Below are positions 1 to 64,000 of a stretch of DNA of 64,000 nt, one piece after another. Source of the stretch: Mesobacillus sp. AQ2. Its GTDB lineage: Bacteria; Bacillota; Bacilli; Bacillales; Cytobacillaceae. Under the pieces are notes generated by a model. The model worked only from the letters and a program-made list of their open reading frames with translations. It made no database searches and was not told where the DNA came from. The first letter of the stretch is position 1; the number at the start of each line of letters is the position of its first letter. The stretch is taken from the NCBI RefSeq assembly GCF_030122805.1, contig NZ_CP126080.1, forward strand, positions 1,679,001-1,743,000, written 5' to 3'. Made by a program: the position numbers and the translations under genes.

Positions 1-207
1 ATCAACCATCCGGAAGTTGCAATCCTTGGAATTGGCCGCATCGCAGAAAAGCCTGTAGTAAAAGATGGTGAGATCGTTGCTGCTCCAGTACTTGCACTAT
101 CTCTAAGCTTCGATCACCGTATGATTGACGGAGCTACTGCACAGCACGCATTGAACCATATCAAGCGCCTGTTGAACGATCCAGAACTATTGTTAATGGA
201 GGGGTAA
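1..207 (+). CDS. pdhC: Pyruvate dehydrogenase E2, dihydrolipoamide acetyltransferase (C-terminal end only)
   Basis: The window opens inside this gene; the last 68 codons are visible. They encode the end of the acyltransferase catalytic domain, including the DHRMIDG segment that carries the active-site His and Asp of the 2-oxo acid dehydrogenase E2 family. E2 moves the acetyl group from lipoyl-lysine to CoA in the pyruvate dehydrogenase complex. The pyruvate complex, rather than the 2-oxoglutarate or branched-chain one, is inferred from the position before pdhD and the downstream speA/ykt synteny. The stop lies 3 bases before the pdhD start, so the two are co-transcribed. Confidence 0.95.
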
Positions 208-210
208 TAA

Positions 211-1620
211 ATGGTAGTAGGAGATTTTCCAATCGAAACTGATACTCTTGTCATCGGTGCCGGCCCTGGCGGATATGTGGCAGCCATTCGCGCTGCCCAG
301 CTGGGCCAAAAAGTAACAATCGTAGAAAAGGCGGTTCTTGGCGGTGTCTGCCTGAACGTCGGATGTATTCCATCTAAAGCTTTGATTTCGGCTGGTCACA
401 GATACGAAAATGCAAAACACTCAGAAGACATGGGCGTTAAAGCAGAAAACGTTACGCTTGACTTTTCAAAAGTACAAGAGTTCAAAACAGGAGTAGTCAA
501 GAAATTGACTGGCGGCGTTGAAGGATTGTTAAAAGGCAATAAAATCGATATTGTTAAAGGCGAAGCGTACTTCGTGGATGCCAATACAATTCGTGTGATG
601 GATGAAAATTCAGCCCAGACATATACTTTCAAGAACGCTATCCTTGCTACTGGATCCCGCCCAATTGAGATCCCGGCTTTCAAATTCTCTAAGCGTGTGC
701 TTGATTCTACTGGTGCATTGAATCTTCAGGAGCTTCCTGAGAGCATTGTTGTCATCGGCGGAGGCTATATCGGCACAGAGCTTGGCGGTGCATATGCAAG
801 CTTCGGCACGAAGGTGACAATCCTAGAAGGTGCTGACGAAATCTTGAATGGTTTCGAAAAGCAAATGTCTTCACTTGTGAAAAAGAACCTTAAGAAAAAG
901 GGCGCAGAAGTGATTACGAAGGCCCTTGCCAAGGGTGTTGAAGAAAGTGAAACTGGCGTAACTGTAACCTATGAAGTAAAAGGTGAAGAGCAAAAAGTAG
1001 AAGCAGACTACGTATTTGTCATGGTAGGCAGAAAGCCAAACACTGACGAACTTGGCCTTGAGCAAGTAGGAATTGAAATGACTGATCGTGGTGTGATCAA
1101 AATCGACAAGCAATGCCGCACAAATGTCAGCAACATTTACGCAATTGGCGACATTGTTGAAGGACCGCCACTGGCTCATAAGGCATCTTACGAAGGTAAG
1201 ATTGCTGCTGAGGCAATCGCTGGACACCCTTCAGAAATCGATTACCTGGCAATCCCTGCTGTCGTATTCTCTGACCCAGAATTAGCTTCTGTAGGTTATT
1301 CTGAAAAAGAAGCAAAGGATGCGGGCATCGATATTAAAGCAGCGAAATTCCCATTTGCTGCAAACGGCCGTGCACTTTCACTTAATCAGACTGACGGCTT
1401 CCTGAAGCTGATCACTCGTAAGGAAGATGATATCGTCATCGGTGCGCAAATTGCAGGCCCTAATGCTTCTGATATGATTGCAGAACTTGGTCTGGCAATA
1501 GAAGCAGGAATGACTGCTGAAGATCTGGCAATGACCATCCACGCTCACCCAACATTAGGTGAAATTACGATGGAAGCAGCAGAAGTTGCGCTTGGAAATC
1601 CAATTCATATCATAAAATAA
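211..1620 (+). CDS. pdhD: Dihydrolipoamide dehydrogenase (E3 of pyruvate dehydrogenase)
   Basis: This 469-residue flavoprotein reoxidises dihydrolipoamide on E2 and passes electrons through FAD to NAD+. Visible are the FAD-binding GAGPGG (about 16-21), the redox-active disulfide in [13 protein letters not shown] (Cys47 and Cys52), an NAD-binding GGGYIG near 183-188, and the C-terminal HAHPTLGE whose His446 is the catalytic base. Length is normal for the family. The start follows GGAGGGG and lies 3 bases after the pdhC stop. A strong hairpin terminator closes the operon. Confidence 0.98.
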
Positions 1621-1631
1621 AATCAAATAAA

Positions 1632-1664
1632 AAAATCCTTTCCATTCTGGGAAGGATTTTTTTT
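1632..1664 (+). terminator. Intrinsic terminator of the pdh operon
   Basis: A 12-bp stem (AAAATCCTTTCC with GGGAAGGATTTT, one wobble), 5-base loop and T-run. A-rich flanks suggest it also serves the convergent lipoprotein gene. Confidence 0.9.
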
Positions 1665-2040
1665 ATTCATGATTCAAAACAGCAGAGATCGGCTCAATAA
1701 TCTGTTCTTTAGTGGCACTTCCATTTACATTCGCGAGCACCTGGTCACGGTGGACAATCAGGATGGCCGGGAACTTTTTCTCTTTAAGAAGATCATGGTA
1801 TTGATTAGCCTTTGCAGCTGGAATGACAACAATGTTATCAAATTCTGCGGGATATTCCTTCTTTAACTCTATGATTGCATCATAGTAGGATGATTCTTGC
1901 TTGTAATTCTCTTCATCAGAAAAAAAGACAACCTGTTTTATGTCTTCATTCAGCACCAGTTTGTCTGAATTGTTGACCGGATTGCATGAAGCCGTCAGAA
2001 AAAGGAACGTAGTGACAAAAACAAAAGATAAGCTTTTCAT
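1663..2040 (-). CDS. Small lipoprotein of unknown function
   Basis: A 125-residue protein with a lipoprotein signal peptide: Lys2, hydrophobic core and lipobox LTASC with Cys19 as the lipidation site, so it should be anchored outside the membrane. The mature part (VVFFSDEENY, then IVVIPAAKANQYHDLL, then FPAILIVHRDQVLANVNG) has the alternating strand/helix look of a thioredoxin-like fold but no CxxC. I do not recognise a named family. It converges on pdhD and shares its terminator region. Confidence 0.75.
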   Translation of the reverse strand: MKSLSFVFVTTFLFLTASCNPVNNSDKLVLNEDIKQVVFFSDEENYKQESSYYDAIIELKKEYPAEFDNIVVIPAAKANQYHDLLKEKKFPAILIVHRDQVLANVNGSATKEQIIEPISAVLNHE

Positions 2041-2256
2041 TTATCTTTGCCTCACTTTTTTAGATTATGTTTCCTCTGGATAACTAGTTGTCCATATTCT
2101 ATCACAGCAATTTCCAAAAGAATGGAATGTTATTGAAATGTTACATAATTGAAAAATATTCTTCCATCCAGTACATATACTAGTAAAAAAGATCAGATGT
2201 TTAGCAGTTTGCTGGTCGGGAAAGATAAACTAGACATGGTGGTGGAGGGTTTGAAG

Positions 2257-2490
2257 GTGTATACTGTTTTACTGCTTCAATCACTCATATGGAGTGGATA
2301 TACCTTAACGGAATGGCTATCCAAACACGATCATCCGATTTATAATGGTATTATGTTCATTGTGTTTTTTTATCTGGCAATAATAATCGGAAATTATATA
2401 ATGAAATCGGCAAGGAAAACATTTTTGATTACCATTCTAAGTCTTGCCCTTTATGTGTCTTTTCATTTAACAATGTCTCTCATTATATAA
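2257..2490 (+). CDS. Small membrane protein of unknown function
   Basis: The frame is open from a TTG at 2149, but the only good ribosome site (GGAGGG at 2244-2249) sits 7 bases before a GTG at 2257, giving a 77-residue product. It has three hydrophobic stretches: VLLLQSLIWSGY, IMFIVFFYLAIIIGNYI and FLITILSLALYVSFHLTM. These suggest two or three membrane passes. No family recognised. It precedes a polysaccharide deacetylase gene, which starts 76 bases after its stop. Confidence 0.55.
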   Translation: MYTVLLLQSLIWSGYTLTEWLSKHDHPIYNGIMFIVFFYLAIIIGNYIMKSARKTFLITILSLALYVSFHLTMSLII

Positions 2491-2566
2491 TATGGGAAAC
2501 CATCCCGGAAAATCGCCATTAATTCATCAGCATTGTCAGCAAGATACACAGCAGGAGGGGAAAGGG

Positions 2567-3439
2567 TTGAATAGAACAATATCATATATGCTCACTGCTT
2601 CGTTATTGCTAGCTGGCTGCAGTGCGGCTGAGGATGCTCAAAAACCAAAAGAGACAGATGAAGTGAAGAATGAAAAAGTCGATAAGGAAGAAAAAGCAGC
2701 TGAGAAAACAACGGAAAATAAAAATGAAGAGCAGGTAGAAGAAACGTCAGAAGATGTTCAAGAGAGTGTGGAAGTGGAACAAAGCACACCACAGTATCGA
2801 ATGAAAACTGATTTTTCGATTGAAAATATTGAAAATCCCGATGAAAAAATTGTTTTGCTGACGATCGATGATGCGCCGGATAAAAATGCTCTTGAGATGG
2901 CGAAAACATTGAAGGCGTTAAATGTTAATGCGATCTTTTTTGTGAATGGGCATTTTCTTGATACTCCAGAAGAAGGGGAAGTGTTGAAGGAGATTCACAA
3001 GATGGGTTTTGTGATTGGCAATCATACATATAACCACAAATCATTGAAGGATTTATCGATGGAACAACAAAGAAAAGAAATTGTGGATCTTAACGATCGA
3101 GTGGAAGAACTGATAGGCGAAAGGCCGCATTTTTTCAGGGCGCCATTTGGGATGAATACAGATTTCAGCAAACAGCTAGCTGCTGACGAAAAGATGCTGG
3201 TCATGAACTGGACTTATGGTTACGATTGGGAGCAAGACTATCAATCCAAGGACGCCCTGGCTGATATCATGATAAATACTCCATTTTTGAGGAATGGTGC
3301 CAATTTGCTCATGCATGACAGGAAATGGACAAGCGAGGCATTGAGGGATATCGTGAAGGGACTGCAAGATAAAGGTTATAAAATTGTAGATCCTTCACAA
3401 ATAGAAACGCCAGCAAATAGCGAAACGGCTGCTCATTAG
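2567..3439 (+). CDS. Polysaccharide deacetylase (NodB family) lipoprotein
   Basis: A 290-residue secreted lipoprotein. The TTG start at 2567 follows AGGAGGGG by 6 bases; the frame stays open to an ATG at 2492 that has no ribosome site. The signal peptide ends in LLLAGC (Cys18). A Lys/Glu-rich linker (about 20-75) precedes a NodB domain. The catalytic and metal motif is LLTIDDAP (the family's TFDD) and the metal histidines are in NHTYNH. Such enzymes remove N-acetyl groups from peptidoglycan or other glycans outside the cell; the substrate cannot be read here. Confidence 0.88.
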   Translation: MNRTISYMLTASLLLAGCSAAEDAQKPKETDEVKNEKVDKEEKAAEKTTENKNEEQVEETSEDVQESVEVEQSTPQYRMKTDFSIENIENPDEKIVLLTIDDAPDKNALEMAKTLKALNVNAIFFVNGHFLDTPEEGEVLKEIHKMGFVIGNHTYNHKSLKDLSMEQQRKEIVDLNDRVEELIGERPHFFRAPFGMNTDFSKQLAADEKMLVMNWTYGYDWEQDYQSKDALADIMINTPFLRNGANLLMHDRKWTSEALRDIVKGLQDKGYKIVDPSQIETPANSETAAH

Positions 3440-3455
3440 CAGCCGTTTCGTTTTT
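3421..3455 (+). terminator. Intrinsic terminator after the deacetylase gene
   Basis: CGAAACGGCTGCT pairs perfectly with AGCAGCCGTTTCG across a 4-base loop and is followed by five T. The stem includes the stop codon. Confidence 0.93.
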
Positions 3456-3467
3456 AGAGGGAGGTTA

Positions 3468-3902
3468 TTATTTGCGAGGGTAGAAGTACATGATTCTCCC
3501 ATTGAATAAATGCAGTTCGCCCTGCAATTTTTTCCCGATGAATTTGCTGAATTCGTTTGCTTTTCCCTTATCGCCAGCAGTTGCAGTGGGAGGAAGGGTG
3601 ATTTGTATGTATGATTGTTCGCGCTCAGAGCCGTCCTCATTGACAACGCTTTCTTTGTCGATACCAATCAAAATTGCATTGTAACGGTCCTGGGATGATT
3701 GCAGGTAAAACCATGTACCTTTACCATCTTCTTTTTCCTTCAATTCATATGGAAACGCCGAGTTTTCATAATTCCAGGCTACCTGGTCGCCTGTCTTTGA
3801 GGTGATTTCTTTGTAATAATTAAATAAATCTTTAAGTTCTTCGGTGGAAATGGCTTGCTGAGATGATGATGGAACAAGTTTTATATAAGCATTACTAGAC
3901 AT
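3468..3902 (-). CDS. DUF1885-like conserved protein
   Basis: A 144-residue soluble protein beginning MSSNAYIKLVPSSS, with a following YYKEITSKTGDQVAWNYE segment. I associate this pattern with the DUF1885 family of Bacillaceae (from memory, not verified). No signal peptide, membrane segment or catalytic motif is seen. AAAGGGG precedes the ATG at a normal distance. Convergent with the deacetylase gene. Confidence 0.65.
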   Translation of the reverse strand: MSSNAYIKLVPSSSQQAISTEELKDLFNYYKEITSKTGDQVAWNYENSAFPYELKEKEDGKGTWFYLQSSQDRYNAILIGIDKESVVNEDGSEREQSYIQITLPPTATAGDKGKANEFSKFIGKKLQGELHLFNGRIMYFYPRK

Positions 3903-4059
3903 CGTCCAATCCCCTTTTCCTATCTATTCCTTCCCATTTTATCACTCCTGAAAAAGTGTGCCAATAGAATAAAAGCTTTTTAGCTTTACTTGCACTTGCC
4001 TTTTTGTCAAAATAGAATTATAATAATATTCTAAATATTTAATTTTAAGGAGGAGGCTT

Positions 4060-4359
4060 ATGGAACTATTCGAAAAGCTTTATGACGAGCACGAAAAGGT
4101 TCATGTCAGGTTTGTGGGGTTCACCACGTATGACACCCGTTATGACTTTGGGATCGTGTATACCAATATGTTTTTCGGAAAACCGCTTGTAGTCTGCATG
4201 CAGACAGGACGTTCAGCACTCCTCGACCCAAAGGACATAGAAGACATAGAATTTTTACAGAAAGCATTCCATATTACAGAAGTCCGGCAGGCTGAGGACC
4301 TTGCGCTGTTTTTTAACGAAGAATTGCCAACAGCCCCATTCCAGACTCAATATGAATAA
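4060..4359 (+). CDS. DUF3055 family cytoplasmic protein
   Basis: A 99-residue protein (VRFVGFTTYDTRYDFGIVYTNMFFGKPLVVCMQTGRSALLDP) matching my memory of the DUF3055/SAV0927 family of Firmicutes. Function unknown. AAGGAGGAGG ends 4 bases before the ATG. It is a single-gene unit with its own terminator, just upstream of the SR1 locus. Confidence 0.75.
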   Translation: MELFEKLYDEHEKVHVRFVGFTTYDTRYDFGIVYTNMFFGKPLVVCMQTGRSALLDPKDIEDIEFLQKAFHITEVRQAEDLALFFNEELPTAPFQTQYE

Positions 4360-4371
4360 GATTATGAAGAG

Positions 4372-4398
4372 AACAGGCCTGCTGCAGGTCTGTTTTAA
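4372..4398 (+). terminator. Intrinsic terminator after the DUF3055 gene
   Basis: AACAGGCCTGC pairs with GCAGGTCTGTT, followed by TTTTAATTTTT. Confidence 0.8.
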
Positions 4399-4496
4399 TT
4401 TTTGGGAAACTTTTTTAGATTGACCTTTTCATATTTCCTTCATGCTAACGTTCCTGTCTCGGTAATTATAAGCCTTTGTAATTGCTTGAAGTCAAA

Positions 4497-4611
4497 AGTG
4501 TCATACTAATAGAAGTTAAAACATATAATGTGTTTGAGTATTACATAAATTGCCTTTAAAAAAATAAAAGTGTTATACAATTTAGGCTTGAAATCTTAAT
4601 AGTGTTATATT
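4497..4611 (+). promoter_or_regulatory. Three CcpN-like operator boxes upstream of SR1
   Basis: AGTGTCATACT (4497-4507), AGTGTTATACA (4569-4579) and AGTGTTATATT (4601-4611) each match 10 of 11 positions of the CcpN consensus as I remember it (TRTGHYATAYW), all missing only the first T. The third box overlaps the spacer and first -10 base of the SR1 promoter. CcpN represses sr1 and gluconeogenic genes during growth on glucose in B. subtilis. Operator function here is inferred. Confidence 0.7.
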
Positions 4612-4616
4612 ATTAT
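4588..4616 (+). promoter_or_regulatory. Sigma-A promoter of SR1
   Basis: TTGAAA (4588-4593), 17-base spacer, TATTAT (4611-4616). Transcription is predicted to begin near 4623. Confidence 0.75.
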
Positions 4617-4630
4617 ATAAGCAGAAGATG

Positions 4631-4644
4631 TTAAAGCGCTTTCA
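4631..4644 (+). promoter_or_regulatory. cre-like CcpA site in the SR1 leader
   Basis: TTAAAGCGCTTTCA differs from the palindromic cre TGAAAGCGCTTTCA at one base. It lies about 10 bases after the predicted SR1 start, where bound CcpA would block elongation. Confidence 0.6.
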
Positions 4645-4673
4645 CAATTCAAAATGAAAAGGGGTTTGAAAAG

Positions 4674-4796
4674 ATGGGCACAATCGTTTGTCAAACTTGC
4701 AATTCTACAATTGACCATTTCGAAGATGAGAAAGTAACGGTGTTATATTCAAAAAAATGCAATTGCTGCGACCATGAAGGTGCAGAGGAAAGATAA
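4674..4796 (+). CDS. sr1P: SR1P, GapA-binding peptide encoded by SR1
   Basis: A 40-residue ORF too short for most callers. It begins MGTIVCQTCN, continues HFEDEKVTVLY and ends with a CNCC cluster. The conserved opening, HFEDEKVT segment and two cysteine pairs match what I recall of B. subtilis SR1P, which binds glyceraldehyde-3-phosphate dehydrogenase GapA and promotes its association with RNase J1. AAAAGGGG at 4657-4664 is placed 9 bases before the ATG. The cysteines could bind zinc (inference). Confidence 0.88.
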   Translation: MGTIVCQTCNSTIDHFEDEKVTVLYSKKCNCCDHEGAEER

Positions 4797-4805
4797 GAAT
4801 AGACA

Positions 4806-4839
4806 AAAGGGCATGCGCACTGCATGCCCTTCTTTTTTA
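4806..4839. terminator. Bidirectional terminator between SR1 and speA
   Basis: AAGGGCATGC pairs perfectly with GCATGCCCTT across a 5-base loop, followed by CTTTTTT. The speA stop codon lies in the T-run, and the A-rich left flank serves as its T-run on the other strand. Confidence 0.93.
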
Positions 4840-6306
4840 TCTGATCGCTTTGTGTTCCTTGATCACTCGGAATGATTTAAGTTCATCATCCTCAGGTCCT
4901 TGTACAGGAAGGCCAGCTTCCATATTGGTCTTGATATAAACAAGGTTTTCTTTGGTGATGATTTCGCCAGGAATGAAAATCGGTATTCCTGGAGGATATA
5001 CCATCACGAATTCGGCAATGATTCGTCCTTCTGATTCCTCGACAGGAACAACCTCTGTATCAGCGTAAAAAGCATCTCTAGGTGTCAAAGCCAATAATGG
5101 AATATCAGGCAGCATGACCTCGGCATGGACTTTTTCAGCTAGATGATGGAATTCCTTTGAGAGCTCACCCAATGCCTTTACAAGAATATCAGCTTCTTTC
5201 TGGGTGTCACCAGGCGTGATGATGCACAGGATATTATACAAGTCTGAGAGTTCAACTTCGATATTGTATTTTTCGCGAAGCCATTTTTCGACCTCGTATC
5301 CTGTGATATTCAGATCCTTGATGCTGATGAGAACTTTCGTTGGATCAAAATCATATGTCGCGTTTGTACCAAGCAGGTCTTCACCAGGACAGTAAAGATG
5401 TTCGATTTCGTTTACCTGCCTGCGAATCCATTGAGCCAATTTGATTGTCCTGTCAATAATGTCCATTCCTTCGGTAGCAAGCCTTCTCCGCGCCGTATCT
5501 AATGATGCAAGCAGCAAATAGGAAGTAGAGGTGGTCGTCAGCATGCTGATGATTGATTGGACACGCTTTGCTGAAACCAGGCCTTCTTTAACATTCAGGA
5601 TAGAGCTTTGGGTCATCGAACCGCCAAGCTTGTGCACGCTGGTTGCAGCCATATCGGCACCTGCCTGCATGGCGGATAGCGGGAGATCCTCATGGAAATG
5701 AATGTGGACACCATGCGCTTCATCCACAAGTACGGGAACATCATATGAATGAGCAATCTCCACAATCTTCTTTAAATCGGCAGCAAAGCCGAAGTATGTT
5801 GGATTAATTACCAGCAAGCCTTTTGCATCTGGATGCTGCTCTAGAGCCTTTTCAACAGAGTCAGTTGAAATACCGTGAGAAATACCCAATTTTTTATCGA
5901 TCTCTGGATGGATGAAAATTGGAATGGCACCGGAAAAAACGATTGCGGACATGATTGATTTGTGCACGTTCCGCGGAACGATGATTTTATCTCCAGGTCC
6001 GCATACAGTCATGATCATGGTCATGATTGCGCCGCTTGTCCCCTGTACTGAAAAGAAAGTATGGTCCGCGCCGAAAGCTTCAGCTGCCAGCTCCTGTGCC
6101 TGCTTGATGATCCCTTTTGGTGAATGAAGATCGTCAAGGGGGCCGATATTGATCAAGTCAATCGACAAGGCATTATCGCCGATGAACTCGCGGAACTCAG
6201 GGTCAATCCCGCTGCCTTTTTTATGTCCAGGTATATGAAACTGGATCGGATTCTTTTCTGCGTGCTTCAACAGGCTAGTAAATAGTGGTGTTTCGTATTG
6301 TGACAA
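4837..6306 (-). CDS. speA: Arginine decarboxylase
   Basis: A 489-residue PLP enzyme of the Orn/Lys/Arg decarboxylase class-I family, closely resembling B. subtilis SpeA from memory. It converts arginine to agmatine, the first step of spermidine synthesis. Visible are FHIPGHKKG (23-31), DEAHGVH (195-201) and the PLP lysine Lys226 in SVHKLGGS. It starts at TTG; AGAGGTG lies about 10 bases upstream. It converges on SR1, whose known target AhrC regulates arginine catabolism, so the arrangement keeps arginine-linked functions together. Confidence 0.93.
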   Translation of the reverse strand: MSQYETPLFTSLLKHAEKNPIQFHIPGHKKGSGIDPEFREFIGDNALSIDLINIGPLDDLHSPKGIIKQAQELAAEAFGADHTFFSVQGTSGAIMTMIMTVCGPGDKIIVPRNVHKSIMSAIVFSGAIPIFIHPEIDKKLGISHGISTDSVEKALEQHPDAKGLLVINPTYFGFAADLKKIVEIAHSYDVPVLVDEAHGVHIHFHEDLPLSAMQAGADMAATSVHKLGGSMTQSSILNVKEGLVSAKRVQSIISMLTTTSTSYLLLASLDTARRRLATEGMDIIDRTIKLAQWIRRQVNEIEHLYCPGEDLLGTNATYDFDPTKVLISIKDLNITGYEVEKWLREKYNIEVELSDLYNILCIITPGDTQKEADILVKALGELSKEFHHLAEKVHAEVMLPDIPLLALTPRDAFYADTEVVPVEESEGRIIAEFVMVYPPGIPIFIPGEIITKENLVYIKTNMEAGLPVQGPEDDELKSFRVIKEHKAIR

Positions 6307-6526
6307 TGGATGATCACACCTCTTTATTGTATTGGATTTCCTTTTTATAGGTTATGATTATTGATCAGCTTTTAAAAAAATAAAACACATGCATTATAGC
6401 ACTAATCAAGGTGTTTGCAAAGAATTTCAAAATACAAGGAATACGGTAATCTTGCTTAAAGAAAACAGGAATTCTGCCTCCTATAATAGAAGTAGTAATG
6501 AAACAAGCATATGAAGGAGAGGGAAT

Positions 6527-7486
6527 ATGAACTGGAATACTGAAGTAACGAACCTATTAGGAATACAATACCCGATTATCCAGGGAGGACTCGCTTATCT
6601 TGCTTATTCTGAGCTTGCTGCGGCGGTATCGAATGCAGGAGGATTGGGACAGATCACTGCCATGTCACTTCCTGACCCTGATGCACTGAGAAATGAGATA
6701 CATAAAGTCAGGAAACTCACTGACAGGCCATTTGGGGTCAATTTTGCCATCGGACAGCATGGAAGGCCATTCTCACATTTCCTGGATGTAGCCATCGATG
6801 AAGGTGTACCAGTTATCTCAATGACAGGGGGCAACCCGGCACCAATTTTTGAACAATTAAAAGGGACCGACAGTAAAAAGCTCGTCCTGGTTGCAGCCAA
6901 AAGGCAAGCACAGAAAGCAGAGGAACTCGGTGCTGATGCAGTCATGGTAGTCGGTCAGGAAGGCGGCGGGCATCTTGGGAAGAGCGACATTGGCACGATG
7001 GTGCTGATTCCATCTGTAGTCGATGCCGTCAGCATCCCGGTTATTGCCTCAGGGGGAATTGGTGATGGAAGAGGTTTGATGGCTGCATTAAGCCTGGGCG
7101 CGCAGGGGATTGAAATGGGAACCCGCTTCATTGCAACAAAAGAATGTGTCCATGCGAACGAGCTGTACAAACAAAAACTGATTGAAGGAACAGAGAATGA
7201 CACGGCTGTGATAAAAAGAACACTGGGCATGCCAGCAAGGGCGATTGCCAATCCATTGACAGAAAAGATTCTGGAAATAGAGAAGCAAGGCGGAGGATAT
7301 GATGCCCTGAAGGAGCTGATCAGCGGAACGGCAAACCGCAAATATATTTATGAAGGAGACCAGGAAAACGGTTTTGGCTGGGCCGGACAGGTTATGGGAT
7401 TGATCAAAGACTCACCTACAGTCGCTGAGCTTTTCGAAAGGATCATTAAAGAAGCAGAGGCAATCAGAACATCCTGGGGAAGATAA
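6527..7486 (+). CDS. Nitronate monooxygenase / FMN-dependent oxidoreductase
   Basis: A 319-residue TIM-barrel flavoprotein of the 2-nitropropane dioxygenase/FabK superfamily. Motifs: PIIQGG near 16-21, QEGGGHLG (144-151) with the family's conserved His, ASGGIGDGRG (174-183) and GAQGIEMGTRF (191-201), the last two for FMN phosphate. Members oxidise nitronates or act as FabK-type enoyl-ACP reductases. The QEGGGH motif favours the nitronate group, but substrate is not provable. GGAGAGGG precedes the ATG. It stands alone between speA (divergent) and yktA. Confidence 0.85.
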   Translation: MNWNTEVTNLLGIQYPIIQGGLAYLAYSELAAAVSNAGGLGQITAMSLPDPDALRNEIHKVRKLTDRPFGVNFAIGQHGRPFSHFLDVAIDEGVPVISMTGGNPAPIFEQLKGTDSKKLVLVAAKRQAQKAEELGADAVMVVGQEGGGHLGKSDIGTMVLIPSVVDAVSIPVIASGGIGDGRGLMAALSLGAQGIEMGTRFIATKECVHANELYKQKLIEGTENDTAVIKRTLGMPARAIANPLTEKILEIEKQGGGYDALKELISGTANRKYIYEGDQENGFGWAGQVMGLIKDSPTVAELFERIIKEAEAIRTSWGR

Positions 7487-7595
7487 AGCTCCGCCATGCT
7501 TGCGCTCACTGATAAATAAAGGTACAATCGATTAACATAATAAGGGTGCAAAGGGAAGTTTTCCTGCGCACAGCAAAAAAAGCAGGTGAGCACAG

Positions 7596-7886
7596 ATGGA
7601 ATACCAATATCCAATAGACTACACATGGTCGACCGATGAAATTGTCGATGTCATCCATTTTTACGAGTGCATTGAAAAAGCTCATGAAAAAGGGATCGAT
7701 CGCGACACTCTGCTTCAGGCTTATAGACGCTTTAAAGAGATTGTTCCGGGAAAAGCTGAGGAAAAGACACTCTTCAATGAATTTGAAGAAGTAAGCGGGT
7801 ATGTTTCTTACCAGGCAGTAAAAGAAATCAAACAAACAGGGACCGGCGAAAAGATTAAAGTCGCTCCGAAAAAGGCTAAAAGATAA
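7596..7886 (+). CDS. yktA: UPF0223 family protein YktA
   Basis: A 96-residue soluble protein ([19 protein letters not shown], then [19 protein letters not shown]) recognised as UPF0223/YktA from pattern and position. It is small and mostly helical, with a Lys-rich tail. Function unknown. AGGTGAG precedes the ATG. In B. subtilis yktA, yktB, ykzI and yktC follow speA in this order, as they do here. Confidence 0.88.
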
Positions 7887-7899
7887 TCTGTTGAAATCA

Positions 7900-7933
7900 A
7901 AGAAAGAGCCCAAGTAAAAATGGGCTCTTTCTT
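7900..7933 (+). terminator. Intrinsic terminator after yktA
   Basis: AAGAAAGAGCCCA pairs with TGGGCTCTTTCTT across an 8-base loop. Confidence 0.88.
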
Positions 7934-7936
7934 ATT

Positions 7937-8169
7937 GTCCAGCTCCGGCTCCTAATTCCTCGAGACGCTTGTCTAGTGGCACCTCCTAGAAACTCCGAAA
8001 CTTCAACTCCGCCGGCAGAAGCAAAAAGCGCTTCTTTGTCGGAGTCTCCAGTTTCTGCGTTTCTGGACAGTCGGCTATACTTTTCGGCTTCGGTCCTGCC
8101 AATGAAGTCAAAGAACGACTTCACTGTCAGGCCCTCCAGCGCTTGTCGGAATAGGGCAGTCGCCTACGT
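7937..8169. repeat. MITE-like, GC-rich intergenic repeat
   Basis: No gene lies between yktA and yktB. The stretch is more GC-rich than its surroundings and full of dyads: a 15-base arm pair at 8095-8131 (around GAAGTC...GACTTC, two mismatches) and imperfect ends (GGCTCCTAATTCC at left, GGAATAGGGCAGTCGCC at right). The opening GTCCAGCTCCGGCTCC and the GGTCCTGCCAATGAAG section are what I recall of dispersed Bacillaceae intergenic repeats. It ends 10 bases from the yktB stop. Not coding. Confidence 0.6.
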
Positions 8170-8179
8170 ATTTCATGGT

Positions 8180-8800
8180 TTAAGCCATTTTATATAGGGG
8201 TAATGTTTCTTTAAATACAAACTCTATTTTCGAAAGCATTTCTTCACCGCTTAGCTTGACGGCTTCCTCGCGAGGAATGTTCAATCCGCAAAGGATTTCA
8301 GCTTTTTTAACAGTTTGGAGACGCTTGAACATCGACAGAAGATCTTCTTTGGAAAGCTCACCATGCATAGTGGCTTCTGGCTTCATATGATCGCCTGACC
8401 AAAAGAAGTTTTTGGGAGTACGGGCAAAAATTGAATCAAGATCCTTTTCAAGTTTTTTCCCGATTGATTCCTTTTCAGGTGCTTCGTAAATTACGGCGAA
8501 CCAGATGAAGACATGAGTTTCCCAGAGGCCAATCTGGAAATGTGGCAGCATTTTATATCCTCTTGGATTGCTGGCAAAAGCGACCCAAGTATCCTTAGGT
8601 GGGTTCTTCGTTCTCCTGGCATGTTTGGCGACATGATAATGCATTTCCTCGCCGGCAATATTTGAAAGCGTTGGGGCGAAGTGATGGCCCAGTTGTTCCA
8701 GCTTGGGGCGGATCTGGGATTTTAAGGCCTCCATTCGTTCATCGAGACCGTCAATTTTAAAAACATCGAAATCTGCTTTTTCGAATCCTTGAAATGACAA
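8180..8800 (-). CDS. yktB: UPF0637/DUF1054 family protein YktB
   Basis: A 206-residue soluble protein matching Ykt[45 protein letters not shown] and the [13 protein letters not shown] segment typical of DUF1054. Function unknown; no catalytic motif assigned. GGAGG lies upstream of the ATG. Convergent with yktA across a repeat element. Confidence 0.9.
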
Positions 8801-8966
8801 TATAAAAACCTCCTAGTACTTTGTCAAATATTGTAGCAAAAGCTTATGGAAAATAGAAGCGGCAGGCCTTTTCGGAGACCTGGGTAAACGCACATATTTG
8901 TACCACAGGCAGTTGGAACTTCATACAATGGATAAAAAATAGAATTTAATAGAGGAGTGTAAATAA

Positions 8967-9161
8967 ATGAAACAACTTATAAATTCAACGAGAAAGAAAA
9001 ATGGCGAACTGCAGAGAACGGCTGTACTGCGATTGGAAATGGATTATGAATTAGCCACCCTTTTCGATGCAATGACTGACTCAGATAAACCGAAAATGAA
9101 AGAATGCAAACAGAAGCTTGAAAGAATCCGACAGGAACTATTACGTTTAAAGGCTTTGTAA
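8967..9161 (+). CDS. ykzI: Small helical protein YkzI
   Basis: A 64-residue, highly charged and helical protein (KKNGELQRTAVLRLEMDYELATLFDAM) between yktB and yktC, the position of ykzI in B. subtilis. Identity rests mainly on synteny, size and general character. GAGGAGTG precedes the ATG. Function unknown. Confidence 0.75.
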   Translation: MKQLINSTRKKNGELQRTAVLRLEMDYELATLFDAMTDSDKPKMKECKQKLERIRQELLRLKAL

Positions 9162-9236
9162 GCAGGAAACGTAAATTGAAAGAAGAAGTCGGCGAATGCT
9201 TAAACAAACGGAATACTGCGGCAATCAAGACCCATG

Positions 9237-9272
9237 ACGAACTCCTGTAATGCAGATGGAGTTCGTTTCTTA
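9237..9272 (+). terminator. Probable terminator after ykzI
   Basis: ACGAACTCC pairs with GGAGTTCGT across 12 bases, followed by TTCTTAT. Confidence 0.65.
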
Positions 9273-9412
9273 TGTTTCCGAACAACGTTCCGAGTCTTGC
9301 ATGTTATCCACTTGACAAGGGAAATCCTAATACTTGATGGGAATGAAGGAAATCCGATAAGCTAAGGTAGATTCCTCAAATAGTAAAAAATATTGGAACG
9401 GGGGAAAACTGA

Positions 9413-10216
9413 ATGAACTATAACCTGAAAGAAATGGATACATATGCGAAAAAATGGGTGAAAGAGGCCGGAGAGAATATCAGGGCTTCGTTCCCAAACA
9501 CATTGAATGTGACCTCGAAATCCAATCCGAATGATCTTGTTACGGATATAGACCAAGCGACAGAGCAATATTTCATAAAAAAAATCAAAGGGACGTACCC
9601 TGACCATAAAATCATGGGTGAAGAAGGCTATGGGGATGAAGTAACCGGACTATCAGGAGTAGTATGGATTATAGACCCAATTGATGGAACGATGAATTTT
9701 GTCCATCAGCAGCGGAACTTCGCGATCTCCATAGGGATTTATATTGATGGTGAAGGAATGATCGGTCTCATTTATGATGTCGTACATGATGAACTGTACC
9801 ATTGCATAAAGGGCAATGGAGTATATTTAAACGAAAAGTCGATTCCTAAACTTACGGAAGCGAAGGTCAGTGAATCAATCATCGCCCTTAATGCTACCTG
9901 GGTCGCTCCAAATAAGCGGATCGACCATCAATTGCTGATTCCTCTCGTTAAAGATGTAAGAGGAACACGGTCTTATGGTTCAGCGGCAATGGAAATGGTC
10001 TATGTCGCTACCGGCAGGATCGATGCTTATATGACACCAAGGCTGGCACCATGGGATATTGCAGCGGGAATCATCATGATCAAGGAGCTTGGCGGAGAGG
10101 CGACGGATCTCAGGGGAAAAGAATTTGATATGCTGAAGCAGAACTCCTTGTTTGTTTCGAAACCTGGCCTGCATGGTGATATTTTACGAAACTATCTTAA
10201 GGATGGAAAATGGTGA
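9413..10216 (+). CDS. yktC: Inositol-1-monophosphatase family phosphatase (YktC)
   Basis: A 267-residue Mg2+-dependent phosphatase. Metal-binding motifs are visible: GEEGYGDE near 69-76, WIIDPIDGTMNF (Asp88 and Asp91) and APWDIAAG near 215-222. Members hydrolyse inositol phosphates, or in some lineages NADP(H) or fructose-1,6-bisphosphate; the substrate cannot be decided here. GGGGGAAAA lies before the ATG. Its end overlaps the next gene by 7 bases, so the pair is translationally coupled. Confidence 0.9.
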   Translation: MNYNLKEMDTYAKKWVKEAGENIRASFPNTLNVTSKSNPNDLVTDIDQATEQYFIKKIKGTYPDHKIMGEEGYGDEVTGLSGVVWIIDPIDGTMNFVHQQRNFAISIGIYIDGEGMIGLIYDVVHDELYHCIKGNGVYLNEKSIPKLTEAKVSESIIALNATWVAPNKRIDHQLLIPLVKDVRGTRSYGSAAMEMVYVATGRIDAYMTPRLAPWDIAAGIIMIKELGGEATDLRGKEFDMLKQNSLFVSKPGLHGDILRNYLKDGKW

Positions 10217-10671
10217 ACCTCGCCTGGCGTCCATTTTTAAGTTCAGATTCAGGCTTTTTACAGGAACTTGCGGAATCGAGCCGGAAATGGATGGAAAATG
10301 AATTGAAAGATCTGGATCTGCCTGGCTACCTGAAGCAATATGAGAGGCTGTCTGGTGAATGGAGAGTCTGGGAAAAAGGGGGCATACCTGTTTCTGTTAC
10401 CTACCATCTGGAATATGCTCCTTCCAATCAAAAGCCATGGCTGGGTACGATCCTGGTAAAAGCAGATGAACGGCGGAGAGGAATTGCTTCGTCCATCATG
10501 GACAGGCTTTCAGCTGAATTTAAGGCAAGCGGGCACAAGGCTCTGTTTGCCGCTGTTCCAATTGATGAATATGAATGGTCCAACTTTTTGACGGATTGCG
10601 GTTTTGAACAATTCAAAACAGAAGAAAATGAGGGCGAGACCTTTTTGATCATGGTCCGCCCTCTTGGATGA
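10210..10671 (+). CDS. GNAT-family N-acetyltransferase
   Basis: A 153-residue protein with a GNAT core: a strand in KPWLGTILVKADERRRGIASSIMDRL, where RRRGIAS is the acetyl-CoA pyrophosphate loop, and a final ALFAAVPIDEYEWSNFLTDCGFEQF strand/helix. Substrate unknown. It starts inside yktC (ATGGTGA overlap) and the pair ends in a strong terminator. Confidence 0.8.
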   Translation: MVNLAWRPFLSSDSGFLQELAESSRKWMENELKDLDLPGYLKQYERLSGEWRVWEKGGIPVSVTYHLEYAPSNQKPWLGTILVKADERRRGIASSIMDRLSAEFKASGHKALFAAVPIDEYEWSNFLTDCGFEQFKTEENEGETFLIMVRPLG

Positions 10672-10702
10672 CCGGCTGGAAATTCCAGCCGGTTTTATTT
10701 TT
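10671..10702. terminator. Terminator after the yktC operon
   Basis: ACCGGCTGGAA pairs perfectly with TTCCAGCCGGT around one central base (the effective loop is a few bases), followed by TTTATTTTT. Confidence 0.9.
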
Positions 10703-10706
10703 CAAA

Positions 10707-10892
10707 TTAAAGCTCTCCTGCTTCTCTCATCTTCTTTTTTTTCTTAAAACCGAATCCCATAACAAACACAAGGGCGATGATACATGCGATAGCGCCGGCA
10801 GCACTTCGTTCACCGATGGCGATACCGATGCCGATCATGCATGAAGCGGCTGCAAATGCGAAAAATAATAATGGCCATTTTATCTGCTTCAA
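10707..10892 (-). CDS. ylaF: Small membrane protein YlaF
   Basis: A 61-residue protein with two hydrophobic segments (WPLLFFAFAAASCMIGIGIAI and AGAIACIIALVFVMGFGF) and a basic KKKKK stretch. Position immediately upstream of and divergent from typA matches ylaF of B. subtilis. TTG at 10892 is preferred because GGGAGGAAT precedes it; an upstream in-frame ATG at 10907 would place the ribosome site inside the gene. Function unknown. Confidence 0.78.
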   Translation of the reverse strand: MKQIKWPLLFFAFAAASCMIGIGIAIGERSAAGAIACIIALVFVMGFGFKKKKKMREAGEL

Positions 10893-10977
10893 GTTGATTC
10901 CTCCCATTCGACATTTGGTGAAAATAATAATATATTTAATTGTACATTAAAATGCTTTTAGGTTTCTACTCTAATTG

Positions 10978-10986
10978 TGTTATAAT
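10978..10986 (+). promoter_or_regulatory. Extended -10 promoter of typA
   Basis: TGTTATAAT is a consensus extended -10 with no good -35, 51 bases before the typA ribosome site. Confidence 0.6.
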
Positions 10987-11045
10987 ATGTAAGTTGTGTA
11001 AAAAGCCAAAAGATAAATTACGATATTAAAGGCAGGGTGACTTTT

Positions 11046-12881
11046 TTGAAATTAAGAGAAGATATTAGAAATATAGCGATCATTGCCCACGTTGACCACG
11101 GTAAAACGACTTTGGTTGACCAGCTTCTGAAGCAATCAGGCACATTCCGTATCAATGAACATGTGGAAGAGCGCGCAATGGATTCAAACGATTTGGAAAG
11201 AGAACGAGGAATTACAATCCTCGCGAAAAATACAGCTATTTCTTATAAAGATACACGAATTAATATTCTTGATACTCCAGGCCATGCTGACTTTGGCGGC
11301 GAGGTTGAGCGTATCATGAAAATGGTTGACGGCGTATTGCTGGTTGTAGATGCTTATGAAGGCTGCATGCCGCAAACACGCTTTGTTTTAAAGAAGGCTC
11401 TTGAACAGCATTTAACACCAATCGTTGTGGTTAATAAGATTGACCGCGACTTTGCTCGCCCTTCTGAGGTTGTTGATGAAGTCCTTGACTTATTCATCGA
11501 ACTTGGTGCAGATGAAGATCAGCTTGAGTTCCCTGTTGTATACGCATCTGGTATCAACGGAACTGCAAGCTTGGATCCAGAAAAACAGGATGAAAACATG
11601 CAGGTATTGTACGAGTCAATCATTGACCATATTCCTGCACCAATTGATAACCGTGAAGAGCCTCTTCAATTCCAGGTTGCTCTTCTTGACTATAATGATT
11701 ATGTTGGCAGAATCGGTATCGGCCGTGTATTCCGTGGAACAATGAAGGTTGGCCAGCAGGTAGCATTAATGAAGCTTGACGGTTCAGTAAAACAATTCAG
11801 GGTAACAAAGATCTTTGGATTCTTCGGACTGAAGCGCCAGGAAATACAGGAAGCATATGCGGGTGACCTAATTGCTTTATCTGGTATGGAAGACATCAAT
11901 GTCGGTGAAACTGTATGTCCATTCGATAACCAGGATCCGCTGCCGGTTTTACGTATTGATGAGCCGACACTTCAAATGACATTCCTGGTCAACAACAGCC
12001 CATTCGCAGGCCGTGAGGGTAAATACCTGACTGCGAGGAAAATCGAAGAAAGACTTCGTGCACAGCTTCAAACTGACGTAAGTCTAAGAGTAGACAATAC
12101 TGATTCACCAGATGCCTGGATCGTTTCAGGCCGTGGGGAACTCCACTTGTCTATTTTGATCGAAAACATGCGCCGCGAAGGCTATGAGCTTCAAGTTTCT
12201 AAACCTGAAGTTATTGTAAGGGAAATTGATGGAGTAAGATGTGAACCGGTTGAACGCGTTCAAATCGATGTTCCTGAAGAACATACTGGTTCAATCATGG
12301 AATCTATCGGTGCTCGTAAAGGTGAAATGCTCGATATGATTAACAACGGAAGCGGCCAGGTTCGATTGATCTTCAACGTACCAGCACGCGGACTTATCGG
12401 ATACACAACAGAATTTTTAACATTGACTCGCGGGTATGGTATCATTAACCATACATTCGACAGCTATCAGCCAATGCTTCAAGGCCAGGTAGGCGGACGC
12501 CGCCAGGGCGTTCTGGTTTCAATGGAATCCGGAAAGTCATCAACTTATGGTATCATGCAGGTAGAAGACCGAGGAACGATCTTCGTTGAGCCAGGTACTG
12601 AAATTTATGAAGGCATGATTGTCGGCGAGCACACTCGTGAAAATGATATCACTGTAAATATCACGAAGGTAAAGGCAGCAACGAATATTCGTTCTGCAAA
12701 TAAGGACCAGACTTCTGTCATCAAGAAACCAAGAATCATGACTCTTGAAGAATCATTAGAATACTTGAACGATGATGAGTATTGCGAAGTAACACCAGAA
12801 TCGATCAGACTCCGCAAGAAGATTCTTGATAAGAACGAGCGTGAAAGACAGGCTAAAAAGAAGAAATTTGCTGAGGCTTAA
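11046..12881 (+). CDS. typA: Ribosome-associated GTPase TypA/BipA
   Basis: A 611-residue translational GTPase of the EF-G/LepA superfamily that acts on the ribosome under stress and in 50S assembly. G1 is AHVDHGKTT (14-22), G3 is [10 protein letters not shown] and G4 is NKID. EF-G-like beta-barrel and C-terminal domains follow, including the [10 protein letters not shown] segment. Start TTG at 11046 gives [18 protein letters not shown], as in B. subtilis; a GTG at 11037 overlaps the ribosome site. It heads a run with ylaH and a small gene. Confidence 0.96.
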
Positions 12882-12900
12882 TTAAGTAGGGGGAAGAAGT

Positions 12901-13215
12901 ATGGATGTAAGCCAGAGATTATCATTTTTTGCAGCATTATTCAGGGTAGATGAGAATCCGACGGTTGGTATGTGGATGCTGTATCTCACAATTGCCGCTT
13001 TGAGCATCCTGGTCTACAAACTAGGATTTGCACAGAAGCTGCCAGTGCTGAAGAGTATCATCATCTATGTATTTCTATTACTGGGCTCTACAGTCCTGAC
13101 CTTCCTTGCTATTTTCCTTCCCATCGCGGAAGGGCTTGTGGTCGCTGCACTCATCCTGATCATTTACAAGCTCAGGCTGCGCCAGCATAAAAAAGCAGAA
13201 GCAAATGTCAAATAG
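12901..13215 (+). CDS. ylaH: YlaH-like membrane protein
   Basis: A 104-residue protein with three hydrophobic segments (about 21-38, 48-67 and 70-88) and a basic tail, directly after typA as ylaH is in B. subtilis. Function unknown. AGGGGGAAG lies just upstream, and the 19-base gap to typA suggests co-transcription. Confidence 0.85.
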
Positions 13216-13226
13216 GAGTTGGGGAA

Positions 13227-13520
13227 ATGAAGTCACTCCAGGATGCAATTTATAATTGGCTGACCATTAAAATCGTCAGCGACGCCCGGCCAGAAGATAC
13301 AGCAGCAGCAGATACAACTCAATTGTTCGAGCAAATTCTTGCAGATGAACATAAAGTTGAATCAAAAGAACTAAAACGGGACGCATTGATGTATTATGTC
13401 ACGGTCGTGCAGGAAGGTAACTCAAAAGAATACCGATTCCCGCGAGACCTGATAGAAGTCATGCTAGACCAAATCAGGCAGGAACCAGACAAATACGTGA
13501 ACTATCCAGAAGAAGACTAA
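13227..13520 (+). CDS. Conserved small acidic protein of unknown function
   Basis: A 97-residue soluble protein starting MKSLQDAIYNWLTIKIVSDARPEDTAA. It contains YRFPRDLIEVMLDQIRQEPDKYVNYPEED, and is acidic and mostly helical. It lies 11 bases after ylaH and is probably the last gene of the typA run. AGGAG precedes the ATG. No family recognised. Its terminator is followed at once by a large tandem array. Confidence 0.75.
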   Translation: MKSLQDAIYNWLTIKIVSDARPEDTAAADTTQLFEQILADEHKVESKELKRDALMYYVTVVQEGNSKEYRFPRDLIEVMLDQIRQEPDKYVNYPEED

Positions 13521-13550
13521 AAAATCCGCCCAGCGATGGGCGGATTTTTT
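13521..13550 (+). terminator. Terminator of the typA run
   Basis: AAAATCCGCCCA pairs perfectly with TGGGCGGATTTT across GCGA. Confidence 0.95.
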
Positions 13551-13589
13551 ATATTAGGAATTGGCATTTCTAAGTGGGAATTGGATTCA

Positions 13590-14405
13590 GACAGGTTCGA
13601 CGTGAAAGCAACCGAAGGCTGTCAAAAAAAAGCCCTGGATTCAGACAGGTTTATGGTATGAGGCGGAAAAGTTGTCAAAAAACCCTCTTGATTTTGACAG
13701 GTTTGAGGGGTGAGGCGGAAAAGTTGTCAAGAAACCCTCGTGATTTTGACAGGTTCAAGGGCCGAGGCGGGAAAGCTGTCAAAAAACCCTCGTGATTTTG
13801 ACAGGTTCGAGGGGTGAGGCGGAAAAGCTGTCAAGAAACCCTCTTGATTTTGACAGGTTTGAGGGGTGAGGCGGGAAAGTTGTCAAGAAACCCTCTTGAT
13901 TTTGACAGGTTTGAGGGGTGAGGCGGAAAAGTTGTCAAGAAACCCTCGTGATTTTGACAGGTTCGAGGGCCGAGGCGGAAAAGCTGTCAAAAAACCCTCG
14001 TGATTTTGACAGGTTCAAGGGACGAGGCGGAAAAGTTGTCAAAAAAACCTCGTGATTTTGACAGGTTCGAGGGGTGAGGCGGAAAAGTTGTCAAGAAACC
14101 CTCGTGATTTTGACAGGTTCAAGGGACGAGGCGGGAAAGCTGTCAAAAAACCCTCTTGATTTTGACAGGTTCGAGGGGTGAGGCGGAAAAGCTGTCAAGA
14201 AACCCTCTTGATTTTGACCGGTTTGAGCCATGAAGCATAAAAGCTGTCAAAAAACTCTCTTGATTTTGACAGGTACGAGCCATGAAGCCTGAAAGTTGTC
14301 AAAAAAAGCTTTTAATTTTGACAGGTTCGAGCAATGAGGCCTAAAACCTGTCAAAATACCGTCTGAATTAAGACAGGTTAAGTCACAAGCTAAAAAAGCT
14401 GTCAG
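13590..14405 (+). repeat. Tandem array A: 16 units of 52 bp with internal dyads
   Basis: GACAGG (GACCGG in one unit) recurs at 13590, 13644, 13696, 13748, 13800, 13852, 13904, 13956, 14008, 14060, 14112, 14164, 14216, 14268, 14320 and 14372. The first step is 54 bp and the rest exactly 52. Each unit has TTTTGACAGG, then about 19 bases, then AAAAG(T/C)TGTCAA, so arms can pair within a unit or between neighbours. Central units are over 90% alike and the last four decay. Small ORFs across it have no ribosome site. It fills the gap between the typA run and convergent ylaI. Confidence 0.95.
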
Positions 14406-14457
14406 TACCAGACCAAAACTTAATCTTTGAAGGCACCATTTAAATATCAATCACTAA

Positions 14458-14658
14458 TCACCAGTCATCTTTCTCAACACGGCTGCGATAAAGTTTGAAA
14501 TTCCCGGTCGCAATCCGGTTGTTTGTTTTTTCGGCAATCCGCTCATTGCATGCTTCACACATATATGTATGGATCGGGCGGTTTCGGAGCCTTTTCGCCT
14601 GAAGGGTATCGCTGTTTATATTTTCGATTTTGTCGCATAATACACATTTGACTCTCAT
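14458..14658 (-). CDS. ylaI: YlaI-like zinc-ribbon protein (DUF2197)
   Basis: A 66-residue protein, MRVKCVLCDKIENINSD, with Cys pairs CVLC and CEAC separated by RNRPIHTYM. This is the pattern of YlaI/DUF2197 and suggests one zinc site. ATG at 14658 follows AGAGGTG by 6 bases; the upstream in-frame ATG at 14676 has no such site. Function unknown. Convergent with the typA run across array A. Confidence 0.88.
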   Translation of the reverse strand: MRVKCVLCDKIENINSDTLQAKRLRNRPIHTYMCEACNERIAEKTNNRIATGNFKLYRSRVEKDDW

Positions 14659-14814
14659 ACTTGCACCTCTTATCAATAATTAGCTTACATAGACAATTTG
14701 AGTTTGGATTATATTATAGTATATCATTGTTTAAAGCCGGAAAAAGGGGAATCGTTTGATTTGCCCCAAAATAACGGTTCGTAGTACTATTATGATAGTT
14801 TAAGGAGGGTGAAT

Positions 14815-15270
14815 ATGGCAAATCAAGTGGAACCAAAGCTAATTAAACCATTGGTTGATGAACTTCAAAAAGAGCGTTTTGTCACCTTGGCGACAGTGGA
14901 TCATGAGACCGGCGGACCAAATGTCAGCGCAATATCATGGGTGCTTGCTAAAGACGAAGAGATCATTTATTTCGCGGTAGATAACCGCTCTCGAATCATC
15001 GAGAACATTAAAAGCAATGACAAGGCAGTCATCAATCTGATTGCTAATGAATCTACATATTCAATCAGCGGAACGGCAAGTGTCAAGCAGGAAAAGCTTG
15101 AAGGGGTACCGTTAAAGCTGGCGTTAGTTGAAATCAGAATCAGCGAAGTCCGGGACGTCATGTTTTATGGTTCGAAAATTGTTGCAGAACCTCAATATGA
15201 CAAGACATATGATAAGGACGCCGCAGCGCGTCTCGATAAGCAAGTAATGGATGCCATGAGAAAAGCTTAG
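14815..15270 (+). CDS. Pyridoxamine 5'-phosphate oxidase-like flavin-binding protein
   Basis: A 151-residue split-barrel protein with the family's start, ERFVTLATVDHETGGPNVSAISWVLAKDE, and VDNRSRIIENIKSNDKAVINLI, the usual phosphate-binding section. Members bind FMN or F420 and include general stress protein 26-like oxidoreductases; true PdxH activity is unlikely at this length. ATG at 14815 is 4 bases after AAGGAGGGTG, which decides against GTG at 14809. It stands between ylaI (divergent) and ylaJ (convergent). Confidence 0.82.
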   Translation: MANQVEPKLIKPLVDELQKERFVTLATVDHETGGPNVSAISWVLAKDEEIIYFAVDNRSRIIENIKSNDKAVINLIANESTYSISGTASVKQEKLEGVPLKLALVEIRISEVRDVMFYGSKIVAEPQYDKTYDKDAAARLDKQVMDAMRKA

Positions 15271-15291
15271 TCAATTGACTAAGCTTTTTTT
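15261..15291. terminator. Bidirectional terminator overlapping a stop codon
   Basis: A perfect palindrome, AAAAGCTTAGTC and its complement around AATT, followed by T. It includes the stop codon of the flavin-binding protein gene and faces ylaJ. Confidence 0.9.
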
Positions 15292-15296
15292 GCGCC

Positions 15297-15884
15297 CTAT
15301 TTATGATAGTTCGACTGTTGCTCCTGATCTTTCTCCAGCTGTCTTTTCTCACCCTGATTTAGATTCTTTTTTGGATCCTCCGTCGGACTCTCCGTTTGCG
15401 GTTCGATCATGTCTGCCGGAACCTCGGGCATGACCCTTCCTGTTATATCCGCCAGCTCATTCAGGATTCCTACGATAGGCTGTCCATTTTGGATATCCTT
15501 TCCGATTTCCTTTAACCTTGCAGTAATATCCGGATCTGCCACGACTACGGCATTGGCACCATGCGGATCTTTTTTTAGAGCCTCGGCGACTGTATATTTA
15601 ACTGTATCTACTTCGGATCGCTCCATGTTATCGTTTACGTCGATTCCGACAATAGCATAACGGCCAATCACTACCGCTGCAGCATCATCAACATTCGGAA
15701 TATGTGTTGTCAAATTCACCAGATGACGGGAAATTTTCTGTCCGGATTGGCGGTCGACCCCTTGAATCGTACTATTCTGCACCTTGACCTTATGGTTTTT
15801 GTCATTATCATTTGCGCTGTTTTGTCCAGTACATGCAGTCAATAGAAAAATAAACGAGATAGCAGCAACCAATCTTATCATCAT
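15297..15884 (-). CDS. ylaJ: YhcN/YlaJ family sporulation lipoprotein
   Basis: A 195-residue lipoprotein with signal peptide MMIRLVAAISFIFLLTAC (Cys18 lipidated). The mature domain has DDAAAVVIGRYAIVGIDVND and VKYTVAEALKKDPHGANAVVVADPDI, typical of the YhcN/YlaJ family found in spore membranes, then a Pro/Glu/Gln-rich tail. Family members affect spore germination. GGAGGG lies before the ATG. Position between ylaI and ylaK matches B. subtilis. Confidence 0.88.
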   Translation of the reverse strand: MMIRLVAAISFIFLLTACTGQNSANDNDKNHKVKVQNSTIQGVDRQSGQKISRHLVNLTTHIPNVDDAAAVVIGRYAIVGIDVNDNMERSEVDTVKYTVAEALKKDPHGANAVVVADPDITARLKEIGKDIQNGQPIVGILNELADITGRVMPEVPADMIEPQTESPTEDPKKNLNQGEKRQLEKDQEQQSNYHK

Positions 15885-16066
15885 TAAATCCCTCCGGATA
15901 TTTATTCTATAAAAACCATCAATCGTTATATAAAAAAAGAAATGCTCAAAGGTTATTGTGCAAAATATCTTCTATCTTTATTCAGAAAGTCATATATTTT
16001 ACCAAAGTCCCGGCCAAGGCTGCCAAGTTGGCCAGAGCCGAGATCAAGAAGGCGGGAGGCATCAAT

Positions 16067-17407
16067 TTGAGTAAAATATATGTACTGGATACAAACGTCT
16101 TATTACAGGATCCGCACGCAATCTTTTCCTTTCAAGACAATGAAGTTGTCATACCTGCTGTAGTTCTGGAGGAAGTGGATTCAAAGAAAAGGTATATGGA
16201 TGAAATTGGGCGTAATGCACGCCAGGTTTCAAGGCTTATAGACGGAATGAGGGAAACAGGGAAACTGCATGAGAAAATCAATCTGGAAGGCGGGGGGACA
16301 CTCAGGATTGAGTTAAACCATCGTTCATTCCATCAGCTTCAGGAAATCTTCGTTGAAAAAACTAATGACAACCGCATTCTGGCAGTGGCAAAAAACCTCA
16401 GTCTTGAAGAAGAAACAAAGGAAGACGGGCGCCCGGTAATCCTGGTCAGTAAAGACGCATTGGTCCGCGTAAAAGCAGATGCGATAGGACTGATCGCTGA
16501 GGACTTCCTAAGCGATAGGGTTGTGGAAATGAATCATCTTTATTCCGGCTATGCTGAAATATATCTTGAAATTGAGGTGCTTAACCGTTTTTATGAAAAA
16601 GGGGAACTGGATTTCTCTGAATTAAAGGGACAAAACTTTTTTTATCCCAATCAATTTGTAATCATGAAGGACATTCTTGGCAGTTCGGCATCGGCCATCG
16701 CAATGGTCGATACAAAGAAGAAAAAAGTAAAAAAACTTGTATTCGAGCATGAGGGGAAACATACCTGGGGAATCCGGCCGAGAAATGTTCAGCAAATCAT
16801 GGCCATGGAATTGCTTTTACGGCAAGACATGCCTTTAATCACACTGATCGGCCGTGCGGGAACGGGTAAAACATTGCTTGCTTTAGCAACCGGTTTACTC
16901 CAGACGGAAGATTTGAATATATTTAAGAAGCTGCTTGTCGCACGGCCAATTGTACCTGTCGGAAAGGATCTCGGCTTTTTGCCGGGCGAAAAACAGGAAA
17001 AGCTCAGGCCGTGGATGCAGCCAATCTATGATAACCTCGAGTTTCTGTTCAATACGAAAAAACCGGGAGAGCTTGATGCCATCCTGGCGGGAATGGGCTC
17101 AATCGAGGTCGAAGCATTGACGTATATTAGGGGAAGAAGTATCCCGGATCAATTCATCATCATTGATGAAGCCCAGAACTTGACCAAACATGAGGTGAAA
17201 ACAATCCTCACAAGGGTAGGGGAAAGGAGCAAAATCGTCCTGATGGGCGACCCTGATCAAATCGACCATCCGTATCTGGATGCTTATAATAACGGATTGA
17301 CTTATGTTGTAGAGAAATTCAAGGATCAGCAGATTTCCGGGCATGTACAGCTCGTGAAAGGAGAAAGATCACCACTCGCCCAGCTGGCTGCAGACATCTT
17401 AAAGTAA
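16067..17407 (+). CDS. ylaK: PIN–PhoH fusion ATPase YlaK
   Basis: A 446-residue protein joining an N-terminal PIN nuclease-like domain (IYVLDTNVLLQDP at 4-16, EEVDSKKRYMDEIGRNAR) to a C-terminal PhoH-type P-loop ATPase. Walker A is GRAGTGKTLL and Walker B is FIIIDEAQN. PhoH2-type proteins are reported to unwind and cut RNA; activity here is inferred. TTG at 16067 follows GGGAGG by 6-7 bases and gives MSKIYVLDTNV as in B. subtilis YlaK; the frame is open 37 codons further but with no conserved sequence. Confidence 0.92.
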   Translation: MSKIYVLDTNVLLQDPHAIFSFQDNEVVIPAVVLEEVDSKKRYMDEIGRNARQVSRLIDGMRETGKLHEKINLEGGGTLRIELNHRSFHQLQEIFVEKTNDNRILAVAKNLSLEEETKEDGRPVILVSKDALVRVKADAIGLIAEDFLSDRVVEMNHLYSGYAEIYLEIEVLNRFYEKGELDFSELKGQNFFYPNQFVIMKDILGSSASAIAMVDTKKKKVKKLVFEHEGKHTWGIRPRNVQQIMAMELLLRQDMPLITLIGRAGTGKTLLALATGLLQTEDLNIFKKLLVARPIVPVGKDLGFLPGEKQEKLRPWMQPIYDNLEFLFNTKKPGELDAILAGMGSIEVEALTYIRGRSIPDQFIIIDEAQNLTKHEVKTILTRVGERSKIVLMGDPDQIDHPYLDAYNNGLTYVVEKFKDQQISGHVQLVKGERSPLAQLAADILK

Positions 17408-17497
17408 AGGCATTTGTAAAATCCTGCAGCGAAAGTCAGCATTACAGCAAAAATATAACGGGCACCCTGCTGGATGCCCGTTCGTGTATCTTACATA

Positions 17498-17998
17498 TCA
17501 TTCGACAGTAAATCCGGTTACATTTTTGATTGGCTGTTCCTTATTGGGGCCATCCTTGTAGTATACATGCAATGGTCCGTCTTCCCTTAATGGCTTTCCG
17601 TCCTTTGAAAAACCGAGTATGATTTCTGCTGCCTGTTCAAGAGGAATTACTGCTTGGTTGTTTTCACCGTATTCAATGACAATTTTTTTTGCATCTTGCT
17701 CGGGTTCAGCATTATCAAGAAATGGTTTAAAAGGAATTCCGAATGTACCTGTAAGGACTTTTTCTTTCTCGAATTTCACTTCAGTCTTGAGTGTCGGCGG
17801 ATAAACAGCACCTTCCATGATTTCGCGGTCCCAATGCTTGGATACCGACTTTGTATATTCTTCAAGATGATCTTCGCTTTCCTTCTCATCATTGAAATAT
17901 GTATTCAAATCCACTTTTCTGTCATCAAAAATCCATACGCCAGAGTCCAAGGTGATTTTATATTTAACTTTTCCTTTAATTGGGATGATAGTTTCCAT
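17498..17998 (-). CDS. ylaL: YlaL-like protein of unknown function
   Basis: A 166-residue soluble acidic protein (METIIPIKGKVKYKITLDSGVWIFDDRKVDL...). Strand-rich, no signal peptide, no recognised catalytic motif. The name rests on position between ylaK and ylaN. GCGGGAG precedes the ATG. The usual neighbour ylaM (glutaminase) is missing here. Confidence 0.7.
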   Translation of the reverse strand: METIIPIKGKVKYKITLDSGVWIFDDRKVDLNTYFNDEKESEDHLEEYTKSVSKHWDREIMEGAVYPPTLKTEVKFEKEKVLTGTFGIPFKPFLDNAEPEQDAKKIVIEYGENNQAVIPLEQAAEIILGFSKDGKPLREDGPLHVYYKDGPNKEQPIKNVTGFTVE

Positions 17999-18185
17999 AA
18001 TTTCTCCCGCCTTTGTTTTATATGTTATTTAATAAGTATAGCGATATTTGGAAGTAATGTCATTCAAGCTATCCCAATTGCAATAACCAATTAATTCTGC
18101 ATCCTTAATATTCTTGCATTTTTGTCCGCATAAGGGTAAAATTTATAGAAGGATTGGGTAATCGCTCGGAAACGGGGGGATCAAG

Positions 18186-18467
18186 TTGGCGTCTGATATG
18201 ATTATTAACCATCAGGAAAAAGCCCATGCCTTGTTAAAGGCTGACGCTGATAAAATTTTAAGGCTGATCAAAGTGCAAATGGATAACCTGACAATGCCTC
18301 AATGCCCTCTTTATGAAGAGGTTTTAGATACGCAAATGTTTGGATTATCAAGAGAGATAGACTTTGCAGTGAGGCTCGGCTTAATCGAAGAATCAGATGG
18401 GAAAGTAATTCTTGACCAATTGGAAAGGGAACTTTCCATTTTGCATGAAGCTTCGTTAAAAAAATAA
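18186..18467 (+). CDS. ylaN: YlaN, conserved iron-homeostasis-linked protein
   Basis: A 93-residue helical protein, nearly identical in its centre ([35 protein letters not shown], written as one motif of the family) to B. subtilis YlaN. YlaN has been linked to iron supply and to Fur in Bacillus and Staphylococcus; that is literature knowledge and not visible here. TTG start follows a GGGGGGAT ribosome site. It is monocistronic with its own terminator, directly upstream of ftsW. Confidence 0.93.
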
Positions 18468-18470
18468 CCC

Positions 18471-18511
18471 TAAAAACTCAAACAATCCTAGGATGGATGT
18501 TTGGGTTTTTT
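18471..18511 (+). terminator. Terminator after ylaN
   Basis: AAAACTCAAACA-type arm pairs with TGTTTGGGTTTT across ATCCTAGGATGGA, followed by T7. Confidence 0.8.
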
Positions 18512-18656
18512 TGTGTAACCCACATCAAGTTATTTCATTTGAACATAACAGTGATATGACTTTATTACATTTCTTTATAACTTTTCCTAAACAAAGGCAG
18601 GATATTGCAACTTATAGTAGAATAGATTAAACAACTTAGAAGATGGGGAAGAGACA

Positions 18657-19865
18657 ATGTTTAAAAAAATACTGAAATCCTATGACTATTCATTGATCAT
18701 TGCTGTAGTGCTCTTATGTTTGTTCGGACTTGTCATGGTTTACAGTGCCAGCATGGTCACTGCCATTCAAAGGTATGACTATCCAAGTGATTTTTTCTTT
18801 CAAAAACAAAAGATTAATTTGTTAGTAGCTTCTGTCTTGTTCATCCTTGCGGCATTATTCCCCTATAAAGCGATGAAAAGCACTAAATTACTGCTTCCCA
18901 TGGTCACGTTTATCCTCGGGGGGCTTGGTGCATTGTTTTTATTCGGGAAAGTGACGAACAATGCGTTAAGTTGGTTTGAACTTGGTGCAAGGAGCCTTCA
19001 GCCATCAGAATTCGCCAAATTGAGCGTTATTATTTATCTTTCTGCGGTATATGCCAAAAAACAGGCCTACATAAACCAATTCAATAAGGGAGTAGTACCG
19101 CCGCTTGTTTATTTAATCCTGGTTTGTATGCTGGTTGCCATCCAGCCAGACTTCGGTACTGCAGCGATTATTTTCGCGATCGCAGCGACAATCATCATTT
19201 CCTCAGGTATGAACCTGAGGAATATCACCAAGCTGATTTTGTTCGGACTGGCATTTTTGACCCCATTTGTTATCTTCCTTCAAGGTGAGATTTTTTCTGA
19301 AACGAGGATGGGCAGGTTTACTGCCTACAGCAATCCGTTCACTGATGAACAAAATACGGGGTATCATTTGGCCAATTCATATTATGCAATTGGCTCAGGA
19401 GGGCTGAAAGGGCTTGGGCTAGGTGAAAGTGTACAAAAGCTTGGATATCTTCCAGAGCCGCATACCGACTTCATCATTGCTGTAATCTCCGAAGAATTAG
19501 GAATCTTTGGTGTGGGATTTGTACTGCTGAGTTTAGGATTCATTGTCTTAAAAGGAATCCATATAGCGCTGAAGTGTAAAGATCCATTTGGAAGTTTGCT
19601 GGCTATTGGAATTTCGAGCATGATTGGGATCCAGTCGTTTGTCAATCTGGGCGGCGCCTCAGGAGTCATTCCATTGACAGGAGTACCGCTTCCATTTGTA
19701 AGCTATGGTGGCTCTTCATTGCTTCAGCTGGCTATAGCTACGGGGATTCTCGTCAATGTTTCAATGTTTGTTAATTACGAAGAAAAGTATAAAAAGGACA
19801 AGACATCCCAGCCAAAGCCTTCTCCGGCCATGGTCAACCAGAATGCATTCAAGTTCCGGCAGTAA
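18657..19865 (+). CDS. ftsW: Lipid II polymerase / division protein FtsW
   Basis: A 402-residue SEDS-family membrane protein with about ten transmembrane segments. It has the conserved C-terminal loop GASGVIPLTGVPLPFVSYGGSS and the extracytoplasmic GYHLANSYYAIGSGGLKGLGLG segment. It polymerises lipid II at the septum with a class B PBP (PBP2B, pbpB in this window). Identity as FtsW rather than RodA or SpoVE rests on position before ctaA. GGGGAAGAG precedes the ATG. Confidence 0.93.
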   Translation: MFKKILKSYDYSLIIAVVLLCLFGLVMVYSASMVTAIQRYDYPSDFFFQKQKINLLVASVLFILAALFPYKAMKSTKLLLPMVTFILGGLGALFLFGKVTNNALSWFELGARSLQPSEFAKLSVIIYLSAVYAKKQAYINQFNKGVVPPLVYLILVCMLVAIQPDFGTAAIIFAIAATIIISSGMNLRNITKLILFGLAFLTPFVIFLQGEIFSETRMGRFTAYSNPFTDEQNTGYHLANSYYAIGSGGLKGLGLGESVQKLGYLPEPHTDFIIAVISEELGIFGVGFVLLSLGFIVLKGIHIALKCKDPFGSLLAIGISSMIGIQSFVNLGGASGVIPLTGVPLPFVSYGGSSLLQLAIATGILVNVSMFVNYEEKYKKDKTSQPKPSPAMVNQNAFKFRQ

Positions 19866-19874
19866 TATAAAACA

Positions 19875-19909
19875 AAAGAAGCTGCAGCGATTGCTGCAGC
19901 TTCTTATTT
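19875..19909. terminator. Bidirectional terminator between ftsW and ctaA
   Basis: AAGAAGCTGCAGC pairs perfectly with GCTGCAGCTTCTT across 4 bases. The ctaA stop codon lies in the right flank. Confidence 0.92.
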
Positions 19910-20860
19910 TACAGTTGCCGGAGAAAGGTCTGCGGCTGTAGGTTTCTCTACTCTTGCGGCATTTTTCTTGCTTCTTGAAACTAGAAGGATGAAGTAGCTG
20001 AACACACCAAACAGTACTGATATGAAGAATGCGTGCGCCAGAGCGATATACAAATTCAGTCTGGTATAAATAATCAGCGCACCCGCGGTCACCTGAAGTG
20101 AAACCAGTATCATGGAGATGATCCAGCCCCAGTATAATACTCTCTCATGTTTGTAATGTTTTACGGTGATATATGTTACGTAGGCAATCCAGATAAAAAT
20201 GAATCCCGCTGCTGCCCTGTGGCCCATCTGAACCCATTCATACAGGTTTGTAGGCAGGAAAGAACCGTCATTCGTGCATAATGGCCAGTCCTTACAGACC
20301 AGGCTTGCGTTCATATGTCTTACCAGAGCTCCCGTATAGACGACAATATAGCTATATACCGCCAGTCCGATGATATGGAACCTCATTCTTTTATCGATCA
20401 CTAATTTATCAGCCTCGAATTTCTTATCTACCTCAAAAATAAGCATGGTCAATAATAGAACAGCTGCAAAAGAAATGAGTGAAATGCCAAAGTGAAGCGC
20501 GAGAACAAAATCAGATTGGCCCCAAACGACAGCGGCAGCGCCAATCAAAGCCTGAAGAACCAAAAAGAAAAATGATAAAACTGCCAGGAACTTCGTTTCA
20601 CGGATGTGTCCGATTGTTTTCCAAGTCCAAATGGATAAAACCAGAACCATGATGCCGACACTACCGGAAACCAATCGGTGGGCCAGTTCTATTACCAATT
20701 CCGGTGTTATGCTGGTGGGAACAAACACTCCATTGCATAGTGGCCAGGATTTCCCACAGCCCATTCCGGAATCAGTTTTAGTAACCAGTGCTCCCCCTAA
20801 TAAAACAAAAAGCATCCCAATCGTGGTCAAAACAGCAAGCCACTTTAGGGAACGATTCAT
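19904..20860 (-). CDS. ctaA: Heme A synthase
   Basis: A 318-residue membrane enzyme with eight transmembrane segments in two related halves. It converts heme O to heme A for the caa3 and aa3 oxidases. Conserved histidines appear in [27 protein letters not shown] and ALAHAFFI, and extracytoplasmic cysteine pairs in CGKSWPLC and CKDWPLC. The ATG at 20860 gives [13 protein letters not shown] and follows AGGTGAT; the frame continues upstream without conservation. Divergent from ctaB, as in B. subtilis. Confidence 0.94.
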
Positions 20861-21475
20861 AATCATCACCTGCTCATTCAAAGTTCGATAAGTTGTCAAA
20901 TAATAAACTTGACATGTATAATGTAAGAAACTTGTAGAAAATAAAAAATTCTATTCCTATAATAACGAAGTTTGGCGAAAAAGGATAGAAAACAATACTT
21001 AAGATACTACACAAAATAAGGTTTTTTTTCAATACTAACCTCCGGGATGGACATTGAAGCCTTTTATCGGTAAAATTCTCTTGGCAGTACCATCCCTGGG
21101 AAAATGGCATACTACATACCAGCTTTTTTACTTTCATGAAAATATTATCCAAGAATATGTAATAATAGCTCTCCGACGACCCTTTTAATAAACATTCGAT
21201 TCTAGTCAAAATTCCTTGCAATAAAAATGAACTTTATGGATAATGGCGGTAAGACACAAATTAGTCAAATTTTGTTCAAAAAAAATTCACAAAAAAGTTG
21301 TGAAGTGTGATTTAATATACAACGAAGGCTTTATTTTTCTACACAAACATTTAACAGCCTTAACACGTTGAGAATAGTGAAAACTATCTGGAATATAAAG
21401 TTGAAAATACTCTTCTTTTTTTTGTAAAAATTCGTATCTAGAATTTGGAAGAAAAGGGGATGGAGGAGGATATGG
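20861..21475. promoter_or_regulatory. Divergent ctaA–ctaB control region with a ResD-like dyad
   Basis: No gene is seen in this AT-rich 615-base stretch. TTCACAA (21286-21292) and TTGTGAA (21298-21304) form a perfect inverted repeat with a 5-base spacer. Read on the minus strand, the left half is TTTGTGAAT, the ResD consensus as I remember it. A TAATAT -10 (21313-21318) lies just downstream with no -35, as expected of an activated promoter. ResD activates ctaA and ctaB in B. subtilis. Confidence 0.55.
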
Positions 21476-22402
21476 ATGTCTAATTCAAAAGCTTTATCAG
21501 AAGCTGTATTGGAGAACGGACAGCCTGCAGTTGCGGAGAAGACTATGATGAAAGACTTTCTGGCACTGATTAAAGTAGGAATTGTTAATTCCAATGCAAT
21601 GACGACTTTTACTGGTTTATGGCTTGCGCTTCATTTTAGCGGTGCGCGATTCCTGGACAGTATTGATTTGATTCTTGCGACATTGATCGGTTCATCGCTG
21701 ATCGTTGCCGGCTCATGCAGCCTGAATAATTACATTGACCGGGATATCGACCACTTGATGGAACGAACAAAAGACCGTCCAACTGTCACAGGAAGAGTCC
21801 AACCGGGCAAAGTGGCATTGATGAGCTTCCTGTTGATTGGGATCGGCACCGGATTTTTGCTTACTACTACCATTACAGCTGCTGTAATCGGGCTGTTTGG
21901 AGTTTTTAGTTATGTTGTTCTATATACTTTGTGGTCAAAAAGAAAATATGTTTCCAACACGATTGTCGGAAGTATTTCAGGAGCAGTACCGCCATTAATT
22001 GGCTGGGCTGCAGTTGACGCAAATCTTGATATCATGGCCTGGATGCTTTTTGCCATCGTTTTTGTATGGCAGCCGCCGCATTTCTATGCTCTTGCCATGA
22101 GAAGGGCAGAAGAATACCGCGCAGCTGGAGTCCCGATGCTTCCTGTCGTAAAAGGATTCAAGGCGACAAAGAAATCAATTTACCTTTGGATCACGGCTTT
22201 ATTGCCGCTGCCATTCTTTCTTCAGGAGCTTGGAATCTCTTTCATGGTTCTGGCAACCATCCTGAATATTGGGTGGATTGTATTGGGAATCTATCTAGAA
22301 AAGCTTAAAGATGATATAAAGTGGGCAAAACTGATGTTTGTATATTCCTTACAATACTTAACGGTCATGTTTGTCGCTATGGTAATTGTCACACTTATCT
22401 AA
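21476..22402 (+). CDS. ctaB: Protoheme IX farnesyltransferase (heme O synthase)
   Basis: A 308-residue UbiA-family prenyltransferase with about nine membrane segments. It adds farnesyl to heme B to give heme O, the substrate of CtaA. The Mg2+/prenyl-diphosphate motif [19 protein letters not shown] is visible near 83-101, and a second polar loop WKRKYVSN-like segment appears as [19 protein letters not shown] precedes the ATG. First gene of the cta oxidase cluster. Confidence 0.95.
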
Positions 22403-22502
22403 CCTTCGTTAGGAGATTCACTCTTTGATGAGAGAGGATTTTTCCATATATTTTAAAACCAAATTAATAAGATTTTTTACGAAAGAGGGGTTTAATTAAG
22501 CT

Positions 22503-23576
22503 ATGAAGATGCTTGCTAAATGGCGTCTGCTATCATTGTTCGCATTGATGGCATTAGTCTTGTCAGGCTGTGGAGAGCCATACTTGTCTGCGTTAAGACC
22601 AGCAGGTGAAGTCGCTCAATCCCAGTATGAACTCATGTTGTTGAGCACGGCGATTATGGTTGGAGTAATTGCAATCGTCACAATCATTTTTATTTATGTT
22701 GTCATGAAGTTCCGCAGGAAAAACGACAACGAAATTCCAAAGCAGGTTGAAGGAAGCCACAAACTGGAAATCCTTTGGACTGTTATTCCGATCTTATTGC
22801 TTCTAATTCTAGCTGTTCCAACAGTGGCTGCAACGTTCAAGTTAGCTGATGTGTCACCAATGGAAAAGAAAAATGCCGATGGAAAGACGGATGCTCTAGT
22901 AGTTAATGTCCGTGCAAACCTTTATTGGTGGGAATTCGAATATCCAAATGAAGAAATCATCACTAGCCAGGAATTGGTAGTGCCGACAGATGAAAAGGTT
23001 TACTTTAATCTGAAAGCTTCTGATGTTAAGCACTCATTCTGGATTCCTTCTGCGGGAGGAAAGATGGATACGAATACCGACAACGTCAATAAGTTCTGGC
23101 TTGAGTTCGACAGTAAAGGTGCTGATGAAGCTGGCGGCCTTTTCTATGGAAAATGTGCTGAGCTATGCGGCCCTTCACACGCATTGATGGACTTCAAAGT
23201 AAAGGCAATGCCTCGCGCTGAATTCGATCAATGGGTATCAAGTATGAAAACAGTTAAAGAACCTGTTAAAGCTGAAACAGCAACTGCACAGCAAGGACAG
23301 GAAATCTTCAATAACAGCTGTATTGGATGCCATGCGGTAACTCCTGCAAATACGGCTCCAGAAGCAGCACGCGTTGGTCCTAACCTGACTAACTTCGGTG
23401 AACGTTCCCGTGTTGCTGGTGTTCTTGATCATTCTTCTGAAAATGTGAAGAAGTGGCTTGAGGACCCAGAGGCTTATAAGCCAGGTAATAAGATGACTGG
23501 AAAGTATCCTGAACTCTCTCCAGAAGAGCTAGACGCATTGGCAGAGTATCTGATGGGCTTGAAAGTCCAGAAATAA
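22503..23576 (+). CDS. ctaC: Cytochrome c oxidase (caa3) subunit II with fused cytochrome c
   Basis: A 357-residue lipoprotein: signal peptide ending LVLSGC (Cys23), two membrane helices (about 44-70 and 88-110), and a cupredoxin domain. CuA ligands are His in VKHSFWIP and Cys/His in CAELCGPSH. A C-terminal cytochrome c domain has the heme motif CIGCH and a later Met in NKMTGKYP. Electrons enter through this fused heme c, which defines the caa3 type. GAAAGAGGGG precedes the ATG. Co-transcribed with ctaDEF. Confidence 0.96.
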   Translation: MKMLAKWRLLSLFALMALVLSGCGEPYLSALRPAGEVAQSQYELMLLSTAIMVGVIAIVTIIFIYVVMKFRRKNDNEIPKQVEGSHKLEILWTVIPILLLLILAVPTVAATFKLADVSPMEKKNADGKTDALVVNVRANLYWWEFEYPNEEIITSQELVVPTDEKVYFNLKASDVKHSFWIPSAGGKMDTNTDNVNKFWLEFDSKGADEAGGLFYGKCAELCGPSHALMDFKVKAMPRAEFDQWVSSMKTVKEPVKAETATAQQGQEIFNNSCIGCHAVTPANTAPEAARVGPNLTNFGERSRVAGVLDHSSENVKKWLEDPEAYKPGNKMTGKYPELSPEELDALAEYLMGLKVQK

Positions 23577-23607
23577 AAGGGGATATGTTTGAAAGGGAGG
23601 TAAAACT

Positions 23608-25479
23608 GTGAGTACCTATGCTCAGAAAAAAGGATTCGGCGCAACATTGTGGGACTACCTGACAACAGTTGACCATAAGAAAATTGCCATCCTTTATCTA
23701 ATCGCTGGCGGATTCTTCTTCCTTCTTGGAGGACTTGAAGCGCTATTTATCCGTATCCAGCTCGCTGTGCCAAATAATGATTTTGTTAGCGCAGGGTTCT
23801 ATAACGAAATCCTGACGATGCACGGAACGACGATGATCTTCCTTGCAGCGATGCCGCTTGTATTTGCATTCATGAATGCTGTAATGCCACTCCAGATTGG
23901 TGCGCGTGACGTTGCGTTCCCATTCTTGAACTCTTTAGGATTCTGGCTATTCTTCTTTGGTGGAGTATTCCTGAACCTTTCATGGTTCCTGGGTGGAGCT
24001 CCTGATGCTGGTTGGACTTCTTACGCTTCTTTATCAATGGCGTCTGAAACACATGGTATTGATTTCTACGCACTTGGTTTGCAGATTTCAGGTGCGGGTA
24101 CACTAATCGGGGGGATCAACTTCCTCGTAACGATCGTAAATATGCGTGCACCGGGAATGACATATATGAGGATGCCGATGTTCACTTGGGCTACATTCGT
24201 GACATCTGCACTGATTTTGTTCGCATTCCCTCCATTGACTGTAGGCTTGTTCTTACTGATTTTTGACCGCATGTTTGGTTCTAACTTCTTTGATGTAGCC
24301 AACGGTGGTAACACTATCATCTGGGAACACCTTTTCTGGATCTTTGGTCACCCTGAAGTTTATATCTTGATTTTACCGGCTTTCGGTATTTTCTCAGAGA
24401 TATTCGCAATCTTCTCTAGAAAACGTCTTTTCGGTTACTCATCCATGGTATTCGCGACTGTTTTGATCGGTTTCCTAGGATTCATGGTTTGGGCTCACCA
24501 TATGTTCACAACAGGTCTTGGACCAATTGCCAACGCAATCTTCGCAGTAGCGACTATGGCCATTGCCGTGCCTACTGGAATCAAGATTTTTAACTGGCTG
24601 TTCACGATGTGGGGCGGAAGCATCAAGTTCACTACGCCAATGCTTTGGGCTGTAGCATTCATCCCTTCATTCGTAGCCGGTGGTGTAACTGGTGTCATGC
24701 TTGCATCAGCTGCAGCTGACTATCAGTACCACGACAGCTATTTTGTAGTAGCTCACTTCCACTACGTAATCGTAGGTGGGGTAGTATTCGCGTTATTTGC
24801 AGGTGCACACCTGTACTGGCCGAAAATGTTCGGTACAATGCTAAACGAAACTCTTGGAAAGATCACTTTCTGGTTATTCCTGATTGGTTTCCATTTAACA
24901 TTCTTCATCCAGCACTTCCTGGGATTGATGGGTATGCCGCGTCGTATCTTCACATTCCTTCCTGGACAGGGACTTGAAACAGGAAACTTGATCAGTTCAA
25001 TTGGAGCTGCGTTCATGGCAGTTGCTGTTATCGTTCTATTGATCAATGTAGTAATCACAACTGTTAAAAACGAAAAGGTTGGAAATGACCCTTGGGGAGA
25101 TGGCCGTACACTAGAGTGGGCTATCGCTTCACCGCCGCCATTCTACAACTTCAAACAGCTTCCGCTTGTTCGTGGTTTGGATGCTTACTGGCTTGAAAAA
25201 ATGGAAGGCAAGAAGGGTATGACGCCTGCAGAACCACTGGGCGATATCCACATGCCGAACAACTCATTCATTCCTTTCGTTATCGCGCTTGGTCTCTTCA
25301 TCGCAGCATTTGGTGCAATGTACCGTGCTGAGACGAGCTGGGGCTTGCTGGTACTGATATTGGGAATGGCAGTAACATTAGGAGCAATGTTCGTCCGCTC
25401 TATTAAAGATGATCATGGCTTCCATATTCATAAAGAAGACCTAATGGATGATGAGAATGATAAGGGGGTAAAGGCATAA
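23608..25479 (+). CDS. ctaD: Cytochrome c oxidase subunit I
   Basis: A 623-residue catalytic subunit with at least 12 membrane helices. Heme a/a3 and CuB ligands are visible: MHGTTMIF, HPEVYILILPAFG (CuB His and the cross-linked Tyr of the HPEVY motif) and HDSYFVVAHFHYV. It reduces O2 to water and pumps protons. GTG start follows GGGAGG by 7 bases. Its stop overlaps the ctaE start by one base (TAATG). Confidence 0.97.
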   Translation: MSTYAQKKGFGATLWDYLTTVDHKKIAILYLIAGGFFFLLGGLEALFIRIQLAVPNNDFVSAGFYNEILTMHGTTMIFLAAMPLVFAFMNAVMPLQIGARDVAFPFLNSLGFWLFFFGGVFLNLSWFLGGAPDAGWTSYASLSMASETHGIDFYALGLQISGAGTLIGGINFLVTIVNMRAPGMTYMRMPMFTWATFVTSALILFAFPPLTVGLFLLIFDRMFGSNFFDVANGGNTIIWEHLFWIFGHPEVYILILPAFGIFSEIFAIFSRKRLFGYSSMVFATVLIGFLGFMVWAHHMFTTGLGPIANAIFAVATMAIAVPTGIKIFNWLFTMWGGSIKFTTPMLWAVAFIPSFVAGGVTGVMLASAAADYQYHDSYFVVAHFHYVIVGGVVFALFAGAHLYWPKMFGTMLNETLGKITFWLFLIGFHLTFFIQHFLGLMGMPRRIFTFLPGQGLETGNLISSIGAAFMAVAVIVLLINVVITTVKNEKVGNDPWGDGRTLEWAIASPPPFYNFKQLPLVRGLDAYWLEKMEGKKGMTPAEPLGDIHMPNNSFIPFVIALGLFIAAFGAMYRAETSWGLLVLILGMAVTLGAMFVRSIKDDHGFHIHKEDLMDDENDKGVKA

Positions 25480-26108
25480 TGCAAGCTGAAGAAAAATTCA
25501 CATATGAAACATGGCCTGCCGAGCCTGAAAAAGCAACCCTCGAAGCAAAGAACAAATTTTTGGGCTTCTGGTTCTTCCTTGGCGGAGAAACAGTTTTGTT
25601 CGCAACTTTATTTGCGACTTACCTTGCATTGAAAGATAAGGTTCCCAGCGCTGACCATGCACTGGCAAAAGATATTTTTGAAATACCGCTTGCTTTTGCA
25701 GCGACAATGCTGCTTTTAACAAGTTCTTTGACAAGTGTATACGCAATGTATCACATGAAGAATTTCAACTTTAAGAAGATGCAGCTATGGCTTGGATTGA
25801 CTGTAGCTTTAGGTGCAGCCTTCCTTGCGCTTGAAATTTATGAGTTTAATCACTATGTACATGAGTTCCACCATACGTTTACAAGCAGTGCGTTTGGCTC
25901 AGCCTTCTACACGCTTGTTGGCTTCCACGGTGGACACGTGGCATTTGGTTTACTTTGGATCACTACACTGATGATCCGTAACTCCAAACGTGGGTTGAAT
26001 CTGTACAACGCTCCTAAGTTCTACGTAGCCAGCCTTTACTGGCACTTCATTGACGTTGTATGGGTATTCATCTTCACGGTTGTATATCTAATGGGAATGG
26101 TGGGATAA
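25479..26108 (+). CDS. ctaE: Cytochrome c oxidase subunit III
   Basis: A 209-residue protein with five membrane segments, the short bacterial form of subunit III. The conserved GFHGGHVAFGLLW and YWHFIDVVWVFIFTVVYL segments are present. It stabilises subunit I and proton uptake. The ATG shares a base with the ctaD stop, so translation is coupled; AAGGGGG lies inside the end of ctaD. Confidence 0.96.
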   Translation: MQAEEKFTYETWPAEPEKATLEAKNKFLGFWFFLGGETVLFATLFATYLALKDKVPSADHALAKDIFEIPLAFAATMLLLTSSLTSVYAMYHMKNFNFKKMQLWLGLTVALGAAFLALEIYEFNHYVHEFHHTFTSSAFGSAFYTLVGFHGGHVAFGLLWITTLMIRNSKRGLNLYNAPKFYVASLYWHFIDVVWVFIFTVVYLMGMVG

Positions 26109-26112
26109 ACTG

Positions 26113-26448
26113 ATGGCTAATCAACAACCAAGTTCAGGGAACCCAAGAGTAGACGTCGAATATCGTCGCAAGAAGAGCGCCGAAGAGATGAGATACCAAA
26201 TCGTTTCCTTTGCATTGATGATTTTCTTGACGATTGTTGCATTTGTTGCAGTTGGATATGAAGGATTTTCTGGCTGGTTCACAGTTCCGTTCATCCTTTT
26301 GCTTGCGGTAGTGCAAGTGATTTTCCAGCTCTATTATTTCATGCACATGAGTCACAAAGGACATGAAGCACCTTCATTATTCCTATACTCAGGAGTGCTT
26401 GTAGGCGCAGTTACCATCCTTGCGTTCAGTACAATCATCTGGTGGTAA
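26113..26448 (+). CDS. ctaF: Cytochrome c oxidase subunit IV
   Basis: A 111-residue protein with three membrane helices and the MHMSHKGHE loop typical of the Bacillus small oxidase subunit (COX4_pro type). It starts 4 bases after the ctaE stop. Last gene of ctaCDEF, followed by a strong terminator. Confidence 0.94.
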   Translation: MANQQPSSGNPRVDVEYRRKKSAEEMRYQIVSFALMIFLTIVAFVAVGYEGFSGWFTVPFILLLAVVQVIFQLYYFMHMSHKGHEAPSLFLYSGVLVGAVTILAFSTIIWW

Positions 26449-26469
26449 GCATAAATATGACTTAAAGGG

Positions 26470-26498
26470 AAAATCGGCTGTCACAGCCGATTTTTTCT
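26470..26498 (+). terminator. Terminator of ctaCDEF
   Basis: AAAATCGGCTG pairs perfectly with CAGCCGATTTT across TCA. Confidence 0.94.
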
Positions 26499-26606
26499 AT
26501 GATATTCGCTGGATTAGCATTTAATGGAAGTGTCGTTTCGTTGATGTTGCATACCAATGGAAGTATAATGAGAGTAAAGTTCTATAACTGGACGGGGTGA
26601 AAAAAG

Positions 26607-27518
26607 ATGCTTACTCTAGATATATTTGGGTTCAGAGCCCTATGGAGCCCGGTATTTTTTCTAGTGATGGCAGCTCTATTAGTTGCTTATTATCTAATTG
26701 TGTACAAATACTATGGTCGTTTTAAAGAAGGGACTCGGGCTACACGACAACAGGCTGTTTATTTAACATCAGCCATAATCGTACTGTATATCGTTAAAGG
26801 TTCACCTGTCGATTTGATGGCCCATATTACTTTTTATATGCACATGATCCAAATGGCTGTTCTTTATCTTGTCGTTCCGCCTCTATTGATTTTCGGACTG
26901 CCTAATTGGCTATGGCGATCCTTCCTTTCCCTGCCGGCAGTCGATCCGTTGTTTCGCTTTTTCACCAAGCCGCTAATTGCCTTGATCATGTTCAATGGAA
27001 TATTCTCCATTTACCATATTCCGCTGATTTTTGATTTTGTCAAAACGGATATGTGGCTGCATGCAGGCTATACATCAGTGCTTTTTGTACTGGCCATGTT
27101 CATGTGGTGGCCGTTAGTCAATAAATTGGAAGAATATCAAACATTATCAGGCGTAAAAAAGATGGGATATATCTTTGCTGACGGAGTATTGATTACCCCT
27201 GCCTGCGCGCTGATCATATTTGCGGATACACCAATGTATGCAACCTTTGCAGACCCAAATGCATGGGGAGAAGCGTTGAAATTATGTGTTCCGCCTTCGA
27301 CCCTTTCCAGCTTGAATCTTAGCGGTCCTGAAACCTTCAGTTCTATTTCGCTTTTGCATGACCAGCAGCTTGGCGGAGTAATTATGAAGGTCATTCAGGA
27401 AATCGTGTATGGAATTTTCCTGGGATATGCATTCTTCCAGTGGTTCCGGAATGAAGAAGAACGCCAGGCTGAACAGGATGCCATCAATCTTGCCAGTGCT
27501 CCACAGCCATTAAAATGA
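26607..27518 (+). CDS. ctaG: Cytochrome c oxidase assembly factor CtaG (caa3 type)
   Basis: A 303-residue membrane protein with about seven helices, including HITFYMHMIQMAVLYLVVPPLLIFGLP (as separate conserved stretches) and MFMWWPLVNKL. This is the Bacillus CtaG family needed for active caa3 oxidase, and is unrelated to the copper chaperone Cox11 also called CtaG. GGGGTGA precedes the ATG. It has its own transcription gap after ctaF. Confidence 0.93.
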   Translation: MLTLDIFGFRALWSPVFFLVMAALLVAYYLIVYKYYGRFKEGTRATRQQAVYLTSAIIVLYIVKGSPVDLMAHITFYMHMIQMAVLYLVVPPLLIFGLPNWLWRSFLSLPAVDPLFRFFTKPLIALIMFNGIFSIYHIPLIFDFVKTDMWLHAGYTSVLFVLAMFMWWPLVNKLEEYQTLSGVKKMGYIFADGVLITPACALIIFADTPMYATFADPNAWGEALKLCVPPSTLSSLNLSGPETFSSISLLHDQQLGGVIMKVIQEIVYGIFLGYAFFQWFRNEEERQAEQDAINLASAPQPLK

Positions 27519-27528
27519 AATGAAATGT

Positions 27529-27564
27529 AAAAGCTTCCTTTTTAAAGGGAGCTTTTTATTTTTT
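27529..27564 (+). terminator. Terminator after ctaG
   Basis: AAAAGCTTCCTTT pairs with AAAGGGAGCTTTT, then a T-rich run. Confidence 0.85.
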
Positions 27565-27664
27565 TGTGTTTTTTAATATGAATCTGCTACTCAAAGGTTG
27601 AAAAATAAGGACATGTCACCTACAATTAACCTTATGGAGAAATAATGATTGAGAGGGAAATGAA

Positions 27665-28129
27665 ATGTCGAATTTACCGATTCTGCCTACGATCAGCACG
27701 ACCTTTATTGTACTCAGTGCCATTACAGTGGCAATTGGCTGGGCCCAAATAAAACAAAGGAAGATTGATCAACATCGGAAGACGATGACTCTAGCCGGCA
27801 TATTTGCGATCATCTTTTTTGTGATTTACGCTACAAGGACTATCTTTATTGGCAACACATCTTTTGGCGGACCGGATGATATCAAAATCTATTACACATT
27901 GTTTTTGATTTTCCATATCACACTTGCAACAATAGGTGCAGTGCTTGGAATCATCTCACTTTACACTGGATACAAGAACAAGCTTGAGCGTCATCGGAAA
28001 CTTGGACCAGTAACAAGTGTTACCTGGTTTTTTACCGGAATCACAGGTGTCGCTGTTTACCTTCTTCTTTATGTATTTTATAAGGGCGGGGAAACTACTT
28101 CAGTCATCAAAGCGATTCTTGGAACATAA
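27665..28129 (+). CDS. DUF420 family membrane protein (YozB-like)
   Basis: A 154-residue protein with four membrane helices and the DUF420 landmarks: LPTISTTFIVLSAITVAIGW, HRKTMTLAGIFAIIFFVIY, FHITLATIGAVLGIISL and HRKLGPVTSVTWFFTGITG. Conserved His residues at helix ends suggest a heme- or redox-linked role, which fits its place after the cta cluster (inference). GAGAGGGAAATGAA precedes the ATG. Confidence 0.85.
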   Translation: MSNLPILPTISTTFIVLSAITVAIGWAQIKQRKIDQHRKTMTLAGIFAIIFFVIYATRTIFIGNTSFGGPDDIKIYYTLFLIFHITLATIGAVLGIISLYTGYKNKLERHRKLGPVTSVTWFFTGITGVAVYLLLYVFYKGGETTSVIKAILGT

Positions 28130-28662
28130 GGCAATAAAACATTGCGTATAGCAATGTTTCAGACTGTAGACAAACTCGGTGAAAATGGAGCTTGTCTACA
28201 GTTTAATTATTTGTGCTAGAATGGGGCTGTTGATTTCCGTTCCAGGCGCTTCGCTTTCCGCTGGAAGAATATGAAAAAGACCAACTGCCGTCTTTTTCAT
28301 AAGCAATTCTTCCTTGGGGCCGGCGCTGAGACTCCTCGCCGCGTTGGCGTCTGAGGGGGATTCACCTGTCCGTCTGATCCAGCAGGAGTATACGCGCCTT
28401 CCACTCCAATCAACAGGATTCCTCAACTTAGTGTCTCTCTTTTAAAATAGATACATATAACGCTTGAGGTGATGAATATGCTTTCGGAAAATAATCCAAT
28501 CCAATGATACCAATTAGAAATGGTTGCTTTGGACTAACTGGTTCCTCAGGACCCTTCCGTAAGATGAAACATTGCATTGTGTATAGCAATGTTTTTTTCT
28601 TTTGCAGGTATTTCCCCTCCTGAAGACGAACTAATACAGTGGTACAAAGGGGGTCTAGTTAA
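28130..28662. other. Gene-free stretch with hairpins, a MITE-like repeat and a 9-codon ORF
   Basis: Contents in order: hairpin AAACATTGC/GCAATGTTT (28137-28159), the likely terminator of the DUF420 gene; hairpin ACTGTAGACAA/TTGTCTACAGT (28163-28202); the repeat element at 28228-28415; a tiny ORF MLSENNPIQ (28478-28507) behind GAGGTG; and a second AAACATTGC/GCAATGTTT hairpin with seven T (28567-28598), 65 bases before the acetyltransferase gene. Confidence 0.7.
28228..28415. repeat. MITE-like Bacillaceae repeat with terminal inverted repeats
   Basis: Imperfect terminal inverted repeats of about 22 bases: TGTTGATTTCCGTTCC...GCGC on the left and GCGCCTTCCACTCC...AACA on the right. The interior is GC-rich and contains no gene. 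The GTTGATT...AATCAAC ends and GCGCCTTCCACTCCAATC are familiar to me as a dispersed Bacillus intergenic repeat. No transposase is present, so it would move only in trans. Confidence 0.7.
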
Positions 28663-29841
28663 ATGGAAATAAAAGTTTTAACATCAGAACATTACCTGCA
28701 ATCACTGAAATTGTCAGAGTACGCCTTTCAATATAAAGTACCGGAAAGTGATATTCCTAAAAGGCTGGAGAGGTTGAAAAAACATCGTTTATTAGGGATT
28801 TTGGAAGGAAATGAGCTGGCATCCAAGCTGCATATTCTTTCCCTGAAAGTATTGCTGGGAGAAACAGAGTGGAAAATGGGCGGAATCGCTGGTGTGGCAA
28901 CATATCCTGAGTACCGGCGCAAAGGGCATGTGAATGCCTTGATGAAAAAAGCGCTGGAAGATATGAATCAAGATGGAAGTATAGTTTCTTTCCTTCATCC
29001 GTTCCAAATAGATTTTTACAGACGGTTTGGCTGGGAAATCATTTCTGATAACAGGAAAGTGACAGTGGAAAAAATCAATTTAAAACCAGTAGATATTCAG
29101 CCTGGAAAAATCAAGCGGCATACAGAGAAGGCTCACAATAATGATATCGAAACGGTGTACAGGCAATATGCAGGCATGCACAGCGGAATGTTAGCAAGGG
29201 ATTCTGATTGGTGGAACTCAAGTGTATACGGTTCCCAATTCGCCGCTGTCTATTACGATTCAGAAAATGTGGCAGCAGGATACCTCTTATACGAGGTTAA
29301 GGATAATGTCATGAAAGTAGAGGAATACGTTTCCTTAACTAATGAAGCAAGAAAAGGTCTTTGGAACTTCATATGCCAGCATGATTCGATGGTGGACCAA
29401 GTGGAAGTGTTGTTATCCGTCCATGACCTGTTCCCGTATTTTTTAAAAGAGCCTAAGCTTAAAACAGAAATTTCTCCCTATTTTATGGGTAGGGTCGTCA
29501 ATGCTGAAAAAGCTCTGTCCAGCTATCCGTTCTTGTCGAGCGACACGGACAGAAAAGTTTTCATTCATCTTGAAGATAGTGCCGCTCCATGGAATACTGG
29601 TACCTATTTGATAAGCCGGGAAGGGATCAAATTTTACCCGGTGAAAGAAGGCGGTTCATGTGTTACTGCCCCCAAAAAGGGTCTTCATTTGAACATCAAT
29701 TCTTTAACAGCGGTATTGTTTGGCTACAAGCGCCCTAAAGAACTATATGACCTGGAACTTATAAAAGGGGACTTGGAAGAAGTTAAACATCTTGAGAAAA
29801 TCATTCCGTTATTCAAGCCATTCTTTTATGATTTCTTTTAA
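28663..29841 (+). CDS. Eis-like GNAT acetyltransferase with SCP2-type C-terminus
   Basis: A 392-residue protein of the Eis/YfiT-like enhanced intracellular survival family. The N-terminal GNAT domain has GGIAGVATYPEYRRKGHVNALM (acetyl-CoA loop RRKGH) and FYRRFGWEI. A second degenerate GNAT domain and a sterol-carrier-like C-terminal domain (about 290-392, ending FKPFFYDFF) follow. Homologues acetylate amines, including aminoglycosides; the substrate is unknown here. AAAGGGGGT precedes the ATG. Confidence 0.87.
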   Translation: MEIKVLTSEHYLQSLKLSEYAFQYKVPESDIPKRLERLKKHRLLGILEGNELASKLHILSLKVLLGETEWKMGGIAGVATYPEYRRKGHVNALMKKALEDMNQDGSIVSFLHPFQIDFYRRFGWEIISDNRKVTVEKINLKPVDIQPGKIKRHTEKAHNNDIETVYRQYAGMHSGMLARDSDWWNSSVYGSQFAAVYYDSENVAAGYLLYEVKDNVMKVEEYVSLTNEARKGLWNFICQHDSMVDQVEVLLSVHDLFPYFLKEPKLKTEISPYFMGRVVNAEKALSSYPFLSSDTDRKVFIHLEDSAAPWNTGTYLISREGIKFYPVKEGGSCVTAPKKGLHLNINSLTAVLFGYKRPKELYDLELIKGDLEEVKHLEKIIPLFKPFFYDFF

Positions 29842-29848
29842 ATACAAT

Positions 29849-29882
29849 AAAACCCGGGAAATCGACTTCCCGGGTTTTATTG
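29849..29882. terminator. Bidirectional terminator
   Basis: AAAACCCGGGAA pairs perfectly with TTCCCGGGTTTT across 6 bases; it lies between the Eis-like gene and a convergent permease gene. Confidence 0.93.
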
Positions 29883-29883
29883 T

Positions 29884-30942
29884 TTATATTTTAAATTTCA
29901 ATTTAATGATCCCTGCTTCTTTCGCTGAATTGAAAGCGATCAGCAGAAGCGGTCCGATGATAAAGCCCATGAATCCAAAAAGCTTCAGGCCAAGATACAT
30001 GGCAATAAGTGTAGATAGCGGAGAAAGTCCGATTTGGCTGCCCATTACCTTTGGCTCGACTGTACGCCTGATGATCAATAAGATGACTGCCAGAACAGCA
30101 AGCTGGGTACCCAACGCCATATTTCCGGTCGCAAGATGGAAAATAGACCATGGCGCAAGTATGACGATTGAACCAATCAACGGGATAAAATCTATAACCC
30201 AGATGATCGCTGACATTACAATCGCGTACTTTGGAGTGATGAAAAGTAAGCCAATCAGGGAAACAATGAAAATAATTACACTGACTAAAAATTGAGCTTT
30301 TAAGAATCCGAACACAACATATGAAAGACGGGATGTCATAAAATGGACTTTATCCGCTGTTCTTTCAGTTAAGTGACTATATACGCTTCTCCTTAGAGAT
30401 GGAAGTTCAAGCAAGAAAAGGAATAAGGCAATCAAATACACAAGAAAACTGATCAGGAAATTCGGAATATAGGTCAACAATGCCTTTAAATTATCTATAT
30501 TGATGAAAGCGATCATGTCATTCTTGAGTTTATTTAAGAAATCCTCGGCTCGGTTGCTGATTTCAGTGACTACCTCACTCGGAAGGTCATTTGCAGCTTC
30601 TACAAATCTGTTTTCAGCCTTATACCAGGCATTGGTGATTTCATTTATATAGACAGGAGTATTATCAATAAGGTCAATTGCCTCTGTCACTGCGGTTGTC
30701 GTGAGAAAATACCCCGCAACCACGATAAGCAGTACAAACATTAGGAAAATGACGAGAACAGCCAGGCGCCTTCCGCTCTTCAGCCTTTTCTGGAAGTATA
30801 CAACTGCCGGCTCGAGAAATAGGGCAGTGATCAATGCTGCGATCAACGGGATCGATACCGGAAGGATAATATAAAGAATCGCTGCCACCAAGATGGTGAT
30901 GAGTGCAATAATAATCGTTCTTTTCGTGAAAATACCGGACAA
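29884..30942 (-). CDS. AI-2E family transporter (UPF0118)
   Basis: A 352-residue membrane protein with about eight hydrophobic segments, a long extramembrane helical region (about 95-150) and the family signature IIWVIDFIPLIGSIVILAPW, followed by RRTVEPKVMGSQIGLSPLSTL. Family members include YtvI and permeases for sodium/proton exchange or AI-2 export; the role here is unknown. TTG start follows AAAGGAG by 6 bases. Confidence 0.88.
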   Translation of the reverse strand: MSGIFTKRTIIIALITILVAAILYIILPVSIPLIAALITALFLEPAVVYFQKRLKSGRRLAVLVIFLMFVLLIVVAGYFLTTTAVTEAIDLIDNTPVYINEITNAWYKAENRFVEAANDLPSEVVTEISNRAEDFLNKLKNDMIAFINIDNLKALLTYIPNFLISFLVYLIALFLFLLELPSLRRSVYSHLTERTADKVHFMTSRLSYVVFGFLKAQFLVSVIIFIVSLIGLLFITPKYAIVMSAIIWVIDFIPLIGSIVILAPWSIFHLATGNMALGTQLAVLAVILLIIRRTVEPKVMGSQIGLSPLSTLIAMYLGLKLFGFMGFIIGPLLLIAFNSAKEAGIIKLKFKI

Positions 30943-31213
30943 TTGGAACTCCTTTCTATACTCGTGCTGAGTATATACCTCTACAAATATTCAGTTTTGT
31001 TCAAATCATTAAAAACCACTAAAAATCCTTAACAATTAAATTATAGTACGCATCTAATATAAGAAACAACAAAAATCAGCTATTGCCGTTGGGATTTTAT
31101 ATAACATTAAATTCCCTTAGGCAGCTATTGCTGAAAAATGATGGTTTGTCATCATTCCCTGTCCATGTGCCTGAACATCATGTTCGATAACCTAACCATA
31201 TAGGGGTGAGGCA

Positions 31214-31570
31214 ATGAAGAGTTCCGGGAGCATCTTTCCTGCGCAATATAGAGAGTTATGCCGTGCCATTTGTGCAATCATCCATGCAAACGTCAATGAA
31301 GACGTTTTTTTTCATCAATCTGAGCTTCAAACGAGAATCCCCGTTTTTCGAAGAACTGCATTTAGTGATAATGGGGTAAAGTGTGAACTGGATCAGGGAA
31401 ATGTGAATATAAAGGTATTTGTCATCGCTATGCTAGGGGAGCACTCAATCTATCATAGTGCATTGGAGCTTCAGAGACGCATAGCAGAGGAAATTATCCT
31501 GTATACTTCTATTTTGCCAAAAAAAATTGATGTGATTGTCACTGGCGTAAAAGCAAAAAAGACGCAATGA
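31214..31570 (+). CDS. Conserved protein of unknown function (ylbA position)
   Basis: A 118-residue soluble protein. The C-terminal half (ALELQRRIAEEIILYTSILPKKIDVIVTGVKAKK) faintly recalls the Asp23/Gls24 fold, but I cannot support that call. GGGGTGAGG precedes the ATG. It lies two genes before ylbB, so it may be the local counterpart of ylbA by position only. Upstream, CAGCTATTGC is directly repeated at 31077 and 31121 around an imperfect inverted repeat. Confidence 0.65.
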   Translation: MKSSGSIFPAQYRELCRAICAIIHANVNEDVFFHQSELQTRIPVFRRTAFSDNGVKCELDQGNVNIKVFVIAMLGEHSIYHSALELQRRIAEEIILYTSILPKKIDVIVTGVKAKKTQ

Positions 31571-31582
31571 AAGCGTCTTTTT
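31556..31582. terminator. Bidirectional terminator
   Basis: AAAAAGACGC pairs with GCGTCTTTTT across 7 bases, between convergent genes. Confidence 0.88.
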
Positions 31583-31592
31583 CCCTTTAGAA

Positions 31593-31952
31593 CTAAATAG
31601 CGAATTTCTCGACTTCAGCTTTCACTTCATTCAGAAGCTTTTCACACTGGCTGACCAATGATTTCGGGAAGTGTTCGCCTTCACCGTATTCGACACCATG
31701 CGGATAATAATGTTTGCCCAGCAAAGGAGTCATTAATTGAATGATTGCTTTGTGTGCTCCAACATCACCCTCGTGGACATGGCCCTGGACACGCAGATAA
31801 TATGTACCTTCCTTGACGACGAGCTTTTTGTCATAAGTTACTCGCTCATAATCCCATTGTCCTTCACGTACAAGACCGTGATCAAGCATAACTTCATCAA
31901 GACGGTTCAAGTCCGCCTTCAGATTTTCGATACCTGTATTTTCGAATTTCAT
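31593..31952 (-). CDS. YugN-like family protein
   Basis: A 119-residue protein, MKFENTGIENLKADLNRLDEVM, with GQWDYERVTYDKKLVVKEGTYYLRVQGHVHEGDVGAHKA and GKHYYPHGVEYGEGEHFP. This matches the YugN-like family as I remember it. Function unknown. ATG at 31952 follows GGAGGGAAAAGG; the frame stays open further upstream without conservation. Confidence 0.85.
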   Translation of the reverse strand: MKFENTGIENLKADLNRLDEVMLDHGLVREGQWDYERVTYDKKLVVKEGTYYLRVQGHVHEGDVGAHKAIIQLMTPLLGKHYYPHGVEYGEGEHFPKSLVSQCEKLLNEVKAEVEKFAI

Positions 31953-32195
31953 CCTTTTCCCTCCTAAAAACACACTGCATAATTCAAGCTTTATAATAGA
32001 GTATATCTCAAATTTAATAATAGTAAAAATATGATTAAGTTGCAATGAATATAAAAGCGTTTTTGAGTGTTTCTTGTTTTATTCTTTATAGCATCCGGCA
32101 AGAATAACAATTTCGTGTTTTTGGCATAATTAGCAAAATCCCGGCAACCATAATATCGAGCAGGTTAAGCTTAATCAATAAGGAGGAAAAAAAAC

Positions 32196-32624
32196 GTGCG
32201 TAAAATCCGGGAAATTATGACGAGTAATGTAGAGACATGTACCTTGCTGGATAATGTGTTCGAAGTAGCAGTAAAGATGAAGGAGCTGAATGTTGGAGCC
32301 ATTCCTATTGTTGACAATGATAAACTGGTAGGAATGATTACCGATCGTGATATTGTCATTAGAGGAATTGCTGAAAAACATCCCCCTTCCTCAAAGGTTG
32401 AAAGTGTCATGAGTGACCATCTAGTAACAGCAACCCCTGATATGTCCACGAAAGAAGCTACAAGCCTGATGGCGGAACACCAGATCAGAAGGCTGCCTGT
32501 AGTCGAAGGAGACAAATTGGTAGGAATTGTGGCACTTGGTGACTTTGCTGTCGATGAAATGACAGACGAGCAGGCCCATTATGCTTTAACCGAAATCTCA
32601 GAATCACAAAATCACATGCAATAA
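32196..32624 (+). CDS. ylbB: CBS-domain protein YlbB
   Basis: A 142-residue protein made of two CBS domains (about 7-60 and 72-125), with MTDRDIVIRG-like and VALGDFAVDE segments at the ends of each. CBS pairs bind adenosine nucleotides and usually regulate another protein; no partner is visible. GTG start follows AAGGAGG. Order ylbB-ylbC matches B. subtilis. Confidence 0.9.
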   Translation: MRKIREIMTSNVETCTLLDNVFEVAVKMKELNVGAIPIVDNDKLVGMITDRDIVIRGIAEKHPPSSKVESVMSDHLVTATPDMSTKEATSLMAEHQIRRLPVVEGDKLVGIVALGDFAVDEMTDEQAHYALTEISESQNHMQ

Positions 32625-32628
32625 TGAG

Positions 32629-32657
32629 AAAAGGCACTCTCTCAGGGTGCCTTTTTG
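32629..32657 (+). terminator. Terminator after ylbB
   Basis: AAAAGGCAC pairs with GTGCCTTTT across 9 bases, then T. Confidence 0.85.
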
Positions 32658-32917
32658 TCTTTCTCTGCCTATAGCAAAACGTTATGGCATGGATAATGAA
32701 TTTCATTCCAGCCAATCTGATAGTGCATATTTGACAGTGTAAAGAGGAAAGTGTCCAATTTGTTGATAGGTCCATAATTTTTTATAGGGCTGAAGGAACA
32801 GTTCTATTAAAAAGGTCAAGATAAATGGTATAATAAAATCTAAAACCGCTCATATAGTAATAGAGAGATAAAGGCTTGCTTCAGGGAAACAGCAGGCTAG
32901 AATAAGGGGGGATCCAT

Positions 32918-33991
32918 CTGCGAACAATTGTAAGGATATTGATTTTTGCTGCAATATTTCTATTTATAGGTTTATACATGGGATACAACAAGGAAGAAAA
33001 TGATGATCTGGTAATCGAACAAAAATCGACTCCTAAAGTGGATGAATCTCTTAAAAAGGATATCACAGAACAAAATATCAGCGAAGGCATTGAACAGCCC
33101 CAGCAGGGTGTAGCCTCTCTATTAGGAAAAGACATTGAAGGACTTAAAAAAATTCTAGGCAATCCTTCCAGGGTTGACCTATCAGCTTATGGTTTTCATT
33201 GGTGGATCTTCAACAACGACCCTGACCAATATATACAGGCTGGTGTCCTGAATGACAAGGTTGTGACAGCCTATGCGATTGGTCCAAAGGTGGATGTACT
33301 GCCATTTAAAATTGGGCAGCCGATCGAAGAGATTTTTTCGATGAATGTAATAGAACCAGAAGTAACATTCGAATACAATGGCAGCTCTTACAAGTTTGAG
33401 CTTTCCGAACAAGATATGAACACAAGGCCAGTCATTAAGATGGGTGACTACTTCGTACAGCTTTATATCGATAAATTCACAAGTTCCGTATCCAGCATCC
33501 GATATATGGACAAGGAAACCATTATTAAACAACGGCCATATGAAATGGTCTACAGAGGGACGCTGATCGAACCTCCAGTGTTATCCGATGGTGACTGGGT
33601 CAGGATTGAAGCAGGACTGGAGAAACAGATTCTCGACATAACCAATGCCATCAGATCGAGACATGAGCTCCAATTACTTGAGTGGGACGAAAAAACGGCT
33701 GAGGTCGCTTATGCCCACAGCAAAGATATGGCAATCGAAGACTATTTTTCTCATGAGTCGGAAAAGTACGGTGATCTTTCAGAAAGACTAAAAGCAGCTG
33801 AAATATTATATGAAGTGGCCGGGGAAAACATCGCAGCGAACTATACAGATGCTCCAGCGGTTGTAGAAGGCTGGCTGAATAGTGAATCCCACCGTGAGGC
33901 ACTATTGAATGAAGACTTCTCACATCTTGGGGTAGGGGTATATCAAAAGCATTATACCCAGAACTTTTTGAAAATGTGGAATCAACAGTAA
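32918..33991 (+). CDS. ylbC: CAP/SCP-domain extracytoplasmic protein YlbC
   Basis: About 357 residues: basic N-terminus plus a membrane anchor or signal segment (ILIFAAIFLFIGLYMGY), an acidic linker, a CAP-associated N-terminal domain (about 60-215) and a CAP/SCP domain. The latter has YAHSKDMAIEDYFSHES, EVAGENIAAN and WLNSESHREALLNEDFSHLGVGV, the family's His/Glu cavity residues. The start is odd: GGGGGGAT (32907-32913) is best placed for CTG at 32918, giving LRTIVRILIF. The next start, TTG at 32939, would lose the positive charges and has a ribosome site only 2 bases away. Confidence 0.85.
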   Translation: MRTIVRILIFAAIFLFIGLYMGYNKEENDDLVIEQKSTPKVDESLKKDITEQNISEGIEQPQQGVASLLGKDIEGLKKILGNPSRVDLSAYGFHWWIFNNDPDQYIQAGVLNDKVVTAYAIGPKVDVLPFKIGQPIEEIFSMNVIEPEVTFEYNGSSYKFELSEQDMNTRPVIKMGDYFVQLYIDKFTSSVSSIRYMDKETIIKQRPYEMVYRGTLIEPPVLSDGDWVRIEAGLEKQILDITNAIRSRHELQLLEWDEKTAEVAYAHSKDMAIEDYFSHESEKYGDLSERLKAAEILYEVAGENIAANYTDAPAVVEGWLNSESHREALLNEDFSHLGVGVYQKHYTQNFLKMWNQQ

Positions 33992-34058
33992 TAGCAATTT
34001 TAATTAATTCCTACGATATTCATAATATGGAGCATACTAGAGTGCTTGCTCCCTCCAC

Positions 34059-34097
34059 AAGGGGTTCGGAATGGTTCCATTTCGAACCCCTTTTGTC
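34059..34097 (+). terminator. Terminator after ylbC
   Basis: AAGGGGTTCG pairs with CGAACCCCTT, followed by TTGTC; it sits at the far edge of array B. Confidence 0.75.
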
Positions 34098-34106
34098 ATT
34101 CTCAGA

Positions 34107-34905
34107 GTGATCTTTCTGAGAAAACTGTCCGAACCAGAGGCACCTTTGGACAGCTTTTGTGGTTATCGTTGAAAAGCAGTCTGAACTGGAGGCGAGTTCG
34201 GACAACTTTTGTGGTTATCGTTGAAAATCTGTCCGAACTAGAGTCACCTTCAGACAACTTTTGTGCTTCCAGGTGAAAATCTGTCCGAACTAGAGTCACC
34301 TTCGGACAACTTTTGTGCTTACAGGTGAGAAGCTGTCCGAACTTGAGGTTACTTCAGACAACTTTCGTGGTTACGGTAGAAAAGCTGTCCGAACCAGAGT
34401 CACACTCGGACAACTTTGGTGCTTACAGGCGAAAAGCTGTCCGAACTGGAGGTTACTTCGGACAACTTTCGTGGTTACGGTAGAAAAGCTGTCCGAACTA
34501 GAGTCACCTTCGGACAACTTTTGTGCTTCCAGGTGAAAAGCTGTCCGAACTAGAGTCACCTTCGGACAACTTTTGTGCTTCCAGGTGAAAAGCTGTCCGA
34601 ACCAGAGTCACCTTTGGACAGCTTTTGTGGTTATTGTTGAAAAGCAGTCTGAACTGGAGTCACCTTCGGACACCTTTTGTGCTTCCAGGTGAAAAGCTGT
34701 CTGAACTGGAGGTTACTTCGGACAACTTTTGTGGTTACGGTAGAAAAGCTGTCCGAACTAGAGTCATCTTCGGACAACTTTTGTGGTTACGGTAGAAAAG
34801 CTGTCCGAACCCGAGGCAACCCTTCAGACAGCTTTCGTGCTAACCGAAGAAAAGCTGTCTAAACTAGAGACTACTTGTGTCCACTATTGTGCAAACAGAC
34901 ACAAT
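34107..34905 (-). repeat. Tandem array B: 15 units of 52 bp, inverted relative to arrays A and C
   Basis: TGTCCGAA (or close variants) recurs at 34126, 34178, 34230, 34282, 34334, 34386, 34438, 34490, 34542, 34594, 34646, 34698, 34750, 34802 and 34856. Every step is 52 except the last (54). The unit on this strand is AAAAGCTGTCCGAA, 11 bases, TTCGGACAACTTTT, 13 bases. Its reverse complement is the array C unit. Blocks of several units are duplicated internally. ORFs across it have no ribosome sites. Degenerate copies continue to about 34905. Confidence 0.95.
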
Positions 34906-35000
34906 AGTAGACAGACCCGAAGCTACTTCCGCCAGCATGGCGGAAAGCGAAACTACTGGAACGGAAATCAGCAGCTGAAATTTACAACTCTAAACAAAAT

Positions 35001-35038
35001 AAAAAAAACTGCAGAAAACTCGGTTGTCTACAGTTTAA
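35001..35038 (-). terminator. Terminator of the thioesterase gene pair
   Basis: On the minus strand AAACTGTAGA pairs with TCTGCAGTTT (one mismatch) and is followed by a T-run. It lies between the gene pair and array B. Confidence 0.8.
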
Positions 35039-35058
35039 AAGCCACACTGATATGCTCT

Positions 35059-35415
35059 TTAGTCTTTCCTGACCACTCTATTGATGGAAAAGTAGCCATG
35101 CTTCCAGTTTCCATACAGATGCACCAGTTCCCCTTCACTGAAGGTGGGAGGGACTGCTCCTTTTCTTAGAGGCGTTACCTTTTTCACCGTCAATTCTTTT
35201 AATCCGGTGTTGATTTTCAAAACAGTCACATGGTTGAAGCGATGATAGTAAAAACGTTCTTTGTGTTCATGGACTTCAATGATTTTTCCACTGACGATTG
35301 CTTCTTCTGGAATTTCCTCCAGACCAATCCATTCCTGTTCATTTCGCTGCATCTCTTTTTTTGTCAGCCAATAAAAATAGGCAAGGATTATTGGAATCGC
35401 AATTGCTGTAACCAT
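35059..35415 (-). CDS. Small membrane-anchored protein of unknown function
   Basis: A 118-residue protein with one N-terminal membrane segment (VTAIAIPIILAYFYWL) and a soluble, strand-rich cytoplasmic or external domain (EEAIVSGKIIEVHEHKERFYYHRFNHVTVLKIN). It could be an OB-like barrel, but no family is recognised. AAGGGGAT precedes the ATG. It starts 11 bases after the thioesterase gene, so the two form an operon. Confidence 0.72.
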   Translation of the reverse strand: MVTAIAIPIILAYFYWLTKKEMQRNEQEWIGLEEIPEEAIVSGKIIEVHEHKERFYYHRFNHVTVLKINTGLKELTVKKVTPLRKGAVPPTFSEGELVHLYGNWKHGYFSINRVVRKD

Positions 35416-35426
35416 GTAAGATCCCC

Positions 35427-35918
35427 TTATTGATGCTGTTTTTCGATAACGAAAAAGCTTCCGGAAGAATGGGCGATTCTTTTTCCGTCGGAACGGAAGA
35501 CATCGGCTTCGAGGACGATGGTGCTCCTGCCTTTATGGATAAGGGTGGCCTTGCAATGGAGTTTGTCGCCGATTCCAGGAGCAAGGAAATGGATGTTAAG
35601 CTGTGATGTCACTGCTGCGTAGCCTTCCGGCAGCAACCTGTTCGCCAATGTGCCCATTGCTGTATCCAGTACAGTGGCGGTAAATCCGCCATGAACGATT
35701 CCAAGTGTATTGTCGAGCACCCTTGTAATCGGAATAACAATTTCACAAGTTTGGTCATCAAGCCTTCTGTCCATGTGCAGGAGTCCATCGATATATGTGC
35801 TGTTTTTGCCGCTTAATTTATTTTTGACTCCGGCCAGCACAGTTTTAAGTGCTTCTAATTCCTGTTCGCCTGATAGCGAGATGCATTCGTCCAAAAGTTG
35901 GTGCAAATCTTTTTCCAC
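35427..35918 (-). CDS. PaaI-type hotdog-fold thioesterase
   Basis: A 163-residue acyl-CoA thioesterase-like protein. The hotdog core NTLGIVHGGFTATVLDTAMGTLAN has the HGG motif and the following Asp of PaaI enzymes, then AVTSQLNIHFLAPGIGD. A helical N-terminal extension of about 45 residues precedes it. It would hydrolyse an acyl- or aryl-CoA; the substrate is unknown. GTG start behind GAGG. First gene of a two-gene unit upstream of array B. Confidence 0.87.
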   Translation of the reverse strand: MEKDLHQLLDECISLSGEQELEALKTVLAGVKNKLSGKNSTYIDGLLHMDRRLDDQTCEIVIPITRVLDNTLGIVHGGFTATVLDTAMGTLANRLLPEGYAAVTSQLNIHFLAPGIGDKLHCKATLIHKGRSTIVLEADVFRSDGKRIAHSSGSFFVIEKQHQ

Positions 35919-36114
35919 TATATTTAAACCTCTTTCTAAATGGCTCTGTTTCTTTCATTCTTATTCTGAAACATTATTTTAGCAAAGCCTTATTTTATGT
36001 TCTCTATTTTAACAAGTTTGATTTCAATTTGGAACTATTCGGTGATATCCTTCACCATTCATGACGGATTTCATATGCTATTATAGGCATTTGTTACACT
36101 GTGAGGTGAAAGGC

Positions 36115-36504
36115 ATGGCCAAAAAGAAACTCCATCCTTCTGTTGAAAAGTTCAAGGCATTTGTTAAAGAACGCCCGGAACTGGCACAGCAAGTTCGGAA
36201 GGGAGAAACGACCTGGCAGGAAATGTTCGAGGATTGGTACTTGCTTGGTGAAGACGATCCGAGATGGAATACTAAATCGGACAATAAAAACGAAGAGAAG
36301 GAAAAGAAAACGGATTGGCTCGGTACCATCATGGGGGCAGTGAAAAATATGGACCCCGCTCAGGTTCAAGGGCAGATTAACAATATCAGCCAGGCACTCG
36401 GGGCAATTCAGGGTGTGCTTTCCCAGTTCCAGGGAAAATCAGGCGGGTCCCAGGGATCAAGCAATTCAGGGCCGTCAAATCCCTTTTCATTCAGGAAGGA
36501 TTAG
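36115..36504 (+). CDS. ylbD: YlbD-like spore coat protein
   Basis: A 129-residue protein, MAKKKLHPSVEKFKAFVKERPEL, with WQEMFEDWYLLGEDDP and a Gly/Ser/Gln-rich tail (QGKSGGSQGSSNSGPSNPF). It matches YlbD, a putative coat protein. ATG at 36115 follows GTGAGGTGAAAGG; the longer frame from 36061 has no ribosome site. Ends 15 bases before ylbE. Confidence 0.88.
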   Translation: MAKKKLHPSVEKFKAFVKERPELAQQVRKGETTWQEMFEDWYLLGEDDPRWNTKSDNKNEEKEKKTDWLGTIMGAVKNMDPAQVQGQINNISQALGAIQGVLSQFQGKSGGSQGSSNSGPSNPFSFRKD

Positions 36505-36519
36505 AATGGAGGCGTAAGC

Positions 36520-36759
36520 ATGCGAAAAGATGTTATGGATCAATTAAGATCGAATAAGGAATTGATTGAGTTCGTCCGAGCCCAGCCCCACTGGTACAGG
36601 AAGCTGAGCAGGGATCCGAGGGATTTGCATTCAGCACAAATTGCTGCGCTGCATCATTTTGAAAAAACCATTCCTCATAAGGTCCAGAAGTTCTCCAACA
36701 ATGTACAGATGGCGTCAATGATGATGCATATGTTCTCGAGCATGAATTCACAGTCATGA
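36520..36759 (+). CDS. ylbE: YlbE-like protein
   Basis: A 79-residue helical protein, MRKDVMDQLRSNKELIEFVRAQPHWYRKLSRDP, with a Met-rich tail. Position after ylbD and sequence match the YlbE-like family. Function unknown. GGAGGCG precedes the ATG. Confidence 0.88.
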   Translation: MRKDVMDQLRSNKELIEFVRAQPHWYRKLSRDPRDLHSAQIAALHHFEKTIPHKVQKFSNNVQMASMMMHMFSSMNSQS

Positions 36760-36761
36760 TA

Positions 36762-36798
36762 AAGCTTCCTTCTCGATGAGGGAAGCTTAGTTTTTTCA
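36762..36798 (+). terminator. Terminator after ylbE
   Basis: AAGCTTCC pairs with GGAAGCTT, followed by AGTTTTTT. Confidence 0.75.
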
Positions 36799-36878
36799 GA
36801 ATGTAAAAGCCTTCGGACCAGAATCCTTAGCTTTTCTGGCAGTTTCATGGTAAAATGAGGTTCGGAGGTGAGCCAGCA

Positions 36879-37322
36879 TTGCTTGCTGTTACATCAGAAA
36901 GAGTCTTATTGTTGGAAGAAGCTGAACAATTAGTCAGCATGATTTTGCAATCTGATATTGCCGAATATTATCGGGAATGTTTATATAAGGTAAAAAACAA
37001 TGCAGATACACAAAGAAAGGTCCGTGAATTTGTGGACATGAAGGAACGCTATGAAGAGGTTCAGCGTTTCGGAAAATACCATCCTGACTACAAAGAAATC
37101 ATGGGCAAGATTCGCCTTGTCAAAAGAGAGCTTGATATGGACGAGACCATTTTCGAATTCAAGAAAGCGGAAAATGATTTGCAAAGCCTTCTTGATGAGG
37201 TGAGCGTAATCATCGGCAGATCCGTTTCCGAGAGTGTAAAAGTACCAACCGGAAACCCGTTCTTCGAAAGCTCCTGCGGTGGCGGATGCGGCAGCGGTGG
37301 AAGCTGTGGATGCTCTGCATAA
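36879..37322 (+). CDS. ylbF: YlbF (RicF), Y-complex component
   Basis: A 147-residue helical protein with RFGKYHPDYKEIMGKIRLVKRELD and a C-terminal cysteine cluster SCGGGCGSGGSCGC. YlbF, YmcA and YaaT form the Fe-S-carrying Y-complex that steers RNase Y mRNA maturation and affects competence, biofilm and sporulation; the cysteines are cluster ligands. GGAGGTGA (36864-36871) points to TTG at 36879, not the upstream ATG at 36855, and gives the family's usual length. Confidence 0.9.
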   Translation: MLAVTSERVLLLEEAEQLVSMILQSDIAEYYRECLYKVKNNADTQRKVREFVDMKERYEEVQRFGKYHPDYKEIMGKIRLVKRELDMDETIFEFKKAENDLQSLLDEVSVIIGRSVSESVKVPTGNPFFESSCGGGCGSGGSCGCSA

Positions 37323-37326
37323 CATG

Positions 37327-37356
37327 AAAAGCATGGGCCCCCCCATGCTTTTTATT
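37327..37356 (+). terminator. Terminator after ylbF
   Basis: AAAAGCATGGG pairs with CCCATGCTTTT across CCCC. Confidence 0.9.
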
Positions 37357-37464
37357 TGCTTTGATTCAACTACGGTAATGGCAAAACATGATTGATGATT
37401 GAAAAAACTGGTTTTTGTATGCTAGACTAGTACAAAGCAAACGTTTACCGAAGGGGAAAAGAAT

Positions 37465-37740
37465 ATGATAGGACAGAGACAGGGAATCATCGTATGGCTG
37501 TATTCACTGAAACAGGCCAAGATGCTCAGAAGATTTGGCAATGTTCATTTTGTCTCAAAAAAGTTGAAATATGCCGTTATTTATTGCAATCTCGACGAGG
37601 CAGAGGGCCTTATGGAAAAGATTAAATCATATTCATTCGTTAAAAAGGTGGAACCTTCTTACAAACCATTCTTAAAAATGGAGTTTGAAAATTCTTCCCC
37701 TGACAAGGCAAAGGAATATGACTATAAGATGGGAATATAG
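37465..37740 (+). CDS. ylbG: UPF0298 protein YlbG
   Basis: A 91-residue protein, [38 protein letters not shown], with [10 protein letters not shown], matching YlbG (UPF0298/DUF2129). Basic, compact, possibly ferredoxin-like. Function unknown. AGGGGAAAAG precedes the ATG. Confidence 0.9.
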
Positions 37741-37745
37741 CAATA

Positions 37746-37778
37746 CAAAAAAAGGCGAGGAGAACCCTCGTCTTTTTT
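37746..37778. terminator. Bidirectional terminator after ylbG
   Basis: AAAAAGGCGAGG pairs with CCTCGTCTTTTT (one wobble) across AGAAC; faces a convergent gene. Confidence 0.88.
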
Positions 37779-37781
37779 GAG

Positions 37782-38171
37782 CTATTGAAGTGGCGGAATA
37801 TAATGGTTCAGCCTCAAGATGCCGATCAAATACTGAAAATACAATTCCTTTTCGGCAAACATCGTGGACGGTTTGGCATCAAACTCTATGATCGTCTTGT
37901 CCAGTTCATCAGCCAGCTCCTTGAACATGTCAAAGCGCTTGTTCTTTAAAATATGAGGGTTCGATATTCCCTCCCTGCAGATATATAAAGCCTGGAAGTT
38001 CCCGGGGTTGGTTGGCTTAAGGACCACCAGGAGGGAACTTACTTCTTTTTCATTCACTTTTGTATGGATTGCCATTAAGTGCATCAACCGATGGCGGTTT
38101 GCCCTGGCCGTTTCAATCAATTCGTATAGATCTGAATATCCTTCTCCAAGCTCGATAAAACGCTGAATCAC
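37782..38171 (-). CDS. DUF7147-like conserved protein
   Basis: A 129-residue soluble protein, MIQRFIELGEGYSDLYELIETARANRHRLMHLMA, with VVLKPTNPGNFQALYICREGI. In Bacillus genomes this protein is sometimes labelled methylthioribose kinase without good reason; I recall it as DUF7147. GTG start follows AAGGGG by 8 bases. Divergent from the ylbH leader. Confidence 0.7.
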   Translation of the reverse strand: MIQRFIELGEGYSDLYELIETARANRHRLMHLMAIHTKVNEKEVSSLLVVLKPTNPGNFQALYICREGISNPHILKNKRFDMFKELADELDKTIIEFDAKPSTMFAEKELYFQYLIGILRLNHYIPPLQ

Positions 38172-38280
38172 TTTTATTTCCCCTTCCGGCTTATCACTCC
38201 ATCATACTTTACCATTTGCAGCCTTATATTTGAAGCATTCCTCTCTTTCTTCGTTTTTGATATTTAATTAAAACAAAAAC

Positions 38281-38440
38281 AAAGCCTTGAACCATTCAGG
38301 CTCAAGGCTTCCTTCCATGCACCGCAATAGTGCTGAAGGCAAAGGGAGAGGAGAAACCGGAGGAAAACTTATGGGGAAACGTAAGTCTTCTCCGCGGTTG
38401 GCAACAACATCCTCAAATTGATGTTGTTAATCTTTATTAT
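38281..38440 (+). ncRNA. ylbH leader RNA motif
   Basis: The 386 bases before rsmD/ylbH hold no gene but have a structured leader. There is a stem AAGCCTTGA/TCAAGGCTT (38282-38310), a purine-rich conserved-looking core (GAAGGCAAAGGGAGAGGAGA at 38334-38353), a GGAGGAAAACTTATGGGG section, and a final stem AACAACATC/GATGTTGTT (38403-38428) followed by AATCTTTATT. This matches the place and look of the ylbH RNA motif described upstream of ylbH in Bacillus. Ligand, if any, is unknown. Boundaries are approximate. Confidence 0.7.
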
Positions 38441-38557
38441 TTCCATATTAGGAATGGATATACACTGGTTTGGTTAATTTTTTGAATGTGTGGTAGGATA
38501 AGGGAGTAATTTATACGAACATAATGTAATAAGCTTACATATTTAAGGAGTAAAAAA

Positions 38558-39130
38558 ATGAGAGTTGTATCAGGTGATTTAAAGGGCCGGGTTTTAAAAG
38601 CGGTGCCCGGGACGTCTACCAGGCCTACTACTGATAAAGTTAAGGAAGCTTTGTTCAATATGATTGGCCCTTATTTTACAGGAGGCCTTGGACTTGATTT
38701 ATTTGCCGGAAGTGGAGGCCTGGGGATTGAGGCACTTAGCAGAGGACTGGACAAAGTCATTTTTGTTGATCGTGAAGGAAAGGCGATTCATGTTATAAAT
38801 GAGAACCTGAAATCCTGCGACCTGGAAGAGAAAGCAGAAGTTTACAGGAATGAGGCTGTCAGGGCCTTGAAGGCCATTCAAAAAAGAGAGCTGGTCTTCG
38901 ATTTTATTTTCCTGGACCCTCCTTACAAAAAACAGCAGCTGGTCAAGCTATTGGAAATGATGGATAAAGAGGGGCTTATCCATCAGGAAGGTTTGATTGT
39001 CTGTGAACATGCCTCTGATATCAGGCTGCCAGAAAAAATAGGAAAACTGGTGCAAACCAGAAATGAAAAATATGGTATTATCGGAATAACTCTTTATAAT
39101 GTTGAGGCAGTAGATGAGGGGGAAAAATAG
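38558..39130 (+). CDS. rsmD: 16S rRNA (guanine966-N2)-methyltransferase RsmD
   Basis: A 190-residue SAM-dependent methyltransferase (ylbH). SAM motif I is LDLFAGSGGLGIEAL (about 47-61) and the catalytic motif IV is FLDPPYKK. It methylates G966 of 16S rRNA. AAGGAG precedes the ATG. Its stop abuts the coaD GTG with no gap, so the pair is coupled and under the ylbH leader. Confidence 0.94.
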   Translation: MRVVSGDLKGRVLKAVPGTSTRPTTDKVKEALFNMIGPYFTGGLGLDLFAGSGGLGIEALSRGLDKVIFVDREGKAIHVINENLKSCDLEEKAEVYRNEAVRALKAIQKRELVFDFIFLDPPYKKQQLVKLLEMMDKEGLIHQEGLIVCEHASDIRLPEKIGKLVQTRNEKYGIIGITLYNVEAVDEGEK

Positions 39131-39638
<508 letters not shown>

Positions 39639-39646
<8 letters not shown>

Positions 39647-40862
39647 CTTGCAGTATCCGCCTGCCGAAGATCCAGATGTAAATGAGCAAACTGCCAATCG
39701 TGATCAGCGGCCCTGCTGTGGCAAGGAGGCTGTATGCTTCTGCCAGGCGGCTTCCCTCCGAAGTCAGATATTCCATTACTGGCAAAGCGTTTGATGGCTG
39801 GCCATCCTGGAAAAAGCGTTCATATACTGGTTTCCAAAGGATGAAAGCATAAAAAGCTGCAAAGAACCCATGAATGATCCTCGCGAAAAAGAATGGCTGG
39901 AAGCGGATATCTGTCTGGGCGAGAATGCTTGCCACCTGGGCCTGAACGCTAAAACCGCTGAATGCGAGTATGAAGCTTGTAATGACAGCCTGATGCATCA
40001 AGGTTGCATCCTGTACCTGGCTAGTCATCTGGCTCCCGAGTGTAATCTCAAATATGCCAGAAATAAATGGAAGGCTAAGCATATCTGTCATTCCCAGCAT
40101 TCCGAGCATGATTTCAAGGAATTTGGCAAGGAATCCAGTAATGTGAAGATGAAATAACAGTTTGTTTATGACTGAAAACAAGATGATGAAGCCACCGATC
40201 ATCAACAGGGTCTGGATGGAAGACATTACGGCATCACCGAGCAGTTTTCCAATCGGGCGGTTGTCCTTGATCCTCGTTCTGTGCAGTGCAGCAAAAGCAT
40301 CTCTTATGGATAAATTCCGTTCTTTATCCTTTGTAGTGCTTTCTTCGCTTCTCCCGTAGAACCTCATGATCAAACCTACGCTGATATTGCCAAGATAATG
40401 AGCCAGCGCGAGTATGACCCCAAGCTGGACATTGTAAAAGAATCCCACTGATACAGCTCCGAAAATGAAAAGAGGATTCGAGGAGTTTGTAAAAGAAACC
40501 AGCCTTTCTGCTTCAATTTTTGTCAGCTGACCTTCCTGGCGCATCCTTGCCGTCAGCTTAGCTCCTGCTGGAAAGCCAGAAGCCATTCCCATCGACCAGA
40601 CAAATCCGCCAACACCCGGTACCTTGAACAGAGGCCTCATTAGGGGTTCGAGAAGTACGCCGATAAAACGGACGACTCCGAATCCGATCAGCATTTCAGA
40701 TACGATGAAAAAAGGAAGGAGCGAGGGGAAGACAATCTCCCACCACATATTCAATCCCCGGATCGAAGCATCAAAGGATTCCTGGGGAAAGGTAATGAGT
40801 GAAACAGCCAGAAAGGTGACGGAGGCTGCAAGGAACAGTGTTTTCAATCTGGATTTTAGCAC
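39639..40862 (-). CDS. ylbJ: Sporulation integral membrane protein YlbJ
   Basis: A 407-residue membrane protein with about eight to ten helices and nucleoside-recognition (Gate) domain features: GGFVWSMGMASGFPAGAKLTA and SFTNSSNPLFIFGAVSVGFF. YlbJ is a sigma-E dependent sporulation protein needed for heat-resistant spores in B. subtilis. GTG start follows AAGGAG by 8 bases. Confidence 0.92.
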
Positions 40863-41150
40863 TTAAGATTCTCCTTCCTGCGGTCTTGCTGTGAAACTTT
40901 TTTAAACAATGGTAAAATAAAGTGAAACTCACCGGTGGGGTAATTTTCCATCCCATTCTATATACCTTGCATGCTGTCACATTTATGAAAAGCCTTTGTG
41001 ACGGGCCGGTTTTAATCAATAAATTTTTACGTGAAAACATGATAAGTTGTCAGCCTTGTCCTCATATAAATCAATATACTCGCTGAACTTCAAATTAGAC
41101 CAAGTTTAGGATGTATCGACAAAAACATGGGTTTGAGGGAGGAAAAAGCT

Positions 41151-41942
41151 TTGGCAAGACCAAAGATCGGTTTAGCCTTGGGTTCTGGTGGAGCAAGAGG
41201 ATTTGCCCATCTGGGTGTCATAAAAGTCCTTAGGGACGAAGACATCCCCATTGATTTAATAGCCGGAAGCAGCATGGGGGCGCTTGTTGCATCTTTCTAC
41301 GGTGCAGGACTGGATGTTGAACGGCTCTATAAACTATCACGTGTATTCAAACGGAAATATTATCTTGATTTTACGGTTCCAAAAATGGGGTTTATCGCCG
41401 GGAAAAGAGTGAAAGAGCTCATCAGGATCTTCACTCATGGGAAAATGATTGAGGAACTGGATATCCCAATTGGAATTGTTGCAACAGATCTCATGTCGGG
41501 CGAGAAGGTAGTCTTCAAAGAAGGTCCTGTGGCTGAAGCTGTAAGGGCAAGCATCGCGATTCCGGGGATTTTTGTGCCGGAAAAACTCGGGGGCCGATTA
41601 TTCGTCGATGGCGGGGTCGTTGATCGGATCCCCGTTTCTGTCGCCAAGGAAATGGGTGCCGATATCGTTATCGCCGTTGATGTATCAAGTGTGAAAATCA
41701 ACGAGGATGTCACCTCTATATTTGATGTCATCATGCAAAGTATCGATATCATGCAGATGGAGCTGGTTGCGAATCGGGAGGTTGCTTCAGATGTGATGCT
41801 CCGGCCGCCAGTTGAAATGTTCAATTCAAAAGCATTTACTAATATAGAAGAAATCATTGAGATTGGCGAAGAAGAAGCGAGAAAGCATATCGATAAAATC
41901 AAACAATGCATTGGACAATGGAAGGAGCCGCAAACAGAATGA
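41151..41942 (+). CDS. ylbK: Patatin-like phospholipase YlbK
   Basis: A 263-residue serine lipid hydrolase. Oxyanion-hole GSGGARG (about 10-16), nucleophile elbow GSSMGA (GxSxG) and the catalytic Asp in DGGVVD are all present. Natural substrate unknown. TTG at 41151 follows GAGGGAGG by 8 bases and gives MARPKIGLALGSGG; an ATG at 41127 lies upstream without a ribosome site. It overlaps ylbL by 4 bases (ATGA). Confidence 0.92.
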   Translation: MARPKIGLALGSGGARGFAHLGVIKVLRDEDIPIDLIAGSSMGALVASFYGAGLDVERLYKLSRVFKRKYYLDFTVPKMGFIAGKRVKELIRIFTHGKMIEELDIPIGIVATDLMSGEKVVFKEGPVAEAVRASIAIPGIFVPEKLGGRLFVDGGVVDRIPVSVAKEMGADIVIAVDVSSVKINEDVTSIFDVIMQSIDIMQMELVANREVASDVMLRPPVEMFNSKAFTNIEEIIEIGEEEARKHIDKIKQCIGQWKEPQTE

Positions 41943-42964
41943 GCAGAAAGACATCCATAGGCATTTCTATATTGGCAGCTGTTTTAATAATGGCTAGTGC
42001 ACTTTTTTACCTGCCATACTATGTAACGAAGCCTGGAATGGCAAAGGAGCTTGAACCGATTGTCGAGGTGGAAGGCGGTTATGACGAGGAAGGCAATTTC
42101 ATGCTTACAACCGTCAGGATGGGCAGAGCCAATATATATGCATACATCATCGCAAAGTTCAGCAAGTACCAGGAAATTTATCCAGTCGAAGATATCAGGG
42201 CAGAAGATGAAACGGATGAAGAATACAATATCCGCCAGCTTCACATGATGGATAATTCTAAAACGTCAGCAATCGAGGTGGCCTATAAAAAAGCCGGAAA
42301 ACCAGTGGACTATACGTATAAAGGTGTTTACGTACTAAGGACTATGGAAGGAATGCCGGCTGATGGAAAACTAAAGCCAGGCGACCTCGTTTTCAAGGTA
42401 GATGGCAATCCTTTTTCATCATCCCAAGAATTCATTGAATATATTAGTTCAAAGAAGCCAGGGGATACCGTAAAGCTAGAGTATAAGCGAAATGGCAAGT
42501 CAAAACAGGCCAATATTCCATTGAAGGCACTTGATGATGGAAGCAATCGCCCTGTAGTAGGAATCCAGCTTGTTGATGACAAAGAAATTGACGTGGAACC
42601 GGATGTCACGGTGGAATCAGAAGAGATCGGCGGACCATCGGCAGGTTTTATGTTCTCATTGGAAATTTACAATCAATTGACAGAGGAAGATTTGACAAAA
42701 GGGTACGAAATAGCTGGAACCGGGACAATGAGCCCTGATGGCACGGTTGGAAGAATCGGGGGAATCCAGCAAAAAGTAGTAGCGGCGGATAAGGCCGGTG
42801 CCGAAATCTTTTTCGCACCATTTGAAAAAGGTGCAAAAGGTTCGAATTACGAAGAAGCGCTTATAGCTGCAAAAGATATCAAAACAAAAATGAAGATTGT
42901 TCCTGTTGATACTTTTGATGAAGCGGTGTCGTATCTGGAAAATCTAAAAGAAAAATCACGCTGA
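41939..42964 (+). CDS. ylbL: Membrane-anchored PDZ–Lon-type protease YlbL (DdcP)
   Basis: A 341-residue protein: N-terminal membrane anchor (SIGISILAAVLIMASALFYL), PDZ domain (about 115-200) and a C-terminal Lon (S16) protease domain without ATPase. The catalytic Ser is in GGPSAGFMF and the Lys in AADKAGAE. In B. subtilis YlbL/DdcP and CtpA degrade the division inhibitor YneA for recovery from DNA damage. ATG overlaps the ylbK stop. Its length equals the B. subtilis protein as I remember it. Confidence 0.94.
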   Translation: MSRKTSIGISILAAVLIMASALFYLPYYVTKPGMAKELEPIVEVEGGYDEEGNFMLTTVRMGRANIYAYIIAKFSKYQEIYPVEDIRAEDETDEEYNIRQLHMMDNSKTSAIEVAYKKAGKPVDYTYKGVYVLRTMEGMPADGKLKPGDLVFKVDGNPFSSSQEFIEYISSKKPGDTVKLEYKRNGKSKQANIPLKALDDGSNRPVVGIQLVDDKEIDVEPDVTVESEEIGGPSAGFMFSLEIYNQLTEEDLTKGYEIAGTGTMSPDGTVGRIGGIQQKVVAADKAGAEIFFAPFEKGAKGSNYEEALIAAKDIKTKMKIVPVDTFDEAVSYLENLKEKSR

Positions 42965-42980
42965 TCCAGCGTGATTTTTT
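42952..42980. terminator. Bidirectional terminator between ylbL and ylbM
   Basis: AAAATCACGCTG pairs perfectly with CAGCGTGATTTT across ATC. Confidence 0.94.
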
Positions 42981-42981
42981 C

Positions 42982-44199
42982 TTACCCTTTTAACATGATG
43001 GGCGGCTGTGCGAATTCTTCTGCCAGCAATTTTTCCTGACCGCTGCCGTTTTGGCCAAGCGCATAAATCCTTGCTGCTCTGGTATCCAGCTTAAGATCAG
43101 GATCAGTGAATGCCGAAAGCTTCGAAACAAGAGGCAGGCCAAAATCTTTCTTCCTTAAGTTCAAGTAAGAACGTCCTTTTTCGGTTGCACCTAGTAACCT
43201 TAGATAATTCACCGTATTTTTGGCGGATTTCATTTGATCTTTTCTTGTATTGGTTAAAATATGGAGGCAGACTCTTTGCAGCCTTGTCCATGTATAACGT
43301 TTGGTTTTAATGGATTCCATGAATTGCTTAAAGCTGTTTGAGGCAGCTGCAGCGGCAAGCAATCTATTTTCCAGGCCTTCTTCTACTTCATAGAACTCGC
43401 TCAATTCCTCAGGGCTGCTTTGCAGGAGCCTGTACTTTAAGAATGGCCAGTAATCTTCCCAGGAATGGAATCCTCCATACTCTTCCCTGTAGCTGATCAA
43501 GTGGTTGTAAGTTGAATCTGGGACGTATTGCCTGATCGTTTCGATTTCGCCTGAAGCGCCGAACAGCGCTTTGCGGATGCTGGTCGCACTGGCAATAGTC
43601 GCTGAAGCAAAATGCTCATCATGGTAGCCGGCGTTTTTTCTGGTGATTGTTTGTGCCTTCATTGGGCTTTCCTGTCTGAGGATCGCCTGGATGTAATGCA
43701 TCCCCAAAATGTTATTTGGCCTGGAAATATCAATGAAGCTTTCTGAAGGAGCGAGGGATTGGAATGCAAGTGCTATTGACTTAGGATAGCTGTTTCCTTC
43801 TCCTGCAAAAAACTTTATTTTTTTCTGAAAAAAATCATTATTGGCCTCGAGAAAGCTGATCGTCCGCATGAACGCATTGAGATCACCTGATTCACTGCCG
43901 AAACACAGAATCTCACAGCCGGCTGCAGACAGGATTGAGACAGAACCATCTGCAAAGACTTCGGCATGCTGCGTCGCGAATCGGTAGGGAAGTTCAAATA
44001 CAATGTCTATACCGGCATCCAGTGCCATCTTTGTTCTTGCCCATTTCGAAACAAGCGCAGGTTCCCCCCGCTGCAGAAAATTTCCGCTCATAGCGGCGAT
44101 GGCAACATCAGCACCAGACTCTTCTTTCGCCTGCTGCAAATGAAATAGATGGCCATTATGGAAAGGATTATATTCAACGACGACACCAACAGCTTTCAT
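42982..44199 (-). CDS. tmcAL: tRNA(Met) cytidine acetate ligase TmcAL (YlbM)
   Basis: A 405-residue nucleotidyltransferase-fold enzyme that uses acetate and ATP to make N4-acetylcytidine at the wobble base of elongator tRNA-Met. The ATP motif YNPFHNGHLFHL (HxGH) is at 10-21. RRGEP-type NFLQRGEPALVSKWAR and DIVFELPYRFATQHAE are also typical. Convergent with ylbL, divergent from ylbN. Confidence 0.94.
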   Translation of the reverse strand: MKAVGVVVEYNPFHNGHLFHLQQAKEESGADVAIAAMSGNFLQRGEPALVSKWARTKMALDAGIDIVFELPYRFATQHAEVFADGSVSILSAAGCEILCFGSESGDLNAFMRTISFLEANNDFFQKKIKFFAGEGNSYPKSIALAFQSLAPSESFIDISRPNNILGMHYIQAILRQESPMKAQTITRKNAGYHDEHFASATIASATSIRKALFGASGEIETIRQYVPDSTYNHLISYREEYGGFHSWEDYWPFLKYRLLQSSPEELSEFYEVEEGLENRLLAAAAASNSFKQFMESIKTKRYTWTRLQRVCLHILTNTRKDQMKSAKNTVNYLRLLGATEKGRSYLNLRKKDFGLPLVSKLSAFTDPDLKLDTRAARIYALGQNGSGQEKLLAEEFAQPPIMLKG

Positions 44200-44289
44200 T
44201 CTTGTACCCCTTCGTGTTAAGATGGATATTGCATTGTTTGGAAGTTTAGATTAATGTATTTATGTAAATTATAGTGTAAAGAAAAAATA

Positions 44290-44319
44290 TTGACAAATGA
44301 TTATGCGAAGGTCTATAAT
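44290..44319 (+). promoter_or_regulatory. Sigma-A promoter of ylbN-rpmF
   Basis: TTGACA (44290-44295), 18-base spacer, TATAAT (44314-44319): both boxes are perfect. Confidence 0.88.
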
Positions 44320-44345
44320 TACCTTTGTTGCCTTGGGGTGATTCT

Positions 44346-44870
44346 ATGAAATGGACAATAAGTCAGATACAAAAACATCGAAACAAGGACTTTCTGATTG
44401 ACGAGTTTGTCCGAATGGACTCAATTAAGGAAACAGATCCGACAATCCGCGAGGTATCTCCCATCCATCTAACAGGAAGGGCGGATATCAGTGCCACGAG
44501 AGTGACATTCCATGTCCGGATTGATGGTCATCTGATCCTTCCTTGTTCACGGACACTGGTTGATGTAAAATATCCAATTGATGTGGAAACTACTGAAACT
44601 TTCATGTTAAACAGCCACGACTATGAGGCTGATGAGGAAGTTCATCAAGTAACAGGCGATGTCATTGATCTTGAACCCATCATCAGGGAGATCTTGCTGG
44701 TGGAAGTGCCGATGCAAGTATTCTGTGATGATAGCGCTGGTCAAGAAGGCGCACCCCAGTCAGGTAAGGATTGGGAAGTAATCGAGGAACAGGAGAAATC
44801 CGAAAAACTTGATCCCCGGCTTGCCGGACTTGCAAAATTCTTTGAGGACTCTAAGGATTCCTCTGACTAA
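44346..44870 (+). CDS. ylbN: DUF177/YceD family protein YlbN
   Basis: A 174-residue protein, MKWTISQIQKHRNKDFLIDEFVRMD, with HVRIDGHLILPCSRTLVDVKYPIDVE, the DUF177 core. Family members in other bacteria and plants are tied to 23S rRNA accumulation and almost always lie upstream of rpmF, as here. GGGGTGATT precedes the ATG at 44346; 7 upstream codons are open but unconserved. Confidence 0.93.
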   Translation: MKWTISQIQKHRNKDFLIDEFVRMDSIKETDPTIREVSPIHLTGRADISATRVTFHVRIDGHLILPCSRTLVDVKYPIDVETTETFMLNSHDYEADEEVHQVTGDVIDLEPIIREILLVEVPMQVFCDDSAGQEGAPQSGKDWEVIEEQEKSEKLDPRLAGLAKFFEDSKDSSD

Positions 44871-44950
44871 TTGATTAAAAAAGAGCGTGGAGGTCCAGAA
44901 AAGGACTGGCCTTCATAAACTTTCTTATTCCTTTTAAGGAGGTGGGAAGA

Positions 44951-45124
44951 ATGGCTGTACCATTTAGAAGAACATCTAAAACTGCGAAAAGAAAACGCCG
45001 TACTCATTTTAAATTACAAGTTCCGGGTATGGTAGCATGCCCTAACTGCGGTGAAATGAAACTTGCTCACCGTGTGTGCAAAGCTTGCGGAACATACAAA
45101 GGAAAAGAAGTTGTTAACGACTAA
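44951..45124 (+). CDS. rpmF: 50S ribosomal protein L32
   Basis: A 57-residue ribosomal protein, [19 protein letters not shown], with the zinc-binding form of the family (CPNC and CKAC). AAGGAGGTGG ends 5 bases before the ATG. Co-transcribed with ylbN and followed by a strong terminator. Confidence 0.98.
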
Positions 45125-45135
45125 TTTTCTTTCAA

Positions 45136-45176
45136 AAAAAGCACAGGATGCATATGCATCGCTGTGCTTTTTTTGT
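45136..45176 (+). terminator. Terminator after rpmF
   Basis: AAAAAGCACAG pairs with CTGTGCTTTTT around an inner palindrome GATGCATATGCATC. Confidence 0.93.
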
Positions 45177-45240
45177 ATATTTGCTCCTTAATACAGAAAA
45201 TTGATACAATTTGAAGGACTAGTATTTTAGGAGGAGCAGG

Positions 45241-46008
45241 ATGGATTCATACATAATTTCAAAAGAAAAAGACGGAGTGCTGCTTTTTACAATCAACAGG
45301 CCTGGCAGGAGAAATGCAATTGATTTTGAGGTAATGGCAGGGCTGGAATCTGCAATTGAAATGGCTGCAGATCAGGATGTTAAAGCATTTGCCATTACGG
45401 GGGCTGGCGAGCAGGCTTTCTGTTCGGGAGGAGATTTATCTGCCTTCCATCAATTGAAGACAGAAGAACAGGCATATGGGATGCTTTCGCGCATGGCTGG
45501 GATTTTGTATAAGCTGCTGACCTTGCCAAAACCAAGCATTGCGATTCTCAATGGTTCTGCAGTCGGAGGCGGTTGTGAAATAGCATCTGCCTGTGATTTC
45601 AGGATTGGAAAGCAAGGGATCAAAGCAGGTTTCGTCCAGGCGAACCTGGCGATCACAACCGGCTGGGGAGGGGGAACAATCCTCCTCGAAAGGCTTCCCC
45701 ATGCTGCATTGAAAATGCTGCTTGATGCCAGGATCCATAATGCTGAGGAGTTGATGAGCCTTGGTTTCCTGAATCATATTTATACAAAGGATCCTATTGA
45801 TGCCTGTCTCTCATTCATGGAAGGAAGCTTGAAAAAAGAGACAGCGGTTTTAGAAGCCTATAAATCTTTAATCAATAAAAAATGGGAGCAATTATCAATG
45901 AGAGAAAGGATGGGGGCAGAAGCCGCAAAATGTGCTGTACTATGGGGAGAAGAAGTACATCATAAAAAAGTGGACGAATTCATTAACAAAAAAAATAAAA
46001 ATAATTGA
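45241..46008 (+). CDS. Enoyl-CoA hydratase/isomerase family protein lacking one catalytic Glu
   Basis: A 255-residue crotonase-fold protein. The CoA/oxyanion motifs AFCSGGDLSAF and GSAVGGGCEIASACDFRIG are intact, including the first catalytic Glu in GGGCE. The second catalytic position, usually Gln-Pro-Glu, reads FVQANLAI, so the Glu is Asn here. This makes a standard hydratase unlikely and leaves isomerase, hydrolase or decarboxylase activity open. Inserted between rpmF and gerR relative to B. subtilis. GGAGGAGCAGG precedes the ATG. Confidence 0.85.
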   Translation: MDSYIISKEKDGVLLFTINRPGRRNAIDFEVMAGLESAIEMAADQDVKAFAITGAGEQAFCSGGDLSAFHQLKTEEQAYGMLSRMAGILYKLLTLPKPSIAILNGSAVGGGCEIASACDFRIGKQGIKAGFVQANLAITTGWGGGTILLERLPHAALKMLLDARIHNAEELMSLGFLNHIYTKDPIDACLSFMEGSLKKETAVLEAYKSLINKKWEQLSMRERMGAEAAKCAVLWGEEVHHKKVDEFINKKNKNN

Positions 46009-46086
46009 TCGGTATTGGATGATATCAGTCTATCTTTCCTATTAGATGCATAAGAATGAATAAAAAACAATAGGAGGGATTTTCTG

Positions 46087-46707
46087 ATGCCACTAACCCG
46101 TCAGGATGCCTGGTCACAGGACGAAGACTTATTGCTTGCTGAAGTTGTATTGCGCAATATCCGCGAGGGCGGCACGCAATTAAAAGCTTTTGAGGAAGTC
46201 GGGAAACAGCTGTCAAGAACAGCTGCGGCCTGCGGTTTCCGCTGGAATTCATATGTGAGGAAACAGTATAAATCCGGAATCGAACTAGCAAAAAAACAGC
46301 GAAAAGAAGCAAAAAAACAGGTGAAAGCACAAGAAGTTACTGAAGAGGCTCAGGCTGCGGCAAGCGAAATGCTAAGCCCGGTCCAGGAAAAACAGGAAAA
46401 GCAATCGAATTTAAGCATTGAAGCAGTAAAACAGTATCTTGATGACCTCTATGAAAAAGCGGGAGCTCTTAACAGTCAGGATGATCAGAAGGAAAAAATT
46501 CGCGGCCTTGAAAAACAAATCTATTACTTGTCTGCTGAAAATGAAAAATTAGAGACAAAGCTGCGGTCGATGGAAGAAGACTATCGTGCCCTGATTGATA
46601 TCATGGAGCGGGCCAAAAAAAGAGTAGGCCCCAAAGACGAAGAAAAACAGCAGAAAATGAACTTTCAGGTAGAGGGAAAGGGAAACCTGGAAAAGGTTGA
46701 AAAATAA
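46087..46707 (+). CDS. gerR: RsfA-family transcription factor GerR (YlbO)
   Basis: A 206-residue regulator: N-terminal Myb/SANT-like DNA-binding region ([33 protein letters not shown] and [13 protein letters not shown]), a Lys/Gln-rich linker, and a C-terminal coiled coil (about 140-185). GerR/YlbO tunes the sigma-E mother-cell regulon during sporulation. AGGAGGGA precedes the ATG. The paralogue RsfA acts in the forespore, so the name rests on position between rpmF and ylbP. Confidence 0.9.
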
Positions 46708-46713
46708 CAATAA

Positions 46714-46748
46714 GAAGCGCCTGCCAGATCTGGCAGGCGCTATTATTT
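46714..46748 (+). terminator. Terminator after gerR
   Basis: AGCGCCTGCCAGA is a perfect palindrome half (centre at GATC) followed by ATTATTTG. Confidence 0.85.
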
Positions 46749-46754
46749 GTTACT

Positions 46755-47490
46755 GTGTTAGAAAACCCCTGGCTATGCCGGGGGTTCCAGAGAGCTTATA
46801 GCGTGGTAGTAATAAAAAAACCTCACTTCATGGTAGGATAAAGTTGGTTTCCCGACCACTTCATCTCACCGTAGAAGGAGGTATGCCCTATGAAGGACAT
46901 GAACAGTTTAGCACATACAACATGGAATTGTAAGTATCACATAGTATTTGCCCCAAAATACAGAAGACAAATCATTTATGGAAAATATAAAAAGAGTATA
47001 GGCCAAATTATCAGAGATTTATGTGAACGAAAAGGTGTTGTGATCCATGAAGCTAATGCCTGTCCGGACCACATTCATATGTTAGTTAGTATCCCGCCGA
47101 AATTGAGTGTGTCTCAATTCATGGGTTACTTGAAAGGAAAGAGCAGCCTCATGATTTTCGATCGACATGCCAATTTAAAATACCGGTATGGAAACCGGAA
47201 ATTTTGGTGCCGAGGCTTCTATGTTGATACAGTAGGCAGAAACAAAAAGCAAATACAAGAATACATTCGAAATCAGCTCGTGGAAGACTATCAAGCTGAC
47301 CAGTTAACATTGTTCGAAGAGTTTGATCCTTTCACAGGACAAAAAAATAAGAATAAATAAAGAAATTCTTTAGAATTGGTGAGTGAATGTGGTGCAGAAG
47401 GGAAACCCTTTCAGCGGGCCTTTAAGGCCAAGGCCGGTAAGAGAGGCTTTCAGCCGCAGAGCAAACCACCAGTTCACACTGGTGGTTTTG
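46755..47490 (+). mobile_element. IS200/IS605-type insertion sequence carrying only tnpA
   Basis: About 735 bases lie between gerR and ylbP, which are adjacent in B. subtilis. The element has a left-end hairpin AACCCCTGGC/GCCGGGGGTT (46763-46785), a single tnpA gene, and a right-end hairpin AAACCACCAG/CTGGTGGTTT (47463-47488). There are no terminal inverted repeats, as expected for single-strand HUH transposition. No tnpB is present. Exact ends are uncertain. The right hairpin stops 11 bases before the ylbP stop and may serve as its terminator. Confidence 0.88.
46890..47360 (+). CDS. tnpA: IS200/IS605 family transposase TnpA
   Basis: A 156-residue Y1 HUH transposase, full length for IS200. 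The metal-binding HUH motif is HIH (61-63, in CPDHIHMLVSIPP) and the likely catalytic Tyr is Tyr125 in QIQEYIRNQ. It cuts and joins single-stranded ends recognised through the end hairpins. AAGGAGG precedes the ATG. No frameshift is seen, so the element may be active. Confidence 0.95.
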   Translation: MKDMNSLAHTTWNCKYHIVFAPKYRRQIIYGKYKKSIGQIIRDLCERKGVVIHEANACPDHIHMLVSIPPKLSVSQFMGYLKGKSSLMIFDRHANLKYRYGNRKFWCRGFYVDTVGRNKKQIQEYIRNQLVEDYQADQLTLFEEFDPFTGQKNKNK

Positions 47491-47499
47491 ATTATGATA

Positions 47500-47973
47500 T
47501 TACTGAACTTGTTCTGTTACACCGGCAGGATACCACACAAGAGGGTTTTCGCCACGGTCTCTTTCCACATCATAATGAACAGGAGTAAAGCCCATCTTTT
47601 CCCAGAAATCCTGTGATTTAACACGAGGATTCGTCTTGATTGGCAGGCCAAAGCTCTTCGCGAATTCAACTAGTGCTTTTCCATAGCCCTTACCCTGGTA
47701 ATCCGGAAGTACTTCAAGCTTCCAAAGCTCCAGATAATCCTGGGAAGGTTCGAAGTAGCGGTCAAACTGTTTTTTTACCTGATAAAGGCTCATGCGTGCG
47801 ACAAGCTTGTCACCGAAATAAATACCGTAGAACGGTGAATCGCTATCATTTTCCACAATATTCGCTTCCAAATCCTCTAACATTGAAAGCTCCTGATGGC
47901 CATACTCCTTGAATTTCTTGAATTCTTCCAATGTCTTATAATTGATTTTAAGTTTTTCCACTTTTTTCACCAT
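47500..47973 (-). CDS. ylbP: GNAT-family acetyltransferase YlbP
   Basis: A 157-residue GNAT protein: YLELWKLEVLPDYQGKGYGKALVEFAKSFG holds the acetyl-CoA loop QGKGYG, followed by SQDFWEKMGFTPV. Matches YlbP by order and size. Substrate unknown. GAGGGAG precedes the ATG. An IS200-type element has landed just past its stop. Confidence 0.9.
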   Translation of the reverse strand: MVKKVEKLKINYKTLEEFKKFKEYGHQELSMLEDLEANIVENDSDSPFYGIYFGDKLVARMSLYQVKKQFDRYFEPSQDYLELWKLEVLPDYQGKGYGKALVEFAKSFGLPIKTNPRVKSQDFWEKMGFTPVHYDVERDRGENPLVWYPAGVTEQVQ

Positions 47974-48115
47974 AATACACTCCCTCTATCAAGCCGCCAA
48001 TCAATGACTGATCATGCGCTTTTCCTATTCTGAAAAAGGCAGCTGAAATTATTTATTTTTTTATACCTATTTTTATTATATTATAAAAACATGAAAAATT
48101 CTGCATTTGAATTTT

Positions 48116-48129
48116 AGAAAGCGGTTCCA
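48116..48129 (+). promoter_or_regulatory. Weak cre-like site before the acyl-CoA carboxylase operon
   Basis: AGAAAGCGGTTCCA differs from the cre consensus at two positions. It lies 77 bases before the operon start. CcpA control is a guess. Confidence 0.3.
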
Positions 48130-48205
48130 ATTTTTGCAGGAAAGATACAGAATATTGTAGAATTTTATATAGTGAGCGTATTTTTTACGGGAAAGGGGAA
48201 AGAGC

Positions 48206-49549
48206 GTGCAAAAAATATTGATTGCAAACAGAGGAGAAATAGCGCTTCGCATTATCCGCACTTGCCGTGAGCTTGGGATTGAATCTGTGGCTGTTTATTC
48301 TGATGCGGATCAGGAACTGCCTTTTGTAAAAGAAGCTGACAGCGCTTTCAGGATTGGTGAGCCGCCTGTTCAGAAATCCTATCTCAATTCAGATGAAATT
48401 TTGAGAATCGCAAAAGAAGAAAAAGTGGATGGCATCCATCCTGGTTATGGCTTTTTATCGGAAAACGCGGATTTTGCCCGAAAAGTGAAGGAAGCCGGGT
48501 TGACCTTCATCGGTCCTGCTCCGGATACGATTGAAAAGATGGGCGATAAAATCGTCGCAAGATCGACGATGGAGGCTGCGGGTGTTCCTGTAGTGCCGGG
48601 CAGTGAACAGGGTTTGAAAACACTGGATGACGCTGTCAGGCTTGCAGAAGAAATCGGCTACCCGCTCATGCTGAAGGCTAGCGGCGGCGGTGGCGGAATT
48701 GGCATGGTGCTCTGTGAAAATGAGCAAGCGCTCGCTAAGAATTTTGAATCCACGAAGGGCAGAGCAAAGGCATATTTCGGATCAGACGAAGTATTCATTG
48801 AAAAATACATCAAAAATGCCCGGCATGTCGAGGTCCAGATTTTCGGCGACAGCCATGGCAATCATGTACATATGTTTGAACGTGATTGCTCGATCCAGCG
48901 CCGCCACCAAAAAGTGATTGAAGAGGCACCGTCACCATTCTTAAGGGAAGAAGCGCGGCAAAAAATGTATGAAACGGCAGTGACAGCTGCCAGGGCAGTG
49001 GATTATGTGAATGCCGGGACCGTAGAATTCATTGTGGATGAAAATGAGAATTTTTACTTTCTTGAAATGAATACAAGATTGCAGGTTGAACATCCGGTCA
49101 CGGAAGCCATTACCGGTCTCGACCTTGTGAAGTGGCAAATCCATGCAGCGCGGGGTGAAAGACTTCCTTTGCTCCAGGATGAAATCGAGAAGAAGGGATC
49201 GGCGATTGAATTCCGTCTCTATGCGGAAGACCCAGTCAGGTTCTTGCCTTCACCAGGTAAAATCACCGAGTTTTCATGGGAGGATCGAGAAGGAGTTCGA
49301 GTCGATGCAGGTTATGAAGCAGGTTCGACAGTAACACCTTTTTATGACCCAATGGTTGCGAAGTGCATCGCTGCGGGAGGTACCCGGGAAGAAGCAATCA
49401 AGATTGCTGAGGAATTTTTTGCAAACATGAAGCTGGATGGAATCAAATCGAATGCTCCATTGTTTGTGGAAATCTTAAGTGAAGAAGGCTTTAAATCCGG
49501 AAACTATACAACTGCATATTTAACAGAAAGAAAATTGGCATCAAAATAG
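48206..49549 (+). CDS. Biotin carboxylase subunit of an acyl-CoA carboxylase
   Basis: A 447-residue ATP-grasp biotin carboxylase. N-terminal MQKILIANRGEIALRIIRTCRELG, the glycine-rich ATP loop KASGGGGGIGM near 156-166 and the catalytic EMNTRLQVEHPVTE are visible. It carboxylates biotin on the small carrier encoded next. It is likely a second copy beside the fatty-acid accC, serving a propionyl- or other acyl-CoA carboxylase. GTG start; GGGGAAAGAG upstream. First gene of a three-gene operon. Confidence 0.93.
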   Translation: MQKILIANRGEIALRIIRTCRELGIESVAVYSDADQELPFVKEADSAFRIGEPPVQKSYLNSDEILRIAKEEKVDGIHPGYGFLSENADFARKVKEAGLTFIGPAPDTIEKMGDKIVARSTMEAAGVPVVPGSEQGLKTLDDAVRLAEEIGYPLMLKASGGGGGIGMVLCENEQALAKNFESTKGRAKAYFGSDEVFIEKYIKNARHVEVQIFGDSHGNHVHMFERDCSIQRRHQKVIEEAPSPFLREEARQKMYETAVTAARAVDYVNAGTVEFIVDENENFYFLEMNTRLQVEHPVTEAITGLDLVKWQIHAARGERLPLLQDEIEKKGSAIEFRLYAEDPVRFLPSPGKITEFSWEDREGVRVDAGYEAGSTVTPFYDPMVAKCIAAGGTREEAIKIAEEFFANMKLDGIKSNAPLFVEILSEEGFKSGNYTTAYLTERKLASK

Positions 49550-49563
49550 AGGAGGATATGGAT

Positions 49564-49776
49564 ATGAAAGAAATTACAGCAAGTATGGCAGGAACGGTAT
49601 TGAATGTGATGGTGGCAGCTGGGGATTCAATTACGGAAGGCCAGGAAGTGTTGATGCTCGAATCGATGAAGATGGAAATCCCTGTAGAAAGCCAGGGTGC
49701 TGGCACGGTAGCTGAAGTGAAAGTGAATATCGGAGACTTTGTTAACGAAGGCGATGTCCTGCTCGTACTAGAATAA
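49564..49776 (+). CDS. Biotin carboxyl carrier protein (stand-alone biotinyl domain)
   Basis: A 70-residue biotinyl domain and nothing else: MKEITASMAGTVLNVMV, with the biotinylation motif ESMKMEIPV (Lys36). It shuttles carboxybiotin between the flanking enzymes. AGAGGAGG favours ATG at 49564 over ATG at 49558, which is only 2 bases from the ribosome site. The minimal carrier resembles YngHB in B. subtilis. Confidence 0.92.
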   Translation: MKEITASMAGTVLNVMVAAGDSITEGQEVLMLESMKMEIPVESQGAGTVAEVKVNIGDFVNEGDVLLVLE

Positions 49777-49946
49777 TAGCGCAGTTAAGATGCCGAAAGA
49801 CTCTTATATCGAGTGAAAAGGCTGCATAAGGGTGCAATTTACGCCAAACTTGATCCTTAGGAAGAGGAAAGTGCCTTTATAATGGCCTGATCAAGGCTGA
49901 AATGTACCCTTTGACAGTTTCAAATAGGTTTTTTAGGAGGGGAACT

Positions 49947-51488
49947 ATGACAACTGCAAAGACATTAACGGATACTTTACAGGAGAATGTCCAGCAAATT
50001 GAAGCTGGCGGCCACCAGAAATATCATGACAAGCTGGCTGAGCAAAATAAAATGTTCGTAAGGGATCGATTGAATCTTTTATTTGACGAGGGAGTCTACG
50101 AGGAAGATGGCAAGTTCGCCAATTTCCAGGCTGGGGACCTGCCTGCGGATGGCGTCGTGACAGCTATTGGCAAAATCGGCGGACAAACTGTTTGTGTCAT
50201 GGCGAATGATTCGACAGTAAAAGCAGGTTCATGGGGTGCCAGGACGGTTGAGAAGATCATCAGAATCCAAGAAACAGCTGAAAAGCTGAAGGTTCCTTTA
50301 TTGTATCTTGTCGACTCGGCAGGAGCCCGTATCACTGACCAGCTTGATATGTTCCCGAACAGAAGGGGAGCAGGAAAGATTTTTTATAATCAGGTAAAAT
50401 TGTCCGGTGTGATCCCGCAAATCTGCCTTCTATTCGGACCTTCCGCAGCAGGAGGGGCATATATACCAGCGTTCTGCGATATCGTGATCATGGTGGACCA
50501 GAATGCATCGATGTATCTTGGATCCCCAAGGATGGCGGAAAAAGTCATTGGCGAAAAGGTCACATTGGAGGAAATGGGCGGCGCCCGGATGCACTGCTCT
50601 GTGAGCGGTGTAGGCGATATGCTTGTCTACAGTGAGCAAGAAGCCATTGAAGCAGCGAAGCGGTATGTGAGTTATTTCCCTGCAAATTTCCAGTCCAAAA
50701 CAGCATTGATTGAAGGAGTTGCCCCAAAGGCAGGAAGAAGCCTGGAAGAGATTGTTCCATTGAATCAAAATGCACCTTTTGACATGTATGAAGGAATCGA
50801 TGCCTTGATTGATGAGGGAAGTTTCTTTGAAATCAAAAAGCTGTTCGCCCCTGAAATCATAACCGGCCTTGCCCGCATTGACGGACGTGCGGTAGGAATC
50901 ATCGCGAACCAGCCGAAGGTAAAAGGCGGAGTTTTATTCGTTGATTCTGCTGATAAGGCGGCGAAATTCATCACACTCTGCGATGCGTTCCATATTCCAC
51001 TGCTGTTCCTTGCAGATGTTCCAGGCTTCATGATTGGCACTAAGGTCGAAAGAGCAGGAATCATCCGCCATGGTGCAAAGCTGATTGCGGCGATGAGTTC
51101 AGCCACCGTACCAAAAATCTCTGTTATTGTCCGAAAGGCATACGGTGCAGGCTTATATGCAATGGCAGGACCAGCATTCGAACCGGATTGCTGCATAGCG
51201 CTTCCTACTGCGCAAATTGCGGTCATGGGTCCTGAAGCAGCTGTAAATGCGGTGTATTCAAATAAAATCAATCAAATCGAAGACCCGAAAGAAAAAATCG
51301 CTTTTGTCCAGGAAAAGCATCAGGAATATAAAGAGAGCATTGACATTTATAAACTGGCTTCCGAACTGATCGTAGATGATATCGTCGCAGCGAACGATTT
51401 GAGGAATGCCCTGATCGATCGCTTCAAATTATATGAAACAAAGGACATGGAATTCAGTGTCAGGAAACACCCTGTCTATCCTGTATAA
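49947..51488 (+). CDS. Acyl-CoA carboxylase carboxyltransferase subunit
   Basis: A 513-residue carboxyltransferase with two crotonase-like halves joined in one chain, as in propionyl- and methylcrotonyl-CoA carboxylase beta subunits. LVDSAGARITDQ, FGPSAAGGAYIPAFCD, the second-half DVPGFMIGTKVERAGIIRHGAKL and RKAYGAGLYAMAGPAFEPD form the acyl-CoA and biotin sites. Whether the substrate is propionyl-, acetyl- or methylcrotonyl-CoA cannot be decided. ATG follows AGGAGGGG. A 170-base gap separates it from the carrier gene. Confidence 0.9.
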   Translation: MTTAKTLTDTLQENVQQIEAGGHQKYHDKLAEQNKMFVRDRLNLLFDEGVYEEDGKFANFQAGDLPADGVVTAIGKIGGQTVCVMANDSTVKAGSWGARTVEKIIRIQETAEKLKVPLLYLVDSAGARITDQLDMFPNRRGAGKIFYNQVKLSGVIPQICLLFGPSAAGGAYIPAFCDIVIMVDQNASMYLGSPRMAEKVIGEKVTLEEMGGARMHCSVSGVGDMLVYSEQEAIEAAKRYVSYFPANFQSKTALIEGVAPKAGRSLEEIVPLNQNAPFDMYEGIDALIDEGSFFEIKKLFAPEIITGLARIDGRAVGIIANQPKVKGGVLFVDSADKAAKFITLCDAFHIPLLFLADVPGFMIGTKVERAGIIRHGAKLIAAMSSATVPKISVIVRKAYGAGLYAMAGPAFEPDCCIALPTAQIAVMGPEAAVNAVYSNKINQIEDPKEKIAFVQEKHQEYKESIDIYKLASELIVDDIVAANDLRNALIDRFKLYETKDMEFSVRKHPVYPV

Positions 51489-51527
51489 AAAATGAAACGG
51501 AGATCCTTGAGGGTCTCCGTTTCATTT
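51489..51527 (+). terminator. Terminator of the acyl-CoA carboxylase operon
   Basis: AAAAATGAAACGGAGA pairs perfectly with TCTCCGTTTCATTTTT across about 9 bases. Confidence 0.95.
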
Positions 51528-51692
51528 TTGGACGTCTAGAAATTATATGAAAAATCCTTAATCCTTTCTTCCTAAGTGGCATTTGTTTCTGCTAAAATAT
51601 GACTAAAGATCTTACTATTGATTACACATGTGATAGATTTTCAGGAGATGCACAAGTTGAGGGTGTGCTGACTCCTTCAATGAGGGGTTTTT

Positions 51693-52589
51693 ATGAAGAT
51701 AGCGATAATTGGCGGCGGTTCATTAGGTTTATTATTCTCCTATTACCTCGGAATCAAAAACGAAGTTTCCATCTATACGAGGACAAAAGAGCAAGCAGAC
51801 CAAATCAACAAAAATGGAGTGCATCTTTTAAAAGGCGGCATAGCGCAGCCTCCGCTCAAGGTTTCGGCTGCGGCCATCCAGGATTGGCAAGGAAAAGAAG
51901 AGTTTACGGTTGTGGCAGTGAAGCAATATCAGCTCTCTGGACTAATGGATGAGCTCAAGGCGAATGCCCGAAGCAGCATTCTCTTTCTGCAAAACGGCTA
52001 CGGCCATATAAAGCTGCTCTCGGAGATTACTGCGCCTGATATTTATATGGGAGCGGTCGAACATGGAGCAGTAAGGGCTAATGAATTTACAGTTCAGCAT
52101 AATGGCATCGGAGTCACCAGAACTGCAGTATACCGCGGAGAAGCCCATCTTCTCAGAGAATTGTCGATGAATGCTCCTGATGACTTTCCAGTACACTTAG
52201 AATCTGATTATAAAGAGATGCTCATCAAGAAGCTGGTGGTCAATGCTGTCATCAATCCATTGACTGCAATCCTGAAAGTCAGGAATGGCGAGCTGATCGA
52301 TAATCCCTTTTACTTTGAGATCTTCAAGCAAATGTTTGAGGAGTGTGCCCTTGTCCTTGGTCTGGAACATCGGGAAGAATACCTCCAGAACCTGATGACA
52401 GTATGCGCAAAAACAGCAGATAACCATTCGTCCATGTATAAGGATATTGAAAATGGCGGACAGACTGAGATTGATGCCATCCTAGGTTACTTGCTCGAAT
52501 TATCAATAAGCAAAAATATCAAAGCTCCATTAATACATAACTATTATCATTGCATCAAGGGGAAGGAGCAAGAAAGGGAGGGAGCATGA
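51693..52589 (+). CDS. panE: 2-dehydropantoate 2-reductase
   Basis: A 298-residue NADPH-dependent ketopantoate reductase (ylbQ position) that makes pantoate for CoA. The Rossmann motif IIGGGSLGLLFSYYLG is at the N-terminus, and KLVVNAVINPLTAILKVRNGE carries the catalytic Lys and the conserved Asn. GAGGGGT precedes the ATG. Ends overlap the next gene by ATGA. Confidence 0.93.
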   Translation: MKIAIIGGGSLGLLFSYYLGIKNEVSIYTRTKEQADQINKNGVHLLKGGIAQPPLKVSAAAIQDWQGKEEFTVVAVKQYQLSGLMDELKANARSSILFLQNGYGHIKLLSEITAPDIYMGAVEHGAVRANEFTVQHNGIGVTRTAVYRGEAHLLRELSMNAPDDFPVHLESDYKEMLIKKLVVNAVINPLTAILKVRNGELIDNPFYFEIFKQMFEECALVLGLEHREEYLQNLMTVCAKTADNHSSMYKDIENGGQTEIDAILGYLLELSISKNIKAPLIHNYYHCIKGKEQEREGA

Positions 52590-52978
52590 TGCCTGGATTC
52601 TTCTCCGCACTTGTTGCCGCATTGATCACAGTGCCTATAATTGGCTATCTCGCTGTGTTCATCATCACCAAACAAATCACGGGAAACCATCGTCGTTCTG
52701 TCAATCTGGCCATTGACTTCAGTACTTTTTTGCTAGTAATGTCTGTCCATTTTTTGATCCTAACCATTTGGGGAAAATCCTTTTTTTGGCTCATACTGAT
52801 CATTTTATTTGGCTTGGCGGCTATATTCGTCTGGATCCATTGGCAATATAAAGAAGAAATCGTCCTGCCAAAGGTATTTAAGGGTTTTTGGCGGTTTAAT
52901 TTTCTGCTTTTCAGTTCGGCTTATATCATCCTTGTGCTATTTGGATTGTATAAGCGACTGATGTTCCTGTTTGCTTGA
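52586..52978 (+). CDS. DUF3397 family membrane protein
   Basis: A 130-residue protein with four membrane helices and the DUF3397 look: LVAALITVPIIGYLAVFII, HRRSVNLAIDFSTFLLVMSVHFL, FWLILIILFGLAAIFVWIHW. Between panE and bshC. Two adjacent ATGs (52586, 52589) are possible; the first overlaps the panE stop, and the second is better spaced from GGGAGGGAG. Function unknown. Confidence 0.85.
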   Translation: MMPGFFSALVAALITVPIIGYLAVFIITKQITGNHRRSVNLAIDFSTFLLVMSVHFLILTIWGKSFFWLILIILFGLAAIFVWIHWQYKEEIVLPKVFKGFWRFNFLLFSSAYIILVLFGLYKRLMFLFA

Positions 52979-52983
52979 CCCGA

Positions 52984-53018
52984 TGTTGGACCGTCTCTTC
53001 GAAGGTCCAGCATTTTTT
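52984..53018 (+). terminator. Terminator after the DUF3397 gene
   Basis: TGTTGGACC pairs with GGTCCAGCA (one wobble) across 10 bases, then six T. Confidence 0.85.
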
Positions 53019-53150
53019 GATTTCTGCAAACCGAACGTAGCAAAAGCCTGCTACACCGAAATTAACCAAGGGTAGGGCAGCTTCTATTCAAAAAAACCTT
53101 GATTTTAGAAATTTCGAAAGGCAAAGTTTTTTTCTTTTCAATTCAAACAA

Positions 53151-53159
53151 TGCTATACT
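53151..53159 (+). promoter_or_regulatory. Extended -10 promoter of bshC
   Basis: TGCTATACT, 42 bases before the ATG; no clear -35. Confidence 0.5.
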
Positions 53160-53201
53160 CATTACAGTGAAAATTGTTAACGAGAAAGGAAGTACGAGTT
53201 A

Positions 53202-54836
53202 ATGGAGATGTTGAATCTCTCACTTCCGGCTGCGAACCGGTTTGCGACAGATTACCTTGCTGGGAGCCCTGAACTTCAGAGGTTCTTTCATTATAATTTT
53301 ACAGACGAAAATTCATATATTCATCGCCTTGATGAATTGAAAAATAGAAGTTTCATGAGACAAGAACTTGCCGACCATATTCAGACATTCATGTCCAGAT
53401 ATGCGGAGTCTGATCGAATTGCTGAGAATATCGGGAAACTCAGGAAGGAAAACAGCGTTGCGGTTATCGGCGGCCAGCAGGCGGGTATCCTGACCGGGCC
53501 GCTTTATACGATCCATAAAGTGATTTCAATTATCAAGCTGGCTGAACAGAAAGAGCAGGAGCTTGGCGTCCCGGTGGTACCGGTATTTTGGATTGCGGGT
53601 GAAGACCATGACTACCAGGAAGTCAATCATGTTTATGTCATGAAGGACAACAGGCAGGAGAAATGGGTCTACCCGGAAAAGAATCTCGAGAAAAAAATGA
53701 TTTCCGAAGTGTGTATCAACCGGGACCTGTGTTATTCCTGGGTTGAGGAAATCATTGAAACCTACGGCGAAACAAAACACACGAAAGAAGTATTATCCTT
53801 TGCCCTGGAATCCTTGAAGAAAGCGGAATCCTTCGTGGACTTTTTTGCCACGATCATTATGGAGCTTTTCAAGGATTCAGGCCTGCTGATTGTTGATTCA
53901 GGGAATAAAGAGCTGCGCAAGCTTGAAAAAGAATATTTTATCAATCAAATTAAAAATCATCGTGAAACCACTTCCGCAGTCCTTGGCCAGCAAGAAAAGA
54001 CCAAAGCGGCAGGCTTTTCTAATATGATTGATATCAATGAAAATACGGCGAACCTGTTCTTTTATGATGAACAGGTAAATGAACGTATCTTGCTTCAATT
54101 TGACCCACAAAGTGGAGGGTTTGCAGGTAAAAATGGCGAAGTCAGCTTCACATATGATGAACTGATGGAGATTGCGAATGAGTTTCCGGAAAAACTCAGC
54201 AATAATGTCGTGACCCGTCCGTTAATGCAAGAATGGCTTTTCCCGACGCTTGCCTTCATTGGAGGTCCTGGAGAAATTGCCTACTGGGCAGAGCTGAAAC
54301 TTGTCTTCGAGCATTTCGGTGTCCGGATGCCTCCGCTTGTCCCAAGACTGAATATCACCTTATTGGAAAGATCGATTGAATCTGACCTGAACGAATTGAA
54401 ATTGGATCTAAAAGAAGTGTTGATTTCAGGCACAAGCGGACATGAACTAAAATTCATCGACTCACTGAAGGATCGGGAAGTAGAAGAGTTATTCGGTAAG
54501 GTTAAAGGGATGCTGTCAGATCAATATCATCTCATCCGTGAAAAATCAAACGGAATCGATCCGGTATTATTGCCAATGCTGCAAAAGAACGAATCAATCC
54601 TGCTGAATCAAATTAAGTTCATGGAGGATAAAATTGTAGAGGCAATCTGCCAAAAAAATGACCATATCCTTCGAAAGTTCTCTAGAGTGGAGAATGCACT
54701 AAGACCAGGCGGGGCGCCACAAGAAAGAGTATGGAATCCTTTCTATTACCTGAATAAGTATGGTTTGGAACTAGTTCCGGAATTATTAAAGCTGCAGTAT
54801 AGGTTCGATGGAACCCATAAAATCATAAAACTATAA
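53202..54836 (+). CDS. bshC: Bacillithiol synthase (cysteine-adding enzyme) BshC
   Basis: A 544-residue enzyme (yllA) that joins cysteine to glucosaminyl-malate in the last step of bacillithiol synthesis. Conserved GGQQAGILTGPLYTIHK (about 93-109), WIAGEDHDYQEVNHVY and FPTLAFIGGPGEIAYWAELK are present, along with a C-terminal coiled coil (about 380-480). Position between panE and mraZ matches B. subtilis. GAAAGGAAG precedes the ATG. Confidence 0.95.
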   Translation: MEMLNLSLPAANRFATDYLAGSPELQRFFHYNFTDENSYIHRLDELKNRSFMRQELADHIQTFMSRYAESDRIAENIGKLRKENSVAVIGGQQAGILTGPLYTIHKVISIIKLAEQKEQELGVPVVPVFWIAGEDHDYQEVNHVYVMKDNRQEKWVYPEKNLEKKMISEVCINRDLCYSWVEEIIETYGETKHTKEVLSFALESLKKAESFVDFFATIIMELFKDSGLLIVDSGNKELRKLEKEYFINQIKNHRETTSAVLGQQEKTKAAGFSNMIDINENTANLFFYDEQVNERILLQFDPQSGGFAGKNGEVSFTYDELMEIANEFPEKLSNNVVTRPLMQEWLFPTLAFIGGPGEIAYWAELKLVFEHFGVRMPPLVPRLNITLLERSIESDLNELKLDLKEVLISGTSGHELKFIDSLKDREVEELFGKVKGMLSDQYHLIREKSNGIDPVLLPMLQKNESILLNQIKFMEDKIVEAICQKNDHILRKFSRVENALRPGGAPQERVWNPFYYLNKYGLELVPELLKLQYRFDGTHKIIKL

Positions 54837-54840
54837 AATT

Positions 54841-54873
54841 GAGCTCCATCCTTTTCGGATGGGGCTTTTTTTC
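54841..54873 (+). terminator. Terminator after bshC
   Basis: AGCTCCATCC pairs with GGATGGGGCT (one wobble) across TTTTC, then T7. Confidence 0.9.
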
Positions 54874-54897
54874 GTTCGGGGGTAGTTTCAAAATACG

Positions 54898-55023
54898 GGT
54901 GAAAGTGCAATTTTTACAGGTGTTGGTGCAATTATTTAGGGTGAAGGTTCAATTGTCGAGGGTGACAGTGCAATTATTTAGGGTGAAGGTTCAATTGTCG
55001 AGGGTGACAGTGCAATTACTATT
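54898..55023 (+). repeat. Six tandem 21-bp repeats between bshC and mraZ
   Basis: Units begin at 54898, 54919, 54940, 54961, 54982 and 55003, each exactly 21 bases. The pattern is GGTG, a variable AAR/TTG/ACA, GTKCAATT, then a variable end often TTTAG or GTCGAG. Units 3 and 5 are identical (GGTGAAGGTTCAATTGTCGA plus G), and units 4 and 6 share their first 16 bases. Being a multiple of three, the repeat keeps an open frame of heptads, but no ribosome site or plausible start serves it. Confidence 0.92.
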
Positions 55024-55130
55024 ACTATTGATTTCAGTGCAATTAATGGTTCCTGTTGTTCATTGGCAGTCTTCGATTGTCTATCAACTGGCAATTAAAA
55101 ATATAAAAAAGTAAGAAATAACAAAGGAAT

Positions 55131-55158
55131 TTGGGTTGGTGGAGAGAATATTTAAAAT
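55131..55158 (+). promoter_or_regulatory. Promoter of the mraZ/dcw operon
   Basis: TTGGGT (55131-55136), 16-base spacer, TAAAAT (55153-55158); start predicted near 55165, inside the MraZ boxes. Confidence 0.55.
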
Positions 55159-55160
55159 AA

Positions 55161-55185
55161 GGTGGTGAAAAGTGGGGGAATGTGG
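55161..55185 (+). promoter_or_regulatory. MraZ operator: three GTGG boxes 10 bp apart
   Basis: GTGG occurs at 55162, 55172 and 55182, exactly 10 bases apart, overlapping the predicted transcription start. Two more copies follow at 55203 and 55212. MraZ binds direct repeats with TGGG or GTG cores about 10 bases apart upstream of its own gene in E. coli and Mycoplasma, so autorepression is likely. Confidence 0.75.
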
Positions 55186-55216
55186 TACATTGTATTTAGA
55201 AAGTGGGGGTAGTGGC

Positions 55217-55648
55217 ATGTTCATGGGTGAATACCATCATAATGTGGATAGCAAAGGACGATTGATCATCCCTGCCAAGGTCCGTGAAAATCTTGGAGAA
55301 ATGTTCATTCTTACCCGTGGACTTGACCAGTGTTTATTTGGTTACCCCGTTTCTGAATGGTCAGTGATCGAAGAAAAACTTAAAGGACTTCCGCTGACTA
55401 AAAAAGATGCACGTGCATTTACCCGTTTTTTCTTTTCGGGTGCTACCGAGAGTGAAATTGACAAACAGGGGAGAGTCAATATTCCTTCCCCGCTGATGCA
55501 ATACGCCAAGCTTGAGAAAGAATGTGTGATTTTAGGTGTTTCCAATCGAATTGAAATTTGGAGCAAAGCCATCTGGGAAGAATATTTCGCAGAATCTGAG
55601 GAATCTTTTGCTGAAATTGCGGAAAATATGATTGGATTTGATATTTAA
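55217..55648 (+). CDS. mraZ: Transcriptional regulator MraZ
   Basis: A 143-residue DNA-binding protein with two SpoVT/AbrB-like domains: [25 protein letters not shown] and the repeat [16 protein letters not shown]. It regulates the dcw cluster, usually as a ring-shaped oligomer on repeated GTGG boxes. ATG at 55217 is supported by family length; the frame is open upstream to 55172. First gene of the dcw operon. Confidence 0.95.
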
Positions 55649-55705
55649 GGGTAACATTATTCTGATATAATATTACCTGCTCCTCGATTGGAAAGGTGGA
55701 TCATG

Positions 55706-56644
55706 ATGTTCAAACATACAACAGTTTTACTGGAAGAAACAGTAGACGGGCTCAATATCAAGCCTGACGGTACATACGTGGATTGCACTCTCGGTGGCGC
55801 AGGCCACAGTGAATTGATTTTGTCCAGGCTTTCGGAAAAAGGAAAGCTATATGCATTTGACCAGGACGATGTCGCGATTGCAAATGCGAAAGAAAAGCTT
55901 GCAGCTTACGGCGACAGGCTGACAATCATTAAAAGTAATTTTCTTTATCTGCAGGACGAGCTTGAAAAATTGGGTGTAAAAGAAGTTGATGGGATTCTAT
56001 ATGATTTGGGAGTTTCCTCACCGCAGCTAGATACTCCGGAACGCGGCTTCAGCTACCACCACGATGCTCCGCTCGATATGCGGATGGACCAGGATGCAGC
56101 ATTGTCCGCTTACGATGTCATTAATGAATGGCCATATGAAAAATTGGTCAAAATCTTTTTCCAGTACGGAGAAGAGAAATTCTCAAAACAAATTGCCCGC
56201 AAAATCGAGGCCGCAAGGGAAAACAAGCCGATTGAGACCACTAGTGAACTGGTCGAGTTGATTAAAGATGCAATTCCTGCACCTGCAAGGAGAAAAGGCG
56301 GCCATCCCGCCAAAAGGGTTTTCCAGGCAGTCAGGATCGCGGTAAATGATGAACTTGGTGTTTTTGAAAAGTCACTGGAGCAGGCAATCGAACTTTTATC
56401 CGTAGGAGGAAGGATCAGTGTCATCACCTTCCACTCACTCGAAGACAGGATTTGTAAGGTAACCTTGAAAAAAGCGAGCGAAACACCGCCGCTTCCACCA
56501 GGTCTGCCAATCATTCCGGATGAGTTTCAGCCTAAATTGAAGCTGATTACTAGAAAACCAATCCTTCCGTCCGAGGAAGAGCTCGAGTTCAATAACCGGG
56601 CAAGATCGGCAAAACTGCGGATAGCTGAAAAAGTAAAAAACTAA
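55706..56644 (+). CDS. rsmH: 16S rRNA (cytosine1402-N4)-methyltransferase RsmH
   Basis: A 312-residue SAM-dependent methyltransferase (mraW). [16 protein letters not shown] opens the protein; SAM motif [26 protein letters not shown] with ERGFSY, and [20 protein letters not shown] with [12 protein letters not shown] are hallmarks. Two adjacent ATGs exist (55703 and 55706); the second is 6 bases from AAGGTGG. Confidence 0.96.
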
Positions 56645-56678
56645 AAATAAAAATATAAAATTTTCAGGAGGGAAAATG

Positions 56679-57047
56679 ATGAGCAATCTGGCTACAAAAT
56701 TGCAGCAGGAACAGCAGCATCGTACAGTTCAGGCACCAGCAAAAGCACCGGTAAAAGCACCTGCGAAAAGAAATTCGATTTTAACGCCCGGTGAAAAAAT
56801 CCTGATGTTTGTCTTCGGAGCAATCGTATGCTTCGGCGCAACATTCATGGTATCAAAACAGGCAGCCATTTATGAAGTCAACAAAGAAATCCAGATTATT
56901 GAAGGCGATATTCAGGAGCAGCAAAAGGTTAATAGTGACCTTGAAGTCCAGATTAGCGAATTAAGTACCTATGAAAGAATCAAAAAGGTGACAGAAAAGC
57001 TCGGCCTAACATTGAATGAAAACAATGTTAAAGGTGTGGAAAACTGA
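56679..57047 (+). CDS. ftsL: Cell division protein FtsL
   Basis: A 122-residue bitopic membrane protein: cytoplasmic Gln/Lys/Ala-Pro-rich tail with APAKAPVKAPAK repeats, one membrane helix (ILMFVFGAIVCFGATFMV, about 42-60) and an external coiled coil (KEIQIIEGDIQEQQKVNSDLEVQI). It works with DivIC and DivIB to activate FtsW-PBP2B. CAGGAGGG precedes two adjacent ATGs; 56679 is better spaced. Overlaps pbpB by one base (TGATG). Confidence 0.92.
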   Translation: MSNLATKLQQEQQHRTVQAPAKAPVKAPAKRNSILTPGEKILMFVFGAIVCFGATFMVSKQAAIYEVNKEIQIIEGDIQEQQKVNSDLEVQISELSTYERIKKVTEKLGLTLNENNVKGVEN

Positions 57048-59257
57048 TGATCAAGAAACAGCCAAATATGAATGCAGGAGCAGCGGTATTATTCGTAATA
57101 TTCAGCCTGCTCTTTTTTATCTTGATTTTCAGGTTTGTCTCCATCCAGGTCACAGGTGAAGTTCATGGACAAGCACTGGCAGCAAGAGCGCAGCAGAAAT
57201 ATTCCAATGAGAAAGTCATCGAGGCTGTCAGAGGCACGATTTTTGACCGCAAAGGCGAAGTAGTTGCGGAAGACACCACTTCCTATACGCTCGTCGCCAT
57301 CCTTGATGAATCGGTGACAACGAATAAAAAGAAGCCGAAACATGTTAAAGACCCGGCAAAAACAGCCGCTGTACTGGCGAAGTATATCGATATGAGCGAG
57401 TCGGATATATACAAGAGACTTACAAAAGATGGGGCATGGCAGGTTGAATTCGGAAAGGCCGGCCGTGATATTACCCACCAGACCAAGCGGGAAATAGAAG
57501 AGGAAAAGCTGCCGGGAATTACTTTTTTACGAGATTCAAAGCGATTCTATCCAAATGGTATATTTTCATCACATTTAGTGGGCTTTGTTGAGAATGAAGA
57601 AACAGAGGATCACAAAACATTTACTACTGGCAAGCTAGGTGTAGAAAAAACATTAAATGATGAATTGACTGGTGAAAATGGGTCGATTTCCTTTAAAAGT
57701 GATTTATGGGGTTTCCTTCTTCCAGGTGCAGAAGAAAAAGTAACTCCTGCAAAAGATGGCGATGATATTTACCTGACGATTGATAAAAAAATCCAGACTT
57801 TTGTTGAGGATGCCGTCGATCGAGTTGATAAGGAATATAAGCCTAAAAAAATTCTGGCTGTCGTTGCTGACCCTAAAACCGGCGAAATACTTGCAATGGC
57901 CCAGCGTCCTACATTCCACCCTACTACAAGGGATGGGTTAGATAAAAGCTGGCATAACGAGATTGTTGAAACACCGATCGAACCGGGATCGACGATGAAG
58001 ATTTTTACATTAGCAGCGGCAATTGAGGAAAATAAGTGGAATCCAGGAGAATACTATAAATCTGGTTCCTATAAAGTTACTGAGAACTCGGTTCCTATTG
58101 GAGATCATAATAAGCGGCAGGGATGGGGAACGATTACTTATCTGGAAGGTATACAGCGATCCTCAAATGTTGCGGTTGCAAAGCTTGTTAATGAAAAAAT
58201 CGGTACGGATAAATTCCGGGAATACTTGACTGAATTTGGTTTTGATCAGCCGACTGGCATTGACCTCCCAAACGAAGCTGTGGGTAAAATTCAGTATAAA
58301 TGGCCAGTTGAAAAAGTAACGGTCTCTTATGGCCAGGGATCGACGTTTACACCTATTCAATTAATCCAGGCCGCATCCGCCGTTGCAAATGACGGCACCA
58401 TGATGAAGCCTAAAGTAATTGATAAAATAGTTGACCCGAACACTGGTAAAATAGTGAAACAAACTGAACCCGAGGCAGTTGGCAAGCCGATATCAGCTGA
58501 AACAGCCAAAGAGGTTCGCGATGTACTTGAAACAGTTATTACCTCGGAGCATGGTACGGGTAAATCATATGCAATTGATGGTTATAAGATTGCCGGGAAA
58601 ACAGGCACTGCCAACCTTACCGAAAATGGTAAATATCTTAATGGGCCTAGCGACTATCTATTCTCATTCCTCGGCATGGCTCCAAAAGATGATCCCAAGC
58701 TGATTGTGTACGTTGCGGTCCAACAGCCTGAAATTGACCACTATTTCAAAGGTTCGATTCCAACATCGATGATTTTCAAATCAGTGATGCAAAGCAGTCT
58801 TCAGTATCTGAATATAAAGCCTGCTTCCATGGAAAAGGCTGATTCAAGTTCTGTACCGGATGTAACCGGGATGGAAACTGGTGAAGCAAAGAAGCTGCTT
58901 GAGTCCAAAGGGTTTGAGACCGTAGTCATTGGTGATGGGAATCAGGTGGAAGAACAATTGCCAAACGCTGATATAGTCTCTCTAGAAGGAGAAAAAATCA
59001 TTATAAAAGCTTCAGGCACCATGACATATCCGGATCTTACAGACTGGTCGCTAAGGGATGTCATGAAGCTCACCCAACTAACTGGGGTTAAGCTAAATAA
59101 AGCCGGTAGCGGATATGTGACAAAACAGAGCCTGAAACCAGGCTTGCCGATCAATGAAGGAGAAAATCTTATTGTTCAGCTCGAAACACCGCTGCAGCAA
59201 TTCGAGAACTCCTTAAAAAAAGAAGATAGTGAGGAAACAGAGGAAGTTGGCGGCTGA
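57047..59257 (+). CDS. pbpB: Septal transpeptidase PBP2B
   Basis: A 736-residue class B penicillin-binding protein: membrane anchor (about 12-31), PBP dimer domain (about 60-230), and transpeptidase domain with active-site STMK (Ser315-Lys318), SSN (372-374) and KTGT (518-521). Two PASTA-like domains (about 600-720) and an acidic tail follow. It crosslinks septal peptidoglycan with FtsW. The ATG shares a base with the ftsL stop. Array C begins 60-70 bases past its stop. Confidence 0.95.
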   Translation: MIKKQPNMNAGAAVLFVIFSLLFFILIFRFVSIQVTGEVHGQALAARAQQKYSNEKVIEAVRGTIFDRKGEVVAEDTTSYTLVAILDESVTTNKKKPKHVKDPAKTAAVLAKYIDMSESDIYKRLTKDGAWQVEFGKAGRDITHQTKREIEEEKLPGITFLRDSKRFYPNGIFSSHLVGFVENEETEDHKTFTTGKLGVEKTLNDELTGENGSISFKSDLWGFLLPGAEEKVTPAKDGDDIYLTIDKKIQTFVEDAVDRVDKEYKPKKILAVVADPKTGEILAMAQRPTFHPTTRDGLDKSWHNEIVETPIEPGSTMKIFTLAAAIEENKWNPGEYYKSGSYKVTENSVPIGDHNKRQGWGTITYLEGIQRSSNVAVAKLVNEKIGTDKFREYLTEFGFDQPTGIDLPNEAVGKIQYKWPVEKVTVSYGQGSTFTPIQLIQAASAVANDGTMMKPKVIDKIVDPNTGKIVKQTEPEAVGKPISAETAKEVRDVLETVITSEHGTGKSYAIDGYKIAGKTGTANLTENGKYLNGPSDYLFSFLGMAPKDDPKLIVYVAVQQPEIDHYFKGSIPTSMIFKSVMQSSLQYLNIKPASMEKADSSSVPDVTGMETGEAKKLLESKGFETVVIGDGNQVEEQLPNADIVSLEGEKIIIKASGTMTYPDLTDWSLRDVMKLTQLTGVKLNKAGSGYVTKQSLKPGLPINEGENLIVQLETPLQQFENSLKKEDSEETEEVGG

Positions 59258-59276
59258 GCCCTTCCTCTGTTTTTTT
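59235..59276 (+). terminator. Terminator overlapping the end of pbpB
   Basis: AAACAGAGGAAG pairs perfectly with CTTCCTCTGTTT across 14 bases that include the stop codon; long T-run follows. Confidence 0.9.
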
Positions 59277-59316
59277 TTTGAGGACTGTTTGAAGCGATCA
59301 GATAAAACCAAACCGG

Positions 59317-59815
59317 GCAATCACGGAAATTGTCCGAAGCAGCCTCAGGTTCGGACAGCTTTTCAACGGTAAACGAGAAAGTTGTCCGAAGCAGCCTCAG
59401 GTTCGGACAGCTTTTCGTCGGTAAGCACAAAAGTTGTCCGAAGCAGCCACAAGTTCGGACAGCTTTTCGCGAGTAAGCACAAAAGTTGTCCGAAGCAGCC
59501 ACAGGTTTGGACAGCTTTTCACTGGTAAGCACAAAAGTTGTCCGAAGCAGCTACAAGTTCGGACAGCTTTTCACTTGTAAGTACAAAAGTTGTCCGAAGC
59601 AGCCACAGGTTCGGACAGCTTTTCACGGGTAAGCACAAAAGTTGTCCGAAGCAGCCACAAGTTCGGACAGCTTTTCGCCTGAAAGCACAAAAACTGTCTG
59701 AAGTAGCCTCCAGTTCTGTCAGCTTTTCAACGGTAAGCACGAAAGTTGTCCGAAGCAGCCGCAAGTTCGGACAGCTTTTCGCGAGTAAGCACGAAAGTTG
59801 TCCGAAGTAACTTCA
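59317..59815 (+). repeat. Tandem array C: 10 units of exactly 52 bp
   Basis: TGTCCGAAG (TGTCTGAAG once) occurs at 59331, 59383, 59435, 59487, 59539, 59591, 59643, 59695, 59747 and 59799, always 52 bases apart. The unit is AAAAGTTGTCCGAA, 11 bases (GCAGCCACAGG type), TTCGGACAGCTTTT, 13 bases (CACGGGTAAGCAC type). The two 14-base arms are complementary except for one wobble. It separates pbpB from spoVD, which adjoin closely in B. subtilis. Open frames across it lack ribosome sites. Confidence 0.96.
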
Positions 59816-59905
59816 AGTTCAGCCAACCCCACCGCCATCAACCTCAAAATCCTCCCAAATCACCTCCAGATGACGTATCCATGCCAAGCTTGTCTCGACT
59901 TCTTG

Positions 59906-59934
59906 TTATATTCAAAATCGTACAAGCATATATT
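59906..59934 (+). promoter_or_regulatory. Sigma-E promoter of spoVD
   Basis: TTATATT (59906-59912), 14-base spacer, CATATATT (59927-59934) fit the sigma-E consensus KMATATT-N14-CATACANT with one mismatch in each box. spoVD is a sigma-E gene in B. subtilis. Confidence 0.72.
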
Positions 59935-59990
59935 TGAACGAGTGTCATGGTTTTCAGCGGAACAATTTTAGGAGGAGGTTCGTTCAATAT

Positions 59991-61904
59991 ATGCGTGTAT
60001 CAAATGTGACGGTCAGAAAAAGGCTGGCTCTCGTTCTTGTGATCGGGATTTTGGTGTTTTTTATCATAGATGTCCGGCTTGGCTATGTACAGTTCATGCT
60101 TGGGGATCTTTTGACAGGAAAGGCGAAGGACTCGTGGAGCAGGAATGTCCCGTTCGAACCTCAACGTGGAGAGATTACGGACAGGAATGGTGTAGCGCTG
60201 GCAACGAATATCAGTGCCCCGACTGTCTATGTGGTTCCTCGCCAGGTGAAGGATCCTGAGGCGGCTGCTGAATTATTGGCCAAGGCATTGGATATGCCGA
60301 AGGAAAAGGCCTTCCAGCATATCACTAAAAAAGCGATGATTGAGAGAATACCAGAGGGAAGGAAAATCTCACACGAAAAAGCGAAAGAAATCAGGGCGCT
60401 GGATATTAAAGGTGTTTATATTGGGGAAGATTCGAAACGTCATTATCCATATGGAAGCTATCTGTCCCATGTCCTCGGTTTTGCTGGGGTCGATAACCAG
60501 GGGTTGATGGGACTCGAGCTCTACTATGATAAGGAGTTAAAAGGGAAAAAGGGATCTGTGCAATTTTATGCTGACGCGAAACAGCAGCGGATGCATAATA
60601 TGGCAGATGATTATGAGCCGCCGGTGGACGGGCTTGATCTGAAGCTGACGATCGACAGCCGGGTCCAGACAATTGTTGAGAGAGAATTGGATATTGCTCA
60701 GGCGAAATACAATCCGGATGGGATTATTGCGATCGCGATGAACCCTAAAAACGGGGAAATCCTGGCAATGTCCAGCAGACCGGATTTTGATCCTGCTAAT
60801 TTCCGTAATGTAGCGCCTGAGGTCTATAACAGGAACTTGCCGATTTGGAGCACCTATGAACCCGGATCGACATTCAAGATTGTGACGCTCGCAGCTGCGC
60901 TTCAGGAAGGAAAGGTCGATCTGGAAAAGGATCACTTTCATGATTCAGGTTCCGTTGAGGTGGCGGGAGCGAGGATCCGCTGCTGGAAAAAGGGCGGCCA
61001 TGGAAGCCAATCCTTCCTTGAAGTTGTCGAGAATTCATGCAACCCTGGATTTGTCGAGCTGGGGGATAGACTTGGAAAAGAAAAACTGTTCAAATATGTA
61101 AAGGATTTTGGATTTGGCGAAAAAACGGGAATTGACCTTCAGGGAGAGGGAAAGGGAATTCTTTTTAACCTGGATAGAGTGGGACCGATCGAACAGGCAA
61201 CTACGGCATTCGGTCAGGGTGTATCAGTTACACCGATTCAGCAGGTTGCTGCGGTTTCAGCCGCGGTTAATGGCGGTATACTATATACACCGTATATTGC
61301 CAAAGAATTGAGTGATCCGATAACTGGGGAAATTGTGATGAGAAAGACACCTCAGGAGAAAAGAAGAGTCATTTCAGAAGAAACCTCGAAAGAAATCAGG
61401 CATGCGCTTGAAAGTGTCGTTGCGAAGGGCTCTGGTAAAAATGCATTTGTGGATTCGTACAGGGTTGGCGGCAAGACAGGTACCGCGCAAAAAGCAAAAG
61501 ATGGACGTTATCTAGAAAATAACCATATCGTTTCCTTCATAGGCTTTGCACCTGCGGACGATCCGCAAATTGTAATCTATGTTGCTGTTGACAACCCAAA
61601 GGGCACCGTCCAGTTCGGCGGAGTTGTAGCCGCTCCGATTGTCGGGGATATCATGGAAGATAGCTTGAGGGCGATGGAGGTCCCGCCGAGAAAGGATCAA
61701 ATCGAGAAAGAGCTCACATGGCTGGATACTCCAATGGTCGAGGTTCCTGACCTGATTGGCCTATCCAAGGCAGAACTAAGACAGCAATTGATCAATTTAA
61801 AACTGGATATCGCAGGAGATGGGGAGAAAGTGGTCAAACAGCTTCCTTCACCGGGTGTGAAAATCAAGGAAGGATCCACGATAAGGGTATATATGAATGA
61901 TTGA
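59991..61904 (+). CDS. spoVD: Sporulation-specific transpeptidase SpoVD
   Basis: A 637-residue class B PBP: MRVSNVTVRKRL then a membrane anchor (about 12-27), dimer domain, transpeptidase domain with STFK (Ser293-Lys296), SCN (349-351) and KTGTAQ, and one C-terminal PASTA domain. It builds spore cortex peptidoglycan with SpoVE in the mother cell. Start ATG at 59991 is chosen from conservation; the GGAGGAGG site is a long 12 bases away. Preceded by a sigma-E-type promoter. Confidence 0.95.
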   Translation: MRVSNVTVRKRLALVLVIGILVFFIIDVRLGYVQFMLGDLLTGKAKDSWSRNVPFEPQRGEITDRNGVALATNISAPTVYVVPRQVKDPEAAAELLAKALDMPKEKAFQHITKKAMIERIPEGRKISHEKAKEIRALDIKGVYIGEDSKRHYPYGSYLSHVLGFAGVDNQGLMGLELYYDKELKGKKGSVQFYADAKQQRMHNMADDYEPPVDGLDLKLTIDSRVQTIVERELDIAQAKYNPDGIIAIAMNPKNGEILAMSSRPDFDPANFRNVAPEVYNRNLPIWSTYEPGSTFKIVTLAAALQEGKVDLEKDHFHDSGSVEVAGARIRCWKKGGHGSQSFLEVVENSCNPGFVELGDRLGKEKLFKYVKDFGFGEKTGIDLQGEGKGILFNLDRVGPIEQATTAFGQGVSVTPIQQVAAVSAAVNGGILYTPYIAKELSDPITGEIVMRKTPQEKRRVISEETSKEIRHALESVVAKGSGKNAFVDSYRVGGKTGTAQKAKDGRYLENNHIVSFIGFAPADDPQIVIYVAVDNPKGTVQFGGVVAAPIVGDIMEDSLRAMEVPPRKDQIEKELTWLDTPMVEVPDLIGLSKAELRQQLINLKLDIAGDGEKVVKQLPSPGVKIKEGSTIRVYMND

Positions 61905-61941
61905 CCCGGATACGGTGTTTTAGGAAACAGTCGATAGCAGG

Positions 61942-61976
61942 AGGCGGCGGCAGGATCAATATCCGCCGCTGCTTTT
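61942..61976 (+). terminator. Probable terminator after spoVD
   Basis: GCGGCGG pairs with CCGCCGC across 12 bases, followed by TGCTTTTGC. Confidence 0.6.
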
Positions 61977-62200
61977 GCATGCTGACCCCAATTAAACTCT
62001 TATCTATAACTCTCTTTTGGCTCATAGTGTTGCTTTTCGATTCCGAGACGCTTTCAGAGATGTTGCTGAATGGGAAATGCTTAAAGATTGTAAAAAGCCA
62101 TCGATAAAAAGGGCTTGTACTTTTCACCTCAACAATGGCTAATTTCAGCCTAATCATGTAAAATAAGAGTCGCCATGTTGTTTGAGAGGATTTGATATTT

Positions 62201-63661
62201 ATGAAACTACACGAATTGATCGGTTATTTGCACCCATTCGTGGATTACAAGGGAGAAAATCCCGAGATTACTTCAATTGAAAATGATAACCGCCGAGTGA
62301 ATCCGGGAAGTTTATTCATATGCATTAAAGGCTATACAGTTGATGGCCATGATTTTGCAGAGGCGGCCGTAAAAAATGGCGCGGCAGCTGTTCTTGCTGA
62401 GCGCGAGCTTCCTGTAAATGTACCGGTGATTGTTGTGAAGGACACCATGCGGGCGATGGCGGTCCTGGCCGATGTTTTTTACGGGCAGCCGAGCCAGAAG
62501 CTACATATGGTAGGGATTACAGGGACGAACGGAAAAACGACGACGAGCCATATTATTGAAAAGATTTTCAAAGATTCAGGACAAAAAACCGGTTTGATCG
62601 GGACGATGTACACAAAGATCGGTGAACAAACCTTTGAAGTGAAGAATACCACTCCGGAGAGTCTGACACTCCAGAAGACGTTCAGGAAAATGGTCGATGA
62701 ACAGGTCGAGACGGCTGTGATGGAGGTCTCCTCACATGCACTCGTATATGGACGTGTTCATGGTACAGACTATAATGTTGCAGTTTTTACGAATTTGACC
62801 CAGGACCATCTCGATTACCATAAAACCATGGAAGAATACAAGAAGGCAAAAGGCTTGTTGTTTTCGCAGCTTGGAAATGCCTTTAACCATGAGAACCCGA
62901 AATTTGCTGTATTGAATGCAGATGATCCTGCTAGCGAGGAATTCGCGATGCTGACAACTGCTCATTTATTGACCTATGGGATTGACAATCATGCCGACTT
63001 GCAGGCAACCAATATCTCCATGACTGCCAGCGGAACATCATTTGATTTAGTCAGCCCGTTTGGTGAAAGGAAGGTAAATATTCAGCTGATCGGCAAGTTC
63101 AGCATCTACAATGTTCTAGCGAGCATTGGAGCTGCCCTTGTATCCGGAATTTCTCTGGAGGCTATCATTGATTCTGTTGAAAGTGTTAAAGGGGTTTCAG
63201 GAAGGTTTGAAGTGGTTGATGCAGGACAGGATTTCTCTGTCATTGTAGACTATGCCCACACACCGGACAGTCTTGAGAACGTCCTTAAGACCGTGCAGCA
63301 ATTTGGGCAAAAGAGAATTTTTTGTGTGGTTGGCTGCGGCGGGGATCGCGACCGCACAAAACGTCCGCTCATGGCGAAGATTGCATGCCAGTATTCTACG
63401 GATGCCATCTTTACCTCTGATAACCCGCGCAGTGAGGATCCAGCAGAAATCATCAAGGATATGGAAGAAGGAGTCTTGGGTGAAGTTTATACTTCGATCA
63501 TCGACAGAAAAGAAGCGATCCAGCATGCCATCAAAAATGCCGATGCTGGCGATGTGATCCTGATTGCCGGAAAGGGACATGAAACGTATCAGCAAATCGG
63601 AGACAGAACGTTTGACTTTGATGACAGGATTGTAGCGCGCGAGGCGATAGAGGAGAGGTAA
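62201..63661 (+). CDS. murE: UDP-MurNAc-L-Ala-D-Glu:meso-DAP ligase
   Basis: A 486-residue Mur ligase that adds the third amino acid to the peptidoglycan stem. ATP loop [14 protein letters not shown] (about 106-119), the carbamylated-Lys region and the C-terminal DNPRSEDP are visible. DNPR is the meso-diaminopimelate specificity motif, so the wall is DAP type. ATG at 62201 follows GAGAGGATTTG. One base separates its stop from the next gene. Confidence 0.96.
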
Positions 63662-63662
63662 T

Positions 63663-64000
63663 ATGCTGACATACCAGGATGTTTCGAGACTGTTTTCGAA
63701 GGTGAGTGGAATAAAAGAAGAAAAGATCCGCTTTCACACTGTAAGCAGCCAGGCAGGAGCCAAACAGCCAAAGGGGCTGTTTGTTCCGATATCCGAAGAA
63801 TCCGGAACTTTACAGGAAGCGATTTCGAACGGTGCCGTGGCAGCGCTATGGCCTGAGGGAGTGCAGGTTCCTTCATATGCTCCCAATCACTTCCCGATTT
63901 TTTATGCACAAGATAATTTGAAAGGCTTAGAGGAAATCATGAATTCATACTATAACTATTTGACACAACACGAAGAAACCAGGGAAAGAACGAAATTCAT
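63663..64000 (+). CDS. MurF-like N-terminal domain protein (cut by window end)
   Basis: An ATG one base after the murE stop, behind GAGGAGAGG, opens 112 codons that run off the window. The part seen (QPKGLFVPISEES, AISNGAVAALWPEG, FYAQDNLKGLEEIMNSYYNYLT) resembles the UDP-substrate-binding N-terminal domain of MurE/MurF ligases. It is either a full murF or a short stand-alone domain; the sequence ends before the ATP loop would appear. B. subtilis has mraY here. Confidence 0.7.
   Translation, partial: MLTYQDVSRLFSKVSGIKEEKIRFHTVSSQAGAKQPKGLFVPISEESGTLQEAISNGAVAALWPEGVQVPSYAPNHFPIFYAQDNLKGLEEIMNSYYNYLTQHEETRERTKF

What the first reader, a model, noticed from the sequence alone, without database searches (positions are those of the whole stretch)
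13590..59815. One family of 52-bp dyad arrays occurs three times with the same geometry
Arrays A (13590-14405), B (34107-34905) and C (59317-59815) differ in sequence but share a skeleton. The period is 52 bp, and a GACA half-site and a TGTC half-site alternate 29 and 23 bp apart (centre to centre) in all three. In B and C the unit is exactly 14-base arm, 11-base loop, 14-base complementary arm, 13-base loop. Array A shares GACAG, GGGTRAG and AAAAGTTGTC with C. 52 bp is close to five helical turns, and 23/29 bp are near two and three, so the half-sites fall roughly on one DNA face. This could be a phased protein-binding array or a chain of RNA hairpins. I know of no named family with this design; no search was possible.
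Basis: partly seen in the sequence, partly recalled or inferred. Interest (0 to 1): 0.85.

Follow-up and report, generated by a model that had tools for sequence, protein, structure and literature searches.

The report
Nuclease-paired 52-bp DNA repeat arrays
The three repeat arrays belong to a published but unexplained class of 52-base-pair bacterial repeats, and this work finds that a family of predicted DNA-cutting (NERD) proteins usually carries a matching array right behind its own genes, giving these repeats a first candidate partner that can be tested.

Summary
Arrays A, B and C are chains of a 27-bp dyad (TGTC-N19-GACA) at exact 52-bp steps. The size class is in print: Subirana & Messeguer 2021 (PMC8161180) describe 52-nt and 20-21-nt repeats of constant length and variable sequence, and report no evidence for a Cas-like partner.

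New here, as far as my searches reach: a partner. NERD/zinc-ribbon/winged-helix genes (predicted PD-(D/E)XK nucleases) have a 51-53-bp array 2-310 bp after the stop codon in 58 of 64 cases, against 22 of 562 ordinary ORFs. Array sequence tracks protein sequence across genera (rho 0.60). Six such genes in this genome head the classes to which 21 of 29 sampled arrays belong; A matches one class, B and C another. A second NERD clade has 20/21-bp repeats instead. Mismatch counts show no RNA-strand bias.

Best reading: DNA-level, helically phased target arrays of cognate NERD nucleases, comparable to REP/RAYT pairs but with an unrelated enzyme. The pairing is strongly supported. Binding, cutting and spreading are inferred.

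The parts
13590..14405 (.). Array A: 14 chained TGTC-N19-GACA dyads (13673-14375) plus degenerate edge units; arm class TGTCAAAA/TTTTGACA; same class as the array behind NERD gene N325 (G000:C1:2907194)
   Evidence: class by unit similarity 0.75 v shuffle maximum 0.50
34107..34905 (.). Array B: 13 chained dyads (34126-34776) plus edge units; arm class TGTCCGAA/TTCGGACA; same class as the array behind NERD gene N320 (G000:C1:1548118)
   Evidence: similarity 0.65 v shuffle maximum 0.50
59317..59825 (.). Array C: 10 chained dyads (59331-59825) between the two penicillin-binding-protein genes 57047-59257 and 59934-61904 (pbpB and spoVD by recall of the B. subtilis gene order); class N320
   Evidence: similarity 0.67 v shuffle maximum 0.52; orthologous gap compared in 21 genus genomes
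54897..55018 (.). 21-bp repeat with GTGCAATT core, of the 20/21-bp class; by eye the same core recurs behind the clade-II NERD gene L349 of this genome. Possible relative of the second system; it lies inside ORF 54839-55114, so a coding repeat is not excluded
   Evidence: weak by score (0.57, 8-mer match)

Best explanation
Arrays A, B and C are dispersed copies of 52-bp dyad satellites. A reference copy of each satellite lies directly behind a gene for a cognate NERD / zinc-ribbon / winged-helix protein. SHOWN (statistically): the gene-array linkage, array classes matched to paralogs, co-variation of protein and array across genera, fixed 52-bp step, intact PD-(D/E)XK-type residues. INFERRED: each paralog binds its own 25-27-bp dyad in double-stranded DNA as a dimer (two 10-bp half-sites around 7 bp), and five-turn spacing lets dimers stack in phase. 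INFERRED, less certain: the nuclease nicks or cuts its array DNA, and repair or copying of those breaks keeps the arrays tandem and spreads them between genes, as RAYT enzymes are thought to do for REP palindromes. My separate odds: genuine pairing 0.92; sequence-specific dsDNA binding 0.75; nuclease action on the arrays as the cause of their upkeep and spread 0.45.
For: 58 of 64 clade-I NERD genes have a 51-53-bp array (54 exactly 52) starting 2-310 bp (median 61) after the stop and 1 of 64 has one upstream. Baseline in this genome at the same TRF score: 22 of 562 ORFs downstream, 15 upstream (Fisher p 4e-56). All 12 genes of 164 bits or more in five genomes, including 6 in this one, have one (11 of these are in the 64). 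21 of 29 sampled 50-54-bp arrays of this genome match one of the six NERD-adjacent units above all 30 shuffles; each of the six classes has at least one dispersed copy and no sampled array is itself the NERD-adjacent one. Mantel test, 1470 cross-genus pairs: rho 0.60, permutation maximum 0.27. Outside the family, 54 of 57 genomes with TGTC arrays have a clade-I NERD (E<1e-60) v 75 of 324 without. Clade switch: 20/21-type repeats lie upstream of 25 and downstream of 8 of 34 clade-II genes (28 of 34 on either side; baseline 10 and 22 of 563), 50-54-bp repeats at 1. E42, Q72, D74, D/E87-x-K89 and four cysteines are near-invariant in 185 clade-I sequences. The model (pLDDT 92.8) aligns to nucleases and a winged helix. 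DNA rather than RNA level.
Confidence: 0.6

Rival explanations
1. Structural or regulatory arrays: the NERD protein is mainly a DNA-binding, nucleoid-organising or regulatory factor that polymerises on phased arrays; its nuclease fold does not act on them.
For: Spacing near whole helical turns in both clades (52 and 20/21 bp). Constant length with changing sequence. Dispersal in gaps between genes without clear preference for gene orientation. Subirana & Messeguer propose such a polymerising protein.
Against: Catalytic-type residues are near-invariant in 185 sequences, which a purely structural role would not need. Arrays are absent or down to 2-3 units at the same site in several sister species, so this one array is not needed there. 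Clade-I arrays mostly lie behind, not before, their own gene.
Confidence: 0.27
2. Self-marking for defence: the dispersed arrays tell a NERD nuclease that DNA is self, so that DNA without them is restricted.
For: Predicted nuclease; arrays are frequent (29 of the 50-54-bp class in 844 kb); weak profile matches to MAD6 and PglW defence proteins.
Against: Those matches are far below cut-off or weak, and probably reflect the shared domain. Several paralogs with different targets per genome are not needed for marking. No defence partner genes were looked for.
Confidence: 0.08
3. RNA-level chain of hairpins (small RNA or 3' UTR elements).
For: Arms are complementary; Subirana & Messeguer report transcription in B. 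coagulans; NERD-linked arrays could be transcribed from the gene.
Against: G.T versus A.C mismatches are balanced at unit level (221 v 223), by array consensus in sense (28 v 24) and in arrays of known sense (165 v 182). No Rfam match over the arrays. An exact 52-nt step has no obvious use in RNA.
Confidence: 0.04
4. Coincidence: neutral satellites and NERD genes both collect in variable intergenic regions.
For: Array sites turn over.
Against: Linkage is 58/64 v 22/562, one-sided (downstream), clade-specific in period, and co-varying in sequence.
Confidence: 0.01

Closest known systems
52-nt and 20-21-nt constant-size, variable-sequence tandem repeats of Bacillus (Subirana & Messeguer 2021, PMC8161180)
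   Same: Same repeat sizes (51-53 and 20-21), several sequence families per genome, 52 class in Firmicutes, short motifs often present with their reverse in one repeat, partial turnover. H. coagulans 36D1 (they studied B. coagulans strains in detail) has one clade-I NERD gene with a 52-bp array behind it.
   Different: [quoted passage not shown] The dyad geometry (10-bp arms, 7-bp centre, N19/N25), the NERD pairing and the two-clade/two-period rule are not in the parts read (parts 1-4 of 5).
REP palindromes and RAYT transposases (Di Nocera 2013, PMC3733652, abstract and section list seen)
   Same: Short palindromes with a conserved tetranucleotide, many extragenic copies, an enzyme gene flanked by its own repeats, several families per genome.
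   Different: Enzyme is a NERD protein, not a Y1 tyrosine transposase; no GTAG/CGTC tag; strict tandem arrays at 52 bp; array nearly always on the downstream side only.
CRISPR arrays
   Same: Palindromic repeat alternating with a fixed-length spacer beside a nuclease gene.
   Different: Spacers are repeated, not unique; many arrays per genome; no Cas match beyond weak Cas10 hits.
NERD-domain proteins (PF08378)
   Same: Clear Pfam matches above cut-off, with the conserved catalytic-type residues.
   Different: No earlier link to repeats found; a 2022 paper says the NERD domain had not been studied in any bacterial protein (PMC9040797, passages).

Membership tests
52-nt constant-size tandem repeats (Subirana & Messeguer) | repeat length 51-53 nt, nearly constant | tested here: met
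   1166 of 1236 steps are 52 in skeleton-selected loci; 25 of 52 tandem arrays (periods 15-87) in the motif-blind sample are exactly 52
52-nt constant-size tandem repeats (Subirana & Messeguer) | several sequence families of the same length per genome | tested here: met
   six classes matched in this genome, eight further arrays unmatched
52-nt constant-size tandem repeats (Subirana & Messeguer) | only partly conserved between strains and relatives | tested here: met
   chains of 2-17 units in 14 and none in 7 of 21 genomes of the genus at the pbpB-spoVD gap, two of the gaps cut by contig ends
REP/RAYT | GTAG or CGTC tag beside the palindrome | tested here: not met
   conserved core is TGTC/GACA or other tetramers
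REP/RAYT | cognate Y1 tyrosine transposase gene | tested here: not met
   the linked gene is NERD PF08378 with no Y1_Tnp match; Y1 transposases elsewhere in the genome were not searched
REP/RAYT | enzyme gene flanked by its own repeat family, which is also dispersed | tested here: met
CRISPR | unique spacers between repeats | tested here: not met
   spacers repeat within each array
NERD (PF08378) | Pfam match above gathering score | tested here: met
   46.8-70 bits v cut-off 22.1 in five proteins
NERD (PF08378) | PD-(D/E)XK-type nuclease fold (recalled as the domain's assigned fold) | tested here: inconclusive
   [not shown]
Rfam RNA families | match to a curated model | tested here: not met
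   no match over the arrays up to E = 1

The most novel reading that the evidence does not exclude
A previously unrecognised class of genetic system: nuclease-satellite pairs. Lineages of NERD nucleases each build, keep and disperse their own phased satellite. One clade uses dyads at five helical turns placed behind the gene, the other short motifs at two turns placed mostly in front. Together they would account for most non-coding tandem repeats of many Bacillales genomes, and the pair would co-diversify so that each paralog recognises only its own repeat.
Probability: 0.5. Interest if true: 0.95.

Novelty: new variant of a known kind. Interest (0 to 1): 0.85.

Why it matters
A published puzzle, why some Bacillales carry many tandem repeats of one fixed length and unrelated sequence, gets its first concrete candidate partner and a simple prediction: each NERD paralog recognises its own repeat. 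If true, it links an uncharacterised nuclease family to satellite DNA in bacteria, explains two repeat lengths by two protein clades, and offers a natural set of paired nucleases and palindromes from which target recognition could be read.

Tried and rejected
RNA hairpin chain: three mismatch-balance tests gave no strand bias, and Rfam gave nothing over the arrays. Mutational arm repair (template switching): pairing stops sharply after 10 bp and is at or below expectation in the centre, which unchecked arm correction would not predict; not formally excluded. A hairpin kept by compensation within arrays: only 58 cells changed on both sides, against 853 departing from Watson-Crick pairing (221 G.T, 223 A.C, 409 other), so within-array selection on pairing looks weak; this favours recognition of double-stranded half-sites. 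3'-end or promoter role: flanking gene orientations (89 tandem, 38 convergent, 20 divergent of 147 classifiable arrays; 41 of 188 were at an edge or inside an ORF) do not differ clearly from gaps of 300 bp or more in this genome (84, 26, 23), with crude ORF calls. Spacer following the resident NERD array at one site: not significant. My first pattern had the two gaps swapped. Cluster 0 proved to be frames running through the arrays, and was dropped; three other large clusters were set aside as common paralog families by reading their sequences, not by a search.

The NERD-array counts use TRF (score 40 or more) within 400 bp. The first baseline used score 50; repeated at score 40 it was the same, 22 of 562. 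The six misses were counted as misses, although L306 and L365 show diverged dyads by eye, L299 shows a 104-bp period and L309 ends 212 bp after the gene. Three partial matches below 164 bits (L328, L331, L332) were not examined.

The 2020 J. Bacteriol. paper by the same authors is not held, so a partner named there cannot be excluded; the 2019 paper gave no relevant passage. 'Not in print' rests on searches only.
Full report
CHECK OF THE OBSERVATION. The skeleton TGTC-N19-GACA-N25-TGTC, one mismatch allowed, gives 71 matches in the window against 0.18 in shuffles. A, B and C are unbroken chains of 14, 13 and 10 units at exactly 52 bp. To avoid circularity I took 39 roughly evenly spaced 20-kb stretches of the same genome plus the window (844 kb) and looked for tandem repeats without any motif. 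The period histogram (52 arrays) has 25 at 52, two at 53, one each at 51, 54, 60, 87 and 40, five at 20, twelve at 21, and three of 15-18. TGTC and GACA are associated only at gaps 19 and 25.

HOW WIDE IT IS. This genome has 535 two-unit matches, and the reversed-pattern control has none. In the family 136 of 193 genomes have at least one; in the order 69 of 397 sampled genomes and 30 of 135 genera. The window genus is probably Mesobacillus (inferred from similar arrays in named records, not told by a tool).

ANATOMY. Across 153 array consensuses from other genomes, pairs 5 to 10 counted inward from the TGTC end are complementary in 56-84% of arrays against 29-44% expected, with all four pair types. 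The three central pairs are at or below expectation. Outside the dyad the first pair is raised (49% v 32%) and the fourth slightly (41% v 31%). So the unit is a 27-bp dyad, two 10-bp arms around 7 bp, followed by a 25-bp spacer of almost free sequence. In this genome's own 35 arrays the excess is clear only for pairs 5-8 and weaker at pair 10. The arrays for this test were found by the TGTC skeleton, so the constancy of the first four pairs is by construction. Arrays with other cores and the same period exist in the motif-blind sample and behind many NERD genes.

A PARTNER GENE. I clustered 953 ORFs from 157 array loci. Apart from frames that run through arrays (15 loci) and families that I read as common paralogs (chemoreceptors, ABC transporters, short-chain dehydrogenases), the stand-out family, nine loci, was a roughly 302-residue NERD protein; in eight of the nine the array follows the gene's 3' end, in one (L204) it precedes the gene. 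Searching with one such protein: 183 of 193 family genomes have homologs, usually several, at E up to 1e-10, a threshold that also admits the second clade. I examined 64 clade-I genes: the 30 best family loci, 11 of the 12 copies of 164 bits or more in five genomes, and 23 best order loci. 58 have a 51-53-bp array within 400 bp downstream and 1 upstream. The array starts at a median of 61 bp after the stop (range 2-310), with a median of 11.6 copies; 54 arrays are exactly 52 bp. The baseline in this genome, at the same TRF score, is 22 of 562 ORFs of 150 aa or more downstream and 15 upstream. In seven named records not among the 64, 16 of 26 examined copies (of 31 matches) qualify: 11 of 14 in Bacillales, including the single copy of H. 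coagulans 36D1, and 5 of 12 in Trichococcus and a record titled Sedimentibacter. In 299 phylum-wide genomes clade I was found at E 1e-30 only in two, both in the window's order; yet it is present in the Trichococcus record, so outside the order it is rare rather than absent.

ONE PARALOG, ONE ARRAY CLASS. This genome has six clade-I genes, each followed by a different 52/53-bp palindrome. Of 29 arrays of period 50-54 in the motif-blind 844 kb, 21 match one of the six units better than all 30 shuffles, and each of the six classes has at least one dispersed copy, including the 53-bp class; eight match none. Window array A falls in the class of the gene at C1:2907194, B and C in that of C1:1548118. 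Over 58 gene-array pairs, protein identity and unit similarity correlate across genera (1470 pairs, rho 0.60; 2000 permutations, maximum 0.27). Mean unit similarity rises from 0.42 (shuffled level 0.41) at 35-45% protein identity to 0.53 above 65%.

PRESENCE AND ABSENCE. Outside the window's family, 54 of 57 order genomes with TGTC arrays have a clade-I NERD at E below 1e-60, against 75 of 324 without. The lists were copied by hand; genomes not printed were counted as lacking it; only about five candidates per genome were scored; relatedness is not corrected for. The three exceptions are G193, G266 and G527.

SECOND CLADE, SECOND PERIOD. Distant homologs with the same NERD plus four-cysteine layout (query L346) were examined at 34 loci, 30 (about half from the window's genus, so not independent) and four more from this genome. 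25 have 20-21-bp-type repeats (periods 19-22, 40-43 or 61-63) within 600 bp upstream and 8 downstream, 28 on either side; 1 has a 50-54-bp repeat. The baseline in this genome is 10 of 563 ORFs upstream and 22 downstream. Several dispersed 20/21-bp arrays of this genome resemble a unit beside one of these genes. Both periods are close to whole numbers of helical turns (five and two).

PROTEIN. E42, Q72, D74, D/E87-x-K89, Q117 and the four cysteines are near-invariant in 185 clade-I sequences and, but for one residue at 87, invariant in 30 clade-II sequences. The AlphaFold model has mean pLDDT 92.8 and pTM 0.85. The best structural rows include many PD-(D/E)XK nucleases and nickases, identified by recall (Can2/Card1, PspGI, McrC, Nt.BspD6I, the R2 endonuclease), and residues 240-302 align with winged-helix proteins; scores are modest. 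Pfam finds NERD above cut-off and only weak zinc-ribbon and other matches. No PDB sequence matches beyond a zinc-ribbon stretch at E 0.06.

DNA OR RNA. If the hairpin worked as RNA, G.U should be tolerated more than A.C on the sense strand. Counts are 221 v 223 over all units, 28 v 24 in sense by array consensus, and 165 v 182 in arrays behind a NERD gene. Units within an array are not independent. Together with the exact five-turn step this favours a DNA-level role. Within arrays, changes on both sides of a pair are rare (58 cells against 853 that depart from Watson-Crick pairing), which fits half-site recognition better than a conserved cruciform.

TURNOVER. At the pbpB-spoVD gap in 21 genomes of the genus, 14 have chains of 2-17 units and 7 none; G000 has 10 and its conspecific G075 has chains of 5 and 2. 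For two genomes the gap is cut by a contig end. The 27-bp dyad is similar across species while the 25-bp spacer comes in two unrelated versions; a test whether the spacer follows the resident NERD array was not significant (p 0.13).

LITERATURE. Subirana & Messeguer 2021 (PMC8161180; parts 1-4 of 5 of the text read) describe two constant sizes, 52 and 20-21 nt, in Bacillus. [quoted passage not shown] Their 2021 satellite-transcription paper (passages) and 2019 survey (passages) name no partner in what I saw; their 2020 paper is not held. The NERD papers opened (passages) do not mention such repeats there. The repeats are therefore known; the pairing appears new within these searches.

JUDGEMENT. 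The pairing of NERD genes and phased arrays is well supported and answers an open question with a testable partner. What the protein does to the arrays is inference; a nuclease that maintains and spreads its own targets, as in REP/RAYT, is my first choice, and a structural DNA-binding role the main rival.

Noticed in passing
window 54897-55018: 21-bp repeat with GTGCAATT core, resembling by eye the repeat behind clade-II NERD gene L349 (G000:C1:4286168); it overlaps a 91-aa ORF.
   Followed up: partly
window 38275-38397 and 4620-4835: Rfam matches to the ylbH leader (RF00516) and the SR1 sRNA (RF02376), both above gathering score.
   Followed up: no
L343 (G000:C1:3372856-3373521): The clade-I NERD copy behind the CCAATA array class looks broken: the match stops at residue 223 and the rest seems to continue in another frame.
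   Followed up: no
G088 pbpB-spoVD gap (L275): Holds a different repeat family (TGTCTAGCTCCAGCGCC...) in place of the 52-bp array, so the gap may attract several repeat types.
   Followed up: no
L111, L161, L181, L182 and L143: Records titled Chryseobacterium sp. ISL-80 and Sedimentibacter sp. SX930 carry Bacillaceae- or Trichococcus-like arrays; the titles look misassigned.
   Followed up: no
L220:8989-9379: A 52-bp array without a clear dyad and without a matching NERD class in this genome.
   Followed up: no
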